From Bhargavaea sp. CC-171006 (GTDB lineage: Bacteria; Bacillota; Bacilli; Bacillales_A; Planococcaceae), in NCBI RefSeq assembly GCF_009761675.1, contig NZ_QUZH01000012.1, positions 1 through 64,000 on the forward strand: a DNA stretch of 64,000 nt. Reading direction: 5' to 3'. Position 1 is the first letter of the stretch, and every line of letters starts with the position of its first letter. The position numbers and the translations under genes were made by a program. The notes under the pieces are model-generated. The model did not search any database. It saw only the letters and a list, made by a program, of their open reading frames with translations, and had not been told where the DNA came from. Below, piece by piece: positions 1 through 64,000 of the stretch.

Positions 1-9
1 ACATGAATG

Positions 10-50
10 ACAAAACGTACCCAGAAAGATTTCATCTGGGTACGTTTTGT
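10..50. terminator. Inverted repeat at window edge, possible terminator
   Basis: A 14-base arm (CAAAACGTACCCAG) is followed by an 11-base loop and its exact complement. The second arm ends in GTTTTG on both strands, so it could stop transcripts from either side. No long T tract follows, which keeps confidence moderate. It lies downstream of tcyP on the minus strand. Confidence 0.45.
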
Positions 51-60
51 CTACAGTCTG

Positions 61-93
61 AGATGCCGTCCATTGAGTGGACGGCATCTTTTT
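61..93. terminator. Intrinsic terminator hairpin
   Basis: AGATGCCGTCC pairs with GGACGGCATCT across a short loop. On the + strand it is followed by a T run, so it best fits termination of a rightward gene lying left of the window. It lies a few bases beyond the tcyP stop codon and may work for both directions. Confidence 0.6.
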
Positions 94-97
94 TCAT

Positions 98-1489
98 TTA
101 AGCATCGATTGGCTGGGAACGGATATCCCCGTTGTAGACATCGCGGTCGACTTCTTTGTTCACATTGGCCGCCGTGACGCCCGCCGTCATCGAACCGCTG
201 ACGTTAAGAGCTGTGCGCCCCATGTCGATGAGCGGTTCGACGGAGATGAGCACACCGGCAAGCGCGACAGGAAGGTTCATCGCCGACAGGACGAGGATGG
301 CGGCAAAGGTCGCACCGCCGCCTACGCCCGCCACGCCGAACGAGCTGATGGCGACCACGACAATCAGTGTAGCGATAAAACCGGGATCAAGCGGGTTGAT
401 GCCGACGGATGGTGCGATCATGACGGCCAGCATCGCAGGATAAATGCCCGCGCAGCCGTTTTGGCCGATTGACAGCCCGAACGAACCCGCGAAGTTTGCG
501 GTTGCATCAGGCAGGCCGAGCCGGTCCGTCTGTGTCTTGATGTTGAGCGGCAGTGCACCTGCGCTGGAACGGGAAGTGAACGCGAAGAGCAGCGTCTCCG
601 ACGTTTTCTTCAGATATGTGATCGGGTTCAGGCCGTTCAGCGTGATGATCACCAGATGAATCAGGAACATGGCGATCAGCGCCACATAAGAAGCGATGAC
701 AAATTTGCCGAGGTTGGCGATCGCCCCGAAATCGGATGTCGCGACCGTGCGGGTCATGATTGCCAGGATGCCATAAGGCGTGAGGCGGAGGATCAGCTTG
801 ACGACACGCATGACAAGCGCATAGATGGCATCGATCCCTTTTTTCACCATCGCGGCATTTTCAGGTTCTTTCCGTGCGATGCCAAGATAGGCGACGCCCA
901 GAAACGCTGCGAATATGACAACACCGATTGTCGAGGTCGGGCGTGCACCGGTCAGGTCAAGAAACGGGTTGGACGGGATCAGCTCGGTGATCTGCTGAGG
1001 AAGTGTTTTATCCGCCACTTCCGCCGAGCGCTCCTCAAGCGCCGCTCCGCGTTCCATTTCAGCAGAGCCCTGCACGAGTTCAGAGGCATCCAGATTAAAG
1101 GCGACCGCGGAACCGATGCCGATTGCAGCAGCAAGAGCTGTCGTACCGACCAGCATGCCGAGGATGAGGCCTGCCGTCTTCCCGAAGTTTTTGCCGGTCG
1201 TGACTTTTGTGAACGCAGCAAGAATAGAGATGAAGACGAGCGGCATAACGATCATCTGCAGGAAGCGGACGTATCCGGAGCCGATGATATTGAACCAGTC
1301 AACGGAATCAGCCAGGGTTTCCGAATCCGTACCGTAGATGAGATTAAGGGCCAGGCCGAACAGGATCCCGAGGCCAAGACCGGCAAAGACCCGGTTCGAG
1401 AACGAGACATGCCGGCGCTGCATATAAAACAGGACACCGACGAGAACGAGCAAGGCGGCGACGTTGATGACAACCAGCCAGGTATTCAT
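98..1489 (-). CDS. tcyP: L-cystine sodium/proton symporter TcyP
   Basis: Predicted inner-membrane importer of L-cystine in the dicarboxylate/amino acid:cation symporter family. The 463-residue product has the family's multiple membrane segments, a serine-rich re-entrant loop (FTSRSSAGALPLN) and the C-terminal GVAGVGGGATFA and NVSGSMTAG motifs. It closely resembles Bacillus subtilis TcyP from the first residues (MNTWLVVINVA). An upstream in-frame ATG would add 20 residues, but the start at 1489 has a GGAGG site just before it and matches the family start. It is a single-gene unit with its own promoter. In relatives TcyP is part of sulfur metabolism; I see no clear CymR box here. Confidence 0.93.
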   Translation of the reverse strand: MNTWLVVINVAALLVLVGVLFYMQRRHVSFSNRVFAGLGLGILFGLALNLIYGTDSETLADSVDWFNIIGSGYVRFLQMIVMPLVFISILAAFTKVTTGKNFGKTAGLILGMLVGTTALAAAIGIGSAVAFNLDASELVQGSAEMERGAALEERSAEVADKTLPQQITELIPSNPFLDLTGARPTSTIGVVIFAAFLGVAYLGIARKEPENAAMVKKGIDAIYALVMRVVKLILRLTPYGILAIMTRTVATSDFGAIANLGKFVIASYVALIAMFLIHLVIITLNGLNPITYLKKTSETLLFAFTSRSSAGALPLNIKTQTDRLGLPDATANFAGSFGLSIGQNGCAGIYPAMLAVMIAPSVGINPLDPGFIATLIVVVAISSFGVAGVGGGATFAAILVLSAMNLPVALAGVLISVEPLIDMGRTALNVSGSMTAGVTAANVNKEVDRDVYNGDIRSQPIDA

Positions 1490-1554
1490 AGTAATTCCTC
1501 CAATTATTATCATGATCCTCCGAAAAGGAGCGGTTTGCAAAAAGCACAAGCAAT

Positions 1555-1583
1555 AGAATATAAGGTTTAATCCTATAAGTCAA
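1555..1583 (-). promoter_or_regulatory. Sigma-A-type promoter of tcyP
   Basis: On the minus strand TTGACT (1578-1583) and TATTCT (1555-1560) are separated by 17 bases. The start codon follows about 65 bases downstream. Confidence 0.6.
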
Positions 1584-1679
1584 GTAGGTATTCTCGTCGG
1601 CCGGCCCCTCTCCATTCGTGTTTTTGGCGGGCTAACGGTATACTGTCCTTAGACAGATCATACGCAACTGGAGGTTTTC

Positions 1680-3131
1680 ATGGCACAGTTCATCACGTAC
1701 GCGACGGTCGCGGTCTTTATCCTGAACATTTTCCTCGCGGTTGCCCTGATCTTCCTTGAGCGACGCGATGCGACATCTACCTGGGCCTGGTTGCTGGTCC
1801 TGTTCTTCATCCCCGTGTTCGGATTCTTCATATACCTGATGTTCGGCAGACAGCTGCGGAAAAAACAGCTGTTCCGCTGGGAAGACAGGAACAAGATCGG
1901 AATCGAGCAGCTTGTCAACTACCAGATCGAAGCGATAGAGGATGGCACATTCGACTTCCGGCTGGACGATACCGCCCACTACCGGGATATGGTCTATCTG
2001 CATCTCAGGAATAATCATGCCCTCCTGACACAGGACAATCACATAGAGATTTTCAACGACGGGGGCAAGAAGTTTGAGGCGCTGCTGGAAGACCTCGAGC
2101 ACGCCAAAGACCATATCCACATCCAATACTATATTTTCAGACTCGACAATCTTGGACAGCGCATCCTGGATACGCTTATCCGGAAAGCAAAAAGCGGTGT
2201 CAAAGTGCGGGTGCTTTTCGATGATATCGGATCCCGAGGGCTCAGGAAGCGCCATTTCCGCGATCTGACAGCCGTGGGCGGCGAGGTGGAGGCGTTCTTC
2301 CCTGCCATCCTCCCGCTCATCAACCCCCGGATGAACTACCGGAACCACCGCAAGATTGCGATCATTGACGGCCGGATCGGCTACGTCGGCGGCTTCAACG
2401 TCGGCGATGAGTACCTCGGACTGAACCGCAAGTTCGGCTACTGGCGTGATACCCACCTCCGGATCGAAGGCAGCGCGGTCCACCCGCTCCAAACCCGTTT
2501 CACACTGGACTGGAACCAGGCTTCCGCCTCCCATGACATCGAGTACCATGAACGCTACTTCCCGGCCATCCCCCGAAAAGGCAACGTCGGCCTGCAGATT
2601 GTATCGAGCGGCCCGGACGAACAATGGGAACAGATCAAAGACGGCTACCTGAAGATGATCCAGCTGGCGAAAAAGTACATCTATATCCAAACGCCGTACT
2701 TTATCCCGGATGCGAGCTTCCTTGATGCGCTCCGGATCGCATGCTTGTCGGGAATCGATGTCCGAATCATGATTCCGAACAAGCCGGATCACATGTTTGT
2801 GTACTGGGCGACGTATTCCCATGTAGGCATCCTGCTTAAGGCGGGGGCCAGGGTCTACATCTACGAAAACGGCTTTATCCACGCGAAGATGATTGTCGTC
2901 GATGATGAGGTGGCGACAGTGGGAACCGCCAACATCGACGTCCGCAGCTTCAAACTTAACTTCGAAATCAATGCCTTTATCTACGACCGGGAGAAGTCCC
3001 GGGAGCTCGCTGAACTGTTCGAACAAGATAAGAGGCTTTCCACGGAATTGACTTTGGAAGCCTACCAGAACCGCAATACCAACATCCGGTTCAAGGAATC
3101 CGTCTCAAGGCTTCTGTCACCGATTTTATGA
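1680..3131 (+). CDS. cls: Cardiolipin synthase (phospholipase D family)
   Basis: Joins two phosphatidylglycerol molecules into cardiolipin at the membrane. The 483-residue protein has two N-terminal membrane segments, a linker, and two PLD catalytic domains, each with an HKD motif: NHRKIAIIDG around residue 222 and HAKMIVVDD around residue 401. Length is typical of bacterial ClsA-type enzymes. The ATG at 1680 follows CTGGAGG at a good distance. It stands alone, divergent from tcyP and convergent with the carboxypeptidase gene, with a shared terminator between them. Bacillales often carry several cls paralogues, so which one this is cannot be told from the window. Confidence 0.93.
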   Translation: MAQFITYATVAVFILNIFLAVALIFLERRDATSTWAWLLVLFFIPVFGFFIYLMFGRQLRKKQLFRWEDRNKIGIEQLVNYQIEAIEDGTFDFRLDDTAHYRDMVYLHLRNNHALLTQDNHIEIFNDGGKKFEALLEDLEHAKDHIHIQYYIFRLDNLGQRILDTLIRKAKSGVKVRVLFDDIGSRGLRKRHFRDLTAVGGEVEAFFPAILPLINPRMNYRNHRKIAIIDGRIGYVGGFNVGDEYLGLNRKFGYWRDTHLRIEGSAVHPLQTRFTLDWNQASASHDIEYHERYFPAIPRKGNVGLQIVSSGPDEQWEQIKDGYLKMIQLAKKYIYIQTPYFIPDASFLDALRIACLSGIDVRIMIPNKPDHMFVYWATYSHVGILLKAGARVYIYENGFIHAKMIVVDDEVATVGTANIDVRSFKLNFEINAFIYDREKSRELAELFEQDKRLSTELTLEAYQNRNTNIRFKESVSRLLSPIL

Positions 3132-3139
3132 ACAAGCGA

Positions 3140-3184
3140 AAATCCCTCCTGCACGGTGTCTGCACCGCGCAGGAGGGATTTCAT
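3140..3184. terminator. Bidirectional terminator between cls and carboxypeptidase
   Basis: AAATCCCTCCTGC pairs with GCAGGAGGGATTT. A and T tracts flank the stem, so it can serve both convergent genes. Confidence 0.8.
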
Positions 3185-3252
3185 TTATCAGATGCTGATT
3201 TCCAGCAGGCACCGGTAATCACTTAGAAATAAGCTGAAAACAGGATGCTTTC

Positions 3253-4140
3253 TTATTTCTCCGGTTCTGACGGTTTCACGCGGCCATCCGGCACCAGAAG
3301 ATATTCCTCCAGAGTACTGCCGCGCGAATGGATCCTCCCCGCCACTTCCTTGCCGACGTAGCGGTAGTGCCACGACTCGTGCATATAGCCGGTGATGTCT
3401 TCCTTGCCTTCCGGATATCGGAGGATAAAGCCGAACCGGTGGGCATTTTCGAGAAGCCACTGCCCCGCCGGCGTGTCACCGAACGATTCACTGGCATAAT
3501 GCTCGGGCTGTGTCGCCTCCCCGATATCAAAAGCGAGGCCGGTCTGATGTTCGGAATATCCGGGACGGGCGCTGTATCGGTCCGCCGCCTCGGCTCCGTC
3601 ACGCTCGGCATACCGTTCGTACAGCTCCTGCTGCCGCTCATAAGTCCGGAATGTGCTGAAAGCGTCCAGGTCAAATCCCTCAAGAAGCGCTTCCGCACTC
3701 ATTTCTTCGAATGCTTCACGCGCCTCGGGATTTTCACCGGGCGCAAAGCCGGCAGGAAGCGGATACTTTTTATTTGCCAAAAGGATGCCGCCAATATATG
3801 TCGGCTCTGCAGGAAGTTCGCGGCCTTCCACGTACTCCCCGATGCCTTCCAGGGGATCGGGCTCCGTCGTGCCGCTTGCAGGCAGCTGCACGCCTTCGGG
3901 ACTTTCTTCTTCCTCGGGTGAAGTCTCGCCGGTATCCGGCTCTTCCGTCCCGGTTCCGCCGGTTTCCTGTACCTGTCCGGACGTGCCTCCGCCGAGCACA
4001 CCCCTGATCTTTTCGGCATCCCAACCGTTCATGCCGGCAAAGACCGCTGCTCCGCCGACCAGTAGTGTGACTGCCGCGAGAATCGCGATCCATACGCCTT
4101 TCCGGTCGCGATTCTGCTTCCGTGCTTTCATTCTGCCCAT
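3253..4140 (-). CDS. VanY/LdcB-type D,D- or L,D-carboxypeptidase (M15B)
   Basis: Predicted membrane-anchored zinc peptidase trimming peptidoglycan stem peptides outside the cell. The 295-residue protein has a basic N-terminus, one membrane segment (about residues 14-36), a Pro/Glu/Thr-rich linker to about residue 95, then the M15B fold with SEHQTGLAFDIG near 195 and HESWHYRYVG near 256, giving the zinc ligands and catalytic acid. The start at 4140 is preceded by AAGGG nine bases upstream; an internal ATG three codons later is the alternative. Whether the substrate is the tetra- or pentapeptide cannot be decided from sequence. Confidence 0.88.
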   Translation of the reverse strand: MGRMKARKQNRDRKGVWIAILAAVTLLVGGAAVFAGMNGWDAEKIRGVLGGGTSGQVQETGGTGTEEPDTGETSPEEEESPEGVQLPASGTTEPDPLEGIGEYVEGRELPAEPTYIGGILLANKKYPLPAGFAPGENPEAREAFEEMSAEALLEGFDLDAFSTFRTYERQQELYERYAERDGAEAADRYSARPGYSEHQTGLAFDIGEATQPEHYASESFGDTPAGQWLLENAHRFGFILRYPEGKEDITGYMHESWHYRYVGKEVAGRIHSRGSTLEEYLLVPDGRVKPSEPEK

Positions 4141-4267
4141 TCTCGGTGACCCTTCTTTCGTGAATTTCCCATTGGTCTATCGTACCATATCCGGCCCCAT
4201 TCCGCGGCGTTCTCCGTTATGCTATGATGCTTTTGTGACGAATCTATTACATGCGGAGGAATCCGAT

Positions 4268-5419
4268 ATGAAATCCCGCTGGCTCTCCCTGAATTTCTTC
4301 GCGTTCTTCTTTACCTGGGGTATCTTCCTGCCCTACTGGACAGGCTGGCTCGTCTCCGCCAAAGGCCTCACCGTCTTTGAGGCGGGGGCCGTCATGGGTG
4401 CAGGGATGTTCATCAGGGCGTTTTCGACTCTTTTCCTGTTCCCTGCCGCAGCCAGGCGCTTCCCGATCACGGGTGTGATGAAAACAGGTGTTGCGCTGTC
4501 TTTCCTCATTGCCCTGGTCTACATACCGGCCGGCTCCTACACGGCGATCCTCGTCGTCACCGCGGCATTTAATATCGTCTATCCGAACCTGTTGCCGGCG
4601 ATGGAGACAAGCGCATCCGTCCTGATCCAGAAAGATCGGATCAATTACAGCCGGAGCCGCGCTTTCGGCTCGGCCGGCTATATGGCTGCCGTTCTGATCA
4701 TCGGGGCGGTCACAGACCTGTTCGGCAATGATGCCATTCTATGGATGATGTTCGCCGGACTCCTTTTCATGCTGGGTGCACAATATACGGCCGTTCCCGC
4801 ATCGCTCTACCGGGACGAGACAGAGAAACCTTCGGAAAAGAGATCCGGGGCTTTCCGCGAACTGGTCCGTGACCGGGGCTTCCTGACTGTCCTCACCATC
4901 TCGATCCTGCTTCAGGGTGCGCATGCTTCCTACTACAACTATGGTTTCGTTTATCTGGAAGACCTTGGCGTGGCGAGTTTCACAATCGGGCTCGTGCTGA
5001 ATGTCGCAATCCTGTTCGAAATCCTGTTTTTTGGCGTCGCGGACCGGCTGTTCGGCAATATGCCGGCTTCCCGGATGTTCCTTCTTGCCGCGGCCGGCTC
5101 CACGCTGCGCTGGGTGCTCATCTTCCTGGTGCCGACCGTTTGGATGTTTACCCTCACGCAGGCTTTGCACGCGGCTTCATTCGGCATCGCACATGTCGCA
5201 TTTATCCGTTACATATCAGAAAAGCTGCCGACACGCCTGATTGCACCTTCACAGGCATTGTATGCCGCATTTGCCATGAGCCTGAGCACGGCATTCCTGA
5301 CATTGCTCGGCGGTGCTTTGTACGAAGTCCGGCCCGCGCTGTCGTTCCTCAGCATGATTATTTGCACCGTCCCTGCAGCCCTGATCGTTTTCTCCACGAA
5401 AAACCGTTTCTCCTACTAA
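4268..5419 (+). CDS. MFS transporter, MFS_1-like (HcaT/PPP-type)
   Basis: A 383-residue, 12-segment major facilitator. The first segment and loop (FTWGIFLPYWTGWL), and the NYSRSRAFGSAGY motif in the middle, fit the MFS_1-like group that includes the 3-phenylpropionate transporter HcaT and LacY-type permeases. Substrate unknown. The open frame extends far upstream, but the ATG at 4268 follows GCGGAGGA at the right spacing and starts directly at the first membrane segment. It is divergent from the carboxypeptidase gene. Confidence 0.8.
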   Translation: MKSRWLSLNFFAFFFTWGIFLPYWTGWLVSAKGLTVFEAGAVMGAGMFIRAFSTLFLFPAAARRFPITGVMKTGVALSFLIALVYIPAGSYTAILVVTAAFNIVYPNLLPAMETSASVLIQKDRINYSRSRAFGSAGYMAAVLIIGAVTDLFGNDAILWMMFAGLLFMLGAQYTAVPASLYRDETEKPSEKRSGAFRELVRDRGFLTVLTISILLQGAHASYYNYGFVYLEDLGVASFTIGLVLNVAILFEILFFGVADRLFGNMPASRMFLLAAAGSTLRWVLIFLVPTVWMFTLTQALHAASFGIAHVAFIRYISEKLPTRLIAPSQALYAAFAMSLSTAFLTLLGGALYEVRPALSFLSMIICTVPAALIVFSTKNRFSY

Positions 5420-5500
5420 AGAACCATTTTATCGGACTACGGACAAATGCCCACTCCCTTGTCCGTATAGTTTGGTAAACAAGGGCAAAGGGGCATATTC

Positions 5501-5626
5501 ATGAAACCGATCTCGATCCAGGACATACTTCAATTGATGGAAAAGCTGGATGCTTTGCTCGCAGAGCGGGAACATCTAGTCCCTGCAAGGGGCGGCAAGA
5601 CAGAAAACGCGCTCGGTCAAAAATGA
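5501..5626 (+). CDS. Possible small protein, 41 residues
   Basis: A short reading frame starts MKPISIQDILQLMEKL, with AAGGGG upstream at SD distance. The first half is an amphipathic helix candidate; the rest is polar. Its last codons lie inside the stem of the following terminator, a compact arrangement that occurs elsewhere in this window. I do not recognise a family. It could be a real small protein or a chance frame. Confidence 0.35.
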   Translation: MKPISIQDILQLMEKLDALLAEREHLVPARGGKTENALGQK

Positions 5627-5639
5627 CCGGCGCGTTTTT
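5604..5639 (+). terminator. Terminator after the 41-residue frame
   Basis: AAAACGCG and CGGTCA pair with TGACCG and CGCGTTTT, followed by a T run. It would serve the small reading frame or the MFS gene. Confidence 0.7.
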
Positions 5640-5650
5640 GTATGGGGTGG

Positions 5651-5902
5651 TCAGATAAAGAGCATGACCGCCAGGACGATAAACAGGATGGCGAAAAATC
5701 CGGCCAGTAAATTCATCCATTTTGCTTCACGCATCATGCCGCGCTCCCTGAACCCTGCGGCACGCGCAGTATTCGTCAGGATAAACAGGAGCGCCATCGA
5801 CAGTCCCGCCGCATGCATCGCCTGCCGCACAATGAAGACCAGCGTCAGGATGAACACCACCGCAATCCCGATTCCGAACAACCACCGCTTTTCCTTAGAC
5901 AT
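5651..5902 (-). CDS. Small membrane protein, hypothetical
   Basis: An 83-residue protein with three hydrophobic stretches (about residues 7-27, 33-45 and 63-82) and a basic loop between them. No family recognised. The start at 5902 is chosen because AAGGGG lies nine bases upstream; the ATG three codons earlier abuts that site. It may share an operon with nothing else, as yidC upstream has its own terminator. Confidence 0.65.
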   Translation of the reverse strand: MSKEKRWLFGIGIAVVFILTLVFIVRQAMHAAGLSMALLFILTNTARAAGFRERGMMREAKWMNLLAGFFAILFIVLAVMLFI

Positions 5903-5936
5903 CCCCCTCATCCCCTTTTAATTGATCATAAGCAGA

Positions 5937-5987
5937 AAAACGGCAGTGCCCCCGGCCTCGCATGAGACTCCCGGGCCACTGCCGTTT
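5937..5987 (-). terminator. Terminator of yidC
   Basis: AACGGCAGTG pairs with CACTGCCGTT around a GC-rich inner stem, just beyond the yidC stop on the minus strand. Confidence 0.75.
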
Positions 5988-6015
5988 GTTCTGATAACCG
6001 GGATTATTACCCGGT

Positions 6016-6789
6016 TTATTGCTCGACTGCCTTTTCAGGATGTTCATAATAGAACTTCCGTCCGATATAGGTCTGGATCACGAGGATCGCACCGCTGACC
6101 GCCCAGTAAAGCGGGAGTGCGGACATCGCCGTAAAGGAGATGAACGTGATCATGATCGGAGACATATAGATGAACATCTTCATCTGCTTTTGCTGCTGCT
6201 CCGGCATCGTCCAGAGAGACACACGGGCCTGCAGGAGATAGACAACGCCTGCAACAAGGGCCATGATCATATCCGGCGAGCCGAGATTGAACCAGAGGAA
6301 CTGGTGGGTCTTGACGTCCTGGGAATACAGGATGGCGAAATAAAGGCCCATGATGATCGGCATCTGGATCAGGACAGGCAGGCATCCCATGTTCAGCGGA
6401 TTGACACCGTGCTTCTGGTAAAGCCCCATCATTTCCTGCTGGAGCTTCATCTGCTCGTCCTTGTCCTTCGTTTCCTTGATGCGCTTCTGGATGTCCTCCA
6501 TCTCAGGACGAAGTGCGTCCATCTTCACTTTCATCGCCTGCTGGGTCTTATAGTTTCTCAGCATGAGCGGCATGAGGATCAGACGGATGATGACTGTGAT
6601 GGCGATGATCGCCAATCCATAGTTGCCGTTGAAGAAAGTCCCGAGGGATTCCAGGGACCAGTCCATCGGCCGTACGAAAAGGTTATAGAACGTGCCTTCC
6701 TTGTTCTGGACGCTGGAGCATCCGCCAAGGAGCAACGCTGCAGCTGCCAATGTCAGGATCAGCCCGATGCGCTTATTCAATCGATTCAC
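6016..6789 (-). CDS. yidC: Membrane protein insertase YidC/OxaA (lipoprotein form)
   Basis: Inserts and folds proteins in the cytoplasmic membrane, with or without SecYEG. The 257-residue product has a lipoprotein signal ending LLLGGCSS (Cys 24), then the five-segment YidC/Oxa1 core: first segment near 55-75, a charged cytoplasmic hairpin rich in Lys/Glu/Met, and later segments ending about residue 245. The conserved positive residue in the first segment is seen in VIIRLILMPL. Length and lipobox are typical of Gram-positive SpoIIIJ/YidC2 proteins. It is not next to rnpA and jag, so it is more likely the second paralogue; that is an inference. Confidence 0.93.
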   Translation of the reverse strand: MNRLNKRIGLILTLAAAALLLGGCSSVQNKEGTFYNLFVRPMDWSLESLGTFFNGNYGLAIIAITVIIRLILMPLMLRNYKTQQAMKVKMDALRPEMEDIQKRIKETKDKDEQMKLQQEMMGLYQKHGVNPLNMGCLPVLIQMPIIMGLYFAILYSQDVKTHQFLWFNLGSPDMIMALVAGVVYLLQARVSLWTMPEQQQKQMKMFIYMSPIMITFISFTAMSALPLYWAVSGAILVIQTYIGRKFYYEHPEKAVEQ

Positions 6790-6845
6790 CTACAACTTTT
6801 TTAGACTATAGAGTAGTATACACCACCCGCTGCAGGCTTTTCAAT

Positions 6846-7634
6846 TTATGTCACGGCATCTTCACCGCTTCCAGGCACAAATGAAGTGAAGTAATTGATG
6901 TCCTTTCGCTCCCTGAACTGCTTCGGCGTCACTTTTGTATACTTTTTGAACGTCCTGGTGAAGTAGCTCTGATTGCAGAAACTGAAGCGCTCCGCCACTT
7001 CCGCGATCTTCATGTCCGTATTGCGGAGGAAAAACTGGGATTCCTCGATTTTCCGCATATTGATATAGTCGATGAGTGTCAGTCCGGCATGCTCTCGGAA
7101 AATGCGCGAGAGATGGCTCGTGCTGATGCCGGCCCGCTTTGCCAGCTGGTCAACAGTGATCGGATCCTCAATCGAGGCGTCAATGAACTGGATGATGTCG
7201 TTGACAATTGGGTGGGAGAGTTCCGGCTTGTCCCGGCCTTCGAGGACGTGTATGAAGAATTCAACGAGGTCGTTCGTTGTCTCCGTGATGTCCATGGTTC
7301 CCGACTTGCGGTCCACGATCCGCATCGCGGTGATGTTTGTCGCAACGGCCCATTCAGGAGGGAATTTCGGCACCATGAGGAAACGGGCAGTCAGCGCAGC
7401 GAAGATGATGTAATAATTGGATACATCCTTCACCCAACGGTCGCCGGCAATATCTTTGACCATCATGACGATGTGGTTCAGCCGATCCTTGGCCCTGGCC
7501 CGGTCCCCTTCGGACACCGCTTCCAGCAAATCCTTTTCGAGATGATAAAAGTCCTCGCTCCGATCGTACGACTTCAATACCTCGACCCGGTCCATGAATA
7601 GGTTGGTCATATACTGCAGACCCGGGTCCTTCAT
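6846..7634 (-). CDS. AraC/XylS family transcriptional regulator
   Basis: A 262-residue regulator. The C-terminal hundred residues form the double helix-turn-helix of AraC proteins (DQLAKRAGISTSHLSRIFRE, then KIAEVAERFSFCNQSYFTRTFKK). The N-terminal 150 residues are helical and not a cupin, so the signal it senses is unknown. The ATG at 7634 is preceded by GAGG. It lies close behind the lipid kinase gene on the same strand, so both may be co-transcribed. Confidence 0.85.
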   Translation of the reverse strand: MKDPGLQYMTNLFMDRVEVLKSYDRSEDFYHLEKDLLEAVSEGDRARAKDRLNHIVMMVKDIAGDRWVKDVSNYYIIFAALTARFLMVPKFPPEWAVATNITAMRIVDRKSGTMDITETTNDLVEFFIHVLEGRDKPELSHPIVNDIIQFIDASIEDPITVDQLAKRAGISTSHLSRIFREHAGLTLIDYINMRKIEESQFFLRNTDMKIAEVAERFSFCNQSYFTRTFKKYTKVTPKQFRERKDINYFTSFVPGSGEDAVT

Positions 7635-7659
7635 CCTGCTGCACCTCTTTTCCTCATGC

Positions 7660-8565
7660 TCATTCTCCTTCCGTTGGTTCCGGCGCCAATATCCTCAGGT
7701 GACGGCGCAGGACCTTGATTGCGATCGGAGTGTTTCCTCCTTCGTCACCGTCAATGTTGCAGGAAAGCGGCTCATCCGTCTCAATATGGGCATGGGTCGT
7801 CCGGATTTTCTCGACCGCCCCCTCGTCCTGCAGCTTTCCAAGGAGCAGTGACGCGGACATTTTTAGCAGTCCCGGCAGCTTCACTTGCTTGATCACTGTC
7901 AGGTGGAGCAGCCCGTCATCTGTCCTGGCACCGGCATTCATCTTCTCAAAACCGCCCACCGAATTTGTCAGGGCCGCAAGCACCAGCGATGCCTGCCCGG
8001 TCCATTTGCCTCCGTCGTGAGTGATGGTGAATTGGTTCCTCTCATCCGAAAGCAGCGTCTGCAGTCCGTGTGCAGCGTAAGCAAGCGGACCAAAACGCGT
8101 TTTTTCCCCTACCGGTACGTCCATCACTCCTTCGGCAAGACTGCCAACAGCGAGGATATTCATAAAATAACGGTCGCCGGCCAGGCCGATATCAGTAGGC
8201 CTTGCAACAAACTCCGGAAGTCCGCGGATTGCGTCTTCAGGATCCAGCGGAATCGACAAGGCTCTTGCAAAGTCATTTACTGTGCCCAGCGGGATCAGGG
8301 CAAAGTCCGGCCGGTCTTGTTCCCCGGCCAGCCCGTTGATCGCCTCGTTCACGGTGCCGTCCCCTCCCATTGCGACAACGAGAGGATGCCCGCTTCTCGC
8401 CGCTTCCCGCGCAAAGGCAGTCGCATCGCCTTCCTTCTCCGTTGCCCGGACTTCGACGGAATAGCCCATCTCCTCCAAAACCCGGATGCACAGTTCGCGA
8501 TAGGTTTCCGCCAGTTCCTTCCCCGAAGAGGGGTTCAGGATAAAGACTGCCTTCCCTTTTTCCAT
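7660..8565 (-). CDS. YegS/BmrU-family lipid (diacylglycerol) kinase
   Basis: A 301-residue cytoplasmic or membrane-associated kinase expected to phosphorylate a lipid such as diacylglycerol. The DAGK catalytic domain shows NPSSGK near the start, the ATP-binding GGDGTVNE near residue 70, and IPLGTVNDFAR. The C-terminal part has the two-layer fold with SCNIDGDEGG near 275. DgkB is about the same length, so the exact paralogue (DgkB, BmrU or YtlR-like) is not settled. It precedes the AraC regulator gene on the same strand. Confidence 0.85.
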   Translation of the reverse strand: MEKGKAVFILNPSSGKELAETYRELCIRVLEEMGYSVEVRATEKEGDATAFAREAARSGHPLVVAMGGDGTVNEAINGLAGEQDRPDFALIPLGTVNDFARALSIPLDPEDAIRGLPEFVARPTDIGLAGDRYFMNILAVGSLAEGVMDVPVGEKTRFGPLAYAAHGLQTLLSDERNQFTITHDGGKWTGQASLVLAALTNSVGGFEKMNAGARTDDGLLHLTVIKQVKLPGLLKMSASLLLGKLQDEGAVEKIRTTHAHIETDEPLSCNIDGDEGGNTPIAIKVLRRHLRILAPEPTEGE

Positions 8566-8636
8566 GACACACGTCCTTCCGGTTTTCTTAAATACTCATT
8601 CTATACCCTAACGCGGTTATTTTTCACACATTTATG

Positions 8637-8669
8637 CAAAAAAGCCCATCCGAAATGGATGGGCTCTTT
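8637..8669 (-). terminator. Terminator of the 148-residue protein gene
   Basis: AAAGCCCATCC pairs with GGATGGGCT; on the minus strand it is followed by six T residues. Confidence 0.8.
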
Positions 8670-8680
8670 GCGGAAACGTC

Positions 8681-9127
8681 TTACAGTTTATCGGTATTGA
8701 CCCGATTTTCCGTCGTGACGGAATCCGTGTCTTCATTGTGCTGCTCGGCCGTCTCATCATTGCTGCCGAGGCTCGCCTTTTGTTGGCCGGCAGGCTGACC
8801 GGTTTCTTTTTTGTGGTACAGTCCGTCTTCGTCTGGATTCTTCTTCTTGCTTTTTTTGTCTTCCACTTCCTGATTGTAGTAATGGACGCTTGTCTGTGCA
8901 CCTTCGGCGACCATGTCATTATCCTGGAAGTCGTAAGGATCGGAAAGGCCTGCTTTCGTGTCCTCGTAGTTACGGTTAACCTTCTGTGATTCCACAAACG
9001 AATCCATTTTTGTCTTCAGGTTATTGAAGGCGACCATTGCCTTGTCACGGTTCTCCTTCTTGCTGAAATACGCGTAGGCACCCGCCGCGAGGCCTGCCAA
9101 TAAGAGATTCTTATTTTTGCTTGCCAT
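8681..9127 (-). CDS. YtxH-like hypothetical protein
   Basis: A 148-residue protein: one short N-terminal hydrophobic segment (LLLAGLAAGAYAYFS), a helical region with Lys/Asn, and a long low-complexity hydrophilic tail rich in Asp, Glu, Lys and Gln. This architecture resembles small YtxH-type stress-associated proteins but I cannot claim homology. The start at 9127 is supported by GGAGG nine bases upstream, while two earlier ATGs sit too close to it. Confidence 0.65.
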   Translation of the reverse strand: MASKNKNLLLAGLAAGAYAYFSKKENRDKAMVAFNNLKTKMDSFVESQKVNRNYEDTKAGLSDPYDFQDNDMVAEGAQTSVHYYNQEVEDKKSKKKNPDEDGLYHKKETGQPAGQQKASLGSNDETAEQHNEDTDSVTTENRVNTDKL

Positions 9128-9187
9128 TTCCATCATCCTCCAGTTCCAATTTCGGTCATGTATGGGTTCATAGTGAAGTATACCCCT

Positions 9188-9643
9188 TCACTTGCCGCAG
9201 GAAACCACAAGCCGCATATCCACATGGGGGATTCCGTCTTCATCATAGGGTTCGGAAACCGGCCGGAATCCGCAGGATGCATAAAATTCTTTCAGATGTA
9301 ATTGCGCCGAAAGATGCACAGGGATATCGCCGTAACGTTCTGCGGCAACCTCTTTTGCCCTTTCGACAAGCTCACGCGCAATTCCTTTTCCCCGGTGGGA
9401 TTTCCTGACGATGACTCGGCCGATCGCCGGATCTTCATGTACTTCTCCGGGCTTGATGATCCTTGCGTAGGCTGCAATCGTATCACCCTCCCACCCGGAC
9501 AGGTGCAGAGCAGCCCGGTCATGTCCGTCGATTTCCGGATATGGGCACTCCTGCTCGACGACGAACACATCGACACGCAGTCTGAGAATTTCATAGAGTT
9601 CGTCCGCAGTCAGTTCCGCAAAGTTTTTAACCGTCCATTTCAT
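9188..9643 (-). CDS. GNAT acetyltransferase, ElaA type
   Basis: A 151-residue acetyl-CoA-dependent acetyltransferase. The N-terminal LRLRVDVFVVEQECPYPEID is diagnostic of the ElaA family, and the acetyl-CoA loop reads VRKSHRGKGIARELV. The substrate of ElaA is not known. The start at 9643 is preceded by GTGGGAAAG; the ATG six codons upstream has no site. Confidence 0.85.
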   Translation of the reverse strand: MKWTVKNFAELTADELYEILRLRVDVFVVEQECPYPEIDGHDRAALHLSGWEGDTIAAYARIIKPGEVHEDPAIGRVIVRKSHRGKGIARELVERAKEVAAERYGDIPVHLSAQLHLKEFYASCGFRPVSEPYDEDGIPHVDMRLVVSCGK

Positions 9644-9753
9644 CTTTCCCACTTCTTTCATTTCAATTTGATTACATTATTCCACAACATATATCGGAGG
9701 ATCGATTTATTTGTTATAGTTGATGGAAATCTATTTCCGAGGTGACCTTTTCC

Positions 9754-10248
9754 ATGATCCGTTTGATGACACGACATGATTTCGAGACCGTCCGGCAGAT
9801 CGCGGCGGTCAGCTATGATGATACGTATCAGGGCATTCTCCCGGAAGATGTCCAGGAGTCCTTTCTCACACGAGCCTATGCTTCCCCGATGATGATGAAA
9901 CGGCTGGAAAAGACCACGATGCTGATAGCGGAACATGAAGGGCGCCCGGTCGGATTTGCCAACTTCACCCATGTTGACGAAGACGGCGATGCTGAACTGA
10001 CCGATATGTATCTCTTGCCGGATTACCAGGGCATGGGGTTCGGCACGGCACTTCTTGAAGCCGGCATTTCATCCCTTGAGGACGGCCATCAGCTGTTCGT
10101 CTACGTTGATAGCCTTAACGAAGGAGCCCGCCTGTTCTACGAAAAACAGGGCTTTGAACTTCTTGAGGAATTTGACGAGCTGTTCGAAGGCTATCCAACG
10201 TCCACTGCACAATATGTCTATTACCTCAAAGCACCCGCTCTTGTATGA
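9754..10248 (+). CDS. GNAT family N-acetyltransferase
   Basis: A 164-residue acetyltransferase. It has the GNAT core with the acetyl-CoA loop YQGMGFGTALLEAG and a C-terminal FYEKQGFELLEE. The substrate is unknown. The start at 9754 follows GAGGTGA with an eight-base gap; the frame also offers a GTG at 9742 that overlaps this site. It is divergent from the ElaA gene. Confidence 0.85.
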   Translation: MIRLMTRHDFETVRQIAAVSYDDTYQGILPEDVQESFLTRAYASPMMMKRLEKTTMLIAEHEGRPVGFANFTHVDEDGDAELTDMYLLPDYQGMGFGTALLEAGISSLEDGHQLFVYVDSLNEGARLFYEKQGFELLEEFDELFEGYPTSTAQYVYYLKAPALV

Positions 10249-10264
10249 GCAGGTGCTTTTTTTA
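10228..10264 (+). terminator. Terminator of the GNAT gene
   Basis: AAAGCACC and GCTC pair with GAGC and GGTGCTTT, followed by a T run. The stem begins inside the last codons of the gene. Confidence 0.85.
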
Positions 10265-10330
10265 TGGTTTAATCTCCAATATCTTTTATCTCATTTTTCT
10301 AAAGGGTTCCATTAAATCGTGGTACAGAAA

Positions 10331-10369
10331 AAGCAAAGTGCCCGGCCATCGGACCGGAGCACTTTGCTT
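10331..10369 (-). terminator. Terminator of the DUF4064 gene
   Basis: AAGCAAAGTGC pairs with GCACTTTGCTT just beyond the stop codon; the minus strand runs into a T-rich stretch. Confidence 0.7.
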
Positions 10370-10379
10370 GAGGCACTTA

Positions 10380-10871
10380 TCAGAGTGGCCGCATCGGGTC
10401 ATTGTCATAGGCCGTTTCCGCAACAACAGGCGGCTTGCGCACGAAGCACATGATTCCTGCGATGTAGAGCAAAATCGAAGTAAGCGACAAAATACCTGCA
10501 AGAACTCCTGCGATGATGAACAGAATCCCGCTTAGCTTTGAGTTTTTATTCAGCTGGATGAGCGCGACCACAATCAGCACAGTACTGATGACGAGTGCGG
10601 CGATAAAGAACCAGCCGAAGCTGACCATCCAGTCCATACCCATGTACATCATATCGATAATCGCCTGTGCGTCTGTTTCGGTTAAGTTCGGGTCATTCCA
10701 GATTTCCGCCTCGAATTCCTGCTGGAACTGCGGGTCGTTCGTCATCATCTTCATGAAATTGTTCAAAGCGAATGTCAGGATGATTCCGAGCACGTTGAAC
10801 ACCAGGCCGATGATTCCGAGCACACGCTCGCCAGTCCGCTTGAACGGACGGTTGAAAGAGTTTGGTTCCAT
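10380..10871 (-). CDS. DUF4064 membrane protein
   Basis: A 163-residue protein with four membrane segments, in the pattern one segment, a 45-residue acidic loop (NDPQFQQEFEAEIWNDPN), then three segments. This is the arrangement of DUF4064 proteins, common in Bacillales and of unknown function. A GAGGTG site precedes the ATG. Monocistronic by context. Confidence 0.7.
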   Translation of the reverse strand: MEPNSFNRPFKRTGERVLGIIGLVFNVLGIILTFALNNFMKMMTNDPQFQQEFEAEIWNDPNLTETDAQAIIDMMYMGMDWMVSFGWFFIAALVISTVLIVVALIQLNKNSKLSGILFIIAGVLAGILSLTSILLYIAGIMCFVRKPPVVAETAYDNDPMRPL

Positions 10872-10921
10872 TTAGTGACACCTCTTCTTTTTCTTTTATT
10901 CTACTTTCTTCTTACGGATGA

Positions 10922-10964
10922 GACCACGAGGGGGTTTCATCTTTTTTAAATCAAGCGTGGTCTG
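10922..10964. repeat. Inverted repeat upstream of a 31-residue gene
   Basis: AGACCACG at 10922-10929 and CGTGGTCT at 10957-10964 are exact complements separated by 27 bases. They sit between the divergent DUF4064 gene and the small protein gene and may be an operator. Confidence 0.35.
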
Positions 10965-11040
10965 GAAGGTTTACCCAGACATTTAGCGGGGTAGAAATAC
11001 ACTATCAACTTATTAATCGAAAAAAGGGGGAGACGAACCC

Positions 11041-11136
11041 ATGGAAAAGAAACTCATCTTCAGTCAGTCCGATGCTATGTACGCCATTGCCGGATCGTCT
11101 GTTCTTACCGCAATCCTGCTCTTCATCACATTCTGA
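11041..11136 (+). CDS. Single-pass small membrane protein, 31 residues
   Basis: The frame reads a polar start (MEKKLIFSQSD) followed by one membrane helix (IAGSSVLTAILLFITF) at the C-terminus. A strong GGGGGAGA site lies nine bases upstream and a good terminator follows, both supporting a real gene. No family recognised. Confidence 0.6.
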   Translation: MEKKLIFSQSDAMYAIAGSSVLTAILLFITF

Positions 11137-11172
11137 GGGAGGACTTTATGACAATCTGCCACTGCCAAACAT

Positions 11173-11210
11173 AAAAAAGCAATCCGCCCAACGGAACGGA
11201 TTGCTTTTTT
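11173..11210. terminator. Bidirectional terminator
   Basis: AAAAAAGCAATCCG pairs with CGGATTGCTTTTTT between the small-protein gene and the convergent YjdJ-like gene. Confidence 0.85.
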
Positions 11211-11217
11211 CGTGTGC

Positions 11218-11502
11218 TTATTTTGCCTTGACATCCTCATATTCATCATAGCGGCCAAATGCCGTCACAACGTAAGAACATACCGCTTCCATCTTGTAGT
11301 TGTTTTCACGGGCATAGTCGGCCGCCCGGTCGAGCAGCTTTTTCGCCACGCCTCCTCCCCGGAGCGACGGGTCGACGAATGTATGGTCCATCACCATCAC
11401 ATCCCCCATCATCGTCCAGGTGATTTCAGCATCACGCTTGCCGTTCTCTTCATGCACGAATGCATATCCATCACTGCCAAGTTCCTTCAGTTCAAATTCC
11501 AT
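11218..11502 (-). CDS. Short GNAT (YjdJ-like) acetyltransferase
   Basis: A 94-residue minimal GNAT protein of the Acetyltransf_CG group. It shows ENGKRDAEITW, DHTFVDPSLRGGGVAKKLLDRAADYA (acetyl-CoA loop) and the C-terminal CSYV motif typical of these short proteins. The substrate is unknown. It lies directly downstream of the dioxygenase gene on the same strand. Confidence 0.8.
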   Translation of the reverse strand: MEFELKELGSDGYAFVHEENGKRDAEITWTMMGDVMVMDHTFVDPSLRGGGVAKKLLDRAADYARENNYKMEAVCSYVVTAFGRYDEYEDVKAK

Positions 11503-11544
11503 GTTTTAACTCCCCTTTCCCCATTTGTGTACCCGGAACGACGC

Positions 11545-12510
11545 TCAGTCAAGCTCAAGCGGACTGAGCGATGCCTCGATCTCCCGGCGGTTCGGCTCAA
11601 GGAATGGCGGCAGTGCCAATGTCTCGCCAAGTGAGTCCATCGGTTCATCCGAGTCAAAGCCCGGCTCATCCGTTGCCAGTTCAAACAGGATGCCGTTCGG
11701 CTCGCGGAAGTAAATCGACCGGAAATAGTAACGGTCCACTTTACCGCTTGTCTGGAACCCTGCCCGCTCAAGATGCTCCAGCCATTTGTCGTAGTCCCCG
11801 AAGGTCGGAACCCGGAAGGCGACGTGGTGGACGCTGCCCCTGCCAGGCCGCTCCGGCGGCAGGTCGGGACGGGTCTCGAGATGCACTTCCGCGCCTGCTC
11901 CCCCCTCGCCGGTCTCGTAGACGACGATGTCCGGCATGCCGGGGACATCGGACGGATAAGTGCCCGACTTTCGGAAGTTCAGCACTTCCGTCAGTACGGT
12001 TTCCGTGCGTTCCGGGTGACGTACCGTCAATTTTACAGGACCAAGACCGACAATCGCAAATTCTTCTGGAATATCTGATTTTTTCCAGGGGATACCGTAT
12101 GGGACGCCCGAACCGTCATCGGCAATGAGCATGAGTCGTGATCCTTCGTTGTCGGTGAAGGCGATCGTCTTCCGGCCGTTGCGTTCCCGGATTTCTTCAT
12201 GTTCCACGCCAAGTTCCCCGAACCGGCCGATCCAAAACTCAAGTGCCTCTACGGACTTGACCCGGAATCCGGTACTGCTGATGGAAGAGACCCCCGGGTA
12301 GGTGCGTCCTGCCATCGGGATTTCAAAATACGTCATATCCGTTCCCGGCGTGCCGACCGCATCTGCATAAAACAGGTGGTACATAGAGGTGCTGTCCTGA
12401 TTGACCGTTTTTTTAACAAGCCGCATGCCCAGCACCCTGGTAAAGAAGTCATGGTTTTTGGCTCCGCTGGCCGTGATGGCCGAGACATGGTGGATTCCTC
12501 CGAGTTGCAT
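11545..12510 (-). CDS. mhqO: Ring-cleaving dioxygenase MhqO/MhqA family
   Basis: Predicted metal-dependent extradiol dioxygenase with two glyoxalase/VOC halves. In B. subtilis, homologues MhqO and MhqA act in resistance to quinones and catechols. The 321-residue product begins GGIHHVSAITA, carries the second VOC repeat at about 150-290 (GSVHHVAFRV), and ends with FELATDEPGF, supplying the expected His/His/Glu ligands. An AAGGAG site precedes the ATG. I see no MhqR gene nearby. Whether this is the MhqA, MhqE or MhqO paralogue is uncertain. Confidence 0.85.
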   Translation of the reverse strand: MQLGGIHHVSAITASGAKNHDFFTRVLGMRLVKKTVNQDSTSMYHLFYADAVGTPGTDMTYFEIPMAGRTYPGVSSISSTGFRVKSVEALEFWIGRFGELGVEHEEIRERNGRKTIAFTDNEGSRLMLIADDGSGVPYGIPWKKSDIPEEFAIVGLGPVKLTVRHPERTETVLTEVLNFRKSGTYPSDVPGMPDIVVYETGEGGAGAEVHLETRPDLPPERPGRGSVHHVAFRVPTFGDYDKWLEHLERAGFQTSGKVDRYYFRSIYFREPNGILFELATDEPGFDSDEPMDSLGETLALPPFLEPNRREIEASLSPLELD

Positions 12511-12643
12511 ATTTCCCCACTCCTTTATCTTGAATTCGAGATGATTTCCTTTTGTTATCTTATACCCTCAGGAAGCATTTTGCAATCAGCGGGCTTCCCC
12601 GCTACACTTAATAGACATACCCCATCCGGAAAGGAATTTGACC

Positions 12644-13366
12644 ATGTCGCTGATTTTCTGGACACAATTATTACTGATCATTCTATTTGCCCTGTTCGCC
12701 TACCTGATCCTTAAAAGGCGTTCCTATATGTTCATTTCGGGATTTGCCACGCGCCCTGAGGAAGAACAAAAACAATTGATCGATAACGGCTACCCGCAGG
12801 GTGTCGGCCGCCTGTTCCTGATCATCTCGGCGGGGCTTCTTCTCCTTATGCCGCTCGAATTAACCGGTTTCCGCTATACGTTCGAGTTGCAGATGGCCTT
12901 TATGATGCTGGTCCTGTTCGGCGGACTTATCATCCTGTCGCGCCGCGAAGTCCCTTACAAGAGGAAGCGTGCCTTTCTCACCTCGGTCATCATGACAGTT
13001 GTCGTGATCGGCGGGACAACGGTCCTCCTCTTTATCGGCGCCAAACAGCCGGATGTCACTTTGGGCGGTTCGGCAGTGGAGATTTCCGGTATGTACGGCG
13101 AAGAGATTCCCTACTCGGACATCCGCTCCGCAAAACTTCTCGAAACAATGCCTAAGATTCACTATAAAGAAAATGGCTTCGGCTTTGCCGACTACGCCAA
13201 AGGACACTTTTCAGTCGAAGGCCATGGTTCTTCCCTTCTTTTCGTCGACAGGAAGCAGTCGCCCATTCTGCTGATCGAGACAACCAATCGCCCCGTTTTC
13301 ATTACGGGCGTCAACCCGGATGAAACCAAGTCATGGCATACGGAGCTGGACCAGCGGATTCGATGA
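12644..13366 (+). CDS. DUF3784 / PH-like membrane protein
   Basis: A 240-residue protein. The N-terminal third is DUF3784-like (membrane segment, ISGFATRPEEEQKQL, then two segments), followed by another membrane pair and an extracytoplasmic or cytoplasmic beta-rich domain at about residues 140-240 resembling bacterial PH domains (VEISGMYGEEIPYSDI). Function unknown. The ATG at 12644 has GGAAAGGAA upstream; a TTG two codons earlier is less likely. The 21-bp array starts 26 bases after its stop. Confidence 0.7.
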   Translation: MSLIFWTQLLLIILFALFAYLILKRRSYMFISGFATRPEEEQKQLIDNGYPQGVGRLFLIISAGLLLLMPLELTGFRYTFELQMAFMMLVLFGGLIILSRREVPYKRKRAFLTSVIMTVVVIGGTTVLLFIGAKQPDVTLGGSAVEISGMYGEEIPYSDIRSAKLLETMPKIHYKENGFGFADYAKGHFSVEGHGSSLLFVDRKQSPILLIETTNRPVFITGVNPDETKSWHTELDQRIR

Positions 13367-13392
13367 CGGCCGTCCAAACCGTTCCAGAGGGA

Positions 13393-13539
13393 TTCGTCAC
13401 TTTCGTGGGTCATTTCATCACTTTCGTGGGTCGATTCATCACTTTCATGGATCGTTTCATCACTTTCGTGGGTCGTTTCATCACTTTCATGGGCCGATTC
13501 ATCACTTTCGAAGCATGATTCGTCACTTTCGCGCCGGAC
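13393..13539. repeat. 21-bp periodic array, seven copies (class TCACTTTC)
   Basis: The motif TTCATCACTTTCGTGGGTCG recurs with starts at 13393, 13414, 13435, 13456, 13477, 13498 and 13519, an exact 21-base period. The first 12 bases vary little and the last nine vary more. It lies between the stop of the DUF3784 gene and the shared terminator of convergent genes. Seven-codon repeat peptides in open frames here are a by-product of the period. Confidence 0.9.
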
Positions 13540-13562
13540 CCGGCCATTTTGAATAGAACAAC

Positions 13563-13605
13563 AAAAACGGATGCACCGGCAAAACTGCCGGGCATCCGTT
13601 TTTTC
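13563..13605. terminator. Terminator between convergent genes
   Basis: ACGGATGC and GGC pair with GCC and GCATCCGT, followed by a T run on the + strand and preceded by an A run. Confidence 0.8.
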
Positions 13606-13609
13606 AGAT

Positions 13610-14521
13610 TCAGCTGAACAGCGAGCGGACCGAGTCGATCAGGTTATTGAAGAAGTCTTTGACTTTCTGCCAGAAGCCTTCATCGTTCACTGTCTCACGG
13701 ATTTTGTCGCCGTATTTATCATTGAAGTCCTGAGCAAACTGTCCGAGCTGATCCGACCATTTGCTAAAGTCGATATCAAGCTGGCGGATGCGGTCCATCA
13801 GGTCCACCAGAAGCTGGCGGTCTTCGGGGCTCAGTTCGATTTGGAGCTTGTCGAGCTGCTCGGTAACAATCCGCTCCACGTCTTCCTTCGTCGCCGGGTT
13901 CTGTTCGGCGATCTGCTGCTTCAGCTCGGTAAGAAGTTCCGTCACCTTTTGCTCGTCAACACCCGACTTTTCGGCGAGCTCTGTCGCAACGGTAAGTTCG
14001 TCGTTGGCAACGTCCGTCCGTTCGGTATCAAGCGTGCCGCCGCTGGCCTCATACGCTTTGTAGATGCCTGCCAGCGCGGAGTGGCCAGTGACCGGTTTCG
14101 GTGCCGCGACGTCGACATCGGCATCTTCGATTCCCGCTGTAAGCATTGCATTTGCATACATATCCGACGTAACCTGGGTGATGTTGTCCGGAGTGACAAT
14201 CTGGATGACGAGTCCGCTTCCCGGCTCTGTCACCGTGATTTTCGCGGACGAATACATCCGCGCCCGAGGATTCGCTCCTTGGATGTATTTGCCCAGATCC
14301 TGTCCGGAAACGGTGATTTCCTCGACTTCCGCTTCTTCCTTCACCTTCAGGCTGCTTTCCACGCTCGCTCTCTGGTCCGCGGTCAGGTCCGCGCCGTATA
14401 CGACAATCGGAACACCTAGACGTTCATCGACCGCAGGCTCGGCAGAAACGGCAGGTCCCGTCAACATGGAAAGTACCAGTGCCAATATTGCGGGCAATAC
14501 CCATCTTCTCTTTTTGTTCAT
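13610..14521 (-). CDS. DUF1002 secreted protein
   Basis: A 303-residue exported protein with a Sec signal peptide (basic start, hydrophobic core, ending near SAEP at 28). The DUF1002 core starts at the VVYGADLT motif and includes IQIVTPDNITQVTSDMYANA; the remaining half is acidic and predicted coiled-coil or helical, with a final Trp-containing amphipathic helix. Function unknown; homologues are common in Firmicutes. AAAGGGG precedes the ATG. Confidence 0.75.
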   Translation of the reverse strand: MNKKRRWVLPAILALVLSMLTGPAVSAEPAVDERLGVPIVVYGADLTADQRASVESSLKVKEEAEVEEITVSGQDLGKYIQGANPRARMYSSAKITVTEPGSGLVIQIVTPDNITQVTSDMYANAMLTAGIEDADVDVAAPKPVTGHSALAGIYKAYEASGGTLDTERTDVANDELTVATELAEKSGVDEQKVTELLTELKQQIAEQNPATKEDVERIVTEQLDKLQIELSPEDRQLLVDLMDRIRQLDIDFSKWSDQLGQFAQDFNDKYGDKIRETVNDEGFWQKVKDFFNNLIDSVRSLFS

Positions 14522-14550
14522 GAGGTTTTCCCCTTTCCTGGATGCAAAAG

Positions 14551-14582
14551 CAACTCCTCACCCATATGAACGGGCGAGGAGG
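14551..14582 (-). terminator. Hairpin after cvfB
   Basis: CTCCTC and CCC pair with GGG and GAGGAG. The minus-strand T run is weak (TTGCTTTT). Confidence 0.5.
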
Positions 14583-14592
14583 GTAAAAAGTT

Positions 14593-15468
14593 TCATGAAT
14601 CCCGCTGGGCATCCTTTAAATATGTCCAGCCGTCTTCCTGAACGATTTTACGTTCTTTCAGCAGCTTGCCGATCGCCCGCTTGAAAGAAGCTTTGCTCAT
14701 ATCGAACATTTCACTGATTTCGTCGGGCGCTGACTTGTCCGTGAAAGGCATTTTGCCGCCGGCTCCGTTCAGATACCGGATTACCGTCTCTGCATCATCG
14801 CCGATCCGTTCCTCTTTCCGTGGAAGAAGGGAGCCGTTAAGAGAGCCATCATCGCGGATGCCGATCACCCGGACTTCGACTTCCTGCCCGAGCCTCGGCT
14901 CAAATTTCATTTCGGTATGGTGGACGAAGATCCGGTATTTCTGCGGCTCGCTCAGCATGAATGCCCCGACCGGAAGCAGCCGGTACGCCCGGGCTTTGAG
15001 GTTTTTATTGAAAAGAGCTGCCGGTGCGTCGACATACTCATCCTTGATGCGCTCCTCGGTGACGAGCCTTCCGAACAGATTGCCGCCCTTATCCATGCGA
15101 AGCGTCATGTACAGGCAATCACCCGGCTCCGGCCAGAGCTCTTTGAGCTGCGGCATGTCCTTCGGATTGACGATGACTTCGACGGACGATCCGATGTCTG
15201 TCCGGATGCCGTCCCGCCCGTCCGTGTCAATCACTTCCGCCCAGCCGTATGACCCCACTTCCATACGGGGCAGCCGGCTCGTCGCGACGAGGTTGCCGCG
15301 CCGGTCCGGGTGGAGAAATACTTTCAGCCTGTCGCCTTCATTCAATTCCTCCGGCGCTTCTGAAGCGTTCATATTAAATTCCTGTCCGTCGCAGGACAGC
15401 ACCCAGCGGGAGCCTTCCCGCCGTTCCGCGAGCGCCTCGATGATTCGCCCGGATTCGGCCTTTGCCAT
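14593..15468 (-). CDS. cvfB: CvfB/YitL-type S1 RNA-binding regulator
   Basis: A 291-residue cytoplasmic protein with tandem S1/OB domains and a C-terminal winged helix. In Staphylococcus aureus CvfB affects virulence gene expression and binds RNA; YitL is the Bacillus counterpart. Features include VEVIVNPKDMPQL and PRLGQEVEVRVIGIRDDGSLNGS, and a winged-helix end (FDMSKASFKRAIGKLLKE). It starts two bases after the mntR stop codon on the same strand, so the two genes are probably co-transcribed. Confidence 0.88.
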   Translation of the reverse strand: MAKAESGRIIEALAERREGSRWVLSCDGQEFNMNASEAPEELNEGDRLKVFLHPDRRGNLVATSRLPRMEVGSYGWAEVIDTDGRDGIRTDIGSSVEVIVNPKDMPQLKELWPEPGDCLYMTLRMDKGGNLFGRLVTEERIKDEYVDAPAALFNKNLKARAYRLLPVGAFMLSEPQKYRIFVHHTEMKFEPRLGQEVEVRVIGIRDDGSLNGSLLPRKEERIGDDAETVIRYLNGAGGKMPFTDKSAPDEISEMFDMSKASFKRAIGKLLKERKIVQEDGWTYLKDAQRDS

Positions 15469-15470
15469 AT

Positions 15471-15908
15471 TTATCTCTCCCTTTCTTCGTCCGCACGATC
15501 CGCCGCCCGATAGCGCTCCAGTTGGTCCAGCATAGCAGGATTTCTTTCGAGGACGTGTACAAGTTCGGTGATGCGGTCAATTGCATCCCAGCTCAGATGA
15601 TGCTCAATCCCCTCGACATCGTTGTAGACATGCGTTTCATCCACGCCAATCAGGCGGAGAAAGCGTTCAAGCAGCTCATGACGGCCGGCCAGCTTCCGGC
15701 CGAACGCTTCACCCTTTGAAGTTAATATTAACCCTTTATAGCGTTCGTAAACTAAATAGCCTTCCCGGTCCAGCTTCCTCGCCATCTTCGTGACCGATGA
15801 CGGCAGGACTTCCAGCGCTTCCGCGATGTCGGAAACACGTGCCTCCCCCGTTGCTGCCGATTTCAGCCAGATCTGTTCCAGATAGTCTTCCATGCTCGGC
15901 GTCGCCAT
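15471..15908 (-). CDS. mntR: Manganese-responsive repressor MntR
   Basis: A 145-residue DtxR-family regulator controlling manganese uptake. The start [12 protein letters not shown] carries Asp8 and Glu11, two of the known metal ligands, and the later ligands lie in GIEHHLSW. The winged helix is at residues 25-65. Frame openness would allow an extra 89 residues, but GGAAGGGGCGGA lies just upstream of 15908 and the family starts there. It lies directly ahead of cvfB. Its target transporters are not in this window. Confidence 0.92.
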
Positions 15909-16038
15909 ACCAGATCCGCCCCTTCCATTGCCTGTCCGTCCATTATAGCACGGAGCAAAGGATGCCCGGACCGGTTTATCCGGGAACAAGCAGGGGTAGG
16001 ATTTGGTTAACAGAGAAAGACGGAAAGCGGGTGACTTC

Positions 16039-16194
16039 ATGGGCAAAATCGTTTGGTGGATCATTTTGATTCTGATCGCATTCTGGCTGATCGGCTTCCT
16101 TCTTGATATTTTCGGCGGTCTGATCCACATCGTCCTTATCATCGCCGGTATCATTTTCATCTTCCAGCTGATCACCGGCAGGAATAAACATTAA
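16039..16194 (+). CDS. Lmo0937-family small membrane protein
   Basis: A 51-residue protein made of two membrane helices joined by a short turn (GGLIHI), with a short charged end. It matches the Lmo0937/DUF5670 small membrane protein type; function unknown. The ATG at 16039 is chosen over an earlier in-frame start because it precedes the first helix and has GCGGGTGA upstream. Confidence 0.7.
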
Positions 16195-16233
16195 AAATAG
16201 GGATGCCGCTGATTTGGCGGCATCCCTATTTTA
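16195..16233 (+). terminator. Terminator of the small membrane protein gene
   Basis: AATAGGGATGCCGC pairs with GCGGCATCCCTATT, with T-rich sequence after it. Confidence 0.8.
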
Positions 16234-16258
16234 TTTGGCCTCGTGCTGCATGATGACA

Positions 16259-16300
16259 TGCTTCACATTTGGTCGCGCTTGCTTGATATTCGGAAAATCC
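16259..16300. repeat. Possible two-copy remnant of the 21-bp array class
   Basis: TGCTTCACATTTGG at 16259 is nearly identical to the core of the array at 38.3 kb. A degenerate TGCTTGATATTCGG starts exactly 21 bases later. The position, between the 3' ends of convergent genes, fits the other arrays. Two copies are weak evidence. Confidence 0.35.
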
Positions 16301-16320
16301 CGGTCCCGCCGGCGCAGCAT

Positions 16321-17430
16321 TCAGTTCACTTTTGCATAAACACAGGTGTCGCGGAGGCTGCCGTCCGAGGCGACATCATCATTCTTAAGGATGCCTTCGA
16401 GTTCATAACCCAACTTTTCCGGGATGGCACGGCTCTTCATGTTCTTCGTATCACAACGGATTTCGACCCGCCTGGCCCCGAGGGTTTCCACGGCAAACTG
16501 GGTGATCCGCTCCGCAGCTTCCGTGATGTAGCCATGGCCTGTGTAGCGGGTATCGATCCAGTACCCGATTTCGAATTTAGGTATCTCCCAATTGATGCGA
16601 TGCAATCCGGATGAACCGATAAACGCACCGTCTTCCAGCCGGTAAATATGCAGACGAAGATCTTTACGGGTGATAAAATCGGCCACCGCTTTCCTGAGGC
16701 TGTCTTCCACGCCTTCAAGCGTCGGCTTGTCCTTGGCGAACGGGAGCCATTCCTTCAGCTCCGGATGGGAATAGGTGAGCGCGTCATAAACATCGGCTGC
16801 ATCCTCCACGCGCGGGGCGCGGATCAGGAGCCGCTCCGAGCGGAACTCATCCGTAAAGCCCGGCGGACGTCCCTGGTGGTCGGTTGCCGCAGCAATTTCA
16901 CGGTCGTTCCACTCCACGGGGGTCGTCTTGCCACTTTCAAAGTCCTCCCGCGTGATTCCGTACGTGACGGCATCATAGTAAGAGTCCTCTTTCGGGGAGT
17001 ACCATGACCTGCGCAGATGGCCTTCTTTCACGAAGCCTGCCCGCTCAAAGGTTTTCCGCATTGCGGCATTGTCCTGCCGGGTGTGGCCTTCCAGCCGGAT
17101 TTTCTTGTCCGGCATGCTGAACACATAATCGCAGACCAGCCGGAGCGCCCGCGGGCCGAACCCCCTGCCGCGCGCCCTTTCCGCTATCCGCAGATCAAAC
17201 ACCGGAATCTCATCCTGCATGTCATACAGCTTGACGATGCCGACCTTCTCCCTGTCCTCGGTCTCCACCCAGAACGTCTTCACCTCGTCGGATTCGTAAC
17301 CGCCGTCATCGATCGCTTTCTCGATCATTTCCCGAGCGGGATGCGGTATGCCATGATACGGCCAGCTGTTCTCCGTCATGAAGTGGATGAGTTCTTCCTG
17401 TTCCTGCATCGTCCATTCCGTCAGTTTCAT
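16321..17430 (-). CDS. Double-domain GNAT acetyltransferase
   Basis: A 369-residue protein with two acetyltransferase domains. The N-terminal one (about 1-170) has ERARGRGFGPRALRL and a RimL-like end; the C-terminal one (about 185-365) is RimJ/RimL-type with DTRYTGHGYITEAAERI and CDTKNMKSRAIPEKLGYE. Each half looks complete, so both could bind acetyl-CoA. The start at 17430 has GGGGGG upstream; the ATG eight codons earlier has none. Substrate unknown; ribosomal protein or antibiotic acetylation would be guesses. Confidence 0.82.
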   Translation of the reverse strand: MKLTEWTMQEQEELIHFMTENSWPYHGIPHPAREMIEKAIDDGGYESDEVKTFWVETEDREKVGIVKLYDMQDEIPVFDLRIAERARGRGFGPRALRLVCDYVFSMPDKKIRLEGHTRQDNAAMRKTFERAGFVKEGHLRRSWYSPKEDSYYDAVTYGITREDFESGKTTPVEWNDREIAAATDHQGRPPGFTDEFRSERLLIRAPRVEDAADVYDALTYSHPELKEWLPFAKDKPTLEGVEDSLRKAVADFITRKDLRLHIYRLEDGAFIGSSGLHRINWEIPKFEIGYWIDTRYTGHGYITEAAERITQFAVETLGARRVEIRCDTKNMKSRAIPEKLGYELEGILKNDDVASDGSLRDTCVYAKVN

Positions 17431-17454
17431 CCGTGTCCCCCCCTGCCGCATCAT

Positions 17455-17839
17455 CGTGTCCAGGGCGCAAAAGCTGCAACCCGGAGCGTCGGCCGCTCCG
17501 TAAACCTAAAGAGCGGCGCGGCCAAATTCATGCTATGGCAAACAACAATCGTTTCTTTAATTATACACAACGTTTTCCGGCTTAGCCGCTATACATTTCC
17601 GGCAAGCGTGAACAAACGTCCCGTCTTGTCCCGGCCACCCCATTTTATGCTCGCCTGAACAAGGAATCAAGGCCATCAAAATGAGGCCCGGCTGTTTTTC
17701 TTTTGGTTCAAAAGGTTTTCAAACGGCAGGAAGGGAATATAGTATTACATAGAGAACGTTTCCCCGCGTCCGGCTGGCCGGGCGCCGGCGGGCGGTTCGC
17801 ATCCGCCCTTTCCGGAAACCGAAGGAGGATACCGGACGA
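17455..17839. other. Intergenic region between divergent genes
   Basis: About 385 bases without a convincing gene. It contains the probable leader and promoter of the universal stress protein gene and a GC-rich stretch (17765-17815) with short dyads. Short open frames here lack ribosome sites. Confidence 0.5.
17715..17739 (+). promoter_or_regulatory. Possible sigma-B promoter of the UspA gene
   Basis: GTTTTC (17715-17720) and GGAATA (17734-17739) are 13 bases apart, close to the B. subtilis sigma-B consensus GTTTAA/GGGTAT. Universal stress genes are frequent sigma-B targets. About 100 bases of leader precede the start codon. Confidence 0.4.
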
Positions 17840-18256
17840 ATGTACGAAAAAATCATTATCGCCGTGGACGGCTCCGCCCATTCCAGGCGGGCGGCCAAGC
17901 ACGGCGCCATAATCGCAAAATCAACCGGCGCATCCGTCGACCTGCTCTATGTCGTCGACCACGACCGCTCCCGTCCGCAGGAGTATGAAAATGTCACAAA
18001 GGAAGAACTGGAAACACGTGTCCGTGACCAGCTGTCCGAGGTTTTCGCCATTTTCAGCGACAAGGGAATCCGGCCCGGACTGCAGATCCAGTTCGGGGAA
18101 CCCGGACCTGCAATCGTCAAATTCATCAATTCGGTCGGCTACGACCTGGCCATTGTCGGCAGCCGCGGATTAAATGCTTTCCAGGAGATGGTGCTCGGCA
18201 GCGTCAGCCATAAAGTCGCCAAGCGCGCCGAATGCCCTGTCCTTCTTGTGAAGTGA
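17840..18256 (+). CDS. Universal stress protein, UspA family
   Basis: A 138-residue cytoplasmic UspA-fold protein. It begins YEKIIIAVDGSAHSRRA and ends with the nucleotide-binding pattern GSRGLNAFQEMVLGSVSHKVAKRAECPVLLVK, the G-2x-G-9x-GS motif of ATP-binding members. GAAGGAGG precedes the ATG with 11 bases of spacing. Monocistronic, with its own terminator. Confidence 0.92.
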   Translation: MYEKIIIAVDGSAHSRRAAKHGAIIAKSTGASVDLLYVVDHDRSRPQEYENVTKEELETRVRDQLSEVFAIFSDKGIRPGLQIQFGEPGPAIVKFINSVGYDLAIVGSRGLNAFQEMVLGSVSHKVAKRAECPVLLVK

Positions 18257-18283
18257 ACCGTCCTCAAATAGGGACGGTTTTTT
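18256..18283 (+). terminator. Terminator of the UspA gene
   Basis: AACCGTCC pairs with GGACGGTT followed by a T run; the stem begins at the stop codon. Confidence 0.85.
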
Positions 18284-18352
18284 CGTGTGCCCATTTGTGA
18301 TTGAACTTTGAGATAATGGAAGACAGAGCAGATACATAAGGGGGAATAAGCA

Positions 18353-19369
18353 GTGAACAAAGGGAAATGGAATGCCATCACGGACGTGGAAGGGGTGTCG
18401 GTTGGACATGTCACGCTTGACCGGCCCGGGGACGGAGACGATTATTTCTGCACGGGAGTGACGGCCATTCTCCCGCACAGTGGCAATTGGTTCAAAGAAA
18501 AACCGGCTGCTGCCTCGTTCGTCCTGAACGGTTTCGGCAAGACGGCAGGGCTCGTCCAGGTCGAGGAACTCGGCGTATTGGAATCGCCGATCATGCTGAC
18601 AAATACGTTCAGTGTCGGCGCGGTGCTTGAAGGCACACTTCAATACATGCTGGACGAGAACCCGGCGATCGGGGATTCGACCAGTTCACTCAATATTGTT
18701 GTCGGCGAGTGCAACGACAGCTATCTGAACTCGATGCGGAAAATGGCCGTGCGTCCGGAAGACGCAGTCCGGGCCATCCATGAGGCTTCGGGAGAAGAAC
18801 TTGAGCAAGGCGCGGTAGGTGCCGGCAAGGGCATGATCTGCTACGGCGCGAAAGGCGGCATCGGCAGCTCTTCCCGCGTCGTGGAGGCAGGCAGCCGGAC
18901 ATTCACCGTCGGCACCCTCGTACTCACCAATTTCGGCCGCGGCCATGAATGCCGCTTCCCGGGCTGGGTGGCGCCGGAAGAGCCGACTCCCGAAACACCG
19001 GTTGCCGAAGAGGAAAAGCGTCCGGACGGCTCGGTCATCATCGTCGTCGCGACCGATGCCCCTCTTGGAGCCCGCCAGCTAAAGCGGATCGCCAGACGGG
19101 CCGCGATCGGACTCGGCCGGACCGGCACCCACATCCACAACGGGAGCGGCGACATCATCATCGCCTTCTCGAACGGGCTGCTGACCTCGCACGGCGGTGA
19201 GGAAATGACTGTCACCCGGGAAATCATCAAGGATGACCACCCTATCATGAACGACCTGTTCGAAGCGGCAATCGCCTCGACCGAGGAAGCTGTCCTTCAG
19301 TCACTCCTCCACGCAGAGACGACAACCGGCAGGAAAGGAAGGGTTGTCAGGAAAGCGGAATTCCGGTGA
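18353..19369 (+). CDS. P1-family (DmpA/BapA-type) aminopeptidase
   Basis: A 338-residue member of peptidase family S58, self-processing Ntn-type hydrolases that remove N-terminal D- or beta-amino residues. Visible features are ITDVEGVSVGHVTL at the start, GSAGKGMICYGAKGGIGSSSR around the autocatalytic cleavage point (read as GAGKGM...GIGSSS), and the C-terminal domain with HNGSGDIIIAFS. The start codon is GTG, with GGGGGA upstream. It is monocistronic with a terminator. Confidence 0.85.
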   Translation: MNKGKWNAITDVEGVSVGHVTLDRPGDGDDYFCTGVTAILPHSGNWFKEKPAAASFVLNGFGKTAGLVQVEELGVLESPIMLTNTFSVGAVLEGTLQYMLDENPAIGDSTSSLNIVVGECNDSYLNSMRKMAVRPEDAVRAIHEASGEELEQGAVGAGKGMICYGAKGGIGSSSRVVEAGSRTFTVGTLVLTNFGRGHECRFPGWVAPEEPTPETPVAEEEKRPDGSVIIVVATDAPLGARQLKRIARRAAIGLGRTGTHIHNGSGDIIIAFSNGLLTSHGGEEMTVTREIIKDDHPIMNDLFEAAIASTEEAVLQSLLHAETTTGRKGRVVRKAEFR

Positions 19370-19381
19370 TGCTGCTTAAGT

Positions 19382-19420
19382 AAAAAGAGAACTTCCGGGT
19401 CATCGGAAGTTCTCTTTTTT
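19382..19420 (+). terminator. Terminator of the P1 peptidase gene
   Basis: AAAGAGAACTTCCG pairs with CGGAAGTTCTCTTT with a T run; may also serve the convergent lipoprotein gene. Confidence 0.9.
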
Positions 19421-19425
19421 CCGCC

Positions 19426-19797
19426 TCAAAAACCGGTCACGTTATCAAACGGCTTCTGCTTCCCGTTCACCCTGACTTCGATCGTGTCTTGTTTGGCGTC
19501 TGTCTTCAGTTCATAGACGTGGGTATCCACAACGTCCTTTGTTTCACCGGATTCTTCCAGCCTGATGATGACCGTTTTGTCCTCGATTTCGTAATCTGCG
19601 GCTACTGCCTGCTCGGATTGAAAAACGATGTAAGACTTGGTTTTCGAATTAAGCAACTGAAGGGTCAGGTCGGGATCAACCTGTTCCCAGACATCGCCAG
19701 GCATCTGATTGAGTTCACTGAAACTCGTGACTTCCGGGTCGCTGCAGGCTGACAGGAGACCCGCGGCAATTAACGCGCCAACTATAAACCTTCTCAC
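19426..19797 (-). CDS. Lipoprotein, hypothetical
   Basis: A 123-residue lipoprotein: GTG start, basic N-terminus, hydrophobic core and lipobox LLSAC (Cys 18). The mature part is beta-rich and acidic with no domain I recognise. GAGGGG lies upstream. Its promoter region borders the large 20-bp array. Confidence 0.7.
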   Translation of the reverse strand: MRRFIVGALIAAGLLSACSDPEVTSFSELNQMPGDVWEQVDPDLTLQLLNSKTKSYIVFQSEQAVAADYEIEDKTVIIRLEESGETKDVVDTHVYELKTDAKQDTIEVRVNGKQKPFDNVTGF

Positions 19798-19829
19798 TTT
19801 CTTCCCCTCTCTCCGGATGATCCGCCCGC

Positions 19830-20240
19830 TTATTTCAAGTCAAACTGCTATATTTCATTTCGGCAGCCCTTATTGCAACTCCTGGCTTCTTGATTCAATT
19901 CGTGGATCCTTATTGCAACTCCCAGTTCCTTATTTCAAGTCGGGGCACCATGCGGCAAATTCGAACTCCTTGTGGCAACCAGCGGCCAATGCGGCATATC
20001 CGGGCCCCATGTGGCAAATCGGCAGCCCATGTGGCAAATCAGTGAGCCAAATCGCAAATCCGCACTCCTTATGGCAAATCGGCGACCTATGCGGCAAATC
20101 CGGACCCCATGCGGCAAATCGGCAGCCCATGCGGCAAATCCAGGCCCCATGCGGCAAATCGGCAGCCCGTGCGGCAATTCAGTGAGCCAAATCGCAAATC
20201 CGCACTCCTTGTGGCAACTCACGCGCCTTATTGCAATTCC
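19830..20240. repeat. 20-bp periodic array, 21 copies
   Basis: A core of (T/G)(T/G)NCAA(A/C/G)TC recurs 21 times. The central C of CAA falls at 19836, then every 20 bases to 19976, then 19995 and every 20 bases to 20215, and finally 20234; only two steps are 19. The outer copies read TTATTGCAACTC or TTATTTCAAGTC and the inner ones GCGGCAAATC. A block of about 50 bases (20031-20080) is repeated 140 bases later (20171-20220). It fills the gap between the penicillin acylase stop and the lipoprotein gene start. Confidence 0.92.
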
Positions 20241-20245
20241 ACACT

Positions 20246-22606
20246 TCACGGCACCAGTCTCAGTTCGTCGCCTTCCGCCTTCCCGTCGATACGGGTTTCG
20301 TGATAGTCCCCTTTCACCCAGTCGTCCACCTGGTCATGGAACCAGTCGGACTTTACATGGCCGCTTTGGCCGGGACCGACGATATGCCAGGTTCGTGAGA
20401 GGTCCGAGAGATCGGCGACGAACCGCCAGGACGCACCATGGTCGGCGGTGCCGTCATAGTTGAATCCGGCAGCCTGGACGGTGATATGCGAGCCGGAGAC
20501 CGGCGTGCGCGGCGGGTTCAGGAATCGTTCCAGAATCGGCGAGGCGCCGCCGACCGGGTGCGGGAAGACGAGCTGGTGGTAATCTCCCCATTTCCAGTCG
20601 TCCACGTCGTCCCCGTAGGCGTCCGCGATCGACATGACCGCACGTTTGAACGAGTCGGTGACCCAGGCATCCACTCCGCCATAACCCGTCACCCATGCGC
20701 CCGGGTTCCCTGCATAGGCCTGCCGCATCATCTCATCGGTGAGATGGTTCTTGCCCGGCATGAGTTCATACACATCCCCTGGCATTGAGGAACGGAACAT
20801 CGTCCGGGGCAGCTGCTGGATCCATCTATGGAAGATCAGCGGTGCCCCGAGGTCCTTATCATCCTCGAGGTTCCAGTTTTCGAGAAGCCGGACGGCGGAT
20901 GCGTATTCTTCTGCCGTGCCCGTCGCCTTAAGCGATCCGATCATGTCATCGAGAAATTCCCGTGCGTACAGATTTTCCACGTCCATCTGGAGGGCCATCA
21001 TGTCCTCCGGCGTGAGGTCGTCGCCTTCGCGGAGCACTTCCGCGATCCGCTCATAGCGGTAGGGTTGCGCCCAGAATTCAGTGATGTGGTAAGGATAGTC
21101 CTCCCCGATGACCCGGTTGTTCGCGGTGGCGATAAATCCCTCCTCCGGGTTGACGGCAACCGGCAGCTCATCATACGGGATATAGCCTTCCCACCCATAT
21201 TCCGGAGAATCTCCCGGCACCGGCAGCTGTCCGTCCCCTTTTTTGCGGATCGGGATGTTGCCGTTCGCCTTGTAGGCGATGGTACCGTCCTTCGAGGCGA
21301 AGACAAAGTTCTGTGCCGGCGCATTAAAGTTTTCCAGAGCCTTCTCGAACTCTTCCCAATCCGAAGCCTTGTTGTACGTCAGCACAGCCTCAAGCTCCCG
21401 TGTAGGCTCGAGTGCCGTCCACTGCATCGAAAGCACAGCGCCAGGCCCCGTTTCTTCCAGCATCAGGTCTGAAATGACCGGACCGCGCCGCGTCGTCACC
21501 ACACGGAAGTCCACAGTCTCCCCGTCCTTCACTTGAATCGGCTCGTCGCGCACTTCCGCCTGCTCCCATTCCCCGTCATAGAGGAACTGCGTCGGGTCTT
21601 CCGGGTTCGGCTTCTCAATGTACAGGTCCTGTACATCCGGCCCGACGTTCGTCACGCCCCATGCAATCTCATCGTTGTGGCCGAGGATGATTCCCGGAAT
21701 GCCGCCGAAGATGACACCTGCGACATTCTGTTCCGGCGACTCCAGGTGCATCTCATACCAAATGGACGGAGTCGTGAGCCCAAGATGCGGATCATCGGCA
21801 AGAAGCGGTTTTCCGGAAGCCGTCTTGTCTCCGGAAACGACCCAGTTGTTGCTGCCGTTGAACTCCGGCGGGATGAGTGATGGATCAAACGCCCCTGCGA
21901 CCCGGACCGGGTTTGCCCGGTTCGCTTCAATGACCGTGGACGCGTCCGCGGGGTAATGGATGAACAGTTCCTCCATCTTTTCCCCTTCGAACTGGTTCAC
22001 CGCCCAGTGGCGGAATGCCAGCGCCTGCCAGTGTCCGCCGAGATCATACGCCATGAACTTCCCGATTGTGAGGGAATCAAGCGGCGTCCACTCCTCCGGT
22101 TCGTAGCCGAGCAGGCTGAACTCGTATGGCAGATTGCCTTTTTCTTTGGCCTGGCCGATATAGGCGTTCACCCCTTCGGCAAACCAGCCAAGCACTTGCC
22201 TGGCTTCCTCTCCGTAGCCTTCGTGCGACTGCTCTGCCGCATGGCGGAGGCTGAACGTGCGGAACAGCTTGTCGGACGGTACAGCCGCCTCTCCCACTAC
22301 TTCAGCCAGCCTTCCCGATGCCTGCCGGCGTGCCAGATCCATCTGAAAAAGCCGGTCCTGCGCCTGGACATACCCCTGTGCCCGGTACAGGTCCGCATCG
22401 GACTCCGCACGGATATGCGGCACACCTTTGCCATCGCGCACGACCGTCACTTCCGACTCCAGCACCGGCACGCGGAGCTCGCCCTCGGTAACCGGGGCGG
22501 ACCTGCCTATGTAAACGTTTACGTAAATCAGTGCGGCAATCCCCAACACCATGCACGCACCTAATGCATATAGGATCAAACGCAGCCACTTCGGCCACTT
22601 TCTCAT
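20246..22606 (-). CDS. Penicillin acylase-type Ntn amidase
   Basis: A 786-residue Ntn hydrolase of the penicillin G acylase / acyl-homoserine lactone acylase family, probably cell-surface. One N-terminal membrane segment (about 9-31) is followed by the alpha chain and a cleavage point at GSNNWVVSG near 250, whose Ser becomes the nucleophile of the beta chain. Other family motifs are DPHLGL, GIPGIILGHNDEIAWG and GSHITVQ near the end. Natural substrate cannot be told. GGGGGGA precedes the ATG; no terminator was found, and the 20-bp array begins within ten bases of the stop. Confidence 0.88.
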   Translation of the reverse strand: MRKWPKWLRLILYALGACMVLGIAALIYVNVYIGRSAPVTEGELRVPVLESEVTVVRDGKGVPHIRAESDADLYRAQGYVQAQDRLFQMDLARRQASGRLAEVVGEAAVPSDKLFRTFSLRHAAEQSHEGYGEEARQVLGWFAEGVNAYIGQAKEKGNLPYEFSLLGYEPEEWTPLDSLTIGKFMAYDLGGHWQALAFRHWAVNQFEGEKMEELFIHYPADASTVIEANRANPVRVAGAFDPSLIPPEFNGSNNWVVSGDKTASGKPLLADDPHLGLTTPSIWYEMHLESPEQNVAGVIFGGIPGIILGHNDEIAWGVTNVGPDVQDLYIEKPNPEDPTQFLYDGEWEQAEVRDEPIQVKDGETVDFRVVTTRRGPVISDLMLEETGPGAVLSMQWTALEPTRELEAVLTYNKASDWEEFEKALENFNAPAQNFVFASKDGTIAYKANGNIPIRKKGDGQLPVPGDSPEYGWEGYIPYDELPVAVNPEEGFIATANNRVIGEDYPYHITEFWAQPYRYERIAEVLREGDDLTPEDMMALQMDVENLYAREFLDDMIGSLKATGTAEEYASAVRLLENWNLEDDKDLGAPLIFHRWIQQLPRTMFRSSMPGDVYELMPGKNHLTDEMMRQAYAGNPGAWVTGYGGVDAWVTDSFKRAVMSIADAYGDDVDDWKWGDYHQLVFPHPVGGASPILERFLNPPRTPVSGSHITVQAAGFNYDGTADHGASWRFVADLSDLSRTWHIVGPGQSGHVKSDWFHDQVDDWVKGDYHETRIDGKAEGDELRLVP

Positions 22607-22682
22607 TTCATCATCCCCCCTGCCCCAATTGATTCTCCCCTTTTCCGGAAAATCCTTCCTGGGGGGCAGCTACCCTATAAGA

Positions 22683-22724
22683 AAAAACAGATCCGAAGGG
22701 CTGTCAGCCTTCGGATCTGCTTTC
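22683..22724 (-). terminator. Terminator of the mrp operon
   Basis: CAGATCCGAAGG pairs with CCTTCGGATCTG and is followed on the minus strand by TTTTTT. The stem includes the final codons of mrpG. Confidence 0.88.
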
Positions 22725-23087
22725 TTTTTCCTGTCTGAGTTTATCTCTGGCTTCCTCCAGTTCATCCCCTTTGGAGATGTCCGCCAGCTTGACGCCCGAC
22801 CTGTGAGCGGCACGGATAATGACATGTCCCGCTACAGGTGCTGTCAGGAAGACGAAGATAATCCCAAGCAGGAGCCTGACGCCGATAAAACGCTCGACTG
22901 CCCAGAAATAGAGGAATGCGCCAAGAAGCGAGAGCAATACAGCAAGCGTCGAACTCTTTGTCGCCGCGTGTGACCGGGTGTAGACATCCGGCAGACGGAT
23001 CAGACCGATCGCACTGACGACACTCATCACGCCGCCGGTCACCATGAGGATCGCCGCAATGTATTCAACGATTGTGTCTGCGTTCAA
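22704..23087 (-). CDS. mrpG: Mrp antiporter subunit MrpG
   Basis: Last gene of the mrp operon, 127 residues with three membrane segments and a charged C-terminal tail. MrpG is an essential small subunit of the Na+(Li+)/H+ antiporter complex. Motifs include GLIRLPDVYTRSHAATKSSTLAVLLSL-type sequence (residues about 27-52). It overlaps mrpF by 23 bases, and its last codons form the 5' arm of the operon terminator. Confidence 0.93.
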   Translation of the reverse strand: MNADTIVEYIAAILMVTGGVMSVVSAIGLIRLPDVYTRSHAATKSSTLAVLLSLLGAFLYFWAVERFIGVRLLLGIIFVFLTAPVAGHVIIRAAHRSGVKLADISKGDELEEARDKLRQEKESRSEG

Positions 23088-23349
23088 CGATGATCCCCCT
23101 CTCTATGTATTTCGAGAAGGCGATCGTCCCGATAAAGCTCAGGATACCGAGGATCAGGATCACTTCCATGAATGCTTTCGTCAAGAGGATGCACGACACG
23201 ACTGCAATCGAAGCCAGCAGGTTCACACCGATCATGTCCAGCGCGATGACACGGTCCGGCTTCGAAGGCCCCTTGATGATCCTGTAGACCGCGATCAGAA
23301 TCGTGAATGAGAACAGCACGAGCGAGATGAGCATGAGGGTCTCCACCAT
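23065..23349 (-). CDS. mrpF: Mrp antiporter subunit MrpF
   Basis: A 94-residue, three-segment subunit of the Mrp cation/proton antiporter. It shows the conserved KGPSKPDRVIALDMIGVN loop after the first segment. The stop overlaps the mrpG start and the start overlaps the mrpE stop by one base, the usual tight packing. In related species MrpF has also been linked to bile salt efflux; that is not testable here. Confidence 0.93.
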   Translation of the reverse strand: MVETLMLISLVLFSFTILIAVYRIIKGPSKPDRVIALDMIGVNLLASIAVVSCILLTKAFMEVILILGILSFIGTIAFSKYIERGIIVERRHNR

Positions 23350-23867
23350 TATCGCGTCACCTCCATGATCGCTTGTTCAAAATTGTTCAGTTGCGCAAGA
23401 AGCGATTCTTTCGACGTGTCGAGGTCCATCGCATGAATGTAGAGCCCCTGACCGTCTTCGGTCACTTCCATGACGACGGAGCCCGGCGTGAGTGTCAGCA
23501 GCAGGGACAGCATCGTCACTTCCACATCACTTTCAAGCACCGTGTCGTAGCGGAAAATGCCCGGACGGATCTTTAATGTCGGACTCAGGATCTGCGCGAT
23601 GACCGAAACGCTAGATTTTATCAATTCCCAGTTAAAAATCAGGACCAGTTTGATGATCGCGAACAACTTGCGCAGGTAGAACTGGGTACCGAAAAACCGG
23701 TGCATGAAGAAAACGATGAAAATCCCGACGATAAATCCGGCGATGAATGTCGTCGCACGGAACTCGTCCTCGTCCAGAAGCAGCATCCAGAGGAATGCGA
23801 TGAACAGGTTCAGGAGGAACTGGGCGGCCGTCGCCCCGAATCCTCCGTCTCCGGCAAACTTGTTCAT
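23349..23867 (-). CDS. mrpE: Mrp antiporter subunit MrpE
   Basis: A 172-residue subunit with two N-terminal membrane segments and a cytoplasmic domain containing LTLTPGSVVMEV. It is slightly longer at the N-terminus than B. subtilis MrpE (about 13 extra residues, MNKFAGDGGFGATA), but GGGAGGTGG directly upstream supports this start. It overlaps mrpD by four bases. Confidence 0.92.
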   Translation of the reverse strand: MNKFAGDGGFGATAAQFLLNLFIAFLWMLLLDEDEFRATTFIAGFIVGIFIVFFMHRFFGTQFYLRKLFAIIKLVLIFNWELIKSSVSVIAQILSPTLKIRPGIFRYDTVLESDVEVTMLSLLLTLTPGSVVMEVTEDGQGLYIHAMDLDTSKESLLAQLNNFEQAIMEVTR

Positions 23868-25357
23868 GAACCCACCTCCCCGAGGATCGCATCGATATAC
23901 AGATCGGGATTGGCCATCACGCGTACCGCATCGGAGACGAACGGCTCAAGCGCCTGGGCACCGACACCGATGCCGACCGTCAGGACACCGAGCAGCGCGA
24001 TCGGGATCAGGCGCCTCGCAGGAAAGAGACGCTGATCTTCCCTGTTGATGATCGTCTCGCCCCAGAAGCAGTTCATGAAGATGCGGAGCATCGAATACAG
24101 CACGACAAGGCTTGAGGCGAATCCGATAAAGAGCAGGAAGTAGTTCCCGCCTTCGACCGCCCCAAGGCCGACATACATCTTGCCGATGAATCCGCTGAGC
24201 GGCGGAATGCCGGCCAGGCCGAGCGTTGTCAGGAACAGCAGCCAGCCAAGCACCGGATAATTCCGGATCAGCCCGCTCATTTCGGTGATCTTCGTCTTGC
24301 CGGTCAGATAAACCATCGCCCCGACGATCAGGAACAGGAGCGCTTTGATGACCATGTCATGGATCAGATAGAATACAGAGCCCTTGAACGCTTCTTCATT
24401 AAAGACCGCGAGTCCGATAATCATGAATCCGACCGCAATGATGACGTTGTACGAGGCAATCTGGCGGATGTCGGTATAGGCGATTGCACCGAGGCAGCCG
24501 CCGATGATCGTGAGAACCGCCATCGTGCCGATGATGGTCTGGATAATGAACTCATCATGATAGAAGATGAGCGTGAACGTCCGGAACATGGCATACACAC
24601 CGACTTTCGTGAGGAGCGCCGCGAACAGGGCCGCGATCGGCCCCGGCGGCGAACTGTACGATCCCGGCAGCCAGAAGTACAGGAAAAGTCCCGCTTTCAG
24701 CGCGAATACGATCAGGAACACGACCGCAATCGCGCTTAGGAGAGGCCCCTGCCCCGCTTCCGCGACGCGGACGGAGATGTGTGCCATATTCAGCGTGCCG
24801 ACCGTCCCGTACAGGAAGGCAAGCGCGACGAGGAAGAACCAGGACGCCACTACGTTGATCGCGATGTACTTCATCGATTCCGCAAGACGGACCTTGCCGC
24901 CGCCAAGCGTGATGAGCACGTATGATGCCAGCAGCATGACTTCAAAACAGACAAACAGGTTGAACATATCCCCTGTCAGGAAAGATCCGTTGACCCCGGC
25001 GACCAGGAAGAATGCAAACGGATAAAAGAACATGTTCTCCATCCGCCGTTCCGTCGATGTGAAGGAATAGGCGATGACGAGTGTGGAGACGGCCGAGGCC
25101 GTGAGCACCATAAGTGCGGAAAACGAATCCCCGACAAACAGGATGCCGAATGGCGGCTCCCAGCCTCCGAAATCAAGCCGGATAATGCCATCCTCCCGGA
25201 CCTTGAAAAGGATCCGGACAGAGACGGCGACCAGAGACAGGAGCGACAGGATACTGACAATCTTCTGCGCCTTCACGGAAGGGCGCAGGAAAAACAGAAC
25301 AAATCCGGTGAGCAGCGGGAGAAGCATCGGGAGGACAAGAATATTATTCACGATCAA
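23864..25357 (-). CDS. mrpD: Mrp antiporter subunit MrpD
   Basis: A 497-residue, about 14-segment subunit homologous to complex I NuoM/NuoN. The proton-channel motifs are visible (FVCFEVMLLASYVLI with the conserved Glu, KAGLFLYFWLPGSYSSPPGPIAALFAALLTKVGVYA with the conserved Lys). It forms one of the two large antiporter-like subunits with MrpA. Overlaps mrpC and mrpE. Confidence 0.94.
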   Translation of the reverse strand: MIVNNILVLPMLLPLLTGFVLFFLRPSVKAQKIVSILSLLSLVAVSVRILFKVREDGIIRLDFGGWEPPFGILFVGDSFSALMVLTASAVSTLVIAYSFTSTERRMENMFFYPFAFFLVAGVNGSFLTGDMFNLFVCFEVMLLASYVLITLGGGKVRLAESMKYIAINVVASWFFLVALAFLYGTVGTLNMAHISVRVAEAGQGPLLSAIAVVFLIVFALKAGLFLYFWLPGSYSSPPGPIAALFAALLTKVGVYAMFRTFTLIFYHDEFIIQTIIGTMAVLTIIGGCLGAIAYTDIRQIASYNVIIAVGFMIIGLAVFNEEAFKGSVFYLIHDMVIKALLFLIVGAMVYLTGKTKITEMSGLIRNYPVLGWLLFLTTLGLAGIPPLSGFIGKMYVGLGAVEGGNYFLLFIGFASSLVVLYSMLRIFMNCFWGETIINREDQRLFPARRLIPIALLGVLTVGIGVGAQALEPFVSDAVRVMANPDLYIDAILGEVGS

Positions 25358-25682
25358 TCCTCCTGATGGTGTTCATATTGTCGGATCCGCTTTCCTCGTA
25401 TGTCCGGTAGGCCAGCACGAGCAGGAGCGCAGTGGTCGCAAAGCTGATGACGATCGCCGTCAGGATCAGCGCCTGCGGAAGCGCATCGGCATAAGGCCCT
25501 TCGGATTCCCGGAGAAGAGGCACCTTGCCTTCACCCGCTCCGCCCATCGTGATAAGCAGAAGATGGACGGCGTGTGACAGGACGGCTGTGCCGAGGATGA
25601 TGCGGACCATATTACGGGACAGCAGCAGATAGACCGCCACGGTCACGAGGATGCCCACCAGGATGGTCATATGGAATTCCAT
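25344..25682 (-). CDS. mrpC: Mrp antiporter subunit MrpC
   Basis: A 112-residue three-segment subunit homologous to NuoK. The end of the third segment reads LPQALILTAIVISFATTALLL, as in all MrpC proteins. The start MEFHM matches B. subtilis MrpC (MEILM), although the ribosome site is weak; translational coupling with mrpB, whose stop lies three bases upstream, is likely. Confidence 0.92.
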   Translation of the reverse strand: MEFHMTILVGILVTVAVYLLLSRNMVRIILGTAVLSHAVHLLLITMGGAGEGKVPLLRESEGPYADALPQALILTAIVISFATTALLLVLAYRTYEESGSDNMNTIRRIDRE

Positions 25683-25685
25683 CTG

Positions 25686-26114
25686 CTACACGTCCTTACT
25701 GATACTCAAGATGATGGTGACGACCGTGCCGATGACGGTAAGTGCAACGCCCGCCTCGAAAACCGTCACGGTGGCGAGCTCGGTCAGCCCGAAAATCGGC
25801 AGGTCGAAGTAACCGAAGCCCTGGGTGAGGAACGGCTTGCCCAATACGGCTGCCGCAGTCCCCGACAGGAGGGAGATCATGGCACCGAACGCCGCAATCT
25901 TGCGGAAATCGAACGGCACCCCCTGATGGACGGTCTCGATATCGAAGACGACATACAGGAGAACAAGCGCCGAAGACAGGACCAGTCCCCCGACAAAGCC
26001 CCCGCCGGGATTATGGTGTCCCGACAAGAACAGTTCGACGCCGAAGGTCAGGATGATAAACACCACGACGCGTGTGACTGTCCGGAGGATCACATCATTT
26101 TCCTTCAATGTCAT
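25686..26114 (-). CDS. mrpB: Mrp antiporter subunit MrpB
   Basis: A 142-residue subunit with four membrane segments and the conserved FLSGHHNPGGGFVGGL motif. The frame begins inside the end of mrpA. AAAGGAGGGG lies only two bases before ATG 26114; a TTG at 26108 would have ideal spacing, so the exact start is uncertain by two codons. Confidence 0.92.
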   Translation of the reverse strand: MTLKENDVILRTVTRVVVFIILTFGVELFLSGHHNPGGGFVGGLVLSSALVLLYVVFDIETVHQGVPFDFRKIAAFGAMISLLSGTAAAVLGKPFLTQGFGYFDLPIFGLTELATVTVFEAGVALTVIGTVVTIILSISKDV

Positions 26115-28497
26115 CCCCTCCTTTCTTCGGCTTGAGGGCAATCAGCGTATAGACGCCGATGCCTGCGATAAAGAGGACCACGACTTCGAGCATCGTATCG
26201 AATGCACGGAAGTCTCCGAGGATGGCATTGACGATGTTGCTGCCGCCGGCCAGCTTGTACGAATCTTCGAAGTAAGAGGAGATGGACGAGTATACGTCAT
26301 ACCCCTGAACCGTCAGACCGAAAGCCGTGACAAGTGTCCCCGCGCCGATTGCGATCAGCCCGTTGACAATCTTCGTCCTGAGAGGTGAATCCTCGGGCTT
26401 CCATTCGGGAAGGAAGTGGAAGCACAGGAGGAACAGCACCGTCGTGACTGTCTCGATGACCGTCTGGGTGAGCGCCAGGTCCGGCGCCCTGAAGAAGACA
26501 AAGAAGATGGCGACGGAATAGCCGAGGACTCCATTCAGAAGAGTCGCCGTGATTCGGGACCGGGCGAACAGCATCGCAATGGCCGCGAATGCCATGATGA
26601 TGACAAATGAGATTTCGAAAATCCCGACCGGCCCCCTGCTGAAGTCAGGCTCGAAAGCCCCTGTCAGGAAGAGCATTCCGCCCACTGTTACAAGGAAGAA
26701 CACATAGATGAATGCGAAATAATCCCGGCTCCTGCCGGTCATATACAGGTCCGTCACGATGGTGGAGCCGGCTTCCCCTGTCTGCAGCAGGCCGCGGTAG
26801 ATCGAGTCCATCGTCCATCGGAACGGCGCTACCCGGTAGATCCGCTTCCAGTGGCGGAAGGTGATGAACAGCAGCAGGCCGAGGGCGATGACACCGAATG
26901 TCATGACAAGCGGCAGGTTCACCCCATGCCACGCCTCAATCTCAGGGACAAGATTCGCCTCCTGTGAGAGCACGGGGAACATGACCGGCATGGCCGGTCC
27001 GATGACATACTTCCCGATGATGTTCGGGAAGAAGAAAATCAGGATGACCAGCGCCGCAAGGATACCGGGCGCGACCAGCATTCCCTTCGGTGCCTCACGC
27101 GGCACACGGTCGATTTTCTCCGGCTGGACCGGCCCGAGAAATGTCCGGTAAACGATGATGGTGCAATAGACGAATGTGAACACGCTGGCCAGCCAGCCGA
27201 CTACCGGGAACAGCACTTCAGCACCGCCGGCAAACGGCTGTCCGGATGCGATGTTTACCGCCGCACCGAAGAACATTTCCTTGCTCAGGAAACCATTGAA
27301 CGGCGGCAGCCCAGCCATCGAGAAACTTCCGATTACGGCAAATGTGAACGTCACCGGCATAAAGGACATGAGGCCCCCCAGGCGGCGGATGTCCCGCGTG
27401 CCGATTTCATGGTCGACAATCCCGATGACCATGAAGAGCAGCCCCTTGAACGTCGAGTGATTCAACAGATAGAACAGCGCCGCAAACCCGGCAGCCGCGT
27501 AAACCGTCGGATCTCCCGCCGCATCAGCGGACAATGCCGCGGAGCCGAAGCCGAGAAGGCTCATGATCAGCCCGAGCTGGCTGATGGTGGAATAAGCCAG
27601 GAGGGCTTTCAGATCGTTCTGCTTCATGGCGTTGAACGCCCCCCACAGGAGCGTCACGATCCCGGCTATGCTCAGTGACCAGAACCAGGCATCGAGACCG
27701 CCGAACAGCGGCGTGAACAGCGCAACCAGGTAAATTCCTGCCTTGACCATGGTCGCCGAGTGCAGATACGCGCTGACCGGGGTCGGCGCCTCCATCGCAT
27801 CCGGCAGCCAGATGTGGAAAGGGAATTGGACTGATTTGGTGAACGCACCAAGCAGGATCAGGAACATGGCAGGGACAATCAGCGATTCTCCGGCAAGCGT
27901 CTCCCGCATCCCGATGATTTCACTGATGCTGAACGTACCGGTCATGAAGTAAAGCATGAGGAAGCCTGCGAGCATCGAGACTCCGCCCATGACCGTGATG
28001 AGCATTGCCTTCTGTGCCCCGTAGCGGGAACCCTTCCGGTGGTACCAGAACGCAATAAGCAGGAAGGACGAAATACTCGTCAGTTCCCAGAACGTGTAAA
28101 GAAGCATCAGATTGTCCGAAAAAACGACGCCGAGCATGGCGCCCATGAACAGGAGCAGATAAACATAGAAGTGGCCGAGCGATTCCCTCGGCGAGAGGTA
28201 ATAAATAGAATAAAGGGCGACAAGTGTGCCGACCCCCGTGATGAGGAGTGCGAAAATCATGCCGAGGCCGTCGACACGGACTGCAAGATCGATGCCGGCC
28301 TCCGGAATCCAGGCATAGGAGACGTCAATGACCTCTCCGTCAGCTATTCGGGGGATCAGCCTGACCAGGGTTGCAAAGAGAACGAGCGGAACCGCCATGA
28401 CATACCAACCGATCAGACGGTCGCCGATCAGACGGTGCACCGCGGGCAAAAACAGTGCCATGATGAATGGGAGAAAGATGACAAAAACAGCGAACAT
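26095..28497 (-). CDS. mrpA: Mrp antiporter subunit MrpA
   Basis: The 800-residue first subunit of the Mrp Na+/H+ antiporter, homologous to NuoL with an extra C-terminal domain. It has about 20 membrane segments, the conserved FWELTSISSFLLI (channel Glu) and KSAQFPFHIWLPDAM-type motif (here KSVQFPFHIWLPDAMEAPTPVSAYLHSATMVKAG, about residues 220-255), and the C-terminal MrpA-specific end. ATG 28497 has GGAGG five bases upstream; a TTG four codons earlier overlaps that site. Mrp complexes support sodium tolerance and pH control in alkaline conditions. Confidence 0.94.
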   Translation of the reverse strand: MFAVFVIFLPFIMALFLPAVHRLIGDRLIGWYVMAVPLVLFATLVRLIPRIADGEVIDVSYAWIPEAGIDLAVRVDGLGMIFALLITGVGTLVALYSIYYLSPRESLGHFYVYLLLFMGAMLGVVFSDNLMLLYTFWELTSISSFLLIAFWYHRKGSRYGAQKAMLITVMGGVSMLAGFLMLYFMTGTFSISEIIGMRETLAGESLIVPAMFLILLGAFTKSVQFPFHIWLPDAMEAPTPVSAYLHSATMVKAGIYLVALFTPLFGGLDAWFWSLSIAGIVTLLWGAFNAMKQNDLKALLAYSTISQLGLIMSLLGFGSAALSADAAGDPTVYAAAGFAALFYLLNHSTFKGLLFMVIGIVDHEIGTRDIRRLGGLMSFMPVTFTFAVIGSFSMAGLPPFNGFLSKEMFFGAAVNIASGQPFAGGAEVLFPVVGWLASVFTFVYCTIIVYRTFLGPVQPEKIDRVPREAPKGMLVAPGILAALVILIFFFPNIIGKYVIGPAMPVMFPVLSQEANLVPEIEAWHGVNLPLVMTFGVIALGLLLFITFRHWKRIYRVAPFRWTMDSIYRGLLQTGEAGSTIVTDLYMTGRSRDYFAFIYVFFLVTVGGMLFLTGAFEPDFSRGPVGIFEISFVIIMAFAAIAMLFARSRITATLLNGVLGYSVAIFFVFFRAPDLALTQTVIETVTTVLFLLCFHFLPEWKPEDSPLRTKIVNGLIAIGAGTLVTAFGLTVQGYDVYSSISSYFEDSYKLAGGSNIVNAILGDFRAFDTMLEVVVLFIAGIGVYTLIALKPKKGGDDIEGK

Positions 28498-28842
28498 ATG
28501 GACCTCCAATCAGCGTGGTGGACCCCTTCCGGGCAAGCCGCCTTGACGGAATGACCGGCAGGGCGCATAATATGGGGCAACAGCGTCCGGAACCCTCGCG
28601 GGTACATGGACGGCAGTTATGTAGAAAGGGCATGCGAAATACAGCGGCCGCACTCCGGCGGCACTGATTTCCCACTTAAAAGTATACAGGAAATAGGCCT
28701 GTTTCGCACTCCATGCCCTTCCTTTCGCCGGTTTTGTTGTATTTTCGGTGATGATGTCTTATAATGTTTTGGTTTTCGAATGAGGCTCCGGGCATTTATC
28801 TCCGGAAGCCCAGCTATTATGAACAAGAGGTGACTCACCGCC
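28498..28842. other. Divergent promoter region between mrp and the Usp-domain gene
   Basis: A 345-base control region. It holds a strong rightward promoter (listed separately), a possible leftward TATACT box at 28681-28686, and a broken dyad: GGGCATG with CGAAA near 28627-28640 faces TTTCG and CATGCCC near 28702-28719. No small gene is evident. Confidence 0.5.
28737..28765 (+). promoter_or_regulatory. Sigma-A promoter of the Usp-domain gene
   Basis: TTGTAT (28737-28742) and TATAAT (28760-28765) are 17 bases apart. The ATG follows about 78 bases later. Confidence 0.65.
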
Positions 28843-29526
28843 ATGTTGAAAAAGCCGGGAATGGATGAGTGCATTCTGGTTTGTGTCTATTATGGGCCGA
28901 ACGGCGAGCGGCTGATCCGCAGAGGACATAAGATGGCCAGCATGCTCAATTGCCCGTTTTATATTCTGACGGTCGACCCGCTTCCGTTTGACCAGTTTGA
29001 TGCAGACAAGTCCGAATACGTGGAGCGTTGGCAGGAACTTGCGGAAGAACTCGGCGCGCAGGCCTTCATCCTCCGCGACAACGAGCGTCTCCCGTCCGCA
29101 AAGGTCATCAAGGAAGTGGCCTACGATAAAAATGTAACCCAGATCGTCATCGGGCAAACCGCCCAGAGCCGGTGGGAAGAGATCACGAGGGGATCGTTCA
29201 TCAACGTGCTGCTCCGTGAGATTCCGTTTGCCGACCTTCATGTCGTCTCCGTCGCGAGAAACATCAAATCCGTCGAAGAGGATATGTACGAAAAGGGTGT
29301 CCGCGCGTACCTGGTGAAGGATGGCGACGGTTATCGCGTCAGCTTTACCCAGTCGAAAGGATGCGAATTCGAAGGGATCTTCTTCAAGGAGATGGGAACC
29401 GACTTCAACAACGGCATCTTCAAGTTCATGCACGACCACAAAATGTGCCAGGTGCATGTGGATGATGACCGGATCGAAGAAACGGGAACCGTCGAACGCA
29501 TGGCGGAAGAAAAGCACGTCCAATAA
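28843..29526 (+). CDS. UspA/KdpD-like domain protein with a novel C-terminal region
   Basis: A 227-residue cytoplasmic protein. Residues 8-140 have the fold pattern of the universal stress domain found in KdpD sensor kinases (ILVCVYYGPNGERLIRRGHKMA, then IVIGQTAQSRWEEITRGSFINVLLREI). The C-terminal 90 residues, rich in Asp/Glu/His with GYRVSFTQSKGCEFEG, are not part of the domain and I do not recognise them. There is no kinase. It is divergent from the mrp operon, which suggests a link to ion homeostasis. GAGGTGA precedes the ATG. Confidence 0.7.
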   Translation: MLKKPGMDECILVCVYYGPNGERLIRRGHKMASMLNCPFYILTVDPLPFDQFDADKSEYVERWQELAEELGAQAFILRDNERLPSAKVIKEVAYDKNVTQIVIGQTAQSRWEEITRGSFINVLLREIPFADLHVVSVARNIKSVEEDMYEKGVRAYLVKDGDGYRVSFTQSKGCEFEGIFFKEMGTDFNNGIFKFMHDHKMCQVHVDDDRIEETGTVERMAEEKHVQ

Positions 29527-29529
29527 TGA

Positions 29530-29566
29530 AAAATCGGCTGTCCCGGGAGGGCAGCCGATTTTTTTG
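29530..29566. terminator. Terminator between Usp-domain gene and murB
   Basis: AATCGGCTG pairs with CAGCCGATT and is followed by a T run on the + strand. Confidence 0.85.
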
Positions 29567-29610
29567 AAATCTGAAAGGAGCGCAGGATCATTCCGCGCTC
29601 CTTTCACTGT

Positions 29611-30525
29611 TTATGATTCTTCCCCGACAATCTTGACTTCCAGCTCGAGGTCGACACCGAAATTGTTCCTGACAGCTTCCCGCACCATTTCAATCGTTCG
29701 GATATAGTCGGTTGCCGTTGCGCGGTTTTTGTTTACGATGAAACCTGCGTGCTTAGTAGATACTTCAGCGCCGCCGAATCCTTTGCCCTGCAGGCCGGAA
29801 TCCTGGATCAGCTTGCCGGCAAAGTAACCGGGAGGCCGCTTGAACACGCTCCCCGCGGACGGATACTCCAGAGGCTGCTTGGATTCGCGCTGGTGGGTCA
29901 GATCTGCCACTTTCGCATCAATCTCTTCCTGATCGCCTTCTTCCAGAGCGAACTCGGCGGACAGGACATAGTATCCTTTTTTCGCAATGATACTCGTCCG
30001 GTAACCCAGCTCCAGTTCCTCTTTTGACAGTACCAGGCGCTCGCCCTCCGGTGTCAGTACCGTACACCGGTGGATGATGTCTTTGATTTCACCGCCGTAC
30101 GCACCGGCGTTCATGACCATCGCACCGCCGACGGACCCCGGGATGCCGCAGGCGAATTCAAAGCCGGTCAGTCCGCATGCCGCGGATTGCCTGGAGACGG
30201 CTTTGATGTCCGCCCCGCTTTCCGCATAGACCGAGTTTCCGTCAAAGCGGACCTCGTTCAGATTGGACAAGTTCAGCACAATGCCGCGGACACCGCCGTC
30301 GCGGACCACCATGTTCGAACCGTTCCCGAGCAGAAGTACCGGGATTTCATGTTCATGTGCATAGCGGACAACCGCCTGCACGCCTTCTTCCGTCTCCGGG
30401 TCGCAGAACAGGTCCGCCCGCCCGCCCATCCGGGTCATTGTATGGCTCGAAAGCGGTTCATCTATTTTTACGTGTTCATCGCCGATGCATTTTTTCAGGT
30501 CATCGGCCCATTGCTGTTTGCTCAT
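29611..30525 (-). CDS. murB: UDP-N-acetylenolpyruvoylglucosamine reductase MurB
   Basis: The second step of peptidoglycan precursor synthesis: FAD-dependent reduction of enolpyruvyl-UDP-GlcNAc to UDP-MurNAc with NADPH. The 304-residue protein is a type IIb MurB: FAD-binding region with HTMTRMGGRADL and GNGSNMVVRDGG, GIPGSVGGAMVMNAGAYGGEI, YPSAGSVFKRP (catalytic Ser) and a C-terminal Glu (ELEVKIVGE). It is alone here rather than in the dcw cluster, as in many Bacillales that have a second copy. Confidence 0.94.
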   Translation of the reverse strand: MSKQQWADDLKKCIGDEHVKIDEPLSSHTMTRMGGRADLFCDPETEEGVQAVVRYAHEHEIPVLLLGNGSNMVVRDGGVRGIVLNLSNLNEVRFDGNSVYAESGADIKAVSRQSAACGLTGFEFACGIPGSVGGAMVMNAGAYGGEIKDIIHRCTVLTPEGERLVLSKEELELGYRTSIIAKKGYYVLSAEFALEEGDQEEIDAKVADLTHQRESKQPLEYPSAGSVFKRPPGYFAGKLIQDSGLQGKGFGGAEVSTKHAGFIVNKNRATATDYIRTIEMVREAVRNNFGVDLELEVKIVGEES

Positions 30526-30670
30526 TAAATTGCCATTCCTTTCAGAGGCTCTCCGCTCAACCGCAGCGGGACTCTTACTCTCTAAACTTCATTCACAATT
30601 ATATAGTATGCTGTCTGCCCGGCGTTTTGACAAGTCACACCCGTGAGCACAAAAACAGAAGACGTATTGA

Positions 30671-30699
30671 TTGACTCGTTCGGAATATTGTCTTAAATT
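30671..30699 (+). promoter_or_regulatory. Sigma-A promoter of the YceI gene
   Basis: TTGACT (30671-30676) and TAAATT (30694-30699) are 17 bases apart, 34 bases before the start codon. Confidence 0.6.
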
Positions 30700-30733
30700 C
30701 AAATTATTACGGCTTTTACAAGGAGGAGTTTCA

Positions 30734-31306
30734 ATGGCAAAGACGAAATGGCAGATTGACGCGGCGCACTCTCACGTAACATTTACGGTGAAGCACATGA
30801 TGATTTCAAAGGTCCGGGGATCGTTCGGAAACTTTGACGCAGAGGTCGAAGCTGATCCGGAAAATCTGGAAGGCGCCTCCCTCAAGTTCACGATTGATGT
30901 GAATTCGATCGACACGGACAGCGAGGACCGTGACAATCACCTCCGCTCTGCCGACTTCTTCGATACGGAGAATCATCCGCAGATCACATTCGTCTCCACG
31001 GACATCCAGCCCGACGGAGATGGCGAGTACAAAGTGACCGGTGACCTGACCATCAAGGGTGAGACCAAATCCGTCACGCTTGAAGCCGAATATGAGGGCC
31101 GGGCCAAGAACCCTTGGGGCCAGGAAGTCGTCGCATTTTCTGTTGACGGCAAGATCAACCGGAAGGACTTCGGCCTGACCTGGAACCAGGCGCTTGAAAC
31201 CGGCGGCGTCCTCGTCGGCGAAGACGTTAAAATTCATCTCGACCTGGAAGCGACTGAGGAACAACCTCAGACAGAAGATGCAGAAGAAGAAAGCCTTGAA
31301 TCTTGA
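30734..31306 (+). CDS. YceI-family isoprenoid-binding lipocalin-like protein
   Basis: A 190-residue beta-barrel protein of the YceI/TT1927B family, known to bind polyisoprenoid or fatty-acyl molecules. The start WQIDAAHSHVTFTVKHMMISKVRGSF-type region (residues 5-30) is diagnostic, and the barrel ends at about 170 with GEDVKIHLDLEA. The last 20 residues are an acidic extension rich in Glu. There is no signal peptide, so it is likely cytoplasmic. ATG 30734 is preceded by AGGAGGAG. Confidence 0.88.
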   Translation: MAKTKWQIDAAHSHVTFTVKHMMISKVRGSFGNFDAEVEADPENLEGASLKFTIDVNSIDTDSEDRDNHLRSADFFDTENHPQITFVSTDIQPDGDGEYKVTGDLTIKGETKSVTLEAEYEGRAKNPWGQEVVAFSVDGKINRKDFGLTWNQALETGGVLVGEDVKIHLDLEATEEQPQTEDAEEESLES

Positions 31307-31312
31307 TGTTAC

Positions 31313-31340
31313 GGCTGCCCGTATATGGGCGGCCTTTTTT
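31313..31340 (+). terminator. Terminator of the YceI gene
   Basis: GGCTGCCC pairs with GGGCGGCC, followed by six T residues. Confidence 0.8.
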
Positions 31341-31343
31341 CAT

Positions 31344-31377
31344 GCAAAAAGCCGCATCCTATCAGTTAGGATGCGGC
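31344..31377 (-). terminator. Terminator of the DsbA-family gene
   Basis: GCCGCATCCT pairs with AGGATGCGGC; the minus strand continues into a T run. Confidence 0.8.
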
Positions 31378-31389
31378 GTGGGCATGATT

Positions 31390-32028
31390 TCATGATTCTT
31401 CTTCTGCAACTTTGCGGAGCGCCTGCTCAAACACTTCATCGGGCTGCGCGCCGGAAATGGCGTATTTGCGGTTGATTACGAAAAACGGGACGCCCTGCAC
31501 ACCGAGCTGGCGGGCTTCTTCGATATCTGCCCTGACCTCTTCTTCGTAACGGCCGGATGCGAGAACGGCTTCTGCCTCTTTGCGGTCCAGACCCGTCTCT
31601 TCCGCGATATCCGCCAGAACTTCCCTGCGCCCGATTTCACGGTTTTCGATAAAGTAAGCTCGAAGCAGATTTTCCGAAATCTGGTCCGCTTTCTCCTGCT
31701 CTTCTGCCCATTTCGCAAGCCGGTGCGCGCTGAATGTATTTGCAGGACGCATTTTGGAGAAGTTGTACTCAAGTCCGACTTCTTTTGCAGCGGCGGTGAC
31801 ATTGGCAGTCATGGCTTCCGCCTGGGTCTCTGTCGTGCCATATTTCCCGGCCAGCACAGAAACCATCGACTCCTCGGATGTCTCGGGAGAATGCGGGTCC
31901 AGCTCATAGCTTTTGAAGACGACTTCCGCTCCGTCTCCCAAGCCTGTCTTCTCGAGGGCTTGTTCCAGTTTCCGTTTGCCGATATAGCAGAACGGGCAAA
32001 CATAATCAGACCATACTTCTATCTTCAC
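31390..32028 (-). CDS. DsbA-family FrnE-like oxidoreductase
   Basis: A 212-residue cytoplasmic thioredoxin-fold protein. The active site CPFC (Cys 11 and 14) and the inserted helical domain match the FrnE/2-hydroxychromene isomerase-like DsbA group (YwbO in B. subtilis). The cis-Pro loop reads GVQGVPFFVIN. It lacks a signal peptide, so disulfide or isomerase chemistry in the cytoplasm is expected; the substrate is unknown. Start codon is GTG. Confidence 0.87.
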   Translation of the reverse strand: MKIEVWSDYVCPFCYIGKRKLEQALEKTGLGDGAEVVFKSYELDPHSPETSEESMVSVLAGKYGTTETQAEAMTANVTAAAKEVGLEYNFSKMRPANTFSAHRLAKWAEEQEKADQISENLLRAYFIENREIGRREVLADIAEETGLDRKEAEAVLASGRYEEEVRADIEEARQLGVQGVPFFVINRKYAISGAQPDEVFEQALRKVAEEES

Positions 32029-32144
32029 GACACCAATCCCCTTCCGGTTTCACTGCCTTCATTGTAGGGGGATGCACAGCATGAGACAAGGAATCCGCCC
32101 ACAGCCATGGGCATGGATACACCCCAATGATTGGAGGACTATCA

Positions 32145-33518
32145 TTGAATCAATCACTTTGGCTGGACACAGGGTACCCGCGCGATCAGTTCCCGGAAGC
32201 ACAAGGCTCGCTCCGCTGTGATGTATGCATCATCGGCGGGGGAATGGGCGGAATCGCAGCGGCCGAGCAGCTCGCAAAGGCCGGGAAAGATGTCATTGTC
32301 CTGGAGAAGGACCGCATCTTCGGCTCCACGACAAGCCACTCGACAGGAAAGGTGACCGCCCAGCATGACATCATCTATGCCAAGCTGATCAAGCAGTTCG
32401 GCCTGGAAGCGGCACGGACCTATTACCAGGCCAACGAGCGCGCCGTGCGCCGGGCACGGGAGATCGCCCGGGATGATGAAGCCCGCTCGCTTGACTCCAT
32501 CCTGTACGCCCGTACACCTTCCGGAACGGAAAATCTCCGGAAGGAATGGGAGGCCTACAAGGAAATCGGCATCCAAGGTGCATTCGTCAATGAGACTGAG
32601 CTGCCGTTCACCGTGGAGAGTGCGCTGTCGATGCATGACGAACTGCAGATTCATCCGCTCCGTTTCGGCCAGCGCCTGGCACGGATGGCAGCGGACTCGG
32701 GGGCACGCATCTTCGAAGATTCCGCAGTAAGGAAGATGGATTTCAAAAAGCGGATTGTGGAACTTGAAAACGGGACGGATGTCACTTTCAAGGAACTCAT
32801 TCTCTGCACCCACTACCCGCTTGTCGGACTGCAGAACATGAATGTCCTTAAGCTGCAGGTAAACCGCTCCTATATCGTTGCCGCCAAGGCCGGAACGGAG
32901 CTGAAAAACCAGTATCTGGGCGTGGATGCCGACTCACTGTCCATCCGAACCGCAGGAATCGACGGCCAGCCGTATCTGATGGTCTCCGGCGCCAATCACC
33001 TTGCCGGCATGAAAGAAGAAACCGGTGAGAACTACGGCGAACTGGCGGAGCATCTCCGGGAACAGTTCGGCGTGAGCGACATTTCACACCAATGGTCGGC
33101 CCAAGATCCTCAAACGCCGGATGATGTACCGTATATCGGCCGCATCACCAAAGACCTCCCCCACATCTATATCAGCACCGGCTTCCGTAAATGGGGACTG
33201 TCCGGTTCGCTCGCAGGATCGGAAGTGCTGCGTGACCTGATCACCGGAAGACCGAACGAAGCCATCGGGCTTTACAGTCCCGACCGCACCGGCTTCGGCG
33301 CGAAACTGCTCCAGGGCATCAAGGTGGCCGGACTGACCGCAGGCGAATTGGCCGCCGGGTATACAGTCCGTCTGGAATCACCGACATGTACGCACCTGGG
33401 CTGCAAAACCCGTTGGAACGAGGGCGACCGCACGTGGGATTGCCCATGCCACGGTTCCCGCTTCCGCGAGGACGGCTCGGTGCTTGAAGGCCCTGCAAAG
33501 AAGCCTCTGAAACTGTAA
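32145..33518 (+). CDS. FAD-dependent oxidoreductase with C-terminal Rieske domain (YhfW-like)
   Basis: A 457-residue fusion. Residues 24-370 form a DAO-type FAD enzyme, beginning with the dinucleotide motif GGGMGGIAAAEQLAKAG; the end holds a Rieske [2Fe-2S] centre, CTHLGC followed by CPCHGSRF. B. subtilis YhfW has the same fusion. The role is unknown; electron transfer between FAD and the cluster is expected. The start codon is TTG at 32145, with GGAGG seven bases before it; an upstream ATG at 32127 overlaps that site. Confidence 0.88.
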   Translation: MNQSLWLDTGYPRDQFPEAQGSLRCDVCIIGGGMGGIAAAEQLAKAGKDVIVLEKDRIFGSTTSHSTGKVTAQHDIIYAKLIKQFGLEAARTYYQANERAVRRAREIARDDEARSLDSILYARTPSGTENLRKEWEAYKEIGIQGAFVNETELPFTVESALSMHDELQIHPLRFGQRLARMAADSGARIFEDSAVRKMDFKKRIVELENGTDVTFKELILCTHYPLVGLQNMNVLKLQVNRSYIVAAKAGTELKNQYLGVDADSLSIRTAGIDGQPYLMVSGANHLAGMKEETGENYGELAEHLREQFGVSDISHQWSAQDPQTPDDVPYIGRITKDLPHIYISTGFRKWGLSGSLAGSEVLRDLITGRPNEAIGLYSPDRTGFGAKLLQGIKVAGLTAGELAAGYTVRLESPTCTHLGCKTRWNEGDRTWDCPCHGSRFREDGSVLEGPAKKPLKL

Positions 33519-33612
33519 TGACAATTTCGCCTCCGGTATGTCCGGAGGTGTTTTTCTTGATGCGGGACTAATGTTTGATCTGCTAGAGTGATAGAAAAAG
33601 GGGTGAACCGTC

Positions 33613-34401
33613 ATGATCCTGAAACAGATCCGACTAAAGAAGCCGATGCCGGCGGAAAACCGATTTCCGTTCGGGCTCCCGGTCGTCCGGGAATTCGATT
33701 CATTCACGTTCCGCTCCCCGGTCACGATCATCGCCGGCGACAACGGCACGGGAAAGACGACACTCCTTGAAGGCATCGCCGCCGCGGCAGACAGCATCCT
33801 GATCAGCCGCGAACCGATCGAAGGGAACCCTGCACTTGAGCACGCCCGGGAAATAGCAGATCATCTCACGCTCAGCTGGTCGGTCAAATCGCGCAACGGC
33901 TTTTTCTTCCGGGCGCTGGATTTCGTGACCTACACGATCGCCGTGTCCCAAATGCGCGAAGATGCCCGGGAGACGCTGGAAGAAATCAGAAGCCGGAATC
34001 CCCGCAGCCTGGAGGCACTGCCCTATGCCCGCACGTATCACGAACTCCGGAATCTGTACGGCGAGGGGCTGGAGTTCCGCTCCCACGGCGAGAGCTTCCT
34101 GGACCTTTTCTCCGCGCGATTCCGGCCGGATGGCTTTTACATCCTGGATGAGCCCGAGGCGCCCCTCTCTCCCGCCAAGCAGCTGACCCTTCTTGCGATG
34201 CTGCATGAGATGGTGGAAGAAGGCGCCCAGTTCCTGATCTCCACCCATTCCCCGATCATCATGGCTTACCCCGGTGCAGACCTTTATGAGATCCGCGGCT
34301 GCCGGCTTGAGCCGGCAGCGTTTGATGAAGTCGAGCATGTCCGCATGACGAAAGACTTTCTGAATGCGCCGGAGCGCTATCTGAGACACTTGTTCAACTG
34401 A
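33613..34401 (+). CDS. AAA/ABC-type stand-alone ATPase
   Basis: A 262-residue cytoplasmic ATPase with an RecF/ABC-like core: Walker A GDNGTGKTT at about 43-51, LDEPEAPLSP as Walker B at about 178, and the switch His in STHSPI near 214. There is no partner permease next to it. Such AAA_21/AAA_23-type single-domain proteins are often annotated AAA family ATPase. The role is unknown. It is downstream of the FAD/Rieske gene without an intervening terminator, so co-transcription is possible. Confidence 0.82.
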   Translation: MILKQIRLKKPMPAENRFPFGLPVVREFDSFTFRSPVTIIAGDNGTGKTTLLEGIAAAADSILISREPIEGNPALEHAREIADHLTLSWSVKSRNGFFFRALDFVTYTIAVSQMREDARETLEEIRSRNPRSLEALPYARTYHELRNLYGEGLEFRSHGESFLDLFSARFRPDGFYILDEPEAPLSPAKQLTLLAMLHEMVEEGAQFLISTHSPIIMAYPGADLYEIRGCRLEPAAFDEVEHVRMTKDFLNAPERYLRHLFN

Positions 34402-34439
34402 AAAATCACCCGGCCCCCATCAGGGAACCGGGTGATTTT
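34402..34439. terminator. Bidirectional terminator
   Basis: AAAATCACCCGG pairs with CCGGGTGATTTT between the ATPase and the convergent YitT-family gene. Confidence 0.85.
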
Positions 34440-35305
34440 CAGTGCACCGGTGTTTTGAAGTTGCTTCCGGAGATTTCGCTGACACGCTGGACGATGACGA
34501 ATGCTTCGGGATCCGTCTCACGGATCGCCGTCCGTACATCTGCCATCTCAAGGCGGTCGACGACGACGTAGAGGACTTTCTTCGAATCATTCGTGAATGC
34601 ACCTTCCCCGTTCAGGAAAGTGACGCCTCGTCCGACGTTATCGATCAGGCTCTTCCCCAATTCCTCCGCGTGCTCGGAAATGACCATGACCGACAGGGAC
34701 TCTTCCGTACCTTCTACGACCATATCGATCACCTTTGAGGCGATAAAGTACGTGATCATCGAGTAGAAGGTGGTCTCCCATGTGAACACAAGCAGACCCG
34801 CAAGGATGAAGATGAAGACGTTCATGATCATGACCGTCTGTCCGACAGAGATCGGCCGCCGCTTGCTGATCAGGATGGCAAGGATCTCCGTTCCGTCCAG
34901 TGCACCACCCATGCGCATGACAAGCCCGACCCCGAAACCGAGGATCACCGCTCCGATCACCGTCGCGAGGAACAGGTCATCCGTCACCACGTCGAACCGG
35001 TGGAGATAGCCGGTCGCCACAGAGAGCACAATGATGCCGTATAGCGCGTTGACAGTGAACCGGATGCCCATCCGCCTATAACCAAGGAAGATAAACGGGA
35101 TATTCAGGACGATGATGAAAATACTGAGGGTAAGCGGCGTTAGTTCCGACAGGATGATCGACAGCCCGATGACTCCGCCGTCCAGGATGTTGTTCGGGAC
35201 GAGAAACAGTTCCAGCCCGATGGCCGCTATGATGGCACCCGCGGTGATCAGGAAAAGCTGGACCGGAATGGACTCAGAGAGAAACTTATGCTTTGAATCT
35301 GACAT
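34439..35305 (-). CDS. YitT-family membrane protein (DUF161/DUF2179)
   Basis: A 288-residue protein with five to six membrane segments in the first 190 residues (LFLVPNNILDGGVIGLS and GFGVGLVMRMGGALDGTEILA are typical) and a cytoplasmic DUF2179 domain at about 210-280. The transported molecule is unknown. AGGAG lies eight bases before the ATG. Bacillales carry several paralogues (YitT, YpjC, YxkD, YvjA and others); I cannot say which. Confidence 0.87.
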   Translation of the reverse strand: MSDSKHKFLSESIPVQLFLITAGAIIAAIGLELFLVPNNILDGGVIGLSIILSELTPLTLSIFIIVLNIPFIFLGYRRMGIRFTVNALYGIIVLSVATGYLHRFDVVTDDLFLATVIGAVILGFGVGLVMRMGGALDGTEILAILISKRRPISVGQTVMIMNVFIFILAGLLVFTWETTFYSMITYFIASKVIDMVVEGTEESLSVMVISEHAEELGKSLIDNVGRGVTFLNGEGAFTNDSKKVLYVVVDRLEMADVRTAIRETDPEAFVIVQRVSEISGSNFKTPVH

Positions 35306-35403
35306 CTGTTAGACTCCTATTCTGAGGCAGTTGCCCTAAGTAAAGTATGAGGAAAAGACCCACGGTGATGCAAACCATTTTTGCTTCCGTTTCCAAAGAA
35401 AGC

Positions 35404-35432
35404 AAAAGCCCCGGCGATGCCGGGGCTTTTCT
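35404..35432 (-). terminator. Terminator of ppaC
   Basis: AAAAGCCCCGG pairs with CCGGGGCTTTT, just beyond the stop codon on the minus strand. Confidence 0.82.
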
Positions 35433-35439
35433 TGATCTA

Positions 35440-36369
35440 TTATTTTGCCAGGGCTTCCGTCAGTACCGGAACAATCTGCTTCTTGCGGGATACGATTCCC
35501 TTCAGGACGGCCAGATTATCTTCCAGCGGGACATTGAATGCGCCGCATGCCGCCTGGGATTCGCTTCCGAGGACGAGGACTGTCGAATCATTGGTCAGGA
35601 TGTCCGTGATCGCCAGCATGTAAAGGCCCAGCTCACGCTCTGCAATGACCCGGTAGAGCAGGTCTTCCAGCTCTTTCTTGCGGCCTAGAACATCGCTGAC
35701 ATCGACCGTGTTGACCTGGGCGATGACCACTTTCTTGCCGCCCATCTCAAACTCTTTGGCATCCATGTTGACGAGTTCTTCAAGTGTCTTCTTGCTGAGG
35801 TCGGCACCCGCCTTCAGCATGGCAAGTCCGTACTCCTCGGCATTTACGCCGGCAATTTCCGCCAGCTCGTCAACCGCCTTGCGGTCTTCGCCGGTGAATG
35901 TCGGCGACTTGAAGAGGAGCGAGTCGGAGATGATCGCCGAAAGCATCAGGCCGGCGATGTTCGCCGGAATCTCGACGTCATTTTCCTTGTAGAGCTTATT
36001 GAGGATCGTCGCCGTGCAGCCGACCGGTTCCGCACGATAGTAGAGCGGGTCTGCCGTCTCAAAGTTCGCGATCCGGTGGTGATCGACAACCTCAAGGACT
36101 TTCACGTCCGCGATGTCATCCGCGCTCTGCTGGAACTCATTATGGTCGACGAGGATGACGCCTTCCGCTTCACCCGCGACATTTGTGACAAGACGCGGCG
36201 CTTCGAAACCGAACTTCTCCAGTGCGTACGCCGTCTCATCGTTCACTTCTCCGAGACGGACCGCTTCCGCGTCAACGCCGAGTTCTTTCTTTAAGTGTGC
36301 ATAGGCGATTGCCGCCGTAATCGAGTCCGTATCCGGATTTTTATGTCCGAAAACCAGTACTTTAGACAT
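35440..36369 (-). CDS. ppaC: Manganese-dependent inorganic pyrophosphatase PpaC
   Basis: Hydrolyses pyrophosphate to phosphate; a family II, DHH-type enzyme. The 309 residues match the usual length. Metal-site motifs are [14 protein letters not shown], and DHHRI. An upstream GTG would add four residues, but ATG 36369 follows AGGAGTG at good spacing. It lies divergent from nothing and close behind nsrR, which is transcribed in the same direction further right. Confidence 0.95.
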
Positions 36370-36419
36370 TTTATGATTCACTCCTGACCGTCTTGTTCGA
36401 ATTTTCCTTCCTTATTCTA

Positions 36420-36863
36420 TCATATCTCCCGGCTTGATAATAACGCCGTAAGATCTTCTTTATTGACGATAAAATCGGCGAGCGTATGTTGGTCGAGCAC
36501 CGCGAGATATGCCATCAGCGCCTGGTTCAGCGCACCGCGCAAGCCGCAGATCGGACTTAGCACACACCGGTTTGCCGTAGAGCTGAAGCACTCGACAATA
36601 TTGAAGTCATCTTCGGTCTGACGGACGACCGTCCCGATGTTGATATCCTCCGGGGGCACTGCCAGACGCACACCGCCTCCGCGGCCGCGGACGGTCTCCA
36701 CATATCCCAACTGGCCGAGTTTGTGTGTGACTTTCATCAAATGGTTCTTAGAAATTCCGTAAGCATCCGAAATGCCTTGGATTGTAGACAATTCACCGTC
36801 TTTTTTCGCGCCGAGGTACATGAGGACACGGAGCGCATAATCAGTGTACATCGTCATTCTCAT
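36420..36863 (-). CDS. nsrR: Nitric-oxide-sensing Rrf2 repressor NsrR
   Basis: A 147-residue Rrf2-family regulator with an N-terminal winged helix and three cysteines at 92, 100 and 106 (ECFSSTANRC...PIC), the exact positions that hold the [4Fe-4S] cluster in B. subtilis NsrR. NO damages the cluster and relieves repression. The divergent hmp gene, the standard NsrR target, is adjacent with a recognisable operator. Confidence 0.92.
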   Translation of the reverse strand: MRMTMYTDYALRVLMYLGAKKDGELSTIQGISDAYGISKNHLMKVTHKLGQLGYVETVRGRGGGVRLAVPPEDINIGTVVRQTEDDFNIVECFSSTANRCVLSPICGLRGALNQALMAYLAVLDQHTLADFIVNKEDLTALLSSREI

Positions 36864-36973
36864 GCATAGTCACTCGCCTTTCCTTCCATATTATAAGCGT
36901 TCGCATCCATTTCAATAAAGGAAAGCGGCTTATCTGAATTTTGACAGTTCCTTGAATGGATTGTGACTGAATT

Positions 36974-37010
36974 CTGACACCAACTTAAAGATGTATTTTA
37001 TATATTGCTT
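36974..37010 (+). promoter_or_regulatory. hmp promoter with overlapping NsrR operator
   Basis: CTGACA (36974-36979) and TTTATA (36997-37002) are 17 bases apart. Across the -10 lies a 23-base imperfect dyad at 36988-37010; its left half AAGATGTATTT is identical to the NsrR consensus half-site AAGATGYATTT and the right half ends ATTGCTT. Binding there would block transcription. Confidence 0.65.
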
Positions 37011-37084
37011 TGAAGAAAGCATGGGAATATGATGAAGACAGATCAAGAACAACCAATCCAAACAACCGAAAGGGAGTTGTAAAC

Positions 37085-38269
37085 ATGCTTTCCCAAAAGA
37101 CAATCGATATCGTGAAGTCCACTGTCCCTGTACTTGAACAACACGGCAAGACGATTACTACAGTTTTCTATAAGAACATGTTTGAAGCACATCCCGAACT
37201 CCTGAACATCTTTAACCACGCCAACCAGTCCCGCGGACGCCAGCAGACTGCACTTGCCAACACCGTGCTTGCCGCTGCTAAATACATCGACAATCTCGAA
37301 GCGATCGTTCCTGCAGTCGTCCAGATCGCGCACAAACACCGCGGACTCGACGTCCGTCCGGAACACTATCCGATCGTCGGCCATCATCTTCTCGGCGCGA
37401 TCAAAGAAGTGCTCGGTGATGCAGCCACTCCTGAAATCCTCGGTGCCTGGGGCGAAGCTTACGGTGTAATCGCGGACGCCTTCATCGGAGTCGAAAAATC
37501 CATGTATGAGGAAGCGGCAACTGCAGAAAACGGCTGGGACGGCTTCAAGGACTTTGTCGTCGCGAAGAAAGTGGAAGAAAGCGACGTCATCACTTCCTTC
37601 TACCTGAAGCCCGCTGACGGCAAAGGCGTACCGGGATACAAGCCAGGCCAATACCTGACCGTACGCGTCACGATCCCCGGCGAAAAGTACATGATGATCC
37701 GCCAATACAGCCTGTCCCGCGCACCGCACGAAGACATGTTCCGCATTTCCGTCAAGCGCGAAGATGAGTGCAACCCTGAAGGCAAGGTCTCGACCTTCCT
37801 CCACCGCAGCGTGAATGCAGGCGACAAGATTGAAGTCAGCGCACCTGCAGGCGACTTCTTCCTTGATACCGAAGCGGCAACTCCGGTCACACTCATCAGC
37901 GGCGGCGTCGGCCTCACGCCGATGATGGCCATGTTCGACCATATCACCGGCAACCAGCCGGAGCGCAAAGCGGTATTTATCCACTCCGCGCGCAACCCGC
38001 AGCTGCAGGCGTTTGACGGCGATCTCCGTGAAATGGCTGCCGGCAATGACAACGCAGCTTACTCGGTCCGCTACTCCGACACGGACGGCTTCCTGGACCG
38101 CGACTTCCTCAGCGGCCGCGTCATCGAAAACAGCGACGTCTACCTGTGCGGCCCGGCACCATTCATGAATGCCATGATCCACGAACTCAAGGCGATTGGC
38201 GTGCCGGTCGAAAAGATCCACTATGAATTCTTCGGCCCTGCGGCAGAACTTGAAGCCGTCACAGCGTAA
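37085..38269 (+). CDS. hmp: Flavohemoprotein Hmp (nitric oxide dioxygenase)
   Basis: Converts nitric oxide to nitrate with O2 and NAD(P)H. The 394-residue protein has a globin domain (distal-pocket Tyr 29, Phe 43, proximal His 85 in AHKHRGLD), then a ferredoxin reductase-type FAD domain with RQYSLS and an NAD domain starting GGVGLTPMM. Length is standard. The frame continues upstream, but ATG 37085 follows AAAGGGAG. Its control by NsrR is expected from the adjacent regulator and operator. Confidence 0.95.
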
Positions 38270-38279
38270 TTTCAGAGCA

Positions 38280-38313
38280 ACAAAACCCCGACCGGGACCC
38301 GGTCGGGGTTTTA
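38280..38313 (+). terminator. Terminator of hmp
   Basis: AAAACCCCGACCG pairs with CGGTCGGGGTTTT, a strong GC-rich stem. Confidence 0.9.
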
Positions 38314-38327
38314 TTGGCATGCGGTAT

Positions 38328-38408
38328 TTGCTTCACATTTGCATGGGGTTGCTTCACTTTCATGGTGGCTTACTTCACATTCACACGAATTTGCTTCAGC
38401 ATTCAGCC
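38328..38408. repeat. 21-bp periodic array, four copies (class TCACTTTC)
   Basis: TTGCTTCACATTTGCATGGG recurs with starts at 38328, 38349, 38370 and 38391, exactly 21 bases apart. The second copy shares TCACTTTCATGG with copies in the 13.4 kb array. It sits between the hmp terminator and the convergent hydrolase gene. Confidence 0.8.
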
Positions 38409-38434
38409 TGCGGCAGGCCTCATGGCTCTCATCA

Positions 38435-39226
38435 TTAAGCAGCCCCGATAGCCGATTCCATTTCCCTGATATAACCGATCGAATGACGGTTGAACTCATC
38501 CGGCTGGTCAATGTTGCAGACATGTCCGGAGTTCCTGATCGTGATCAGGCGGAACTTCTCGCTGCGGCTGACAACTTCCTCGACAGGAGGGATGAACAGA
38601 TAGTCTTCCTCCCCCATCAGGAACAGCGTCGGTACACCGGTCGTCGTCGATTGGAGGCGCGCAAGATACGGATTGATCAGCTTTGTGAGCGAGAACCATT
38701 TCACAAACTCTTTCTGGCACATTTTCTTCGCCTGGTTGACAAAAGCGAGCCGGGATTCCTCATGTTCCTTCTTCGGCATAATGATATAGGCAAAGAGTTT
38801 ATATAGAAGCATGTAGGGCACGAACCGCTTGAACGTATTCCCCGCCCATAGCAGCAGCTTGGTCCGGATATCAAGCCCGATGACCGCGCCCCCCAGAATC
38901 AGCGACTTGACCCGACCGGGATGCCTTTCCGCCAACGTCTGCGCAACGATGGTCCCAAGTGACATGCCGATCATATGAGACCTGCTGATGCCAAGCTTGT
39001 CCATGACCTCGACGACATCATCCGCCACTTCGCGGAACGAGTCTCCCTTCTTCCACCGGCCCCGCTCTGAGCGACCGTGGCCCCGGAGGTCCAGAAGAAG
39101 TATATTATGCTCTTGCCGGAATTCCCTGATCTGCTTGAACCAGACGGACGAACTGCCGCCCGCCCCGTGGATAAAGGTCACCCACGGATGCTTGTCCCCT
39201 TTGATGTAGGTCTTGTAGTGGAGCAT
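38435..39226 (-). CDS. Alpha/beta hydrolase
   Basis: A 263-residue alpha/beta-hydrolase. The oxyanion-hole motif FIHGAGGSS, the nucleophile elbow GMSLG (Ser about 98), the acid in LMGEEDYLF and His in NSGHVCNID complete the triad. The substrate is unknown; esterase, lipase-like or C-C hydrolase all fit. The start at 39226 is preceded by GAAGGGAAGA; an upstream in-frame ATG lacks a site. Confidence 0.85.
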   Translation of the reverse strand: MLHYKTYIKGDKHPWVTFIHGAGGSSSVWFKQIREFRQEHNILLLDLRGHGRSERGRWKKGDSFREVADDVVEVMDKLGISRSHMIGMSLGTIVAQTLAERHPGRVKSLILGGAVIGLDIRTKLLLWAGNTFKRFVPYMLLYKLFAYIIMPKKEHEESRLAFVNQAKKMCQKEFVKWFSLTKLINPYLARLQSTTTGVPTLFLMGEEDYLFIPPVEEVVSRSEKFRLITIRNSGHVCNIDQPDEFNRHSIGYIREMESAIGAA

Positions 39227-39308
39227 GGAGATCTTCCCTTCAATGCGGTTGCTACCATTTAAGCATGTTTCTAAATACTTTTCATTAGATAACAATTACC
39301 AATAGGAT

Positions 39309-39350
39309 TTAATTGACAGTTTATTGAAGATTAAATGACAGTTTTGAATT
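39309..39350. repeat. Direct repeat upstream of the hydrolase gene
   Basis: TTAATTGACAGTTT and TTAAATGACAGTTT occur about 25 bases apart in the region preceding the hydrolase gene. They may be a paired regulator site. Confidence 0.35.
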
Positions 39351-39369
39351 TACCCTGCATGTATCCATT

Positions 39370-39401
39370 AAAAAGGCTCCGGACGACTTGTCCGGAGCCT
39401 G
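39370..39401 (-). terminator. Terminator of the GNAT gene
   Basis: AGGCTCCGGAC pairs with GTCCGGAGCCT; the minus strand ends in a T run. Confidence 0.8.
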
Positions 39402-39436
39402 AGTTTATATAAATACAAGTTACTTCCCATAACATT

Positions 39437-40255
39437 TCAGCTTTCTGCGGAAACGCGCTCCCGCTCGTAAGTCCACATGCACCACTTGCCGATATCCCTG
39501 AAGCCGATCCGCTTGTAGATGCGGCCCGCTGCTGGATTATCGTAGAAGAGGCAGAGCATCTTGCCTTCTTCCAATAGCTCCCGGCAAAGCTCCGACATGC
39601 AATAGGAGGCGAGGCCCTGCTGTTGGTATCCCGGAATCGTCCCGACCCCTACAATCATTGCGGACAGCGAGTTTTCAGCCGTGCTCGAGGCCGAGCTGAT
39701 GATGCGCCCGTCCCCCTCAATGAGATACGCTCTTGCGGTCCCTTCTTCAAGGGTGCGCCGTTTATGCGCCACACTGTATTCCCCGGCCGCAAATTCCGGT
39801 ATGGCGTACATCTGATCGATCAGCGCCGCGGCATCATCCGGAACCGCCTTGCGGACAGTGATCTCCTGCGGGATGGCAGGAAGTTCCGTCCCCGTCTCGC
39901 ATTTGGCATAGTGAAGCACTCGCGGATTGTCCGGTTTCCTATTGAGATAGGGCTCCATCCTCCGGACAATCGGTTCGATGCCTGACAAAAAGCGGAACGA
40001 CGGATCGGCATTGATGATACCGGCAAACCCTGCCGCGTCAAAGTCACCCGGCGCCCACACGATATAATTGTCCGTGTACTTAAGGAGAACGCCGCGCATG
40101 ACACCGTCATCCCCGAAGTCTCCCCATAGCGTCTGGATCGGATCGTCGAAGCCGTACGCCTCGATGTCTCCGATGATAAACAGATTCTCTGCCGGCTGAA
40201 CACCGACAAACGCCATGGTCTCCTGCCTGTCGGCCTCCAGTAACTGCCTGATCAT
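39437..40255 (-). CDS. GNAT family N-acetyltransferase (two-lobed)
   Basis: A 272-residue protein. The first 125 residues are an N-terminal lobe (ENLFIIGDIEAYGFDD) without a clear acetyl-CoA loop; the second half is a GNAT domain with VGTIPGYQQQGLASYCMSELCRELLEEG and YKRIGFRDIG. The arrangement resembles FR47-like acetyltransferases. Substrate unknown. AAGGAGG lies before the ATG. Confidence 0.8.
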   Translation of the reverse strand: MIRQLLEADRQETMAFVGVQPAENLFIIGDIEAYGFDDPIQTLWGDFGDDGVMRGVLLKYTDNYIVWAPGDFDAAGFAGIINADPSFRFLSGIEPIVRRMEPYLNRKPDNPRVLHYAKCETGTELPAIPQEITVRKAVPDDAAALIDQMYAIPEFAAGEYSVAHKRRTLEEGTARAYLIEGDGRIISSASSTAENSLSAMIVGVGTIPGYQQQGLASYCMSELCRELLEEGKMLCLFYDNPAAGRIYKRIGFRDIGKWCMWTYERERVSAES

Positions 40256-40342
40256 GGTCCCGCCTCCTTTTTGGGTTTCGGGATATCATAGCATAACAGG
40301 CTCGGCTGCTCAACGAAATTTTCAGATTTCCTCATCTGAAGA

Positions 40343-40368
40343 AAACGCGCCCCCGATGAGGCGCGTTA
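40343..40368 (-). terminator. Terminator of the ars operon
   Basis: AACGCGCC pairs with GGCGCGTT just beyond the arsC stop codon. Confidence 0.65.
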
Positions 40369-40373
40369 CATGA

Positions 40374-40793
40374 TTATTCTCCTGTTTCTGAAAAGCGCCC
40401 GATCCGGTCCCGGATTTCATCCCGGACACGGCGGAAGACGGCGCTCTTTTCATCTTCCGACCCTTGTGCCCGTGCCGGATCATCAAATCCCCAATGGTCA
40501 CGGGCGGCGTCTGACGGGACCGACGGACAGTTATCCCGGGCATCCCCGCATAGCGTGATGACATAATCGGCGCGCTTCAGAAGTTCGGCACTGATCGTTT
40601 CTGACTGTTGGGCCGAGATGTCGATGCCGGCCTCCTCCATCACCCGGACCGCCTCCGGATTCAGGCCATGGGCCTCGATGCCTGCGGAACGCACCTCAAA
40701 GCGGTCGCCGAGAATCGCCCTGCCGAACCCCTCCGCCATCTGGCTCCGGCACGAGTTGCCCGTGCATAGAAAGTAGATCAGTTTCTTTTCCAT
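40374..40793 (-). CDS. arsC: Arsenate reductase ArsC (thioredoxin-coupled)
   Basis: Reduces arsenate to arsenite for export. The 139-residue protein is a low-molecular-weight phosphatase fold with the P-loop CTGNSCRS and the three redox cysteines at 10, 82 and 89, exactly as in B. subtilis ArsC. The start at 40793 is preferred because of the AGGTG site. It ends the arsR-arsB-arsC operon and is ten bases behind arsB. Confidence 0.95.
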
Positions 40794-40803
40794 TTCCAAC
40801 ACC

Positions 40804-42099
40804 TCAGTTAAGCACTTCCAGCCACAGATACAGGCCGGTCAGCGTGATGAACAGGACGGGAATCGTCAGGACGATTCCGACCTTGAAATAATAGCCCCAA
40901 GTGATTTTGACGCCCTTCAGCGACAACACATGCAGCCAGAGTAGCGTCGCCAGCGATCCGATCGGGGTCATTTTCGGACCCAAGTCGGACCCGATGACAT
41001 TTGCATAGATCAGTGCTTCCCGTACAATGTCGGGCACATCCGCATCCTGGATGGCCAGCGCGTCGATCATGACAGTCGGCATGTTGTTCATGACCGATGA
41101 CAGTATCGCCGCGATGAATCCCATGCCGACAGTTGCTGCATACATACCGTGGCCCGCCGTCCACTCGATGAGAGAGGCAAGAATATCGGTGAGGCCCGCG
41201 TTACGGAGTCCGTAAACGACGACGTACATCCCAATCGAGAAAAAGACAATCGCCCACGGCGCGCCTTTAACAACCGCCTTTTCATCCACCGCCTTGCTTG
41301 GTGCGGAGATGGCGAGGAACAGGATGGCGACGATTCCCGCAATGATCGAGACCGGAACACCGAGCGCTTCACTCAGGAAATAGCCGGCGAGAAGCACCGC
41401 GATGACCACCCAGGAAAGGCGGAACAGCTTCATGTCCCGGATGGCCGAGCGGGGCTCTGCCAATTTGGATGCGTCAAAGCGTTTCGGGATGCTTTTTCCG
41501 AAGTACAGATAAAGCACAAGCATGCTCGCGGCAAGGCTGAACAGATTCGGTACAAACATGCGGGAGGCGTACTCAGAAAACCCGATGCCGAAAAAGTCCG
41601 CCGAGACGATGTTCACCAGGTTCGAAATCACGAGCGGGAGAGATGTCGTATCGGCGATAAAACCGGATGCCATGATAAACGGCAAAATCAGCTTGTCCTT
41701 GAAATCGAGCGCCCGCATCATCGCCAGGACGATCGGCGTGATGATCAGTGCCGCACCGTCATTGGCAAACAGCGCCGCGACAATCGCGCCAAGAAGCGTT
41801 ACGAGAAAGAACATCCGCAGGCCGCTGCCCTTGGCGAAACGCGCCATATGGAGCGCCGCCCATTCAAAGAAGCCGATTTCATCGAGGATGAGCGAGATCA
41901 GAATCAGCGCGACGAAGGTGAGCGTCGCATTCCAGACGATGCCCGTCACAACCCAAACGTCCTGCAGGCTGACGACACCTGCAAGCAGAGCGACGACCGC
42001 TCCGGCAATCGCAGACCACCCGATCGACAGCCCCTTTGGCTGCCAGATGACAAATACGAGCGTGACGAGGAAAATGAGTGCCGCAAGCCAGGCCATCAT
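40804..42099 (-). CDS. arsB: Arsenite efflux permease ArsB
   Basis: A 431-residue, about 12-segment arsenite/antimonite exporter of the ArsB/NhaD (IT) superfamily. Motifs include [16 protein letters not shown] and [14 protein letters not shown]. The start codon overlaps the arsR stop in ATGA, so the two are translationally coupled. It would export the arsenite made by ArsC. Confidence 0.93.
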
Positions 42100-42428
42100 G
42101 CCCCGCAGCATCCTTTCTCGCCGGTTGACTCAAGGTCACTGACCGTCCGCTCCGGAGCCGGCACTCTGGAAAGCAGGCTGGTCAGGATGTCGTACAGAGG
42201 ATGTTGCCGGTCGAGCGACCAGAACGTCCAGCGGCCGCGCTTTTCTCCCACGACGATGCCTGCTTCCTTCAGCCGTTTCAGATGCTGGCTTACCGCCGGC
42301 TGTGTCAGCCCGACAAGCGGCGTCATGTCACAGACGCATACCGGACCCGAATTGAGGTGCTGCAATATCTTCAGCCGCGAGCCGTCGCCCGCCGCTTTCA
42401 TGAATGATTCAAGTTCCATCAGTTCCAC
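42096..42428 (-). CDS. arsR: Arsenic-responsive repressor ArsR
   Basis: A 110-residue winged-helix repressor. Cys 31 and Cys 33 in PVCVCDMT are the arsenite-binding cysteines, and the recognition helix follows in [20 protein letters not shown]. The start codon is GTG at 42428, preceded by GGAGGG. First gene of the operon, autoregulated by family precedent. Confidence 0.94.
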
Positions 42429-42458
42429 CGGGATCCCTCCAATAAAGAATACCGGTTT

Positions 42459-42488
42459 ATTGTATTTGCATCCGCATATATAAGTCAA
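42459..42488 (-). promoter_or_regulatory. Promoter of arsRBC
   Basis: On the minus strand TTGACT (42483-42488) and TACAAT (42459-42464) are 18 bases apart. AT-rich inverted sequence around it is a likely ArsR operator, though I cannot define it precisely. Confidence 0.65.
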
Positions 42489-42511
42489 CACTTATTAATC
42501 AGCGGAATGCG

Positions 42512-42630
42512 AGCGCGCATAGGTTTCTATGCGCGCTTGCAGCAGTCCTATGCGCGCTCCACCGGGTCCTATGCGCGCTCATCCCTTTTCTATGCGCGCT
42601 TCAAAAGGTTCTATGCGCGCTCCCGCTTTT
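42512..42630. repeat. 21-bp periodic array with an inverted leading copy (class CTATGCGCGCT)
   Basis: CTATGCGCGCT starts at 42527, 42548, 42569, 42590 and 42611, exactly 21 bases apart, with variable ten-base gaps. An inverted copy at 42512-42522 pairs with the first direct copy, AGCGCGCATAG against CTATGCGCGCT, to make a perfect 11-bp hairpin with a four-base loop. It lies between the ars promoter and the end of the PfpI gene. Confidence 0.9.
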
Positions 42631-42638
42631 CTCCAATC

Positions 42639-42667
42639 AAAAAAGCGCGCCACAGAGGGCGCGCTTC
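42639..42667 (-). terminator. Terminator of the PfpI gene
   Basis: AAAAGCGCGCC pairs with GGCGCGCTT beyond the stop codon, with a T run on the minus strand. Confidence 0.75.
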
Positions 42668-42678
42668 GCATTCAGATC

Positions 42679-43197
42679 TTATTTCCCTTCCAGCACACGC
42701 AGCGATTCACGGTTGAATGCCGGAATGTCGTCAGGCTGGCGGCTCGTGACGAGCTGGTCCTGGCAAACGACGACTTCGGAGTCCTCGAAGTTCGCGCCGG
42801 CATACTTCATGTCCTGCGCAATCGACTTGTAGCCGGTCGCCTTGCGACCTTCCAGCGCCTTCGCCGTAATCAGGAGCTGCGGTCCGTGGCAGATGGCCAG
42901 TACCGGTTTTTTCGCGTCCATGAACTCTTTTGCGAAGCTGACAAAACGCTCGTCCGCGCGGAGCTGGTCCGGCGAGAATCCGCCAGGGATGAAGAGCGCG
43001 TCGTAGTCGGAAGCACTGACTTCACCGATGCCCTTGTCTACCGTAACAGACGCCTGTCCCTGCTTGCCTTCCACCGTCTTGCCGGCTTCCTTCTCGATCG
43101 TGATCACTTCGTGCCCAGCATCCTTAAACGCTTGTGCCGGCTCCGTATATTCACTGTCCTCAAACATGTCCGTAATGACTGTTGCGATTTTAGCCAA
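42679..43197 (-). CDS. DJ-1/PfpI-family protein (YfkM-like)
   Basis: A 172-residue cytoplasmic protein with the class I glutamine amidotransferase-like fold. The nucleophile elbow AICHGPQ places Cys at 103 with a Glu/His pair expected nearby (EYTEP region). The B. subtilis homologue is the general stress protein YfkM (Gsp18). Deglycase or protease activity has been reported in the family. The start is TTG at 43197 with GGAGTG upstream, giving the exact family length. Confidence 0.86.
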   Translation of the reverse strand: MAKIATVITDMFEDSEYTEPAQAFKDAGHEVITIEKEAGKTVEGKQGQASVTVDKGIGEVSASDYDALFIPGGFSPDQLRADERFVSFAKEFMDAKKPVLAICHGPQLLITAKALEGRKATGYKSIAQDMKYAGANFEDSEVVVCQDQLVTSRQPDDIPAFNRESLRVLEGK

Positions 43198-43258
43198 TCC
43201 GATCACTCCTTTATGAATGTCCATTTCTACTTTTCCCGCCCTGCGCTCAATTAAAACA

Positions 43259-43852
43259 TCAGCGATACTTCGAGACGAACGGGTTGCCTTCCTCGTAAAA
43301 CCGCCACGGGTAGTGGACCGCCTCTCCCGTGTTCTGGATCCCGACACGCGGGCCTGCCTTCAGTTCTCCGCCTATTCCGGGTCCCGGCGCGATAAAAAGC
43401 GGCTCCTCATACCAGAGACCGCCGTACGACTCCATCGTGACGCCGAGTGCCTTCGACAGCTTGCCCGGCCCGTTCGTGAGGTCAGGAATCTTCAGATGCC
43501 ACCCCCGCCGGTCCTGCATGAGCTCTAGCCCCTCCACCGGTTCAGCTCCGCGGATCAGGACCGCATGCGGAGTTCCCTCATCCCCGGCAACGACATTCAT
43601 AAGCGTATGGGTGTGCATCTGATACGTGTAGATGCGCCCCGGGTCCGCGAACATCACTTCTGTCCGCTTTGTGCGGCGGTTGTTGAAACTATGCGCTGCC
43701 CGGTCTTCCGGTCCGTGGTACGCTTCCGTCTCAACAATCCGCGCGACGGCCAGCCCCTCCGGCGTCTCATGGACGATGTACTGTCCGAGCAGTGCGGGTG
43801 CCAGTTCCAGGACAGGCTGGACGAAAAAATCGGGATTGATCGGCCTGTACAT
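43259..43852 (-). CDS. 3-methyladenine DNA glycosylase (AAG/MPG family)
   Basis: A 197-residue alkylation-repair glycosylase. Family features include GQYIVHETPEGLAVARIVETEAYHG, DRAAHSFNNRRTKRTEVMF and YQMHTHTLMNVV. It removes alkylated or deaminated purines from DNA. GGAGGGGG precedes the ATG. It is divergent from the MazG-like gene and directly upstream of the PfpI gene on the same strand. Confidence 0.9.
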   Translation of the reverse strand: MYRPINPDFFVQPVLELAPALLGQYIVHETPEGLAVARIVETEAYHGPEDRAAHSFNNRRTKRTEVMFADPGRIYTYQMHTHTLMNVVAGDEGTPHAVLIRGAEPVEGLELMQDRRGWHLKIPDLTNGPGKLSKALGVTMESYGGLWYEEPLFIAPGPGIGGELKAGPRVGIQNTGEAVHYPWRFYEEGNPFVSKYR

Positions 43853-43953
43853 TCGTCCCCCTCCCTTTCATTAAACCGAAACATTCTTCCATTCATTGTC
43901 TACCCGATATCGGTTATACTCAAATCAAACAGATTTAGGGGGAAATATCCACC

Positions 43954-44265
43954 ATGACCACACTCACCGAGGAAATCCTCGCCTTCAATAAAGACCGCGG
44001 CTGGACAAGCGGCAACCGGGACGCCCGCAACCTCGCCATTTCCGTTTCTCTTGAAGCATCCGAACTACTCGAACATTTCCAGTGGCTTTCGGGCGAACAG
44101 GCTGTCGAAAAGAACCGAGAAGGCATCATGGAAGAAGCAGCGGATGTTTATATTTACCTGCTGCAGCTGGCTGATGTCGCTGGCTTCGATCTGGAAGAAG
44201 CAGCACGGGCCAAAATCCATAAAAATGCCCTTAAATATCCCGTTCCGGTGGGTGAGCCCAAATGA
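43954..44265 (+). CDS. MazG-like nucleotide pyrophosphohydrolase
   Basis: A 103-residue all-alpha NTP pyrophosphohydrolase of the MazG/RS21-C6 (dCTPase) type. The metal-binding acidic pattern is visible in EASELLEHFQW and EEAADVYIYLLQLAD. It would hydrolyse non-canonical or excess dNTPs. GGGGGAAA precedes the ATG. Its stop overlaps the start of the next gene by four bases, so the two are coupled. Confidence 0.88.
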   Translation: MTTLTEEILAFNKDRGWTSGNRDARNLAISVSLEASELLEHFQWLSGEQAVEKNREGIMEEAADVYIYLLQLADVAGFDLEEAARAKIHKNALKYPVPVGEPK

Positions 44266-45053
44266 AACAAGTCCGGTTCCTCCTGCTCCTGGCCGCCGCC
44301 GGTGTGCTCCTTCTTCTTTTCCGCCCGGACGGAAAAGGCGGCAAGGCATCGGCCGATGTCGCAACAATTGAATCGGTCGACCCGCTGAAAAATCCGGGCC
44401 AGCCTGCTGCTGATTATCTCGTATTCCGTGCGCTCACGACCGGCGAAGCGCGCATGGCCGTCACAGGCAGCAGTGTCACGAAAGGCTCCGGCGCTTCCAA
44501 CCAGTCCAAGACATGGCGTGCGCTCACCCAGGCTCATCTGCGCACCGTCTATCCTTCGCTCAAGACCCTGAAAATCGAAAACCACGGACACTCGGGCTAC
44601 ACATCTGTCCGCCTGCTCGAGGACGAAGTGACCGGGCCTGTCATCGCGGGACGTCCGGATGTCCTCATCATCGAGACATCTGTCATCAACAATCATAATA
44701 AGAATGTCACACTTGAAGACACCTATGCATCACTTGTACAGCTGCACGCTTTATATTCGGAAATGCTGCCGGAAGCCCGGATCCTTTTCATCTCACCGAA
44801 CCCGACCACTGAAAACAAATTCGGGCCGACGATAAATGCTCTTGGGCTCCGGTTCACCGACTATGTCTACGGCACGCAGGCCTTCATTGAAGACAACGGC
44901 TGGGCATACATTAACATTCATGATGAAATGCTCGCGCTCATGGACCAGCGGGGAGTCAATCTGCCGGAGACGCTCAAGGACGGCATTCATCCAAACGATC
45001 TCGGATACCGCATCTGGGCCGACGTCATCTGGCCGCATCTCACAGCCAAGTAA
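44262..45053 (+). CDS. SGNH/GDSL-type hydrolase, membrane-anchored
   Basis: A 263-residue protein with an N-terminal membrane anchor or signal peptide, then an SGNH esterase fold: the nucleophile Ser in VTGSSVTKG, a Gly in GHSGYTS, an Asn in VINNHNK, and the Asp/His pair in DGIHPNDLGYR. Such enzymes deacylate polysaccharides or lipids. Coupled to the MazG-like gene and followed by a membrane protein gene. Confidence 0.82.
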   Translation: MKQVRFLLLLAAAGVLLLLFRPDGKGGKASADVATIESVDPLKNPGQPAADYLVFRALTTGEARMAVTGSSVTKGSGASNQSKTWRALTQAHLRTVYPSLKTLKIENHGHSGYTSVRLLEDEVTGPVIAGRPDVLIIETSVINNHNKNVTLEDTYASLVQLHALYSEMLPEARILFISPNPTTENKFGPTINALGLRFTDYVYGTQAFIEDNGWAYINIHDEMLALMDQRGVNLPETLKDGIHPNDLGYRIWADVIWPHLTAK

Positions 45054-45088
45054 GGGGATTTCGGGGATTTCACACTGGGGGGATTCAG

Positions 45089-45658
45089 ATGAACCTGCAA
45101 TCGCTGAAGCAAGATCTCGCACTGCGCAACAAAAATGGGCTGCCGTTCCTGCTATCCGGAATGGTGGTCTGGACGCTGATCACCGCTGTCTTTTTAATGC
45201 CGATCGAGCTCCGGCTGCAGAATATTATTCTGCTCGCGCTGACCGGGCTGCTGTTCCCGATGGCCGTCGGGCTTGCCGGTCTGCTGAAAGCCGATTGGAA
45301 ATCAGAAGACAACCCGCTCGGAAGTCTTGGCCTCGTATGCAACCTGGCCCAATTCGCCTACTTCCCGCTCGTCTTCTGGGCACTCGGAAGCCGGCCAGAA
45401 GCGATGGTGTTCATTTTTGCCGTGATTGCCGGGGCGCATTTCCTCCCGTACGGCTGGCTCTACGACACGAAAGCCTACTATCTCATGGCGCCGGTCATGG
45501 CAATCGTCTCCACGCTCGTAGGATTGGCGGCCTCACCGGATTCCATGTGGGCTGTCCCGCTTGCCTTTCTTATCCTTCTCGCCGTACTGAACGGCTGGCT
45601 GATTGCAGATTACAAAAAGAAATCCGGCATCGCCGGAATGGAAAAAAGAGCCGTCTGA
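45089..45658 (+). CDS. DUF7010-type membrane protein
   Basis: A 189-residue protein with six membrane segments and a short cytoplasmic N-terminus (LKQDLALRNKNGLPFLLSG). It resembles the DUF7010 group; function unknown. A GGGGGA site precedes the ATG. It probably belongs to the same operon as the SGNH gene, with 35 bases between them. Its last codons (EKRAV) form the terminator stem. Confidence 0.65.
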   Translation: MNLQSLKQDLALRNKNGLPFLLSGMVVWTLITAVFLMPIELRLQNIILLALTGLLFPMAVGLAGLLKADWKSEDNPLGSLGLVCNLAQFAYFPLVFWALGSRPEAMVFIFAVIAGAHFLPYGWLYDTKAYYLMAPVMAIVSTLVGLAASPDSMWAVPLAFLILLAVLNGWLIADYKKKSGIAGMEKRAV

Positions 45659-45672
45659 ACCGGCTCTTTTTT
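45642..45672 (+). terminator. Terminator overlapping the end of the DUF7010 gene
   Basis: AAAAAAGAGCCG pairs with CGGCTCTTTTTT; the stop codon lies in the loop. Confidence 0.85.
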
Positions 45673-45690
45673 GAACGGGGGAAATCACGT

Positions 45691-46203
45691 ATGGACATTC
45701 GGTTGGAACCGCTCCGTCGCGAAGATGCCAGGCCGCTTTACGAATTTGAATTGGTGAACAGAGAGTTCTTCGAGACCGCAGTGCCGGGCCGTGGCGATGA
45801 CTTTTACCGGTATGAAGGCTTTCTGGAACGGCTCGGCGAACTGCTTGATGAGCAGGCTGCCGGCGGATCCTGCTTCTACCTGATCAAAGACGATGGCAAC
45901 CGGATCCTCGGAAGAATGAACCTGACCGATATTGATGCCGTGAGCGGCAGCGCGGAACTGGGCTACAGGGTTGCCGAAGCATATGGCGGAAAAGGCGCAG
46001 CATCTCTGGCGCTGAAAGAATTGCTTCAGCTCGCTGACGATATCGGTGTTCGGAGGATTCTCGCCAAAACCACAACAGCGAACGTCGCCTCCTGCAAAGT
46101 CCTTGAGAAAAACGGCTTCCTCCAAATCGGGACGGATGACCGCGAATTTATCTTGAATAATGAGACCATGAGATTTACCCATTATGAATGGAGACATAAA
46201 TGA
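45691..46203 (+). CDS. GNAT family N-acetyltransferase (RimJ/RimL type)
   Basis: A 170-residue acetyltransferase with the RimJ/RimL pattern: an N-terminal DIRLEPLRREDARPLYEFE, LGYRVAEAYGGKGAASLALKELL as the acetyl-CoA loop, and CKVLEKNGF near the end. Substrate unknown. GGGGGAAA precedes the ATG. Monocistronic. Confidence 0.85.
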   Translation: MDIRLEPLRREDARPLYEFELVNREFFETAVPGRGDDFYRYEGFLERLGELLDEQAAGGSCFYLIKDDGNRILGRMNLTDIDAVSGSAELGYRVAEAYGGKGAASLALKELLQLADDIGVRRILAKTTTANVASCKVLEKNGFLQIGTDDREFILNNETMRFTHYEWRHK

Positions 46204-46235
46204 AGACGCCGGGATCCCAGCCCGGCGTCTTTCAT
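46204..46235 (+). terminator. Terminator of the GNAT gene
   Basis: AGACGCCGGG pairs with CCCGGCGTCT, followed by TTTC. Confidence 0.8.
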
Positions 46236-46260
46236 TTCCCACTATGGAGTGAATATTTCC

Positions 46261-46430
46261 GTGAGTCCGGAATCGACGCTCTAAGTCCGATTCCAAGATC
46301 CTAAGTCCGAAGCTGAATTTCTAAGTCCGATTTCGGTGCCCTAAGTCCGAATCTGGATACCTAAGTCCGATTTCAGTGCTCTAAGTCCGAATCTGGATAC
46401 CTAAGTCCGATTCCGGTGCCGTAAGTCCGA
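46261..46430. repeat. 20-bp periodic array, nine copies (class CTAAGTCCGA)
   Basis: CTAAGTCCGA begins at 46281, 46301, 46321, 46341, 46361, 46381 and 46401, with variants at 46261 (GTGAGTCCGG) and 46421 (GTAAGTCCGA). The period is exactly 20. The ten bases between cores alternate between two types (TTTCGGTGCC-like and ATCTGGATAC) in the middle, a 40-base higher-order unit. It lies between convergent genes, 25 bases after a terminator. Confidence 0.92.
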
Positions 46431-46466
46431 TTTTCCGCCTATGCGATCCTGATTCCACAAAGCCGC

Positions 46467-46811
46467 TTACAGCCGGTACTCCGCCAGCGCTTCTTCCGCC
46501 TTCGCCGAAAAGCTCGCGCCGGCTCCCCAATCGAACTTCATGAAGGCGCCGCTTCCGCCGCCGGATCCGGTCAGCCGCACCTTTGTGCGTCCGTCGCTGT
46601 CAAAGTTGTCGGCAATCAACGTGAGGGTGGCCCGGTTGCTCGTTCTCATAAAGTACTTTTCCACGATGAGGACGACCACCTCACGCCCGTCTGCGCTCCT
46701 CGTATATTGGTCAACGATCCGGCCGCTTACCGAGCCTACGGTCAATGCTTCAATCACGATATCAGCCACACGCGACGGAGTGACCGACACAAAGAGATCT
46801 CTAGTCTCCAT
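46467..46811 (-). CDS. Hypothetical protein, possibly DUF6054-like
   Basis: A 114-residue soluble protein. It has a beta-rich pattern with VVLIVEKYFMRTSNRATLTLIADN and a glycine-rich loop (TGSGGGSGAFMKFDWGAGASF). Similarity to DUF6054 is from memory and unverified. The ribosome site lies inside a hairpin (see 46815-46850). It follows niaP on the same strand. Confidence 0.6.
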   Translation of the reverse strand: METRDLFVSVTPSRVADIVIEALTVGSVSGRIVDQYTRSADGREVVVLIVEKYFMRTSNRATLTLIADNFDSDGRTKVRLTGSGGGSGAFMKFDWGAGASFSAKAEEALAEYRL

Positions 46812-46814
46812 CAG

Positions 46815-46850
46815 AACCCCCCCTTTCCGTTATTTACGGAAAGGGGGTTG
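46815..46850 (-). promoter_or_regulatory. Hairpin covering the ribosome binding site
   Basis: On the minus strand AACCCCCTTTCCG pairs with CGGAAAGGGGGGGTT. The second arm is the ribosome binding site of the 114-residue protein gene. It lies eight bases after the niaP stop, so it may act as a weak terminator, as a translational brake, or both. Confidence 0.6.
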
Positions 46851-46858
46851 TTGAGGTT

Positions 46859-48082
46859 TCATTCCAGTTCAATCTGCTTGGTTTCTGTGCCGAGGATCAG
46901 CACGGCAGCGGCTCCGATCAGGACAGCACCGGTGAAGATGGAGAAAATCAATCCAAGTCCGACACCTGCGCCCGCGAGTGACCCGACAAGGAGCGGCCCG
47001 AATATGCCGCCGATCCGGCCGACCGCTGCAGCCGTCCCCGTCCCGGTCCCCCGGATGACGGTGGGATACTGCTCGGGCGAGTACGCGTACAGCGCACCCC
47101 AAGCCCCCAGATTAAAGAAGCTGAGGAAGGCGCCTGCCGTGAGCAGCAGCCAGGTGGTGTCCGCATTGCCGAACACGAGGGCACTGATTGCCGTACCGAC
47201 CATGAAGACGCTCAGGACGAACTTGCGGCCCACCTTTTCAATCAGCCAGGCCGCCGTGAAGTAGCCCGGCAGCTGGGCAAGCGTCATCAGGAGGACATAG
47301 CCGAAACTGTGGATCATATCGAAGCCCTTCATGACCATGACGCTCGGAAGCCAAAGGAACATGCCGTAGTACGAGAAGACGACCGTGAACCAGACAATCC
47401 AGAGCATGATGGTCGCCCGCCGGTATTTCGCCGAGAACAGCGCCTTCATATTGCTCCCGATGGTGCCCCGCTTTTCCTTTTTCGCCGTAAACTCCGGAGA
47501 ATCCGGAAGATGGATTCGAAGATAGATCGCGTACAGTGCCGGAAGGGCCGTCAGGACGAGCGCAATGCGCCAGCCATATTCCGGAATCACAAAGTACGAG
47601 ATCAGGGCGGCAATCAGCCAGCCTCCCGCCCAAAAGCTTTCAAGAAGGACGACGATGCGCCCCCGCTCATTCGCCCCGACACTTTCGGAAACAAGTGTGG
47701 AGGCAACCGGCAGTTCTCCGCCGAGACCTCCCCCGACGATAAACCGCAGGACGAGGAAGGCGGCAAGGCCGGTTGTTGCAGCAGACAGCCCGCTTGCAAG
47801 CGAGAATATCACAAGCGTCAGGATAAAAACATTCTTCCGGCCGATGCGGTCGGCCAAAATGCCGAAGGCGAATGCACCGACCGCCATGCCGATCGAGTTG
47901 ACGCTGCCGATCCAGCCCATTTCCCCCGGCGTCAGCGCCCAGTCCACAGCAAGCGCCGCGATGACGAAGGACAAGATGCCGACGTCCATTGCGTCGAACA
48001 TCCAGGCTAGCCCGGCCGTTCCGAGAAGTCTGTTGCGGGAAATGGCAGGTTTTGACGCCTGCCGTTCTGTATGGGAAGCCAT
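46859..48082 (-). CDS. niaP: Niacin transporter NiaP (MFS)
   Basis: A 407-residue, 12-segment MFS protein. It is closely similar along its length to B. subtilis NiaP: GLAWMFDAMDVGILSF, GWIGSVNSIGMA, GGLGGELPVASTLVSE and the end ETKQIELE. NiaP imports nicotinate or nicotinamide for NAD synthesis. AGGTGAAA precedes the ATG. The upstream region holds two dyads that could be operators. Confidence 0.9.
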   Translation of the reverse strand: MASHTERQASKPAISRNRLLGTAGLAWMFDAMDVGILSFVIAALAVDWALTPGEMGWIGSVNSIGMAVGAFAFGILADRIGRKNVFILTLVIFSLASGLSAATTGLAAFLVLRFIVGGGLGGELPVASTLVSESVGANERGRIVVLLESFWAGGWLIAALISYFVIPEYGWRIALVLTALPALYAIYLRIHLPDSPEFTAKKEKRGTIGSNMKALFSAKYRRATIMLWIVWFTVVFSYYGMFLWLPSVMVMKGFDMIHSFGYVLLMTLAQLPGYFTAAWLIEKVGRKFVLSVFMVGTAISALVFGNADTTWLLLTAGAFLSFFNLGAWGALYAYSPEQYPTVIRGTGTGTAAAVGRIGGIFGPLLVGSLAGAGVGLGLIFSIFTGAVLIGAAAVLILGTETKQIELE

Positions 48083-48090
48083 ATATTTTT

Positions 48091-48138
48091 CACCTGTCTT
48101 TACAGTTGTATAGTTTTGTTGACTTCATAACTATACAA
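48091..48138. promoter_or_regulatory. Operator-like dyads upstream of niaP
   Basis: TTGTATAGTT (48106-48115) and AACTATACAA (48129-48138) are perfect complements 13 bases apart. Closer to the gene, ACCTGT and ACAGTT (48093-48106) form an imperfect dyad overlapping the ribosome site. One may be bound by a niacin-responsive repressor; no such regulator gene is in the window. Confidence 0.5.
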
Positions 48139-48164
48139 TGTGCAGGACAGTTTGACAATATCCA

Positions 48165-48974
48165 TCATGAAACGAGGACAAGGCTGATGGCCATGACTGC
48201 CATGCCGGCGATCATGCCGTAGATTGACAGATGCGCCTCGTCGAATTTCTGCGCTGCGGGAAGCAGTTCATCCACCGAGATAAACACCATTATTCCCGCC
48301 ACCGCCGCAAAAATGACACCAAACATGATCCCGTTCAAAAACGGCATGAGAATCAGGAAGGCGATCACCGCACCCGCGGGTTCTGCCAGGCCGGACAGGA
48401 AGCTCAGTTTGAATGCCTGCTTCCGGTCCCCTGTCGCGAAGTACATCGGCACGGATACCGCGATGCCTTCCGGAATGTTGTGAATGGCTACTGCAATGGC
48501 GATGGCCACTCCGAGTGTCGGGTCCTGGAGGGCCGATGTAAACGTCGCAATCCCCTCCGGGAAGTTGTGAATGGCGATGGCCAGTGCGGTGAATACCCCC
48601 ATCTTCTTTAATCTCGCATATTCGTCATTCGTGGGTCCCTGCCCGATGTCTTCGATGCTCTTCACTTCATGCGGATTTCCCGTCGACGGGATAAAGCGGT
48701 CGATAATCGCAATCACCAGCATCCCGCCGAAGAATCCGGCAATCGTCGCCCAATAGCCGGGTGTGTTTCCAAGTTCATAGGTCAACGCGTCTTTTGCCTT
48801 GACGAAGATTTCGACAAGCGAGACGTAGATCATGACGCCTGCCGAGAAACCGAGTGAGGCTGACAGGAATTTCGTGTTTGTCCGGGAAGTAAAGAACGCA
48901 AGCAGGCTTCCGATCCCCGTTGCCAATCCGGCAAACAGGGTCAGGCCAAATGCGATCCAGATGTTTCCTTCCAT
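48165..48974 (-). CDS. zupT: ZIP-family metal transporter (ZupT-like)
   Basis: A 269-residue, eight-segment divalent-metal importer. The two metal-binding motifs HNFPEG and HNIPEG in segments 4 and 5 are intact, and the variable loop is short and acidic. Zinc is the usual substrate of ZupT, with some iron or manganese transport. The ribosome site is weak (GGATGG). The gene lies upstream of niaP on the same strand. Confidence 0.9.
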   Translation of the reverse strand: MEGNIWIAFGLTLFAGLATGIGSLLAFFTSRTNTKFLSASLGFSAGVMIYVSLVEIFVKAKDALTYELGNTPGYWATIAGFFGGMLVIAIIDRFIPSTGNPHEVKSIEDIGQGPTNDEYARLKKMGVFTALAIAIHNFPEGIATFTSALQDPTLGVAIAIAVAIHNIPEGIAVSVPMYFATGDRKQAFKLSFLSGLAEPAGAVIAFLILMPFLNGIMFGVIFAAVAGIMVFISVDELLPAAQKFDEAHLSIYGMIAGMAVMAISLVLVS

Positions 48975-49184
48975 TCAACCATCCACTTTCTGATTTAAGA
49001 TGATGCTATTATATGCCAGAAAGTTTCCCTTGTGCAACTTATTCGCGGATGAATTTTCGAAATACCGCTTCAAATGTGCCGTATGAGTTTCAACTATACA
49101 GAAGGATAGGCTATGCAGGCGTGGCTTGCGGGGTGCCGGCGCGAATTCCGAAGAGACGGCGGAAAACCCAAAATGCCACAACAT

Positions 49185-49211
49185 AAAAATCCGCGCAGGC
49201 GGCGCGGATTG
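49185..49211 (-). terminator. Terminator of the GGDEF/EAL gene
   Basis: AATCCGCGC pairs with GCGCGGATT; the minus strand continues into a T run. Confidence 0.85.
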
Positions 49212-49218
49212 GGAAGCT

Positions 49219-50904
49219 TCAGCAAGACAGCGATGCGGGCATATATTTCTTTTCAAATTCCGCAGGCGCCAAAGGTGCATCAAAATAGTAGCCCTGGACG
49301 CCGCGGCACCCGATTTCCATTAGAAATCGGAGCTGTTCTTCGGTCTCGACGCCTTCTGCAATCAGGCTGCAGTCAAGTCCTTTTGCAAGGGACACAATCG
49401 ACTTCAGGATGGCTTCCGACTTTCCGATCATGCCGATGCCGGAGACGAAGAATTGGTCGATTTTGATCTTGTCCACCGGAAAATTCGTCAGATAGGACAG
49501 GCCCGAGAAGCCGGTTCCAAAGTCATCGATTGCGACAGTGATCCCTTGGCTTCTGCATTTCCTCAGATTGGAAAGGACCAGATCCGAACTGAGGATTTCC
49601 TTCCACTCGGTGATTTCAATCTCGAACCGTTCCGGCGGGATGTTCCACTTCCGAAGCATCCTCATCACAGTGCCGTAGAACCGTTTGTCATCCAACAGGT
49701 GAGAGGTCACGTTCACGGCAATTCTCGGGAGGCTGCCATACTTCTCGGCCCAGCGTTTCCCCTCCGCCAGGACCAGGTTCAGGAGATGAATCGTCAGTTC
49801 CCTGATTTTCCCGCTTTCTTCGGCAATCGGGATGAATTCGTAAGGGGACAGGATCCCGAGTTCTGGATGATTCCATCTCGACAAGGTTTCAATTCCGATC
49901 AGTCTGCCGCTTTTGCCGTCCAGCTGGGGCTGGACGACACAGGAGAACCCTTTGTTCTTGAACTCACCCGAAAACAGCTCATCCTCGATTACCCGCTTGC
50001 GATCAAGCCTCGTCTTCATCTCGTCATGGAACAGCAGAAAGCAGCTGCCCCTCTTTTTTTTCGACTCGTGCATTGCCGTATCTGCCATGCTGAGCAGCTC
50101 GGCTGTCGTCTTCCCGTCTTCCGGGTAGCGGCTGACCCCCACGCTCGCAGAGGCGGAAAAACTTACATTATCACTTAGTCTGACAGAGATGGCGGTCTGT
50201 TTGAACATTTCCTTGATCCACTGATTCAAGTCATGCGGATCCGTCCGATGGGTGAGGAAAATAAATTCGTCTCCTCCAATCCGGGTCACCACGTCTCCGA
50301 CCTGCAGCAGACTTTTCAGCCGCTTTGCGATCTGGCGGATATAGTGGTCCCCCGACTCATGTCCGTGAAGGTCGTTCAGTTGGCGGAAGCTATCGATATC
50401 GAAGAGTACGACGGAAAACGGATTTGCTTCCTTGATATATTCTTCCATCTTCTCAATCGCTGAACGACGGTTCGGAAGGCCGGTCAGATCATCCTTGAAA
50501 GCGAGCATCTCCAACCGCGCCTCGGCTTCCTTATAACGGCTGATGTCATGAAAGAGGACTGCAATCCGGCCGTCGCCAATCTCCTGTGCGTCGACCTGAA
50601 GCCAGAGACCCGCAGGACGGTAATAGATTTCTTCCGTCTCGGCGATTCCCGTTTTGCGGATCCGGTCGTACATCTCTTTCAGACCTGCGTTGACGGCATA
50701 CGGAAATTCCGCCCAGGCATTTTTCCCGACGAGCTGCTCCCCTTCACGTCCAAGGAGGCGGGACGCCTTTTCATTGATGTAAATGAAATCCGACTGCTTG
50801 TCCAGTACATAAAAGGCACTGGCCAGCCCGCTCATGATGCGGATGGCGTCCTGCTCGTCCAATGATCCGCTCAGGTCACCTCCGGCATTCCGGTGTCTCT
50901 TCAT
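49219..50904 (-). CDS. PAS-GGDEF-EAL cyclic-di-GMP protein
   Basis: A 561-residue cytoplasmic signalling protein. A PAS domain (about 15-120) is followed by a GGDEF domain whose active site GGDEF is intact (RIGGDEFIFLTH) and an EAL domain at about 315-555. In EAL the first motif is ETL, and the other catalytic residues are present (DDFGTG, KID, EGVE). It could make and/or degrade c-di-GMP. No membrane segment. The start at 50904 follows AAGGAGG; an earlier ATG overlaps this site. Confidence 0.9.
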   Translation of the reverse strand: MKRHRNAGGDLSGSLDEQDAIRIMSGLASAFYVLDKQSDFIYINEKASRLLGREGEQLVGKNAWAEFPYAVNAGLKEMYDRIRKTGIAETEEIYYRPAGLWLQVDAQEIGDGRIAVLFHDISRYKEAEARLEMLAFKDDLTGLPNRRSAIEKMEEYIKEANPFSVVLFDIDSFRQLNDLHGHESGDHYIRQIAKRLKSLLQVGDVVTRIGGDEFIFLTHRTDPHDLNQWIKEMFKQTAISVRLSDNVSFSASASVGVSRYPEDGKTTAELLSMADTAMHESKKKRGSCFLLFHDEMKTRLDRKRVIEDELFSGEFKNKGFSCVVQPQLDGKSGRLIGIETLSRWNHPELGILSPYEFIPIAEESGKIRELTIHLLNLVLAEGKRWAEKYGSLPRIAVNVTSHLLDDKRFYGTVMRMLRKWNIPPERFEIEITEWKEILSSDLVLSNLRKCRSQGITVAIDDFGTGFSGLSYLTNFPVDKIKIDQFFVSGIGMIGKSEAILKSIVSLAKGLDCSLIAEGVETEEQLRFLMEIGCRGVQGYYFDAPLAPAEFEKKYMPASLSC

Positions 50905-50931
50905 CTGCTTCCGCCTCCTTCCCGTACCCAT

Positions 50932-51591
50932 TCAGCCTTCGCCGGCATACCTTCGCAGAGCCTTTCCGATCTCCTGCCAGTCTTCCTCCACCTTTTCCCG
51001 CAATGACGGGTTATAGAACACGGAAGCCGGATGGAATGTCGGAATAATTGTCCTGACGTCCTCTGTCAGGCTGTATGTCCCATCCTCCGTGTCCCTCAAA
51101 TATTGGACCGGAGCCTCGATCAGCTGTCCATGCACGTCCGACACTTTATATTCCTTGCCGAGCAGGCGCTGCAGGCCGATGTTGCCCAGCGTGACGATAA
51201 GCTTTGGCCTCACGTCCCGCATCTCCGCATCCAGAAGAGGCGCGTGGGCAAGAATTTCCTTTGCCTTAGGTGCACGGTTATACTTTCGCTCGGTCAGTGT
51301 GCCGTCGCGCTCCTTTTTCGTTCCCCAGCGATACGGTCGGCTGCGTACGGCGCTTGTGATATAGACATCCTCCCGGCGGAGCCCGATCGAGGCGAGGGAT
51401 TTCATGAGTTCCTTTCCCGCGCGCCCGATAAAAGGAATGCCGTCCACCAGTTCAAATTCCCCCGGCGCCTCACCGACAAGCATCAGTTCCGGCTCAACGG
51501 GGCCCTGTCCGTAGACGAACCCTTCCACCGGGGCGTCACCCATGCGCCGGCGCCCGAGTTCTGCAAGTTCTTCACTGATTCTGTACACCAT
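50932..51591 (-). CDS. Uracil-DNA glycosylase family 4 protein lacking cysteines
   Basis: A 219-residue UDG-fold protein with motif A GEAPGEFELVDGIPFIGRAGKEL and motif B FHPASVF of type 4/5 uracil-DNA glycosylases. The family usually has four Cys holding an iron-sulfur cluster; this sequence has no cysteine at all. It precedes the GGDEF/EAL gene on the same strand. Confidence 0.85.
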   Translation of the reverse strand: MVYRISEELAELGRRRMGDAPVEGFVYGQGPVEPELMLVGEAPGEFELVDGIPFIGRAGKELMKSLASIGLRREDVYITSAVRSRPYRWGTKKERDGTLTERKYNRAPKAKEILAHAPLLDAEMRDVRPKLIVTLGNIGLQRLLGKEYKVSDVHGQLIEAPVQYLRDTEDGTYSLTEDVRTIIPTFHPASVFYNPSLREKVEEDWQEIGKALRRYAGEG

Positions 51592-51664
51592 CCATCACTT
51601 CTTTCCTGCTGTCCCTTATCTATACCACATGCCATGACCCCTTAACAATCAGGGGTTCCGCTGA

Positions 51665-52306
51665 TCAGGATTCGATGCGATCCCTATTCCAGTAAGAAAA
51701 CAGAATCAGGAGCAGGAACAGGTAGGCCGTCCCGGCGGCCCAGCCTGCCAGCACATCCGTTGCATAATGCCGTCCGAGTACAATACGTGAAAGGCCCATA
51801 CCCGCAACCAGAATGCCGGCAACGGCCAGGACTGTCCAGCGCCAGAAGATCGGGCGGATCCGCCGCATGACCACGATTCCGATCGAACTCACATAGAGGA
51901 GCCCCATCTGGGCGTGGCCTGACGGAAAACTGTAGCTTGCCAGCTGGTCCGGCATATCCGGACGGGGTCGCCCGAACCATTCCTTCAGCCATTCATTAAT
52001 GGCGAATCCCACGCCAACCGCAAGTACGATAAACAGGGCATCACGCGGTGAACGCCTGATCAAAAGCAGGACGATCGCCACTAAACAGATTGCTGCAACG
52101 GTCTCAGGGTTGCCGAGGAAGCTGAGCACCCCCAAGAACTCCGCCCCCGCCAGCGCCTCCGACAAGGTCCTGTCAAGCGCCTCAAGCAACGGGGATTCAT
52201 AGAATATCGCCAGCAGCACAAACAAAACGAAGGCGGCCGCCGTGGCCCCCACTTTCCTTTTATTGTTCACCCAATTCCCTCCAGCCTGAATAAACTCTGT
52301 ATTCAT
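51665..52306 (-). CDS. PAP2-family membrane phosphatase
   Basis: A 213-residue integral membrane phosphatase. The three PAP2 signature motifs are present: KEWFGRPRP, PSGH, and SRIVLGRHYATDVLAG. The likely substrate is a lipid phosphate such as undecaprenyl pyrophosphate or phosphatidylglycerol phosphate. ATG 52306 follows GGTGA; an upstream in-frame ATG has no site. Monocistronic. Confidence 0.87.
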   Translation of the reverse strand: MNTEFIQAGGNWVNNKRKVGATAAAFVLFVLLAIFYESPLLEALDRTLSEALAGAEFLGVLSFLGNPETVAAICLVAIVLLLIRRSPRDALFIVLAVGVGFAINEWLKEWFGRPRPDMPDQLASYSFPSGHAQMGLLYVSSIGIVVMRRIRPIFWRWTVLAVAGILVAGMGLSRIVLGRHYATDVLAGWAAGTAYLFLLLILFSYWNRDRIES

Positions 52307-52430
52307 TTTATCACCGGAGGCAGGGGACATACCCGAAGAAAAGGAGTCGGCAGCCCAAAAACATATTCCAACTATTCCGTTTCGGCCGACATAATTCCTG
52401 CCGATTCTACAATTTTTTCACGACAAATAA

Positions 52431-52457
52431 AAGCACCCTGCTTTACGCAGGGTGCTT
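52431..52457 (-). terminator. Terminator of the yclNOPQ operon
   Basis: AAGCACCCTGC pairs with GCAGGGTGCTT just beyond the yclQ stop codon. Confidence 0.82.
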
Positions 52458-52469
52458 GGGAGGGACCGA

Positions 52470-53420
52470 TCAGAGGCTTCCTTCGACTTCGGAGATCATC
52501 TCTTTCATCGACTGGAGGCCGCCTCCGGAAAGGTACCAGTATTCGCCATTCAGATAGTGGATGTTATCGTTTTTGTAGGCATTCGTCTTCTGCACAAGGT
52601 CGTTTTCCAGCGATGCCTTCACGCTTGAATCCTCGCCGATCGCTGCATCACGGTCGATGACGTAGAGAATATCCGGGTTCGTCTCCAGGATATATTCGAA
52701 TGTGATGTTCTGGCCATGCGTCGAGACTTCGATGTTCTCATCAGCCGGCTTCAGGCCGAACACATCATGGATGAGGCCAAAGCGGGATGACGGGCCATAC
52801 GCACTGACCTTGCTCTGGGAGCCGAGGACAATCAGGGCCTTTTCATCAGTTGCGGAAGTCTTTTCCTGGATGCCGGCCACGCGGCTGTCGATGTCTTCAA
52901 GTTCCTTGTTCATTTCATCTTCTTTTCCGAAAATCTTAGCGACTGTATTCATGTTTTCCTTGAAGGATTCCATGTAGTTCATCGTGTCGATCGGAATATA
53001 GACGGTCGGCGCGATTTCAGCGAACTGGTCATACAGCTGTGCCTGGCGGGTGGAGATGAAGATGACATCAGGCTGCAGCGCGTGGATGGCTTCAAAGTCC
53101 GGCTCTTTCAGGCTGCCGACATTCGTGTAGTCATCCGATGCATACTGCTCGAGATAGTTCGGGACGGTTGCCTGCGGGACACCCGCAACTTCCACGCCGA
53201 GCTCATCGAGTGTATCGAGGATACCAAAGTCGAAAACAACGACTTTCTCAGGCGTCCCTTTGATTTCAGCTTTGCCGAGCTCGTGCTCGATTGTCATGGT
53301 ATCCGCTGCTTGATCGGATGTGCCGCTGTCTTTTTTGTCTTCTCCTGCATTGTCGTTGCCGCAGGCCCCCAAGACGAGGATAAACGCCATCAGCATGGCG
53401 AGGAAAGTGAACTTCTTCAT
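52470..53420 (-). CDS. yclQ: Siderophore-binding lipoprotein YclQ
   Basis: A 316-residue solute-binding lipoprotein (cluster A-III). The lipobox LVLGAC (Cys 20) anchors it to the outer face of the membrane. The mature part shows PEKVVVFDFGILDTLDELGV and LNGEYWYLSGGGLQSMKEM, typical of YclQ, which in B. subtilis binds petrobactin. ATG 53420 has AGAGGGA upstream. Last gene of the operon. Confidence 0.9.
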   Translation of the reverse strand: MKKFTFLAMLMAFILVLGACGNDNAGEDKKDSGTSDQAADTMTIEHELGKAEIKGTPEKVVVFDFGILDTLDELGVEVAGVPQATVPNYLEQYASDDYTNVGSLKEPDFEAIHALQPDVIFISTRQAQLYDQFAEIAPTVYIPIDTMNYMESFKENMNTVAKIFGKEDEMNKELEDIDSRVAGIQEKTSATDEKALIVLGSQSKVSAYGPSSRFGLIHDVFGLKPADENIEVSTHGQNITFEYILETNPDILYVIDRDAAIGEDSSVKASLENDLVQKTNAYKNDNIHYLNGEYWYLSGGGLQSMKEMISEVEGSL

Positions 53421-53455
53421 CAGAATCCCTCTTCTTTCGTAATTAAAGAATGTGT

Positions 53456-54217
53456 TCAAGAATTGAAGTATACACAGATCCGGCAGTTGCTCATCTGCTT
53501 GATCGGAATGTCCATATCATAGATTTCTTTCAGCGACTCGGAGTTGATGATGTCCTCGGTAGGGCCGTCCTTGACCACACGCCCGTCCTTCAGCGCTACA
53601 ATCCGGTCGGAATAGACCGATGCGAAGTTGATGTCGTGGAGGACGATGACGACGGTCTTGCCGAGCTCATCCACGAGCCTGCGGAGGATCTTCATGATCT
53701 GGACGGAATGCTTCATATCAAGGTTGTTGAGTGGCTCATCGAGAAGGACATACTCGGTGTCCTGTGCGATGACCATAGAAATAAATGCCCGCTGGCGCTG
53801 GCCGCCGGACAATTCGTCCAGGAAGCTGTCTTCCATTTCGCCCAGTTCCATATACTCGATTGCTTGGTTAATGACACGGTTGTCCTCTTCGGTCAGCCGG
53901 CCCTTCGAGTGCGGGAAGCGTCCGAAAGAGACCAGTTCCCTTACAGTCAGGCGGACATTCATGTAGTTGGATTGCTTCAGGATCGATACGCGTTTGGCGA
54001 AATCATTGGATTTCATCTTGCGGACATCATCCTTGTCGACAAGCACTTCTCCCGTGTCTGCATCTAGCAGGCGGCTCACCATGGAGAGCAGGGTCGACTT
54101 ACCCGCCCCGTTCGGTCCGATGAATGAAGTGATCTGACCGCGCTGAATGTTGACCGAGACCTTTTCGACGACGGCTTTTTTTCCATAAAACTTGGACAGC
54201 TCACGAACTTGAATCAT
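53456..54217 (-). CDS. yclP: Siderophore ABC transporter ATPase YclP
   Basis: A 253-residue ATPase. Walker A is GPNGAGKST (about 36-44), signature LSGGQRQRAF, Walker B VLLDEPLNNLD, and the switch His in VLHDINFA. It powers the YclN/YclO channel. It starts four bases before the end of yclO, so the two are coupled. Confidence 0.93.
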   Translation of the reverse strand: MIQVRELSKFYGKKAVVEKVSVNIQRGQITSFIGPNGAGKSTLLSMVSRLLDADTGEVLVDKDDVRKMKSNDFAKRVSILKQSNYMNVRLTVRELVSFGRFPHSKGRLTEEDNRVINQAIEYMELGEMEDSFLDELSGGQRQRAFISMVIAQDTEYVLLDEPLNNLDMKHSVQIMKILRRLVDELGKTVVIVLHDINFASVYSDRIVALKDGRVVKDGPTEDIINSESLKEIYDMDIPIKQMSNCRICVYFNS

Positions 54218-55164
54218 GCGGATCGACTCTCCTTAAGTAGTAGATAGATGAAATACACGCCGCCGGCGAATTCGATGACGACACTCAAAGTGGTAGAGAA
54301 GGTGAAGATACGCTCGACGACCCACTGTCCCCCGATAAGGAGGACCATGCTCAGGCCGGCTGCAGCTGTAATCGTGAAGGAATGCTTATAAGACTTGATG
54401 AACTGGTAGCTCAAGTTGGCGACGATCAGCCCGAAGAATGTGATCGGGCCGACAAGCGCCGTGGATACGGCGATCAGGACCGCCGACAGGATCAGGGTGC
54501 CGCGCACCATCCTGTCATACGGTACGCCCAGATTCATGGAGATATCCCGGCCAAGCGAGATCACGTCCATGATCCTGAGCTGGCGCCATCCTATGATGAT
54601 GCAGACCGCGACAACCGCTATGGAAAGCCAGACCAGATCTGCATTGACATTATTGAAACTGGCAAACATCGCATCCTGGACGGTCAGGAACTCGTTCGGG
54701 TCGATCAGAACCTGGAGGAATGTCGAGATGCTTCCGAAAAAGGTTCCGACGATGATTCCGACCAGGAGCAGGAAGTAGACCGGCCGGTTCCCCTTCTTGA
54801 AGAGGAGCTGGTAGAGCAGCAGTGCGAAAATGATCATCGCTGCCACCGACAGCAGGAAGTTGACCTGCTTGTTGACGACCGTTATATGAGTCGAGCCCAG
54901 GAAAAAGATGATGAGCGTCTGGAGCAACATATAGAGAGAATCCAGCCCCATGATGCTCGGCGTCAGGATGCGGTTCTGGGTGATCGTCTGGAAGACGACC
55001 GTTGCATAGGCGATCGCGATGCCGGTCACGGCCATCGCCGCAACCTTCACGCCCCTTCTCGGGAGGGCGTAGTCATAGCTGCCGTTCAGATCATGGAACA
55101 GGTACAGCCCGACAAAAAGCGCCGCCAGCGCATACAGGATGATGAGTTTTGTGGAATCACGCAT
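54214..55164 (-). CDS. yclO: Siderophore ABC transporter permease YclO
   Basis: A 316-residue FecCD-type permease with about nine membrane segments. The conserved region GRDISMNLGVPYDRM and VGPITFFGLIVANL couple to the ATPase. The yclN stop overlaps its start by eight bases. Confidence 0.92.
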   Translation of the reverse strand: MRDSTKLIILYALAALFVGLYLFHDLNGSYDYALPRRGVKVAAMAVTGIAIAYATVVFQTITQNRILTPSIMGLDSLYMLLQTLIIFFLGSTHITVVNKQVNFLLSVAAMIIFALLLYQLLFKKGNRPVYFLLLVGIIVGTFFGSISTFLQVLIDPNEFLTVQDAMFASFNNVNADLVWLSIAVVAVCIIIGWRQLRIMDVISLGRDISMNLGVPYDRMVRGTLILSAVLIAVSTALVGPITFFGLIVANLSYQFIKSYKHSFTITAAAGLSMVLLIGGQWVVERIFTFSTTLSVVIEFAGGVYFIYLLLKESRSA

Positions 55165-56107
55165 AGGCTTTCCTCCTGAACAGCAAGTAAAGGAAGATGC
55201 CGCTGCCGATGACTCCGACCATCAGACTGATGGAAATTTCATATGGATAAATCAGCACACGTCCGAGAATGTCACAGACGAGAAGGAAAATCGCGCCCAT
55301 GAGAGCCGTGTGCGGCAAAGTCTTCTCAAGGTTGTCCCCTTTCATGATGGAGACGATGTTGGGGATGATGAGTCCGAGGAACGGAATCATGCCGACCGTG
55401 AGGACGACCGTTACGGTGATCAAGGCCACCAGGATCAGTCCGAAGTTCAATACAAACCTGTAGTTGAGCCCGAGGTTCCTGGAGAAATCTTCCCCCATGC
55501 CGGCAACCGTAAAGCGGTTTGCGTACAGGTAGGCCAGGATCAGGATCGGGACGCTGATATAAAGAAGTTCATAGCGTCCGGACATGATCATGGAGAAATC
55601 CCCCTGCAGCCAAGAGGACATGTTCTGGATCACATTCGACCGATAGGCGAAGAATGTCGTCAGTGAAGACAGGATGTTCCCGAACATCAGCCCGACCAGC
55701 GGAATGAAGATCGCATCTTTGAACTTGATGCGCTCCAGGATCTGCATGAACAAGAGTGTTCCGGCCAGGGCGAATGCAAACGCGATGGCCATCTGCTCGA
55801 GCATTGTCGCATTCGTGAACAGAAGCATGGATACAAGGATCCCGAGACGGGTCGCATCCAGTGTCCCTGCCGTTGTGGGCGAAACAAACTTGTTCCGGCT
55901 CAACTGCTGCATGATCAGACCGGCTACGCTCATGCCCGCGCCGGCCAACAGGATGGCGACGAGGCGAGGCACACGGCTGATCAGGAATATTTGAGTTTCT
56001 TCGGAACTCCAATCCAGGAGGTCCATTGGTGAGATGCTGCTCGTCCCGACGAACAAGGATAAGAACGACAGGATGACGAGTCCGGCAATCATGTAACGTG
56101 TCTTCAT
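55157..56107 (-). CDS. yclN: Siderophore ABC transporter permease YclN
   Basis: A 316-residue FecCD-type permease, first gene of the yclNOPQ operon. It contains SRVPRLVAILLAGAGMSVAGLIMQ and GMIPFLGLIIPNIVSIMKG. Together with YclO it forms the membrane channel for the petrobactin-type siderophore. Expression is expected to be iron-repressed by the Fur boxes upstream. Confidence 0.92.
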   Translation of the reverse strand: MKTRYMIAGLVILSFLSLFVGTSSISPMDLLDWSSEETQIFLISRVPRLVAILLAGAGMSVAGLIMQQLSRNKFVSPTTAGTLDATRLGILVSMLLFTNATMLEQMAIAFAFALAGTLLFMQILERIKFKDAIFIPLVGLMFGNILSSLTTFFAYRSNVIQNMSSWLQGDFSMIMSGRYELLYISVPILILAYLYANRFTVAGMGEDFSRNLGLNYRFVLNFGLILVALITVTVVLTVGMIPFLGLIIPNIVSIMKGDNLEKTLPHTALMGAIFLLVCDILGRVLIYPYEISISLMVGVIGSGIFLYLLFRRKAYA

Positions 56108-56156
56108 GGCTATCCCCGATGCACTGCAATTTGAAAGGCTATTGAGAATGTTCTGT

Positions 56157-56171
56157 TGAAAATCATTCTCA
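56157..56171 (-). promoter_or_regulatory. Fur box between promoter and yclN start
   Basis: TGAAAATCATTCTCA matches the 15-base Fur consensus TGATAATCATTATCA at 13 positions. Confidence 0.65.
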
Positions 56172-56188
56172 GCAACCTTGCAATTGTT

Positions 56189-56216
56189 ATTATAGCACGC
56201 GTTATCGGGAAGTCAA
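56189..56216 (-). promoter_or_regulatory. Sigma-A promoter of yclNOPQ
   Basis: On the minus strand TTGACT (56211-56216) and TATAAT (56189-56194) are separated by 16 bases, flanked by Fur boxes on both sides. Confidence 0.75.
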
Positions 56217-56224
56217 AGGTTAAA

Positions 56225-56239
56225 TGAAAATGATTATCA
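56225..56239 (-). promoter_or_regulatory. Fur box upstream of the yclN promoter
   Basis: TGAAAATGATTATCA matches the Fur consensus at nearly every position and lies nine bases beyond the -35 element. Confidence 0.75.
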
Positions 56240-56354
56240 TTTAGTTTAGAATGATTATTGATAAGGTTTTGCCCATCACGGAAGTGAGTTTTCGGATAAC
56301 ATTGAATTTCGCTAATTCGGGAGTTTTTTCAGTGCTTGAGGCTTTCCGGGACAA

Positions 56355-56386
56355 AGAAAAACCGCAGCGGCGGCTGCGGTTTTTCT
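56355..56386 (-). terminator. Terminator of the DUF6612 gene
   Basis: AAAAACCGCAGC pairs with GCTGCGGTTTTT beyond the stop codon on the minus strand. Confidence 0.82.
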
Positions 56387-56393
56387 TGTTTGA

Positions 56394-57263
56394 TTATTGT
56401 TGCGGAAGTTCAACTGCGGAGTCGATGACTTCCTGAGGGATTTCGATCTTCTCGATGCCGTTGATATTCGAGTAGGCAGTATTCGAGTCGATGTCGATAT
56501 TGAGCGTCTCTCCCTGCTCTTCAATCGTCATGGCCATGACCATGTTCATGGCCGTCATGTTGAATGTTTCCTTATCCACGAACATCTCGTACTGAAGGTC
56601 ATTGATTTCCATGTTCTCAAGTGCCTTCTGTTCTTCTTCACCCATCTGCTCGAGCATTTCGGGCGGGAGTTGTTCATGGAGCGTCTGCTTGATCAGCTCG
56701 TTGAACTTCTCCCCGTCTGCCGTGAGTTTCAGGATGTATTCGTTCTCGTTCTGCTCAAACTTCATGTCTTTTGCATACTCCTGAAGCTGCTCGAGCTGCT
56801 CGGACGGATCCGGCTGCTGCTGGGTCAGCTGGTCGAGCCCGGGGACCGCCCCGGTCATTTTGATCCACTGCTCACCCTGCGGATCGCGCATATACATGGT
56901 CCCGTCTTCAGTCATATAGACATCAAGGTCCATTGACATCTCCTCACCGCCGGCGGCGCTCATGGACATCGTGCCCTTCTGATGCATCGCAAGCGGATCC
57001 AGCGTCATTTCCATATCCATGTCAGTAACCGTGTTCATCTCTACTTCCTGCGAAGGGATCGAGATCTTCTGGTCCATTTCCACTTTGGCTTCGGCGCTCT
57101 TCATCTCCTGGGAAGCAGTCAGTGCTTTCTCATAAACTTCTTCCGCCGTCAGGTCGCTCTGCTTTTCTTTAGGTGTGCCTTCCGTGGGTTCGGCCGTTTC
57201 ATTGCATGCCGCGAGACCGAGTGTCAGGGTTCCGGCTACCATGGCCATCAAGAGTTTCTTCAT
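56394..57263 (-). CDS. DUF6612-type lipoprotein
   Basis: A 289-residue lipoprotein with lipobox LGLAAC (Cys 20). The mature part (AEEVYEKALTASQEMKSAEAKVEMDQ and MYMRDPQGEQWIKM) fits DUF6612, a LolA/LppX-like lipoprotein group of Firmicutes. It is unusually Met-rich and acidic. Function unknown. Divergent from the ABC exporter. Confidence 0.78.
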   Translation of the reverse strand: MKKLLMAMVAGTLTLGLAACNETAEPTEGTPKEKQSDLTAEEVYEKALTASQEMKSAEAKVEMDQKISIPSQEVEMNTVTDMDMEMTLDPLAMHQKGTMSMSAAGGEEMSMDLDVYMTEDGTMYMRDPQGEQWIKMTGAVPGLDQLTQQQPDPSEQLEQLQEYAKDMKFEQNENEYILKLTADGEKFNELIKQTLHEQLPPEMLEQMGEEEQKALENMEINDLQYEMFVDKETFNMTAMNMVMAMTIEEQGETLNIDIDSNTAYSNINGIEKIEIPQEVIDSAVELPQQ

Positions 57264-57427
57264 ATTGAATTACCGCCTCTCTCATTTGGGTACAGTCCGT
57301 AATACGGCAACATTCATGGAAAAGTTCCGTTTTCTTGAAGAAACACAACGAAAGACCCACTCCTCTTCCGCATCCTTTTTGATTCGGCTATAATGACGGA
57401 AGTCAAAATCATACATCGGAGGAACCC

Positions 57428-59146
57428 ATGCTCAAGCAATTCTTTTCCTATTATAAACCGCATAAGCGGCTGTTCATGATTGACTTCTCAAGCGCCGTAT
57501 TCGTCGCGCTGCTTGAGCTCGCTTTTCCCGTTGCCGTGCAGTGGTTCATCGATGAGCTGCTTCCGACAGGCGACTGGGGACGGATTGTCTGGGTCAGCCT
57601 TCTGCTGCTCGGGGTCTATCTTCTCAGCACGTTCCTGCAGTTCATCGTCTCCTACCTGGGCCACAAGCTCGGAGTGAACATCGAAACGGACATGCGCCAG
57701 CAGCTGTTCAATCATGTGCAGCGGCAGTCGTTCCGCTTTTTCGACAACACGAAGACCGGGCATATCATGAGCCGCATCACCAATGACCTGTTCGATATCG
57801 GCGAACTTGCCCATCACGGGCCGGAGGATATTTTCATCGCCATCATGACGATCATCGGTGCCTTCTCGATCATGTATACGATCAACCCTGAGCTCGCTCT
57901 GATCACAATCGTCATGATCCCGTTCCTTGTATTGGTCATCACGTTCTGCAATACGAAGATGAACAAGGCGTGGCGCAACATGTACAGCCGGATTGCAGAT
58001 GTGAATGCCCGTGTCGAGGATAGCGTGTCCGGGGTCCGCGTGGTGCAATCGTTCACGAATGAGGCGTTCGAGATGAAGCGGTTCCGGAAAGACAACGGAA
58101 GCTTCAGGCTGGCCAAAATCGCGGCGTACAAAGTCATGGCCTGGACGCACTCCAGCATGTACATGATGACCCGGCTCGTCACGCTGCTTGTACTCGTCGT
58201 CGGGGCCTGGTTCTCCTTTAACGACCGGCTTTCTTACGGTGAACTTGTCAGTTTCGTGCTGTTTGTCAACGTCCTCATCAAACCGGTCGATAAGATTGCG
58301 GCACTCCTTGAGATGTATCCGAAAGGCATGGCCGGATTCAGGCGGTTCCAGGAATTGCTGGACGAGGAGCCGGAAGTTCTTGACCGTCCGGATGCCGTTG
58401 AGGTCTCCCAACTAAACGGCAATATCCGATTTGACCGGGTATCATTCCGCTATGACGGCTCCAAGTCCGTGCTGAATGACATCAGTTTGACCATCCGCTC
58501 CGGGCAGACAGTCGCGTTTGTCGGACCATCCGGTGCCGGCAAGACGACCATCTGCTCCCTGATTCCGCGTTTCTATGATGTCGACGGCGGCTCGATCTCC
58601 ATCGACGGCATCGATGTCCGTGACATGACCATGCAGTCGCTGCGCTCACAGATCGGCATCGTGCAACAGGACGTATTTCTTTTCACCGGGACCATTTTCG
58701 AAAACATCGCCTACGGCAAGCTCGGCGCGACCGAAGAGGAAATCTACCGGGCCGCGCGCAAGGCCCATCTCGAAGAGTTCATCACCGATCTTCCTGACGG
58801 CTACGAAACGCAGATCGGTGAACGCGGACTGAAGCTTTCAGGCGGCCAGAAGCAGCGCCTCGCCATCGCAAGGATGTTCCTGAAGAACCCGCCGATCCTT
58901 ATCCTGGATGAGGCCACTTCGGCACTCGACACCGAAACGGAGCGCATCATCCAGAAATCCCTCGAAGAGCTGTCCGAAAACCGGACGACCCTTGTAATTG
59001 CCCACCGGCTTGCCACTATCCGCAATGCCGACCGTGTCGTCGTCGTGACGAAGGACGGTATCGCGGAAGACGGTGGCTATGAGGAGCTCGTCAGGAAAGG
59101 CGGCATCTTCGCCAACCTGCATAACATTCAGTTCCAGGAGGCATGA
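57428..59146 (+). CDS. ABC exporter, fused permease-ATPase
   Basis: A 572-residue half-transporter with six membrane segments (about 15-300) and an ATPase domain: Walker A GPSGAGKTT near 367, signature LSGGQKQRLAIAR near 470 and Walker B ILILDEATSAL near 492. It resembles Sav1866/MsbA/YgaD-type multidrug or lipid exporters; it should act as a homodimer because no partner gene is adjacent. The substrate is unknown. GGAGG precedes the ATG. Confidence 0.9.
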   Translation: MLKQFFSYYKPHKRLFMIDFSSAVFVALLELAFPVAVQWFIDELLPTGDWGRIVWVSLLLLGVYLLSTFLQFIVSYLGHKLGVNIETDMRQQLFNHVQRQSFRFFDNTKTGHIMSRITNDLFDIGELAHHGPEDIFIAIMTIIGAFSIMYTINPELALITIVMIPFLVLVITFCNTKMNKAWRNMYSRIADVNARVEDSVSGVRVVQSFTNEAFEMKRFRKDNGSFRLAKIAAYKVMAWTHSSMYMMTRLVTLLVLVVGAWFSFNDRLSYGELVSFVLFVNVLIKPVDKIAALLEMYPKGMAGFRRFQELLDEEPEVLDRPDAVEVSQLNGNIRFDRVSFRYDGSKSVLNDISLTIRSGQTVAFVGPSGAGKTTICSLIPRFYDVDGGSISIDGIDVRDMTMQSLRSQIGIVQQDVFLFTGTIFENIAYGKLGATEEEIYRAARKAHLEEFITDLPDGYETQIGERGLKLSGGQKQRLAIARMFLKNPPILILDEATSALDTETERIIQKSLEELSENRTTLVIAHRLATIRNADRVVVVTKDGIAEDGGYEELVRKGGIFANLHNIQFQEA

Positions 59147-59148
59147 GT

Positions 59149-59182
59149 CAATCCCCTGTCCGGAGGAGGACAGGGGATTTTC
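59149..59182 (+). terminator. Terminator of the ABC exporter gene
   Basis: AATCCCCTGTCC pairs with GGACAGGGGATT, followed by TTC-rich sequence. Confidence 0.85.
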
Positions 59183-59255
59183 GTTTCCTTGTATGGCCGA
59201 ATTCAGATTAGAATGGTATACTATTTCGGTTATCAGTTTATAGGAGGTCCTGAAG

Positions 59256-60317
59256 TTGAACACCACCCATACGTCCGAAAGAAAACGGACGATTATATAT
59301 GTAGCCGTCTTCCTGCTTGTCGCCATCATTGGCCTTGCTTACGTGAAGTGGATTCCATATGTCGATAAAAGCATCACAGCCATCACAACCCAGTCGATCG
59401 GCGATTCGATCCTCGGTGATCCGGCAGATGCCGGAACATTCTCTTGGGAAAGCACATGGTCGTATGTCGTCACGTACTTCCTTGCCGTCTGGAAAGCAGC
59501 CGTCCTGGGTATTGTGCTGGGCTCGTTGGTCCAAGTGCTGATCCCTGCTGACTGGCTGATGCGCACGCTCGGCAAAACCTCATTCGGCAGCACGGCCATC
59601 GGCGGCCTCACGAGCCTTCCGGGCATGATGTGCACCTGCTGTGCGGCACCCGTCGCGGCCGGTCTCCGGAAAAAGAACGTATCGATCGGGGCGGCTCTCG
59701 CCTTCTGGCTCGGAAATCCCGTGCTGAACCCGGCGGTCCTCATATTCATGACGTTCGTCCTTTCCTGGGAATTCACGCTTCTCCGTGCCGTCTTCGGCAT
59801 CGTGCTCGTCTTCGGTATCAGCTACCTGGCGAACCGGTTTGCCCCACAGCCGGCTCCGGAAGAACTCGCCCGCAAAGTGGAAGAAGCTGAAACTGCGATT
59901 GCCCCCGAAGAAGGAAGCTTCCTTAGCCGCTGGCTGAAGAGCATGGGCCGGATGGCACTCTTCATTATCCCGGCCTACTTTATCTCGGTCCTGCTCATCG
60001 CGGCGGTACGCCCTTGGCTCTTCCCGCTGCTTGACGGAGCATCCGGCAATACGCTGCTGATGATCCTGCTCTTTGCGATCGGCGGCATGCTGTTTGTCAT
60101 CCCGACCGCTGCGGAAATCCCGATCATCCAGACATTCATGTCCGCCGGTCTCGGCACCGGCCCTGCCGCTGCCATGCTCATCACCCTGCCGGCCATCAGT
60201 CTCCCGTCACTGATCCTCGTCGCAGGCGCGTTCCCGAGGAAAGTCCTCTGGTTCGTCGCCGGAGCGGTCATCCTGCTCGGCGTCCTCTGCGGCCTTGTCG
60301 GCATGTGGGTGATGTAA
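59256..60317 (+). CDS. Permease with CTCCAAP motif (DUF318/ArsP-like)
   Basis: A 353-residue permease with about nine membrane segments. The metal-related motif CTCCAAPVAAGLRKK and the second half repeat (VIPTAAEIPIIQTFMSAGLG) match the DUF318 (YcgR/ArsP/SO_0444) permease family, some of which export metals or organoarsenicals. The start codon is TTG at 59256, with TAGGAGGT upstream. The substrate cannot be named. Confidence 0.82.
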   Translation: MNTTHTSERKRTIIYVAVFLLVAIIGLAYVKWIPYVDKSITAITTQSIGDSILGDPADAGTFSWESTWSYVVTYFLAVWKAAVLGIVLGSLVQVLIPADWLMRTLGKTSFGSTAIGGLTSLPGMMCTCCAAPVAAGLRKKNVSIGAALAFWLGNPVLNPAVLIFMTFVLSWEFTLLRAVFGIVLVFGISYLANRFAPQPAPEELARKVEEAETAIAPEEGSFLSRWLKSMGRMALFIIPAYFISVLLIAAVRPWLFPLLDGASGNTLLMILLFAIGGMLFVIPTAAEIPIIQTFMSAGLGTGPAAAMLITLPAISLPSLILVAGAFPRKVLWFVAGAVILLGVLCGLVGMWVM

Positions 60318-60329
60318 TAAGTGTTTGTG

Positions 60330-60363
60330 ATCCCCCGCTCCGGGTGACGGAGCGGGGGTTTTT
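60330..60363 (+). terminator. Terminator of the permease gene
   Basis: CCCCCGCTCC pairs with GGAGCGGGGG followed by TTTTT. Confidence 0.88.
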
Positions 60364-60388
60364 GATTGGGGGCTATTACTTCATTACT

Positions 60389-60655
60389 GTAAGTCCGATT
60401 TCTCTTCGGTAAGTCTGGTTCCCTAATTGTAAGTCCGATCTTACCGGTGCAAGTCCGAACTCGCTATTTTAAGTCCGATTTTACGCTATAAGTCCGATTC
60501 CTTATTTCAACTTTCCACTCCTTATTGCAACTTCTCATCCCTTATTTCAACTCCGCACCCCTTATTGCAACTCCACTCTCCTTATTGCAACTTCGCTCCC
60601 CCTTATTGCAACTTCGCCTCCCTTACTTCAACTTTCCACTTCTTTTTGCATCTCC
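60389..60655. repeat. 20-bp periodic array of two core types, 14 copies
   Basis: Six copies of (G/T)TAAGTCCGATT with AAG at 60391, 60411, 60431, 60451, 60471 and 60490 lead directly into eight copies of CTTATTGCAACT (or TTTCAACT) with the C of CAA at 60508, 60528, 60548, 60568, 60588, 60609, 60629 and 60649. Both share a (C/T)AA core and stay in one phase across the switch. The first core equals that of the 46.3 kb array, the second that of the 19.8 kb array. It fills a 408-base gap between convergent genes with no gene in it. Confidence 0.92.
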
Positions 60656-60677
60656 CTCCACAACTCCCTTCCCATAA

Positions 60678-60711
60678 GAAAAACCCGCTGCCTTCCCGGC
60701 AGCGGGTTTCA
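60678..60711 (-). terminator. Terminator of the peptide transporter operon
   Basis: AAACCCGCTGCC pairs with GGCAGCGGGTTT beyond the last gene of the operon. Confidence 0.85.
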
Positions 60712-60725
60712 GGGTTTCTTCTATA

Positions 60726-61763
60726 TTAGAAGGATGCAGTTTCCATGTAGTTCGGTTTGAGCTGGCCGCTTGCGATCTCTTCGACGAAGTGGCAGGCGGC
60801 TTCGTGGCCTTGTTCCATGCCATCGTGCTCTATAAGTTCAGGCACATCGACCCGGCATTTTTCCTGCGCGAACGGGCAGCGTGTGTGGAAGCGGCATCCG
60901 GTCGGCGGATCGATCGGGGACGGCACGTCGCCGCGAAGGACGATGTGTTCCCGTTCCCGGTCCGGATCCGGAACAGGAATGGCCGACAAAAGCGCTTTTG
61001 TATATGGATGTTTCGGGTTATCGAAGATCGACTTTTTGTCCCCGATCTCCATGATCTTGCCGAGGTACATGACGATGACACGATCCGAGATATGGCGGAC
61101 GACACCAAGGTCATGGGAAATGAACAGATACGTAAGCCCATACTCATCCTGGAGTTCATCCAGCAGGTTTAGCACCTGGGCCTGGATCGAGACGTCCAGC
61201 GCCGAAACAGCTTCATCACAGATGATCAGCTTCGGGTTCACCGACAGCGCGCGTGCAATGCCGATCCGCTGTCGCTGGCCGCCCGAGAATTCGTGCGGGT
61301 AGCGGTCCGCCTGGCTGCCGTTCAGACCCACCGTCTCAAGCAGTTCGATGATCCGCTTGCGTCGATCCTTCCTCGGCAGCACATTCTGGATTTCCATCGC
61401 TTCGTTGAGGACATCCGAGATTGACTGGCGGGGGTTAATCGAGGCATACGGGTCCTGGAAGATGATCTGGAGATCCTTCCGGTATTTCCGCATTTCCGAT
61501 TTGGACAGGGATGCAAGGTCTGTGCCTTCGAAGTACACCTTGCCGTCAGACGGCTCCTCAAGCCGGAGGATGGCGCGTCCGGTTGTGGATTTCCCGCATC
61601 CGGATTCACCGACGATGCTGACGGTTTCCCCCTCATAGACGGTGAAACTGATATCGTCGACTGCTTTTACATGGTTGACCGTACGGCCGAAAAAGCCGCC
61701 CTTGATCGGGAAGTGCTGCTTGAGACCATCAACCTTGAGCAATTCTTTTTTCTCCAAAGACAT
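60726..61763 (-). CDS. dppF: Peptide ABC transporter ATPase, DppF/OppF
   Basis: A 345-residue ATPase with Walker A GESGCGKST, signature FSGGQRQRIGIARAL, Walker B LIICDEAVSALDVS, and the C-terminal oligopeptide-transporter ATPase tail (CRFHTRCPFAQEKC) that can hold an iron-sulfur cluster in some members. It overlaps the end of the dppD gene by 35 bases. AAAGGAGG is only three bases before ATG 61763, so a TTG two codons later is an alternative start. OppF or DppF is not resolved. Confidence 0.9.
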   Translation of the reverse strand: MSLEKKELLKVDGLKQHFPIKGGFFGRTVNHVKAVDDISFTVYEGETVSIVGESGCGKSTTGRAILRLEEPSDGKVYFEGTDLASLSKSEMRKYRKDLQIIFQDPYASINPRQSISDVLNEAMEIQNVLPRKDRRKRIIELLETVGLNGSQADRYPHEFSGGQRQRIGIARALSVNPKLIICDEAVSALDVSIQAQVLNLLDELQDEYGLTYLFISHDLGVVRHISDRVIVMYLGKIMEIGDKKSIFDNPKHPYTKALLSAIPVPDPDREREHIVLRGDVPSPIDPPTGCRFHTRCPFAQEKCRVDVPELIEHDGMEQGHEAACHFVEEIASGQLKPNYMETASF

Positions 61764-62754
61764 CCACCTCCTTTGGCCCCGGCCATTCTTCATCATAAAT
61801 CCAGCAGCGCACCTGGTTGCCTTCTCCATCATCGAACAGATCCGGCAGTTTTTCACGGCAAAGGTCGGTCGCCGCCGGGCAACGCGGCGCGAACCGGCAG
61901 CCTTTCGGCATATTGAATGGCGACGGAACCATGCCATGGATCGGAACCAGCTTTTCCTGATCCGCGTCAGGACGAGGCAGCGATTTCAGCAGCCCGACCG
62001 TATACGGGTGGCGCGGTTTGCGGAACAGTGTCCGCACATCGCTATATTCGACAACCTGTCCGGCGTACATGACTGCTACGTAGTCGCATGTTTCCGCAAC
62101 CACGCCAAGGTCGTGGGTGATGAGGATAATTGACATGCCCAGGCGGTTCTGGAGATCCTTCATCAGGCCGAGGATCTGGGCCTGGATCGTTACGTCGAGC
62201 GCGGTGGTCGGCTCATCCGCGACAAGAACCTCCGGGTTACATGCCAGGGCCATCGCGATCATGACACGCTGGCGCATACCGCCTGACAGTTCATAAGGGT
62301 ATTGAGTGACACGTTTTTCCGGAGACGGGATGCCGACCAGCTTCAGCAGGTCGACGGATTTCGCCATCGCCTGTTTTTTATTCATGCCCTGGTGGGTCGT
62401 AAGGGACTCCGAGATCTGCTGGCCGACCGTAAAGACCGGGTTCAGCGATGTCATCGGCTCCTGGAAGATCATCGAAATCTTATTTCCGCGGAGACTCCGC
62501 ATCTTCTTTTCCGAGAAATCAAGGATGTTCTCGCCTTTATAGCGGATTTCGCCGTCGACCACCTTGCCATTTTCCGCGAGGAGCCGGAGGATCGACAGAG
62601 AAGTGATACTCTTGCCGGACCCCGACTCGCCCACGATTCCTAGTGTTTTACCTTTCGGGACGGAGAAGCTCACGCCGTCGACGGCTTTGACTTCCCCCTC
62701 GTCCGTGAAGAAAGAGGTGCGCAGGCCGCGCACGTCCAAAATCGTTTCTTCCAA
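61729..62754 (-). CDS. dppD: Peptide ABC transporter ATPase, DppD/OppD
   Basis: A 341-residue ATPase with Walker A GESGSGKS, signature [15 protein letters not shown], Walker [13 protein letters not shown] and the C-terminal [14 protein letters not shown] region. It pairs with the DppF ATPase to drive the channel. Spacing to dppB is 35 bases. Confidence 0.92.
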
Positions 62755-62789
62755 TGATCTTTCCTCCTTAGGCCGTTGGCCGGGACCGA

Positions 62790-63731
62790 TCAGTTCAGGT
62801 CGATCCGCTTGTTGAGCAGTTTATATGAGATATCCACAATCAGGTTAACGAAAACGAACAGGACTGACAGTACCAGTACGGCACCCTGAACAATCGGGAA
62901 GTCGCGCTGGGTGATGGCTTGTACGGTCAGGCGGCCCATGCCATTGATGGCAAAGATCGTCTCTGTCAGGACCGCGCCGCCGAGGAAGCCGCCGAATTCA
63001 AGACCGACAACCGTTACGACAGGGATGAGCGCATTCTTGAGCGCGTGCCGGTATGTAACGATGCGGTCGGTGAGCCCTTTTGCCCGCGCCGTCCGGATGT
63101 AGTCCTGGTTGATGACCTCAAGCATCGAAGACCGCGTCATGCGGGCGATGATCGCCGCGCCTCCCGTTCCGAGCGTGATGACCGGCAGGATGACCTGGCG
63201 CCAGCTGTCGCCCCAGCCGGACGGGCGCAATTTCGCCCAATCGGGCAGCCAGTCCCCGCCGATGGCGAACCAGTCGATCAGGACAAGGCCCAGCCAGAAG
63301 TTCGGCATGGAGAGGCCGAACAGCGCCACTATCATAATCGCCGTATCGGCCAGCGTATAGCGCCGGACGGCCGATATAATCCCCGCCATCAGTCCAATGA
63401 AGACGGCGAGGACGGTAGCATAGAATGATAATTCCACCGTGACCCAAAAACGGGTTGCGATTTCGTCTGAAACGGCGCGGCCGCTCCGGACGGAATTTCC
63501 GAGGTCGCCCTGGAGGACGCCACTCATATAGTTGAAATATTGGATATGGATCGGGTCATTCAGGCCGAGACGTTCCTCGATCTGCCTGACTGTCTGCTCC
63601 GATGCACCTTCGCCTGCGATGATCTGGGCCGGGTTGCCCGGGATCAGATGCATCAGGGAGAAGACGAGAATGGAGACACCGATCAGCACCGGGATAGTCT
63701 GAAGGACCCGCCGGATGATGTATTTGAGCAT
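62790..63731 (-). CDS. dppB: Peptide ABC transporter permease, DppB/OppB
   Basis: A 313-residue permease with six membrane segments, typical N-terminus (RRVLQTIPVLIGVSILVFSL) and the EAA coupling region (IRTARAKGLTDRIVTYRHALKNALIPVV). It forms the channel with the partner permease encoded just upstream. Confidence 0.92.
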   Translation of the reverse strand: MLKYIIRRVLQTIPVLIGVSILVFSLMHLIPGNPAQIIAGEGASEQTVRQIEERLGLNDPIHIQYFNYMSGVLQGDLGNSVRSGRAVSDEIATRFWVTVELSFYATVLAVFIGLMAGIISAVRRYTLADTAIMIVALFGLSMPNFWLGLVLIDWFAIGGDWLPDWAKLRPSGWGDSWRQVILPVITLGTGGAAIIARMTRSSMLEVINQDYIRTARAKGLTDRIVTYRHALKNALIPVVTVVGLEFGGFLGGAVLTETIFAINGMGRLTVQAITQRDFPIVQGAVLVLSVLFVFVNLIVDISYKLLNKRIDLN

Positions 63732-63746
63732 TTCGCTTCTCCCTCC

Positions 63747-64000
63747 TTATTTGTTCGCTTTCGGGTCAAGCGCATCGCGCAGCCCGTCGCCGAAGATATT
63801 GAATGCAAGAACGACAAGGACGATGGCAATCCCCGGAATCAGGATCATGTGCGGAGATTCCGCCATGTACGAACGTCCCGCAGAGAGCATTGCGCCCCAC
63901 TCAGGCGTCGGCGGCTGCGCACCGAGGCCGAGGAATGACAGTCCGGCCGCAGTCAGGACCGCAGTCGCGATCCGGAGCGTCGCCTGGACGATGATCGGTG
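63747..64000 (-). CDS. dppC: Peptide ABC transporter permease, DppC/OppC (partial)
   Basis: Only the C-terminal 83 or so residues are in the window; the gene runs off the right edge. Translation on the minus strand shows [20 protein letters not shown], the EAA-adjacent loop of DppC/OppC permeases, and a final stretch [11 protein letters not shown]. It lies 15 bases upstream of dppB, so the operon order is C-B-D-F. The substrate-binding protein gene is expected outside the window or elsewhere. Confidence 0.88.

Follow-up and report, generated by a model that had tools for sequence, protein, structure and literature searches.

Plasmid Rep initiators bind head to tail to iterons, direct repeats with a length of about two helical turns, and ParR/parC and similar centromeres consist of tandem phased direct repeats with a sequence of their own in each plasmid. 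REP/BIME elements with RAYT are repeats scattered through extragenic DNA, frequently at 3' ends, and are tied to a gene family. In PRDM9-type or restriction-specificity evolution, the DNA-recognition part changes fast, and the genomic targets differ with it.

The repeat arrays described here lie in a 64,000-nucleotide stretch of Bhargavaea sp. CC-171006 (contig NZ_QUZH01000012.1, positions 1 to 64,000), which is referred to as the window. They share the direct-repeat pitch of about two turns with iterons, the tandem phased direct repeats with ParR/parC, and the dispersal, the 3'-end location, and the tie to a gene family with REP/BIME and RAYT. Unlike iterons, they form many classes scattered around the chromosome, with genes for NERD-domain proteins (PF08378) rather than rep genes alongside; a Pfam scan of 10 of the 12 genes flanking the window arrays, which look unrelated, and of nine array-linked NERD proteins gave no Rep domain. 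Unlike ParR/parC, they occur in many copies per chromosome, and no partition gene was found among the scanned proteins. They differ from REP/BIME in being direct repeats with variable spacers instead of palindromes, although classes A and C hold inverted copies, and the scanned proteins contain no Y1 transposase domain. The likeness to PRDM9 or restriction specificity, where a fast-changing recognition part is paired with its targets, is an analogy only, which would here involve a bacterial NERD protein and tandem arrays. The layout also differs from that of CRISPR, since a core of 11–15 nt in a unit of 20–21 nt takes the place of near-identical repeats with longer unique spacers, and the window has no Rfam match. 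The PADLOC anti-phage defence models gave only weak local matches, which fall in the NERD portions of PglW and MkoA.

Six intergenic sites in the window carry arrays, all of which had been located by an initial annotation; each is present where it was placed, and four of the six do lie between convergent genes, as had been reported. On the forward strand, a class B array of seven copies with a period of 21 bp and the core TTC[A/G]TCACTTTC occupies 13393..13530, where two convergent genes face each other with their 3' ends; the NERD gene with class B arrays is found elsewhere in the genome (G000:C6:102247). A composite 20-bp array of about 17–20 copies, CTTATT[G/T]CAA[C/G]TC-type and CATG[C/T]GGCAAATC-type, lies at 19829..20228 (forward), in a tandem gap that follows the 3' end of a penicillin-amidase gene and precedes a small gene. 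The weakest site, at 38328..38403 (forward), has four copies of a TTGCTTCACWTTC-like core spaced by exactly 21 bp between convergent flavohaemoglobin-like and alpha-beta hydrolase genes, and is below the autocorrelation threshold used for the wider scan described below. At 42525..42621 (forward), between a DJ-1/PfpI gene with a terminator-like hairpin and an ArsR-type gene, there is a class C array of five copies with the core CTATGCGCGCT and a period of 21 bp. The array at this site had been recognized before; its low end also holds a single inverted class C copy, missing from the initial annotation, with the core AGCGCGCATAG on the reverse strand (42512..42522), which faces the array. G022, G003, G056, and G040 have this layout, with altered bases, in their orthologous gaps. 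A class K array with the core CTAAGTCCGATT, consisting of eight copies with a period of 20 bp, lies at 46282..46432 (forward) between convergent genes. At 60.4 kb, a class K array with the core TAAGTCCGAT and about six copies with a period of 20 bp (60390..60493, forward) is directly followed by about eight class J copies with the core CTTATT[G/T]CAACT and a period of 20 bp with one 21-bp step (60501..60653, forward). The 20-bp sites, which had been grouped into a single CAA/AAGTC class, comprise a CTTATTGCAACT-like motif and a CTAAGTCCGATT motif at the least, with CATGCGGCAAATC in addition at 19.8 kb.

The periodicity was evaluated by autocorrelation in 100-nt windows. In the 64-kb window, the self-identity reaches 0.74 at lag 20 and 0.86 at lag 21; no other lag from 10 to 44 exceeds 0.52 except 40 and 42, and 20 first-order Markov controls gave a maximum of 0.49 at lags 20 and 21, which bears out the reported 20- or 21-base period. 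In a wider, non-random sample of 778 kb (24% of the Bhargavaea genome G000), 11 periodic segments were found at lag 20 and 50 at lag 21, and such segments were nearly absent at lags that are multiples of neither 20 or 21 nor 3. The repeat pattern is larger than had been stated, with 13 core classes, some of them interrelated, instead of three. Among neighboring copies 19–23 bp apart, all 162 of 162 in the nine 21-bp classes are spaced by exactly 21 bp, and 66 of 70 in the four 20-bp classes by exactly 20 bp. Odd arrays alternate between 21 and 31 bp or 21 and 20 bp, so the constraint looks like helical phase. Neutral satellites arising by replication slippage would account for the whole-unit gains and losses and the higher-order tandem blocks that occur; however, such an origin can hardly be credited given that nearly only 20 and 21 appear across many unlike cores, that the core is kept and the spacer is variable within arrays, that 21/31 spacing alternates, and that the arrays are tied to one gene family.

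Of the array segments in the 778 kb, 20 lie in convergent, 30 in tandem, and 4 in divergent gaps, to be compared with 46, 214, and 102 available gaps of at least 100 nt, respectively, where it should be considered that arrays lengthen the gaps themselves and that a small number of arrays were split into two or more segments. The preference for convergent and tandem over divergent gaps would fit a housekeeping job, in which a NERD protein bound to the arrays insulates convergent genes or organizes the nucleoid, but a neutral insert would likewise avoid divergent gaps. RNA-level 3' UTR elements acting in processing, as a sponge, or in termination are a very improbable explanation. By eye, a stop codon and a terminator-like hairpin enclose several of the arrays, and the zinc ribbon of the linked proteins weakly matches ribosomal-protein ribbons among solved structures (E 0.012 to 1), with nothing else matched. 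Against this, the array orientation in tandem gaps has no clear bias (22 opposite, 15 same), the 60.4 kb array sits by eye between two terminator-like hairpins, the window lacks Rfam matches, and helical spacing has no evident RNA reason. In addition, the 12 class A elements inspected are half-reversed, consisting of forward copies, about 17 nt, and reverse copies, with up to four per side. The unit profiles of 11 classes are without a palindrome by eye. Several core positions are A/G or C/T, which had suggested RNA wobble pairing; this was rejected, as G/T, A/T, and C/G positions are also present.

The arrays are associated with genes for proteins consisting of an N-terminal NERD nuclease-like domain, a zinc ribbon, and a C-terminal helix-turn-helix-like part. 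In G000, an array adjoins all eight such NERD-ribbon-HTH genes, one of them frameshifted, and the eight classes are different. Across 18 genomes, an array lies within 800 nt of 79 of 90 full-length genes, within 150 nt of 74, and within 150 nt 3' of the stop codon of 70. Among 358 control genes of 200–450 aa in the G000 sample, the corresponding numbers are 74 (20.7%) within 800 nt and 32 (8.9%) within 150 nt on the 3' side, and none of seven genes of other NERD types has an adjoining array. With the same detection, arrays were found at 8 of 10 full-length loci in other families of Bacilli. Most of the 11 loci that failed the automatic test have irregular or degenerate copies in a non-blind inspection by eye. 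All nine array-linked proteins scanned match PF08378 above the curated cut-off (38–64 bits versus 22.1). In 23 sequences, D101, K116, and four Cys residues are invariant and E114 is at least 90% conserved; judging from the motif, D101, E114, and K116 would be the catalytic residues of a PD-(D/E)xK nuclease. Classes J and K make up most of the 20-bp copies in the window, and G000 has no NERD gene with exactly these cores; they are tied to the family only via the related 20-bp cores M and L.

The C-terminal part appears to read the core, since it is swapped between species in one ortholog group and the core changes too. Six Bhargavaea orthologs are 79–83% identical in every pair up to the ribbon; after the ribbon, the identity is 65–87% within two groups and 34–44% between them. 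The core beside these orthologs is GGAGTAA in three genomes and of the TTGCCA type in two, and the sixth is cut by a contig end. Over 73 of 89 loci, the core similarity correlates with the C-part identity (r 0.54; 2000 permutations gave at most 0.09) and equally with the N-part identity (r 0.56), so the assignment to the C-terminal domain depends on the one swap. Considering the sequences together, the arrays are very probably chromosomal docking sites for NERD-domain proteins, and every class would have one cognate paralog that reads it through its C-terminal part. As the copies are integral helical turns apart, successive protein molecules would lie on one face of the DNA and could touch, and such contacts between neighbors may result in cooperative binding to about four or more tandem sites. 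The phased protein binding proposed in the initial annotation is well supported, though indirectly, by the two-turn pitch, the 21/31 or 21/20 alternation, and the co-variation of the C-terminal part with the core.

The arrays are not confined to this strain. In a comparison of six classes in seven genomes, the median class abundance was 30 pair hits with the cognate gene (n = 20) and 0.5 without it (n = 22; Mann-Whitney p 3e-6; permutation within classes 5e-5). A cognate gene is therefore usually accompanied by many arrays of its class and its absence by few, although exceptions exist. Without a cognate gene found, class A gives 76 pair hits in G003, and class B gives 35 in G056 and 25 in G003; class F copies occur in G000, G056, and G040, while the only genome with an observed F-type gene is G151. 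G151 itself has an A gene, yet the A core present in one gap of G000, G003, G040, and G022 is missing from its corresponding gap. The suggestion that positions are conserved while cores change holds at some loci, such as the D-type gaps and the 60.4 kb gap, where some of the 20-bp cores are different ones in G056, G022, G003, and B. cecembensis T14.

A housekeeping job based on the same binding is rather unlikely. Many array positions are kept across species, and cores differ less than spacers between orthologous gaps (14.5% versus 24.0%). However, the remainder of the gap differs no more than the cores do (13.9%), classes are patchy among close species and largely follow the cognate gene, alleles of the gene at one address are down to 36–60% identical although both flanks align over at least 1 kb, and arrays are reduced in several genomes without the gene. 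Because the flanking genes look unrelated, the classes track the cognate gene, and the putative nuclease residues are kept, insulation or chromosome organization is not specifically favored. The fast turnover fits a nuclease of self-recognition or genetic conflict better. The most likely role, suggested tentatively, is the control of a nuclease through tethering to the arrays, within a system of self-recognition, defence, or genetic conflict in which the many chromosomal arrays may mark or buffer "self".

It is improbable that the NERD gene is a mobile or homing element with arrays as its ends and the dispersed arrays as non-autonomous derivatives. Of the 90 genes, 31 have an array within 400 nt at each side, and in classes G and H these flanking arrays are inverted; class A elements have their forward/reverse structure; and in five classes the arrays are clustered around the gene of their own class (10 of 27 within 60 kb, p 0.002; p 0.03 at 30 kb and 0.018 at 100 kb). 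Certain related genes from different species have little or no flank in common (L172, L186/L182, L193; L185-L180), which slightly raises the probability of this explanation. On the other hand, most gene groups compared occupy one address in several species, the nine array-linked proteins scanned lack a recombinase domain, and solo arrays keep their position and some spacers between species. In four aligned gaps inspected by eye for the features of transposon ends or MITEs, no target-site duplication was seen; the reduced gaps hold remnant copies, which suggests decay rather than sites that were never filled.

An origin from plasmids or phages was rejected. When plasmids were queried with two arrays, one gave two 22-nt matches and the other none, and three class patterns gave 4, 0, and 1 stretches in viral contigs. 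Four of these five are GC-rich and, as in coding DNA, their lags are multiples of 3; L107 has a GC content of 0.48 and one lag-21 segment of 0.66. Among the cyanobacterial matches, L039 and L040 have two copies only and L042 has no lag-20 segment, and a Companilactobacillus repeat is a different repeat.

No earlier description of the pairing of arrays and NERD genes was found in the open-access literature. Searchable open-access papers describe no arrays or DNA target for NERD proteins, and such arrays are not recognized in that literature, including the accessible parts of PMC6749651, PMC10910872, PMC12802215, PMC11407518, and PMC9040797; the accessible text of the last states that, to its authors' knowledge, the role of NERD in bacteria has never been studied.

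With a chance slightly short of even, Bacilli hold many parallel single-gene NERD-array systems for self-marking or genetic conflict, in which a nuclease has its C-terminal DNA-reading part exchanged or diverging while the chromosomal address mostly stays fixed, and the sets of phased arrays follow the specificity of this nuclease and tend to decay upon its loss. If so, bacteria would have their own version of recognition proteins that co-evolve with target arrays in the genome. The pairing would explain a genome-wide periodic repeat pattern and give a widespread, little-studied protein family of unknown function a concrete, testable DNA partner, where the likely target of each paralog may be predicted from the adjoining array. 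With many natural variants whose targets can be read, protein–DNA co-evolution would become directly testable.

A non-random sample of 778,404 bases, about a quarter of the 3.27-Mb draft genome from which the window (contig C8:1-64000) derives, was scanned in stretches, some of which were picked beside the window or around class J matches. A segment was counted at a lag of L bases (L from 8 to 63) when, over 60 nt, it was at least 58% identical to the DNA L bases further along. Lag 21 gave 50 segments and lag 20 gave 11, against 0 to 2 for every other lag, leaving aside multiples of 20 or 21 (or their neighbours) and of 3, the coding period. Relative to the 746 genes predicted in this sample with a home-made gene caller, 54 of the 61 segments lay in gaps between called genes (20 convergent, 30 tandem and 4 divergent); of the remaining seven, three lay past the final gene predicted in a stretch and four inside predicted genes, two of which are calls of 45 aa. 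Inspection of the window sequence bore out all six array sites of the initial annotation; the three core classes it had described become 13 in the sample. The genes flanking the window arrays, 10 of 12 of which were scanned, are seemingly unrelated, and one array core was matched exactly in named Bhargavaea records. The 60.4 kb array is flanked by two terminator-like hairpins recognised by eye (window 60330-60390 and 60675-60712), and it apparently lies outside the transcripts of both neighbours. Arrays may interrupt assemblies and hence be counted too low, because in draft genomes several of them start right at base 1 of a contig (L050:1-183, L064:1-94, L112:1-81 and L113:1-122).

The cores are 11–15 nt long, and the remainder of the unit is more variable. 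The spacing was exactly 21 bp in 162/162 neighbouring copies 19–23 bp apart in the nine 21-bp classes, and exactly 20 bp in 66/70 neighbouring copies in the four 20-bp classes. Copy number is low in the 21-bp classes, as in class D, where the arrays have 4, 4, 4, 4, 4 and 3 copies. Class A is mostly two-sided, its forward copies being separated from its reverse copies by a centre of some 17 nt; six of 12 two-sided elements inspected have four forward and four reverse copies, the rest have 3–4 and 2–4, and none exceeds four per side, while three one-sided elements have five copies each. Relative to tandem genes, 22 cores were in the opposite and 15 in the same orientation, so that a bias is not clear.

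When the 746 predicted proteins were all compared with one another, one family of three stood out in that every member adjoins arrays; it carries a NERD domain (PF08378). Nine NERD matches were found in the source genome, eight of which are proteins of 333–366 aa as called, in which the NERD domain is combined with a CxxC...CxxC ribbon and, at the C-terminus, a helix-turn-helix-like part (NERD-ribbon-HTH). All eight genes adjoin an array, each of a different class: those of classes A and B have arrays on both sides, those of G and H have inverted arrays on both sides, and those of C, D, E and M have an array on one side as detected. The class C gene is frameshifted (contig C26:71702-72642; loci L137 and L141), and its address in five other Bhargavaea genomes holds full-length frames. 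The ninth match is a helicase-like protein; the weak lag-21 segment nearby was read as a coding coil repeat, not as an array. Higher-order tandem amplification of the arrays, in blocks of about 103, 205 and 110 bp, is seen close to some NERD genes (L223:2854-4010, L229:2948-3640 and L180:1032-1646, respectively).

Across 21 genomes, 99 of 124 NERD matches were examined; L135 and L211 did not match the profile made for this analysis, and 90 of the other 97, from 18 genomes, reached the 190 bits required of full-length members. Of these 90 loci, 79 have an array within 800 nt and 74 within 150 nt; in 70 it lies at most 150 nt past the stop codon, and 31 have arrays on both sides within 400 nt. 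The control, ordinary genes of 200–450 aa in the source genome, gave 74/358 within 800 nt and 32/358 within 150 nt on the 3' side, although nominal binomial p-values overstate independence because the loci are related. Other NERD types had an array nearby in 0/7. The flanks of the 11 loci without a detected array were inspected by eye: L173, L178 and L192, which are alleles of a single locus, have copies that mostly alternate between 21 and 31 bp, in L221 the spacing alternates between 21 and 20, L152 is truncated at a contig end, and others have a few degenerate copies. In other Bacilli families, 8/10 loci above 200 bits have a lag-20 or lag-21 array, excluding the array-less L254, which is split by a stop; of the two undetected, L242 mostly alternates between 21 and 20, and no array was seen at L249. 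No array was seen at seven more distant NERD types (L255-L261). The genomes G236 and G278, of another Bacilli family, matched a more distant NERD subfamily 11 and 10 times, and no 20/21-bp array was detected at the two loci examined (L256 and L261). A Companilactobacillus contig carries a different repeat containing AAGTTGCAATAAGTCT (L044:5332-5456), and the 8 kb examined gave no match to the NERD profile.

Core similarity tracks the identity of the C-terminal part (r 0.54, against at most 0.09 in 2000 permutations) over 73 of 89 loci, 16 being left out because the core was not clear. Identity of the N-terminal part also correlates with the core (r 0.56); therefore, only the swap at the C19 gene tells the domains apart. 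Its orthologs in six Bhargavaea genomes are 79–83% identical in every pair up to the ribbon, whereas the last 80 residues form two groups, with 65–87% identity within and 34–44% between them. The neighbouring arrays have GGAGTAA cores in the three genomes that make up one group, and TTGCCA-type cores in two genomes of the other, whose third member is truncated at a contig end.

In seven Bhargavaea genomes, copy pairs at the right spacing were counted for each of six classes. The median was 30 pairs in the 20 cases in which the cognate NERD gene was found and 0.5 in the 22 cases in which it was not (p 3e-6 by Mann-Whitney test, 5e-5 by permutation within classes), absence here meaning no assigned match in draft genomes, with one G040 fragment left unassigned. 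Class A in G003 and class B in G003 and G056 are exceptions; copies of class F are still present in genomes in which no F gene was found. The A array at 77 kb is kept in G003 without the A gene, and none is there in G151 despite the A gene.

Orthologous gaps likewise indicate that arrays are often lost along with the gene. At about 6, 19 and 47 kb from the D gene, class D arrays hold at least four copies in the gene-bearing G000 (the source genome), G003, G056 and G151, the 6-kb array of G151, whose gap reaches the contig end, being seen by pattern search only. In G040, without the D gene, comparison of the 6- and 19-kb gaps shows the 6-kb array lost and four copies kept at 19 kb. In G022, likewise without the gene, the D gaps contain a trace or one to two units of a variant core (CTTAACACTC), and three pairs of this variant 21 bp apart occur in the stretches of this genome. 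A G104 gene grouping with the D genes (support 0.90) has the core GAATGTTAAGAAAG, which is close to CTTAACACTC, and therefore the D-type core may have changed while positions stayed fixed. The E gene is missing from its address in G056 and G151 (381 and 355 nt vs 1331–1615), where the E array at 159 kb is down to one recognisable unit or a trace. Orthologous gaps differ by 14.5% in the core, 24.0% in the spacer and 13.9% in the rest.

The address of most NERD groups is kept across species, even at a protein identity of 36–60%. The flanks of L172, L186/L182 and L193 are hardly or not common to related genes, and L185 and L180 are 92% identical, yet have little common flank. For five classes in the source genome, 10/27 same-class arrays lie within 60 kb of their own gene (permutation p 0.002; 0.03 at 30 kb and 0.018 at 100 kb).

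Phased binding by the NERD-ribbon-HTH protein is the reading that best accounts for the regular pitch, the steps of 31 and 20 bp in the odd arrays and the association with the gene, in keeping with the phased protein binding suggested initially; insulation is a possible role of the arrays. No description of the pairing of arrays with NERD genes was found in the open-access papers searched, and PMC9040797 presents the role of NERD in bacteria as unstudied. Besides the putative phased binding, the conserved residues of these proteins fit a nuclease site. Because of these nuclease-like residues, the parallel paralogs, the specificity swap, the hyperdivergent alleles and the frequent loss of arrays with the gene, the pairing looks like a self-recognition or conflict system.
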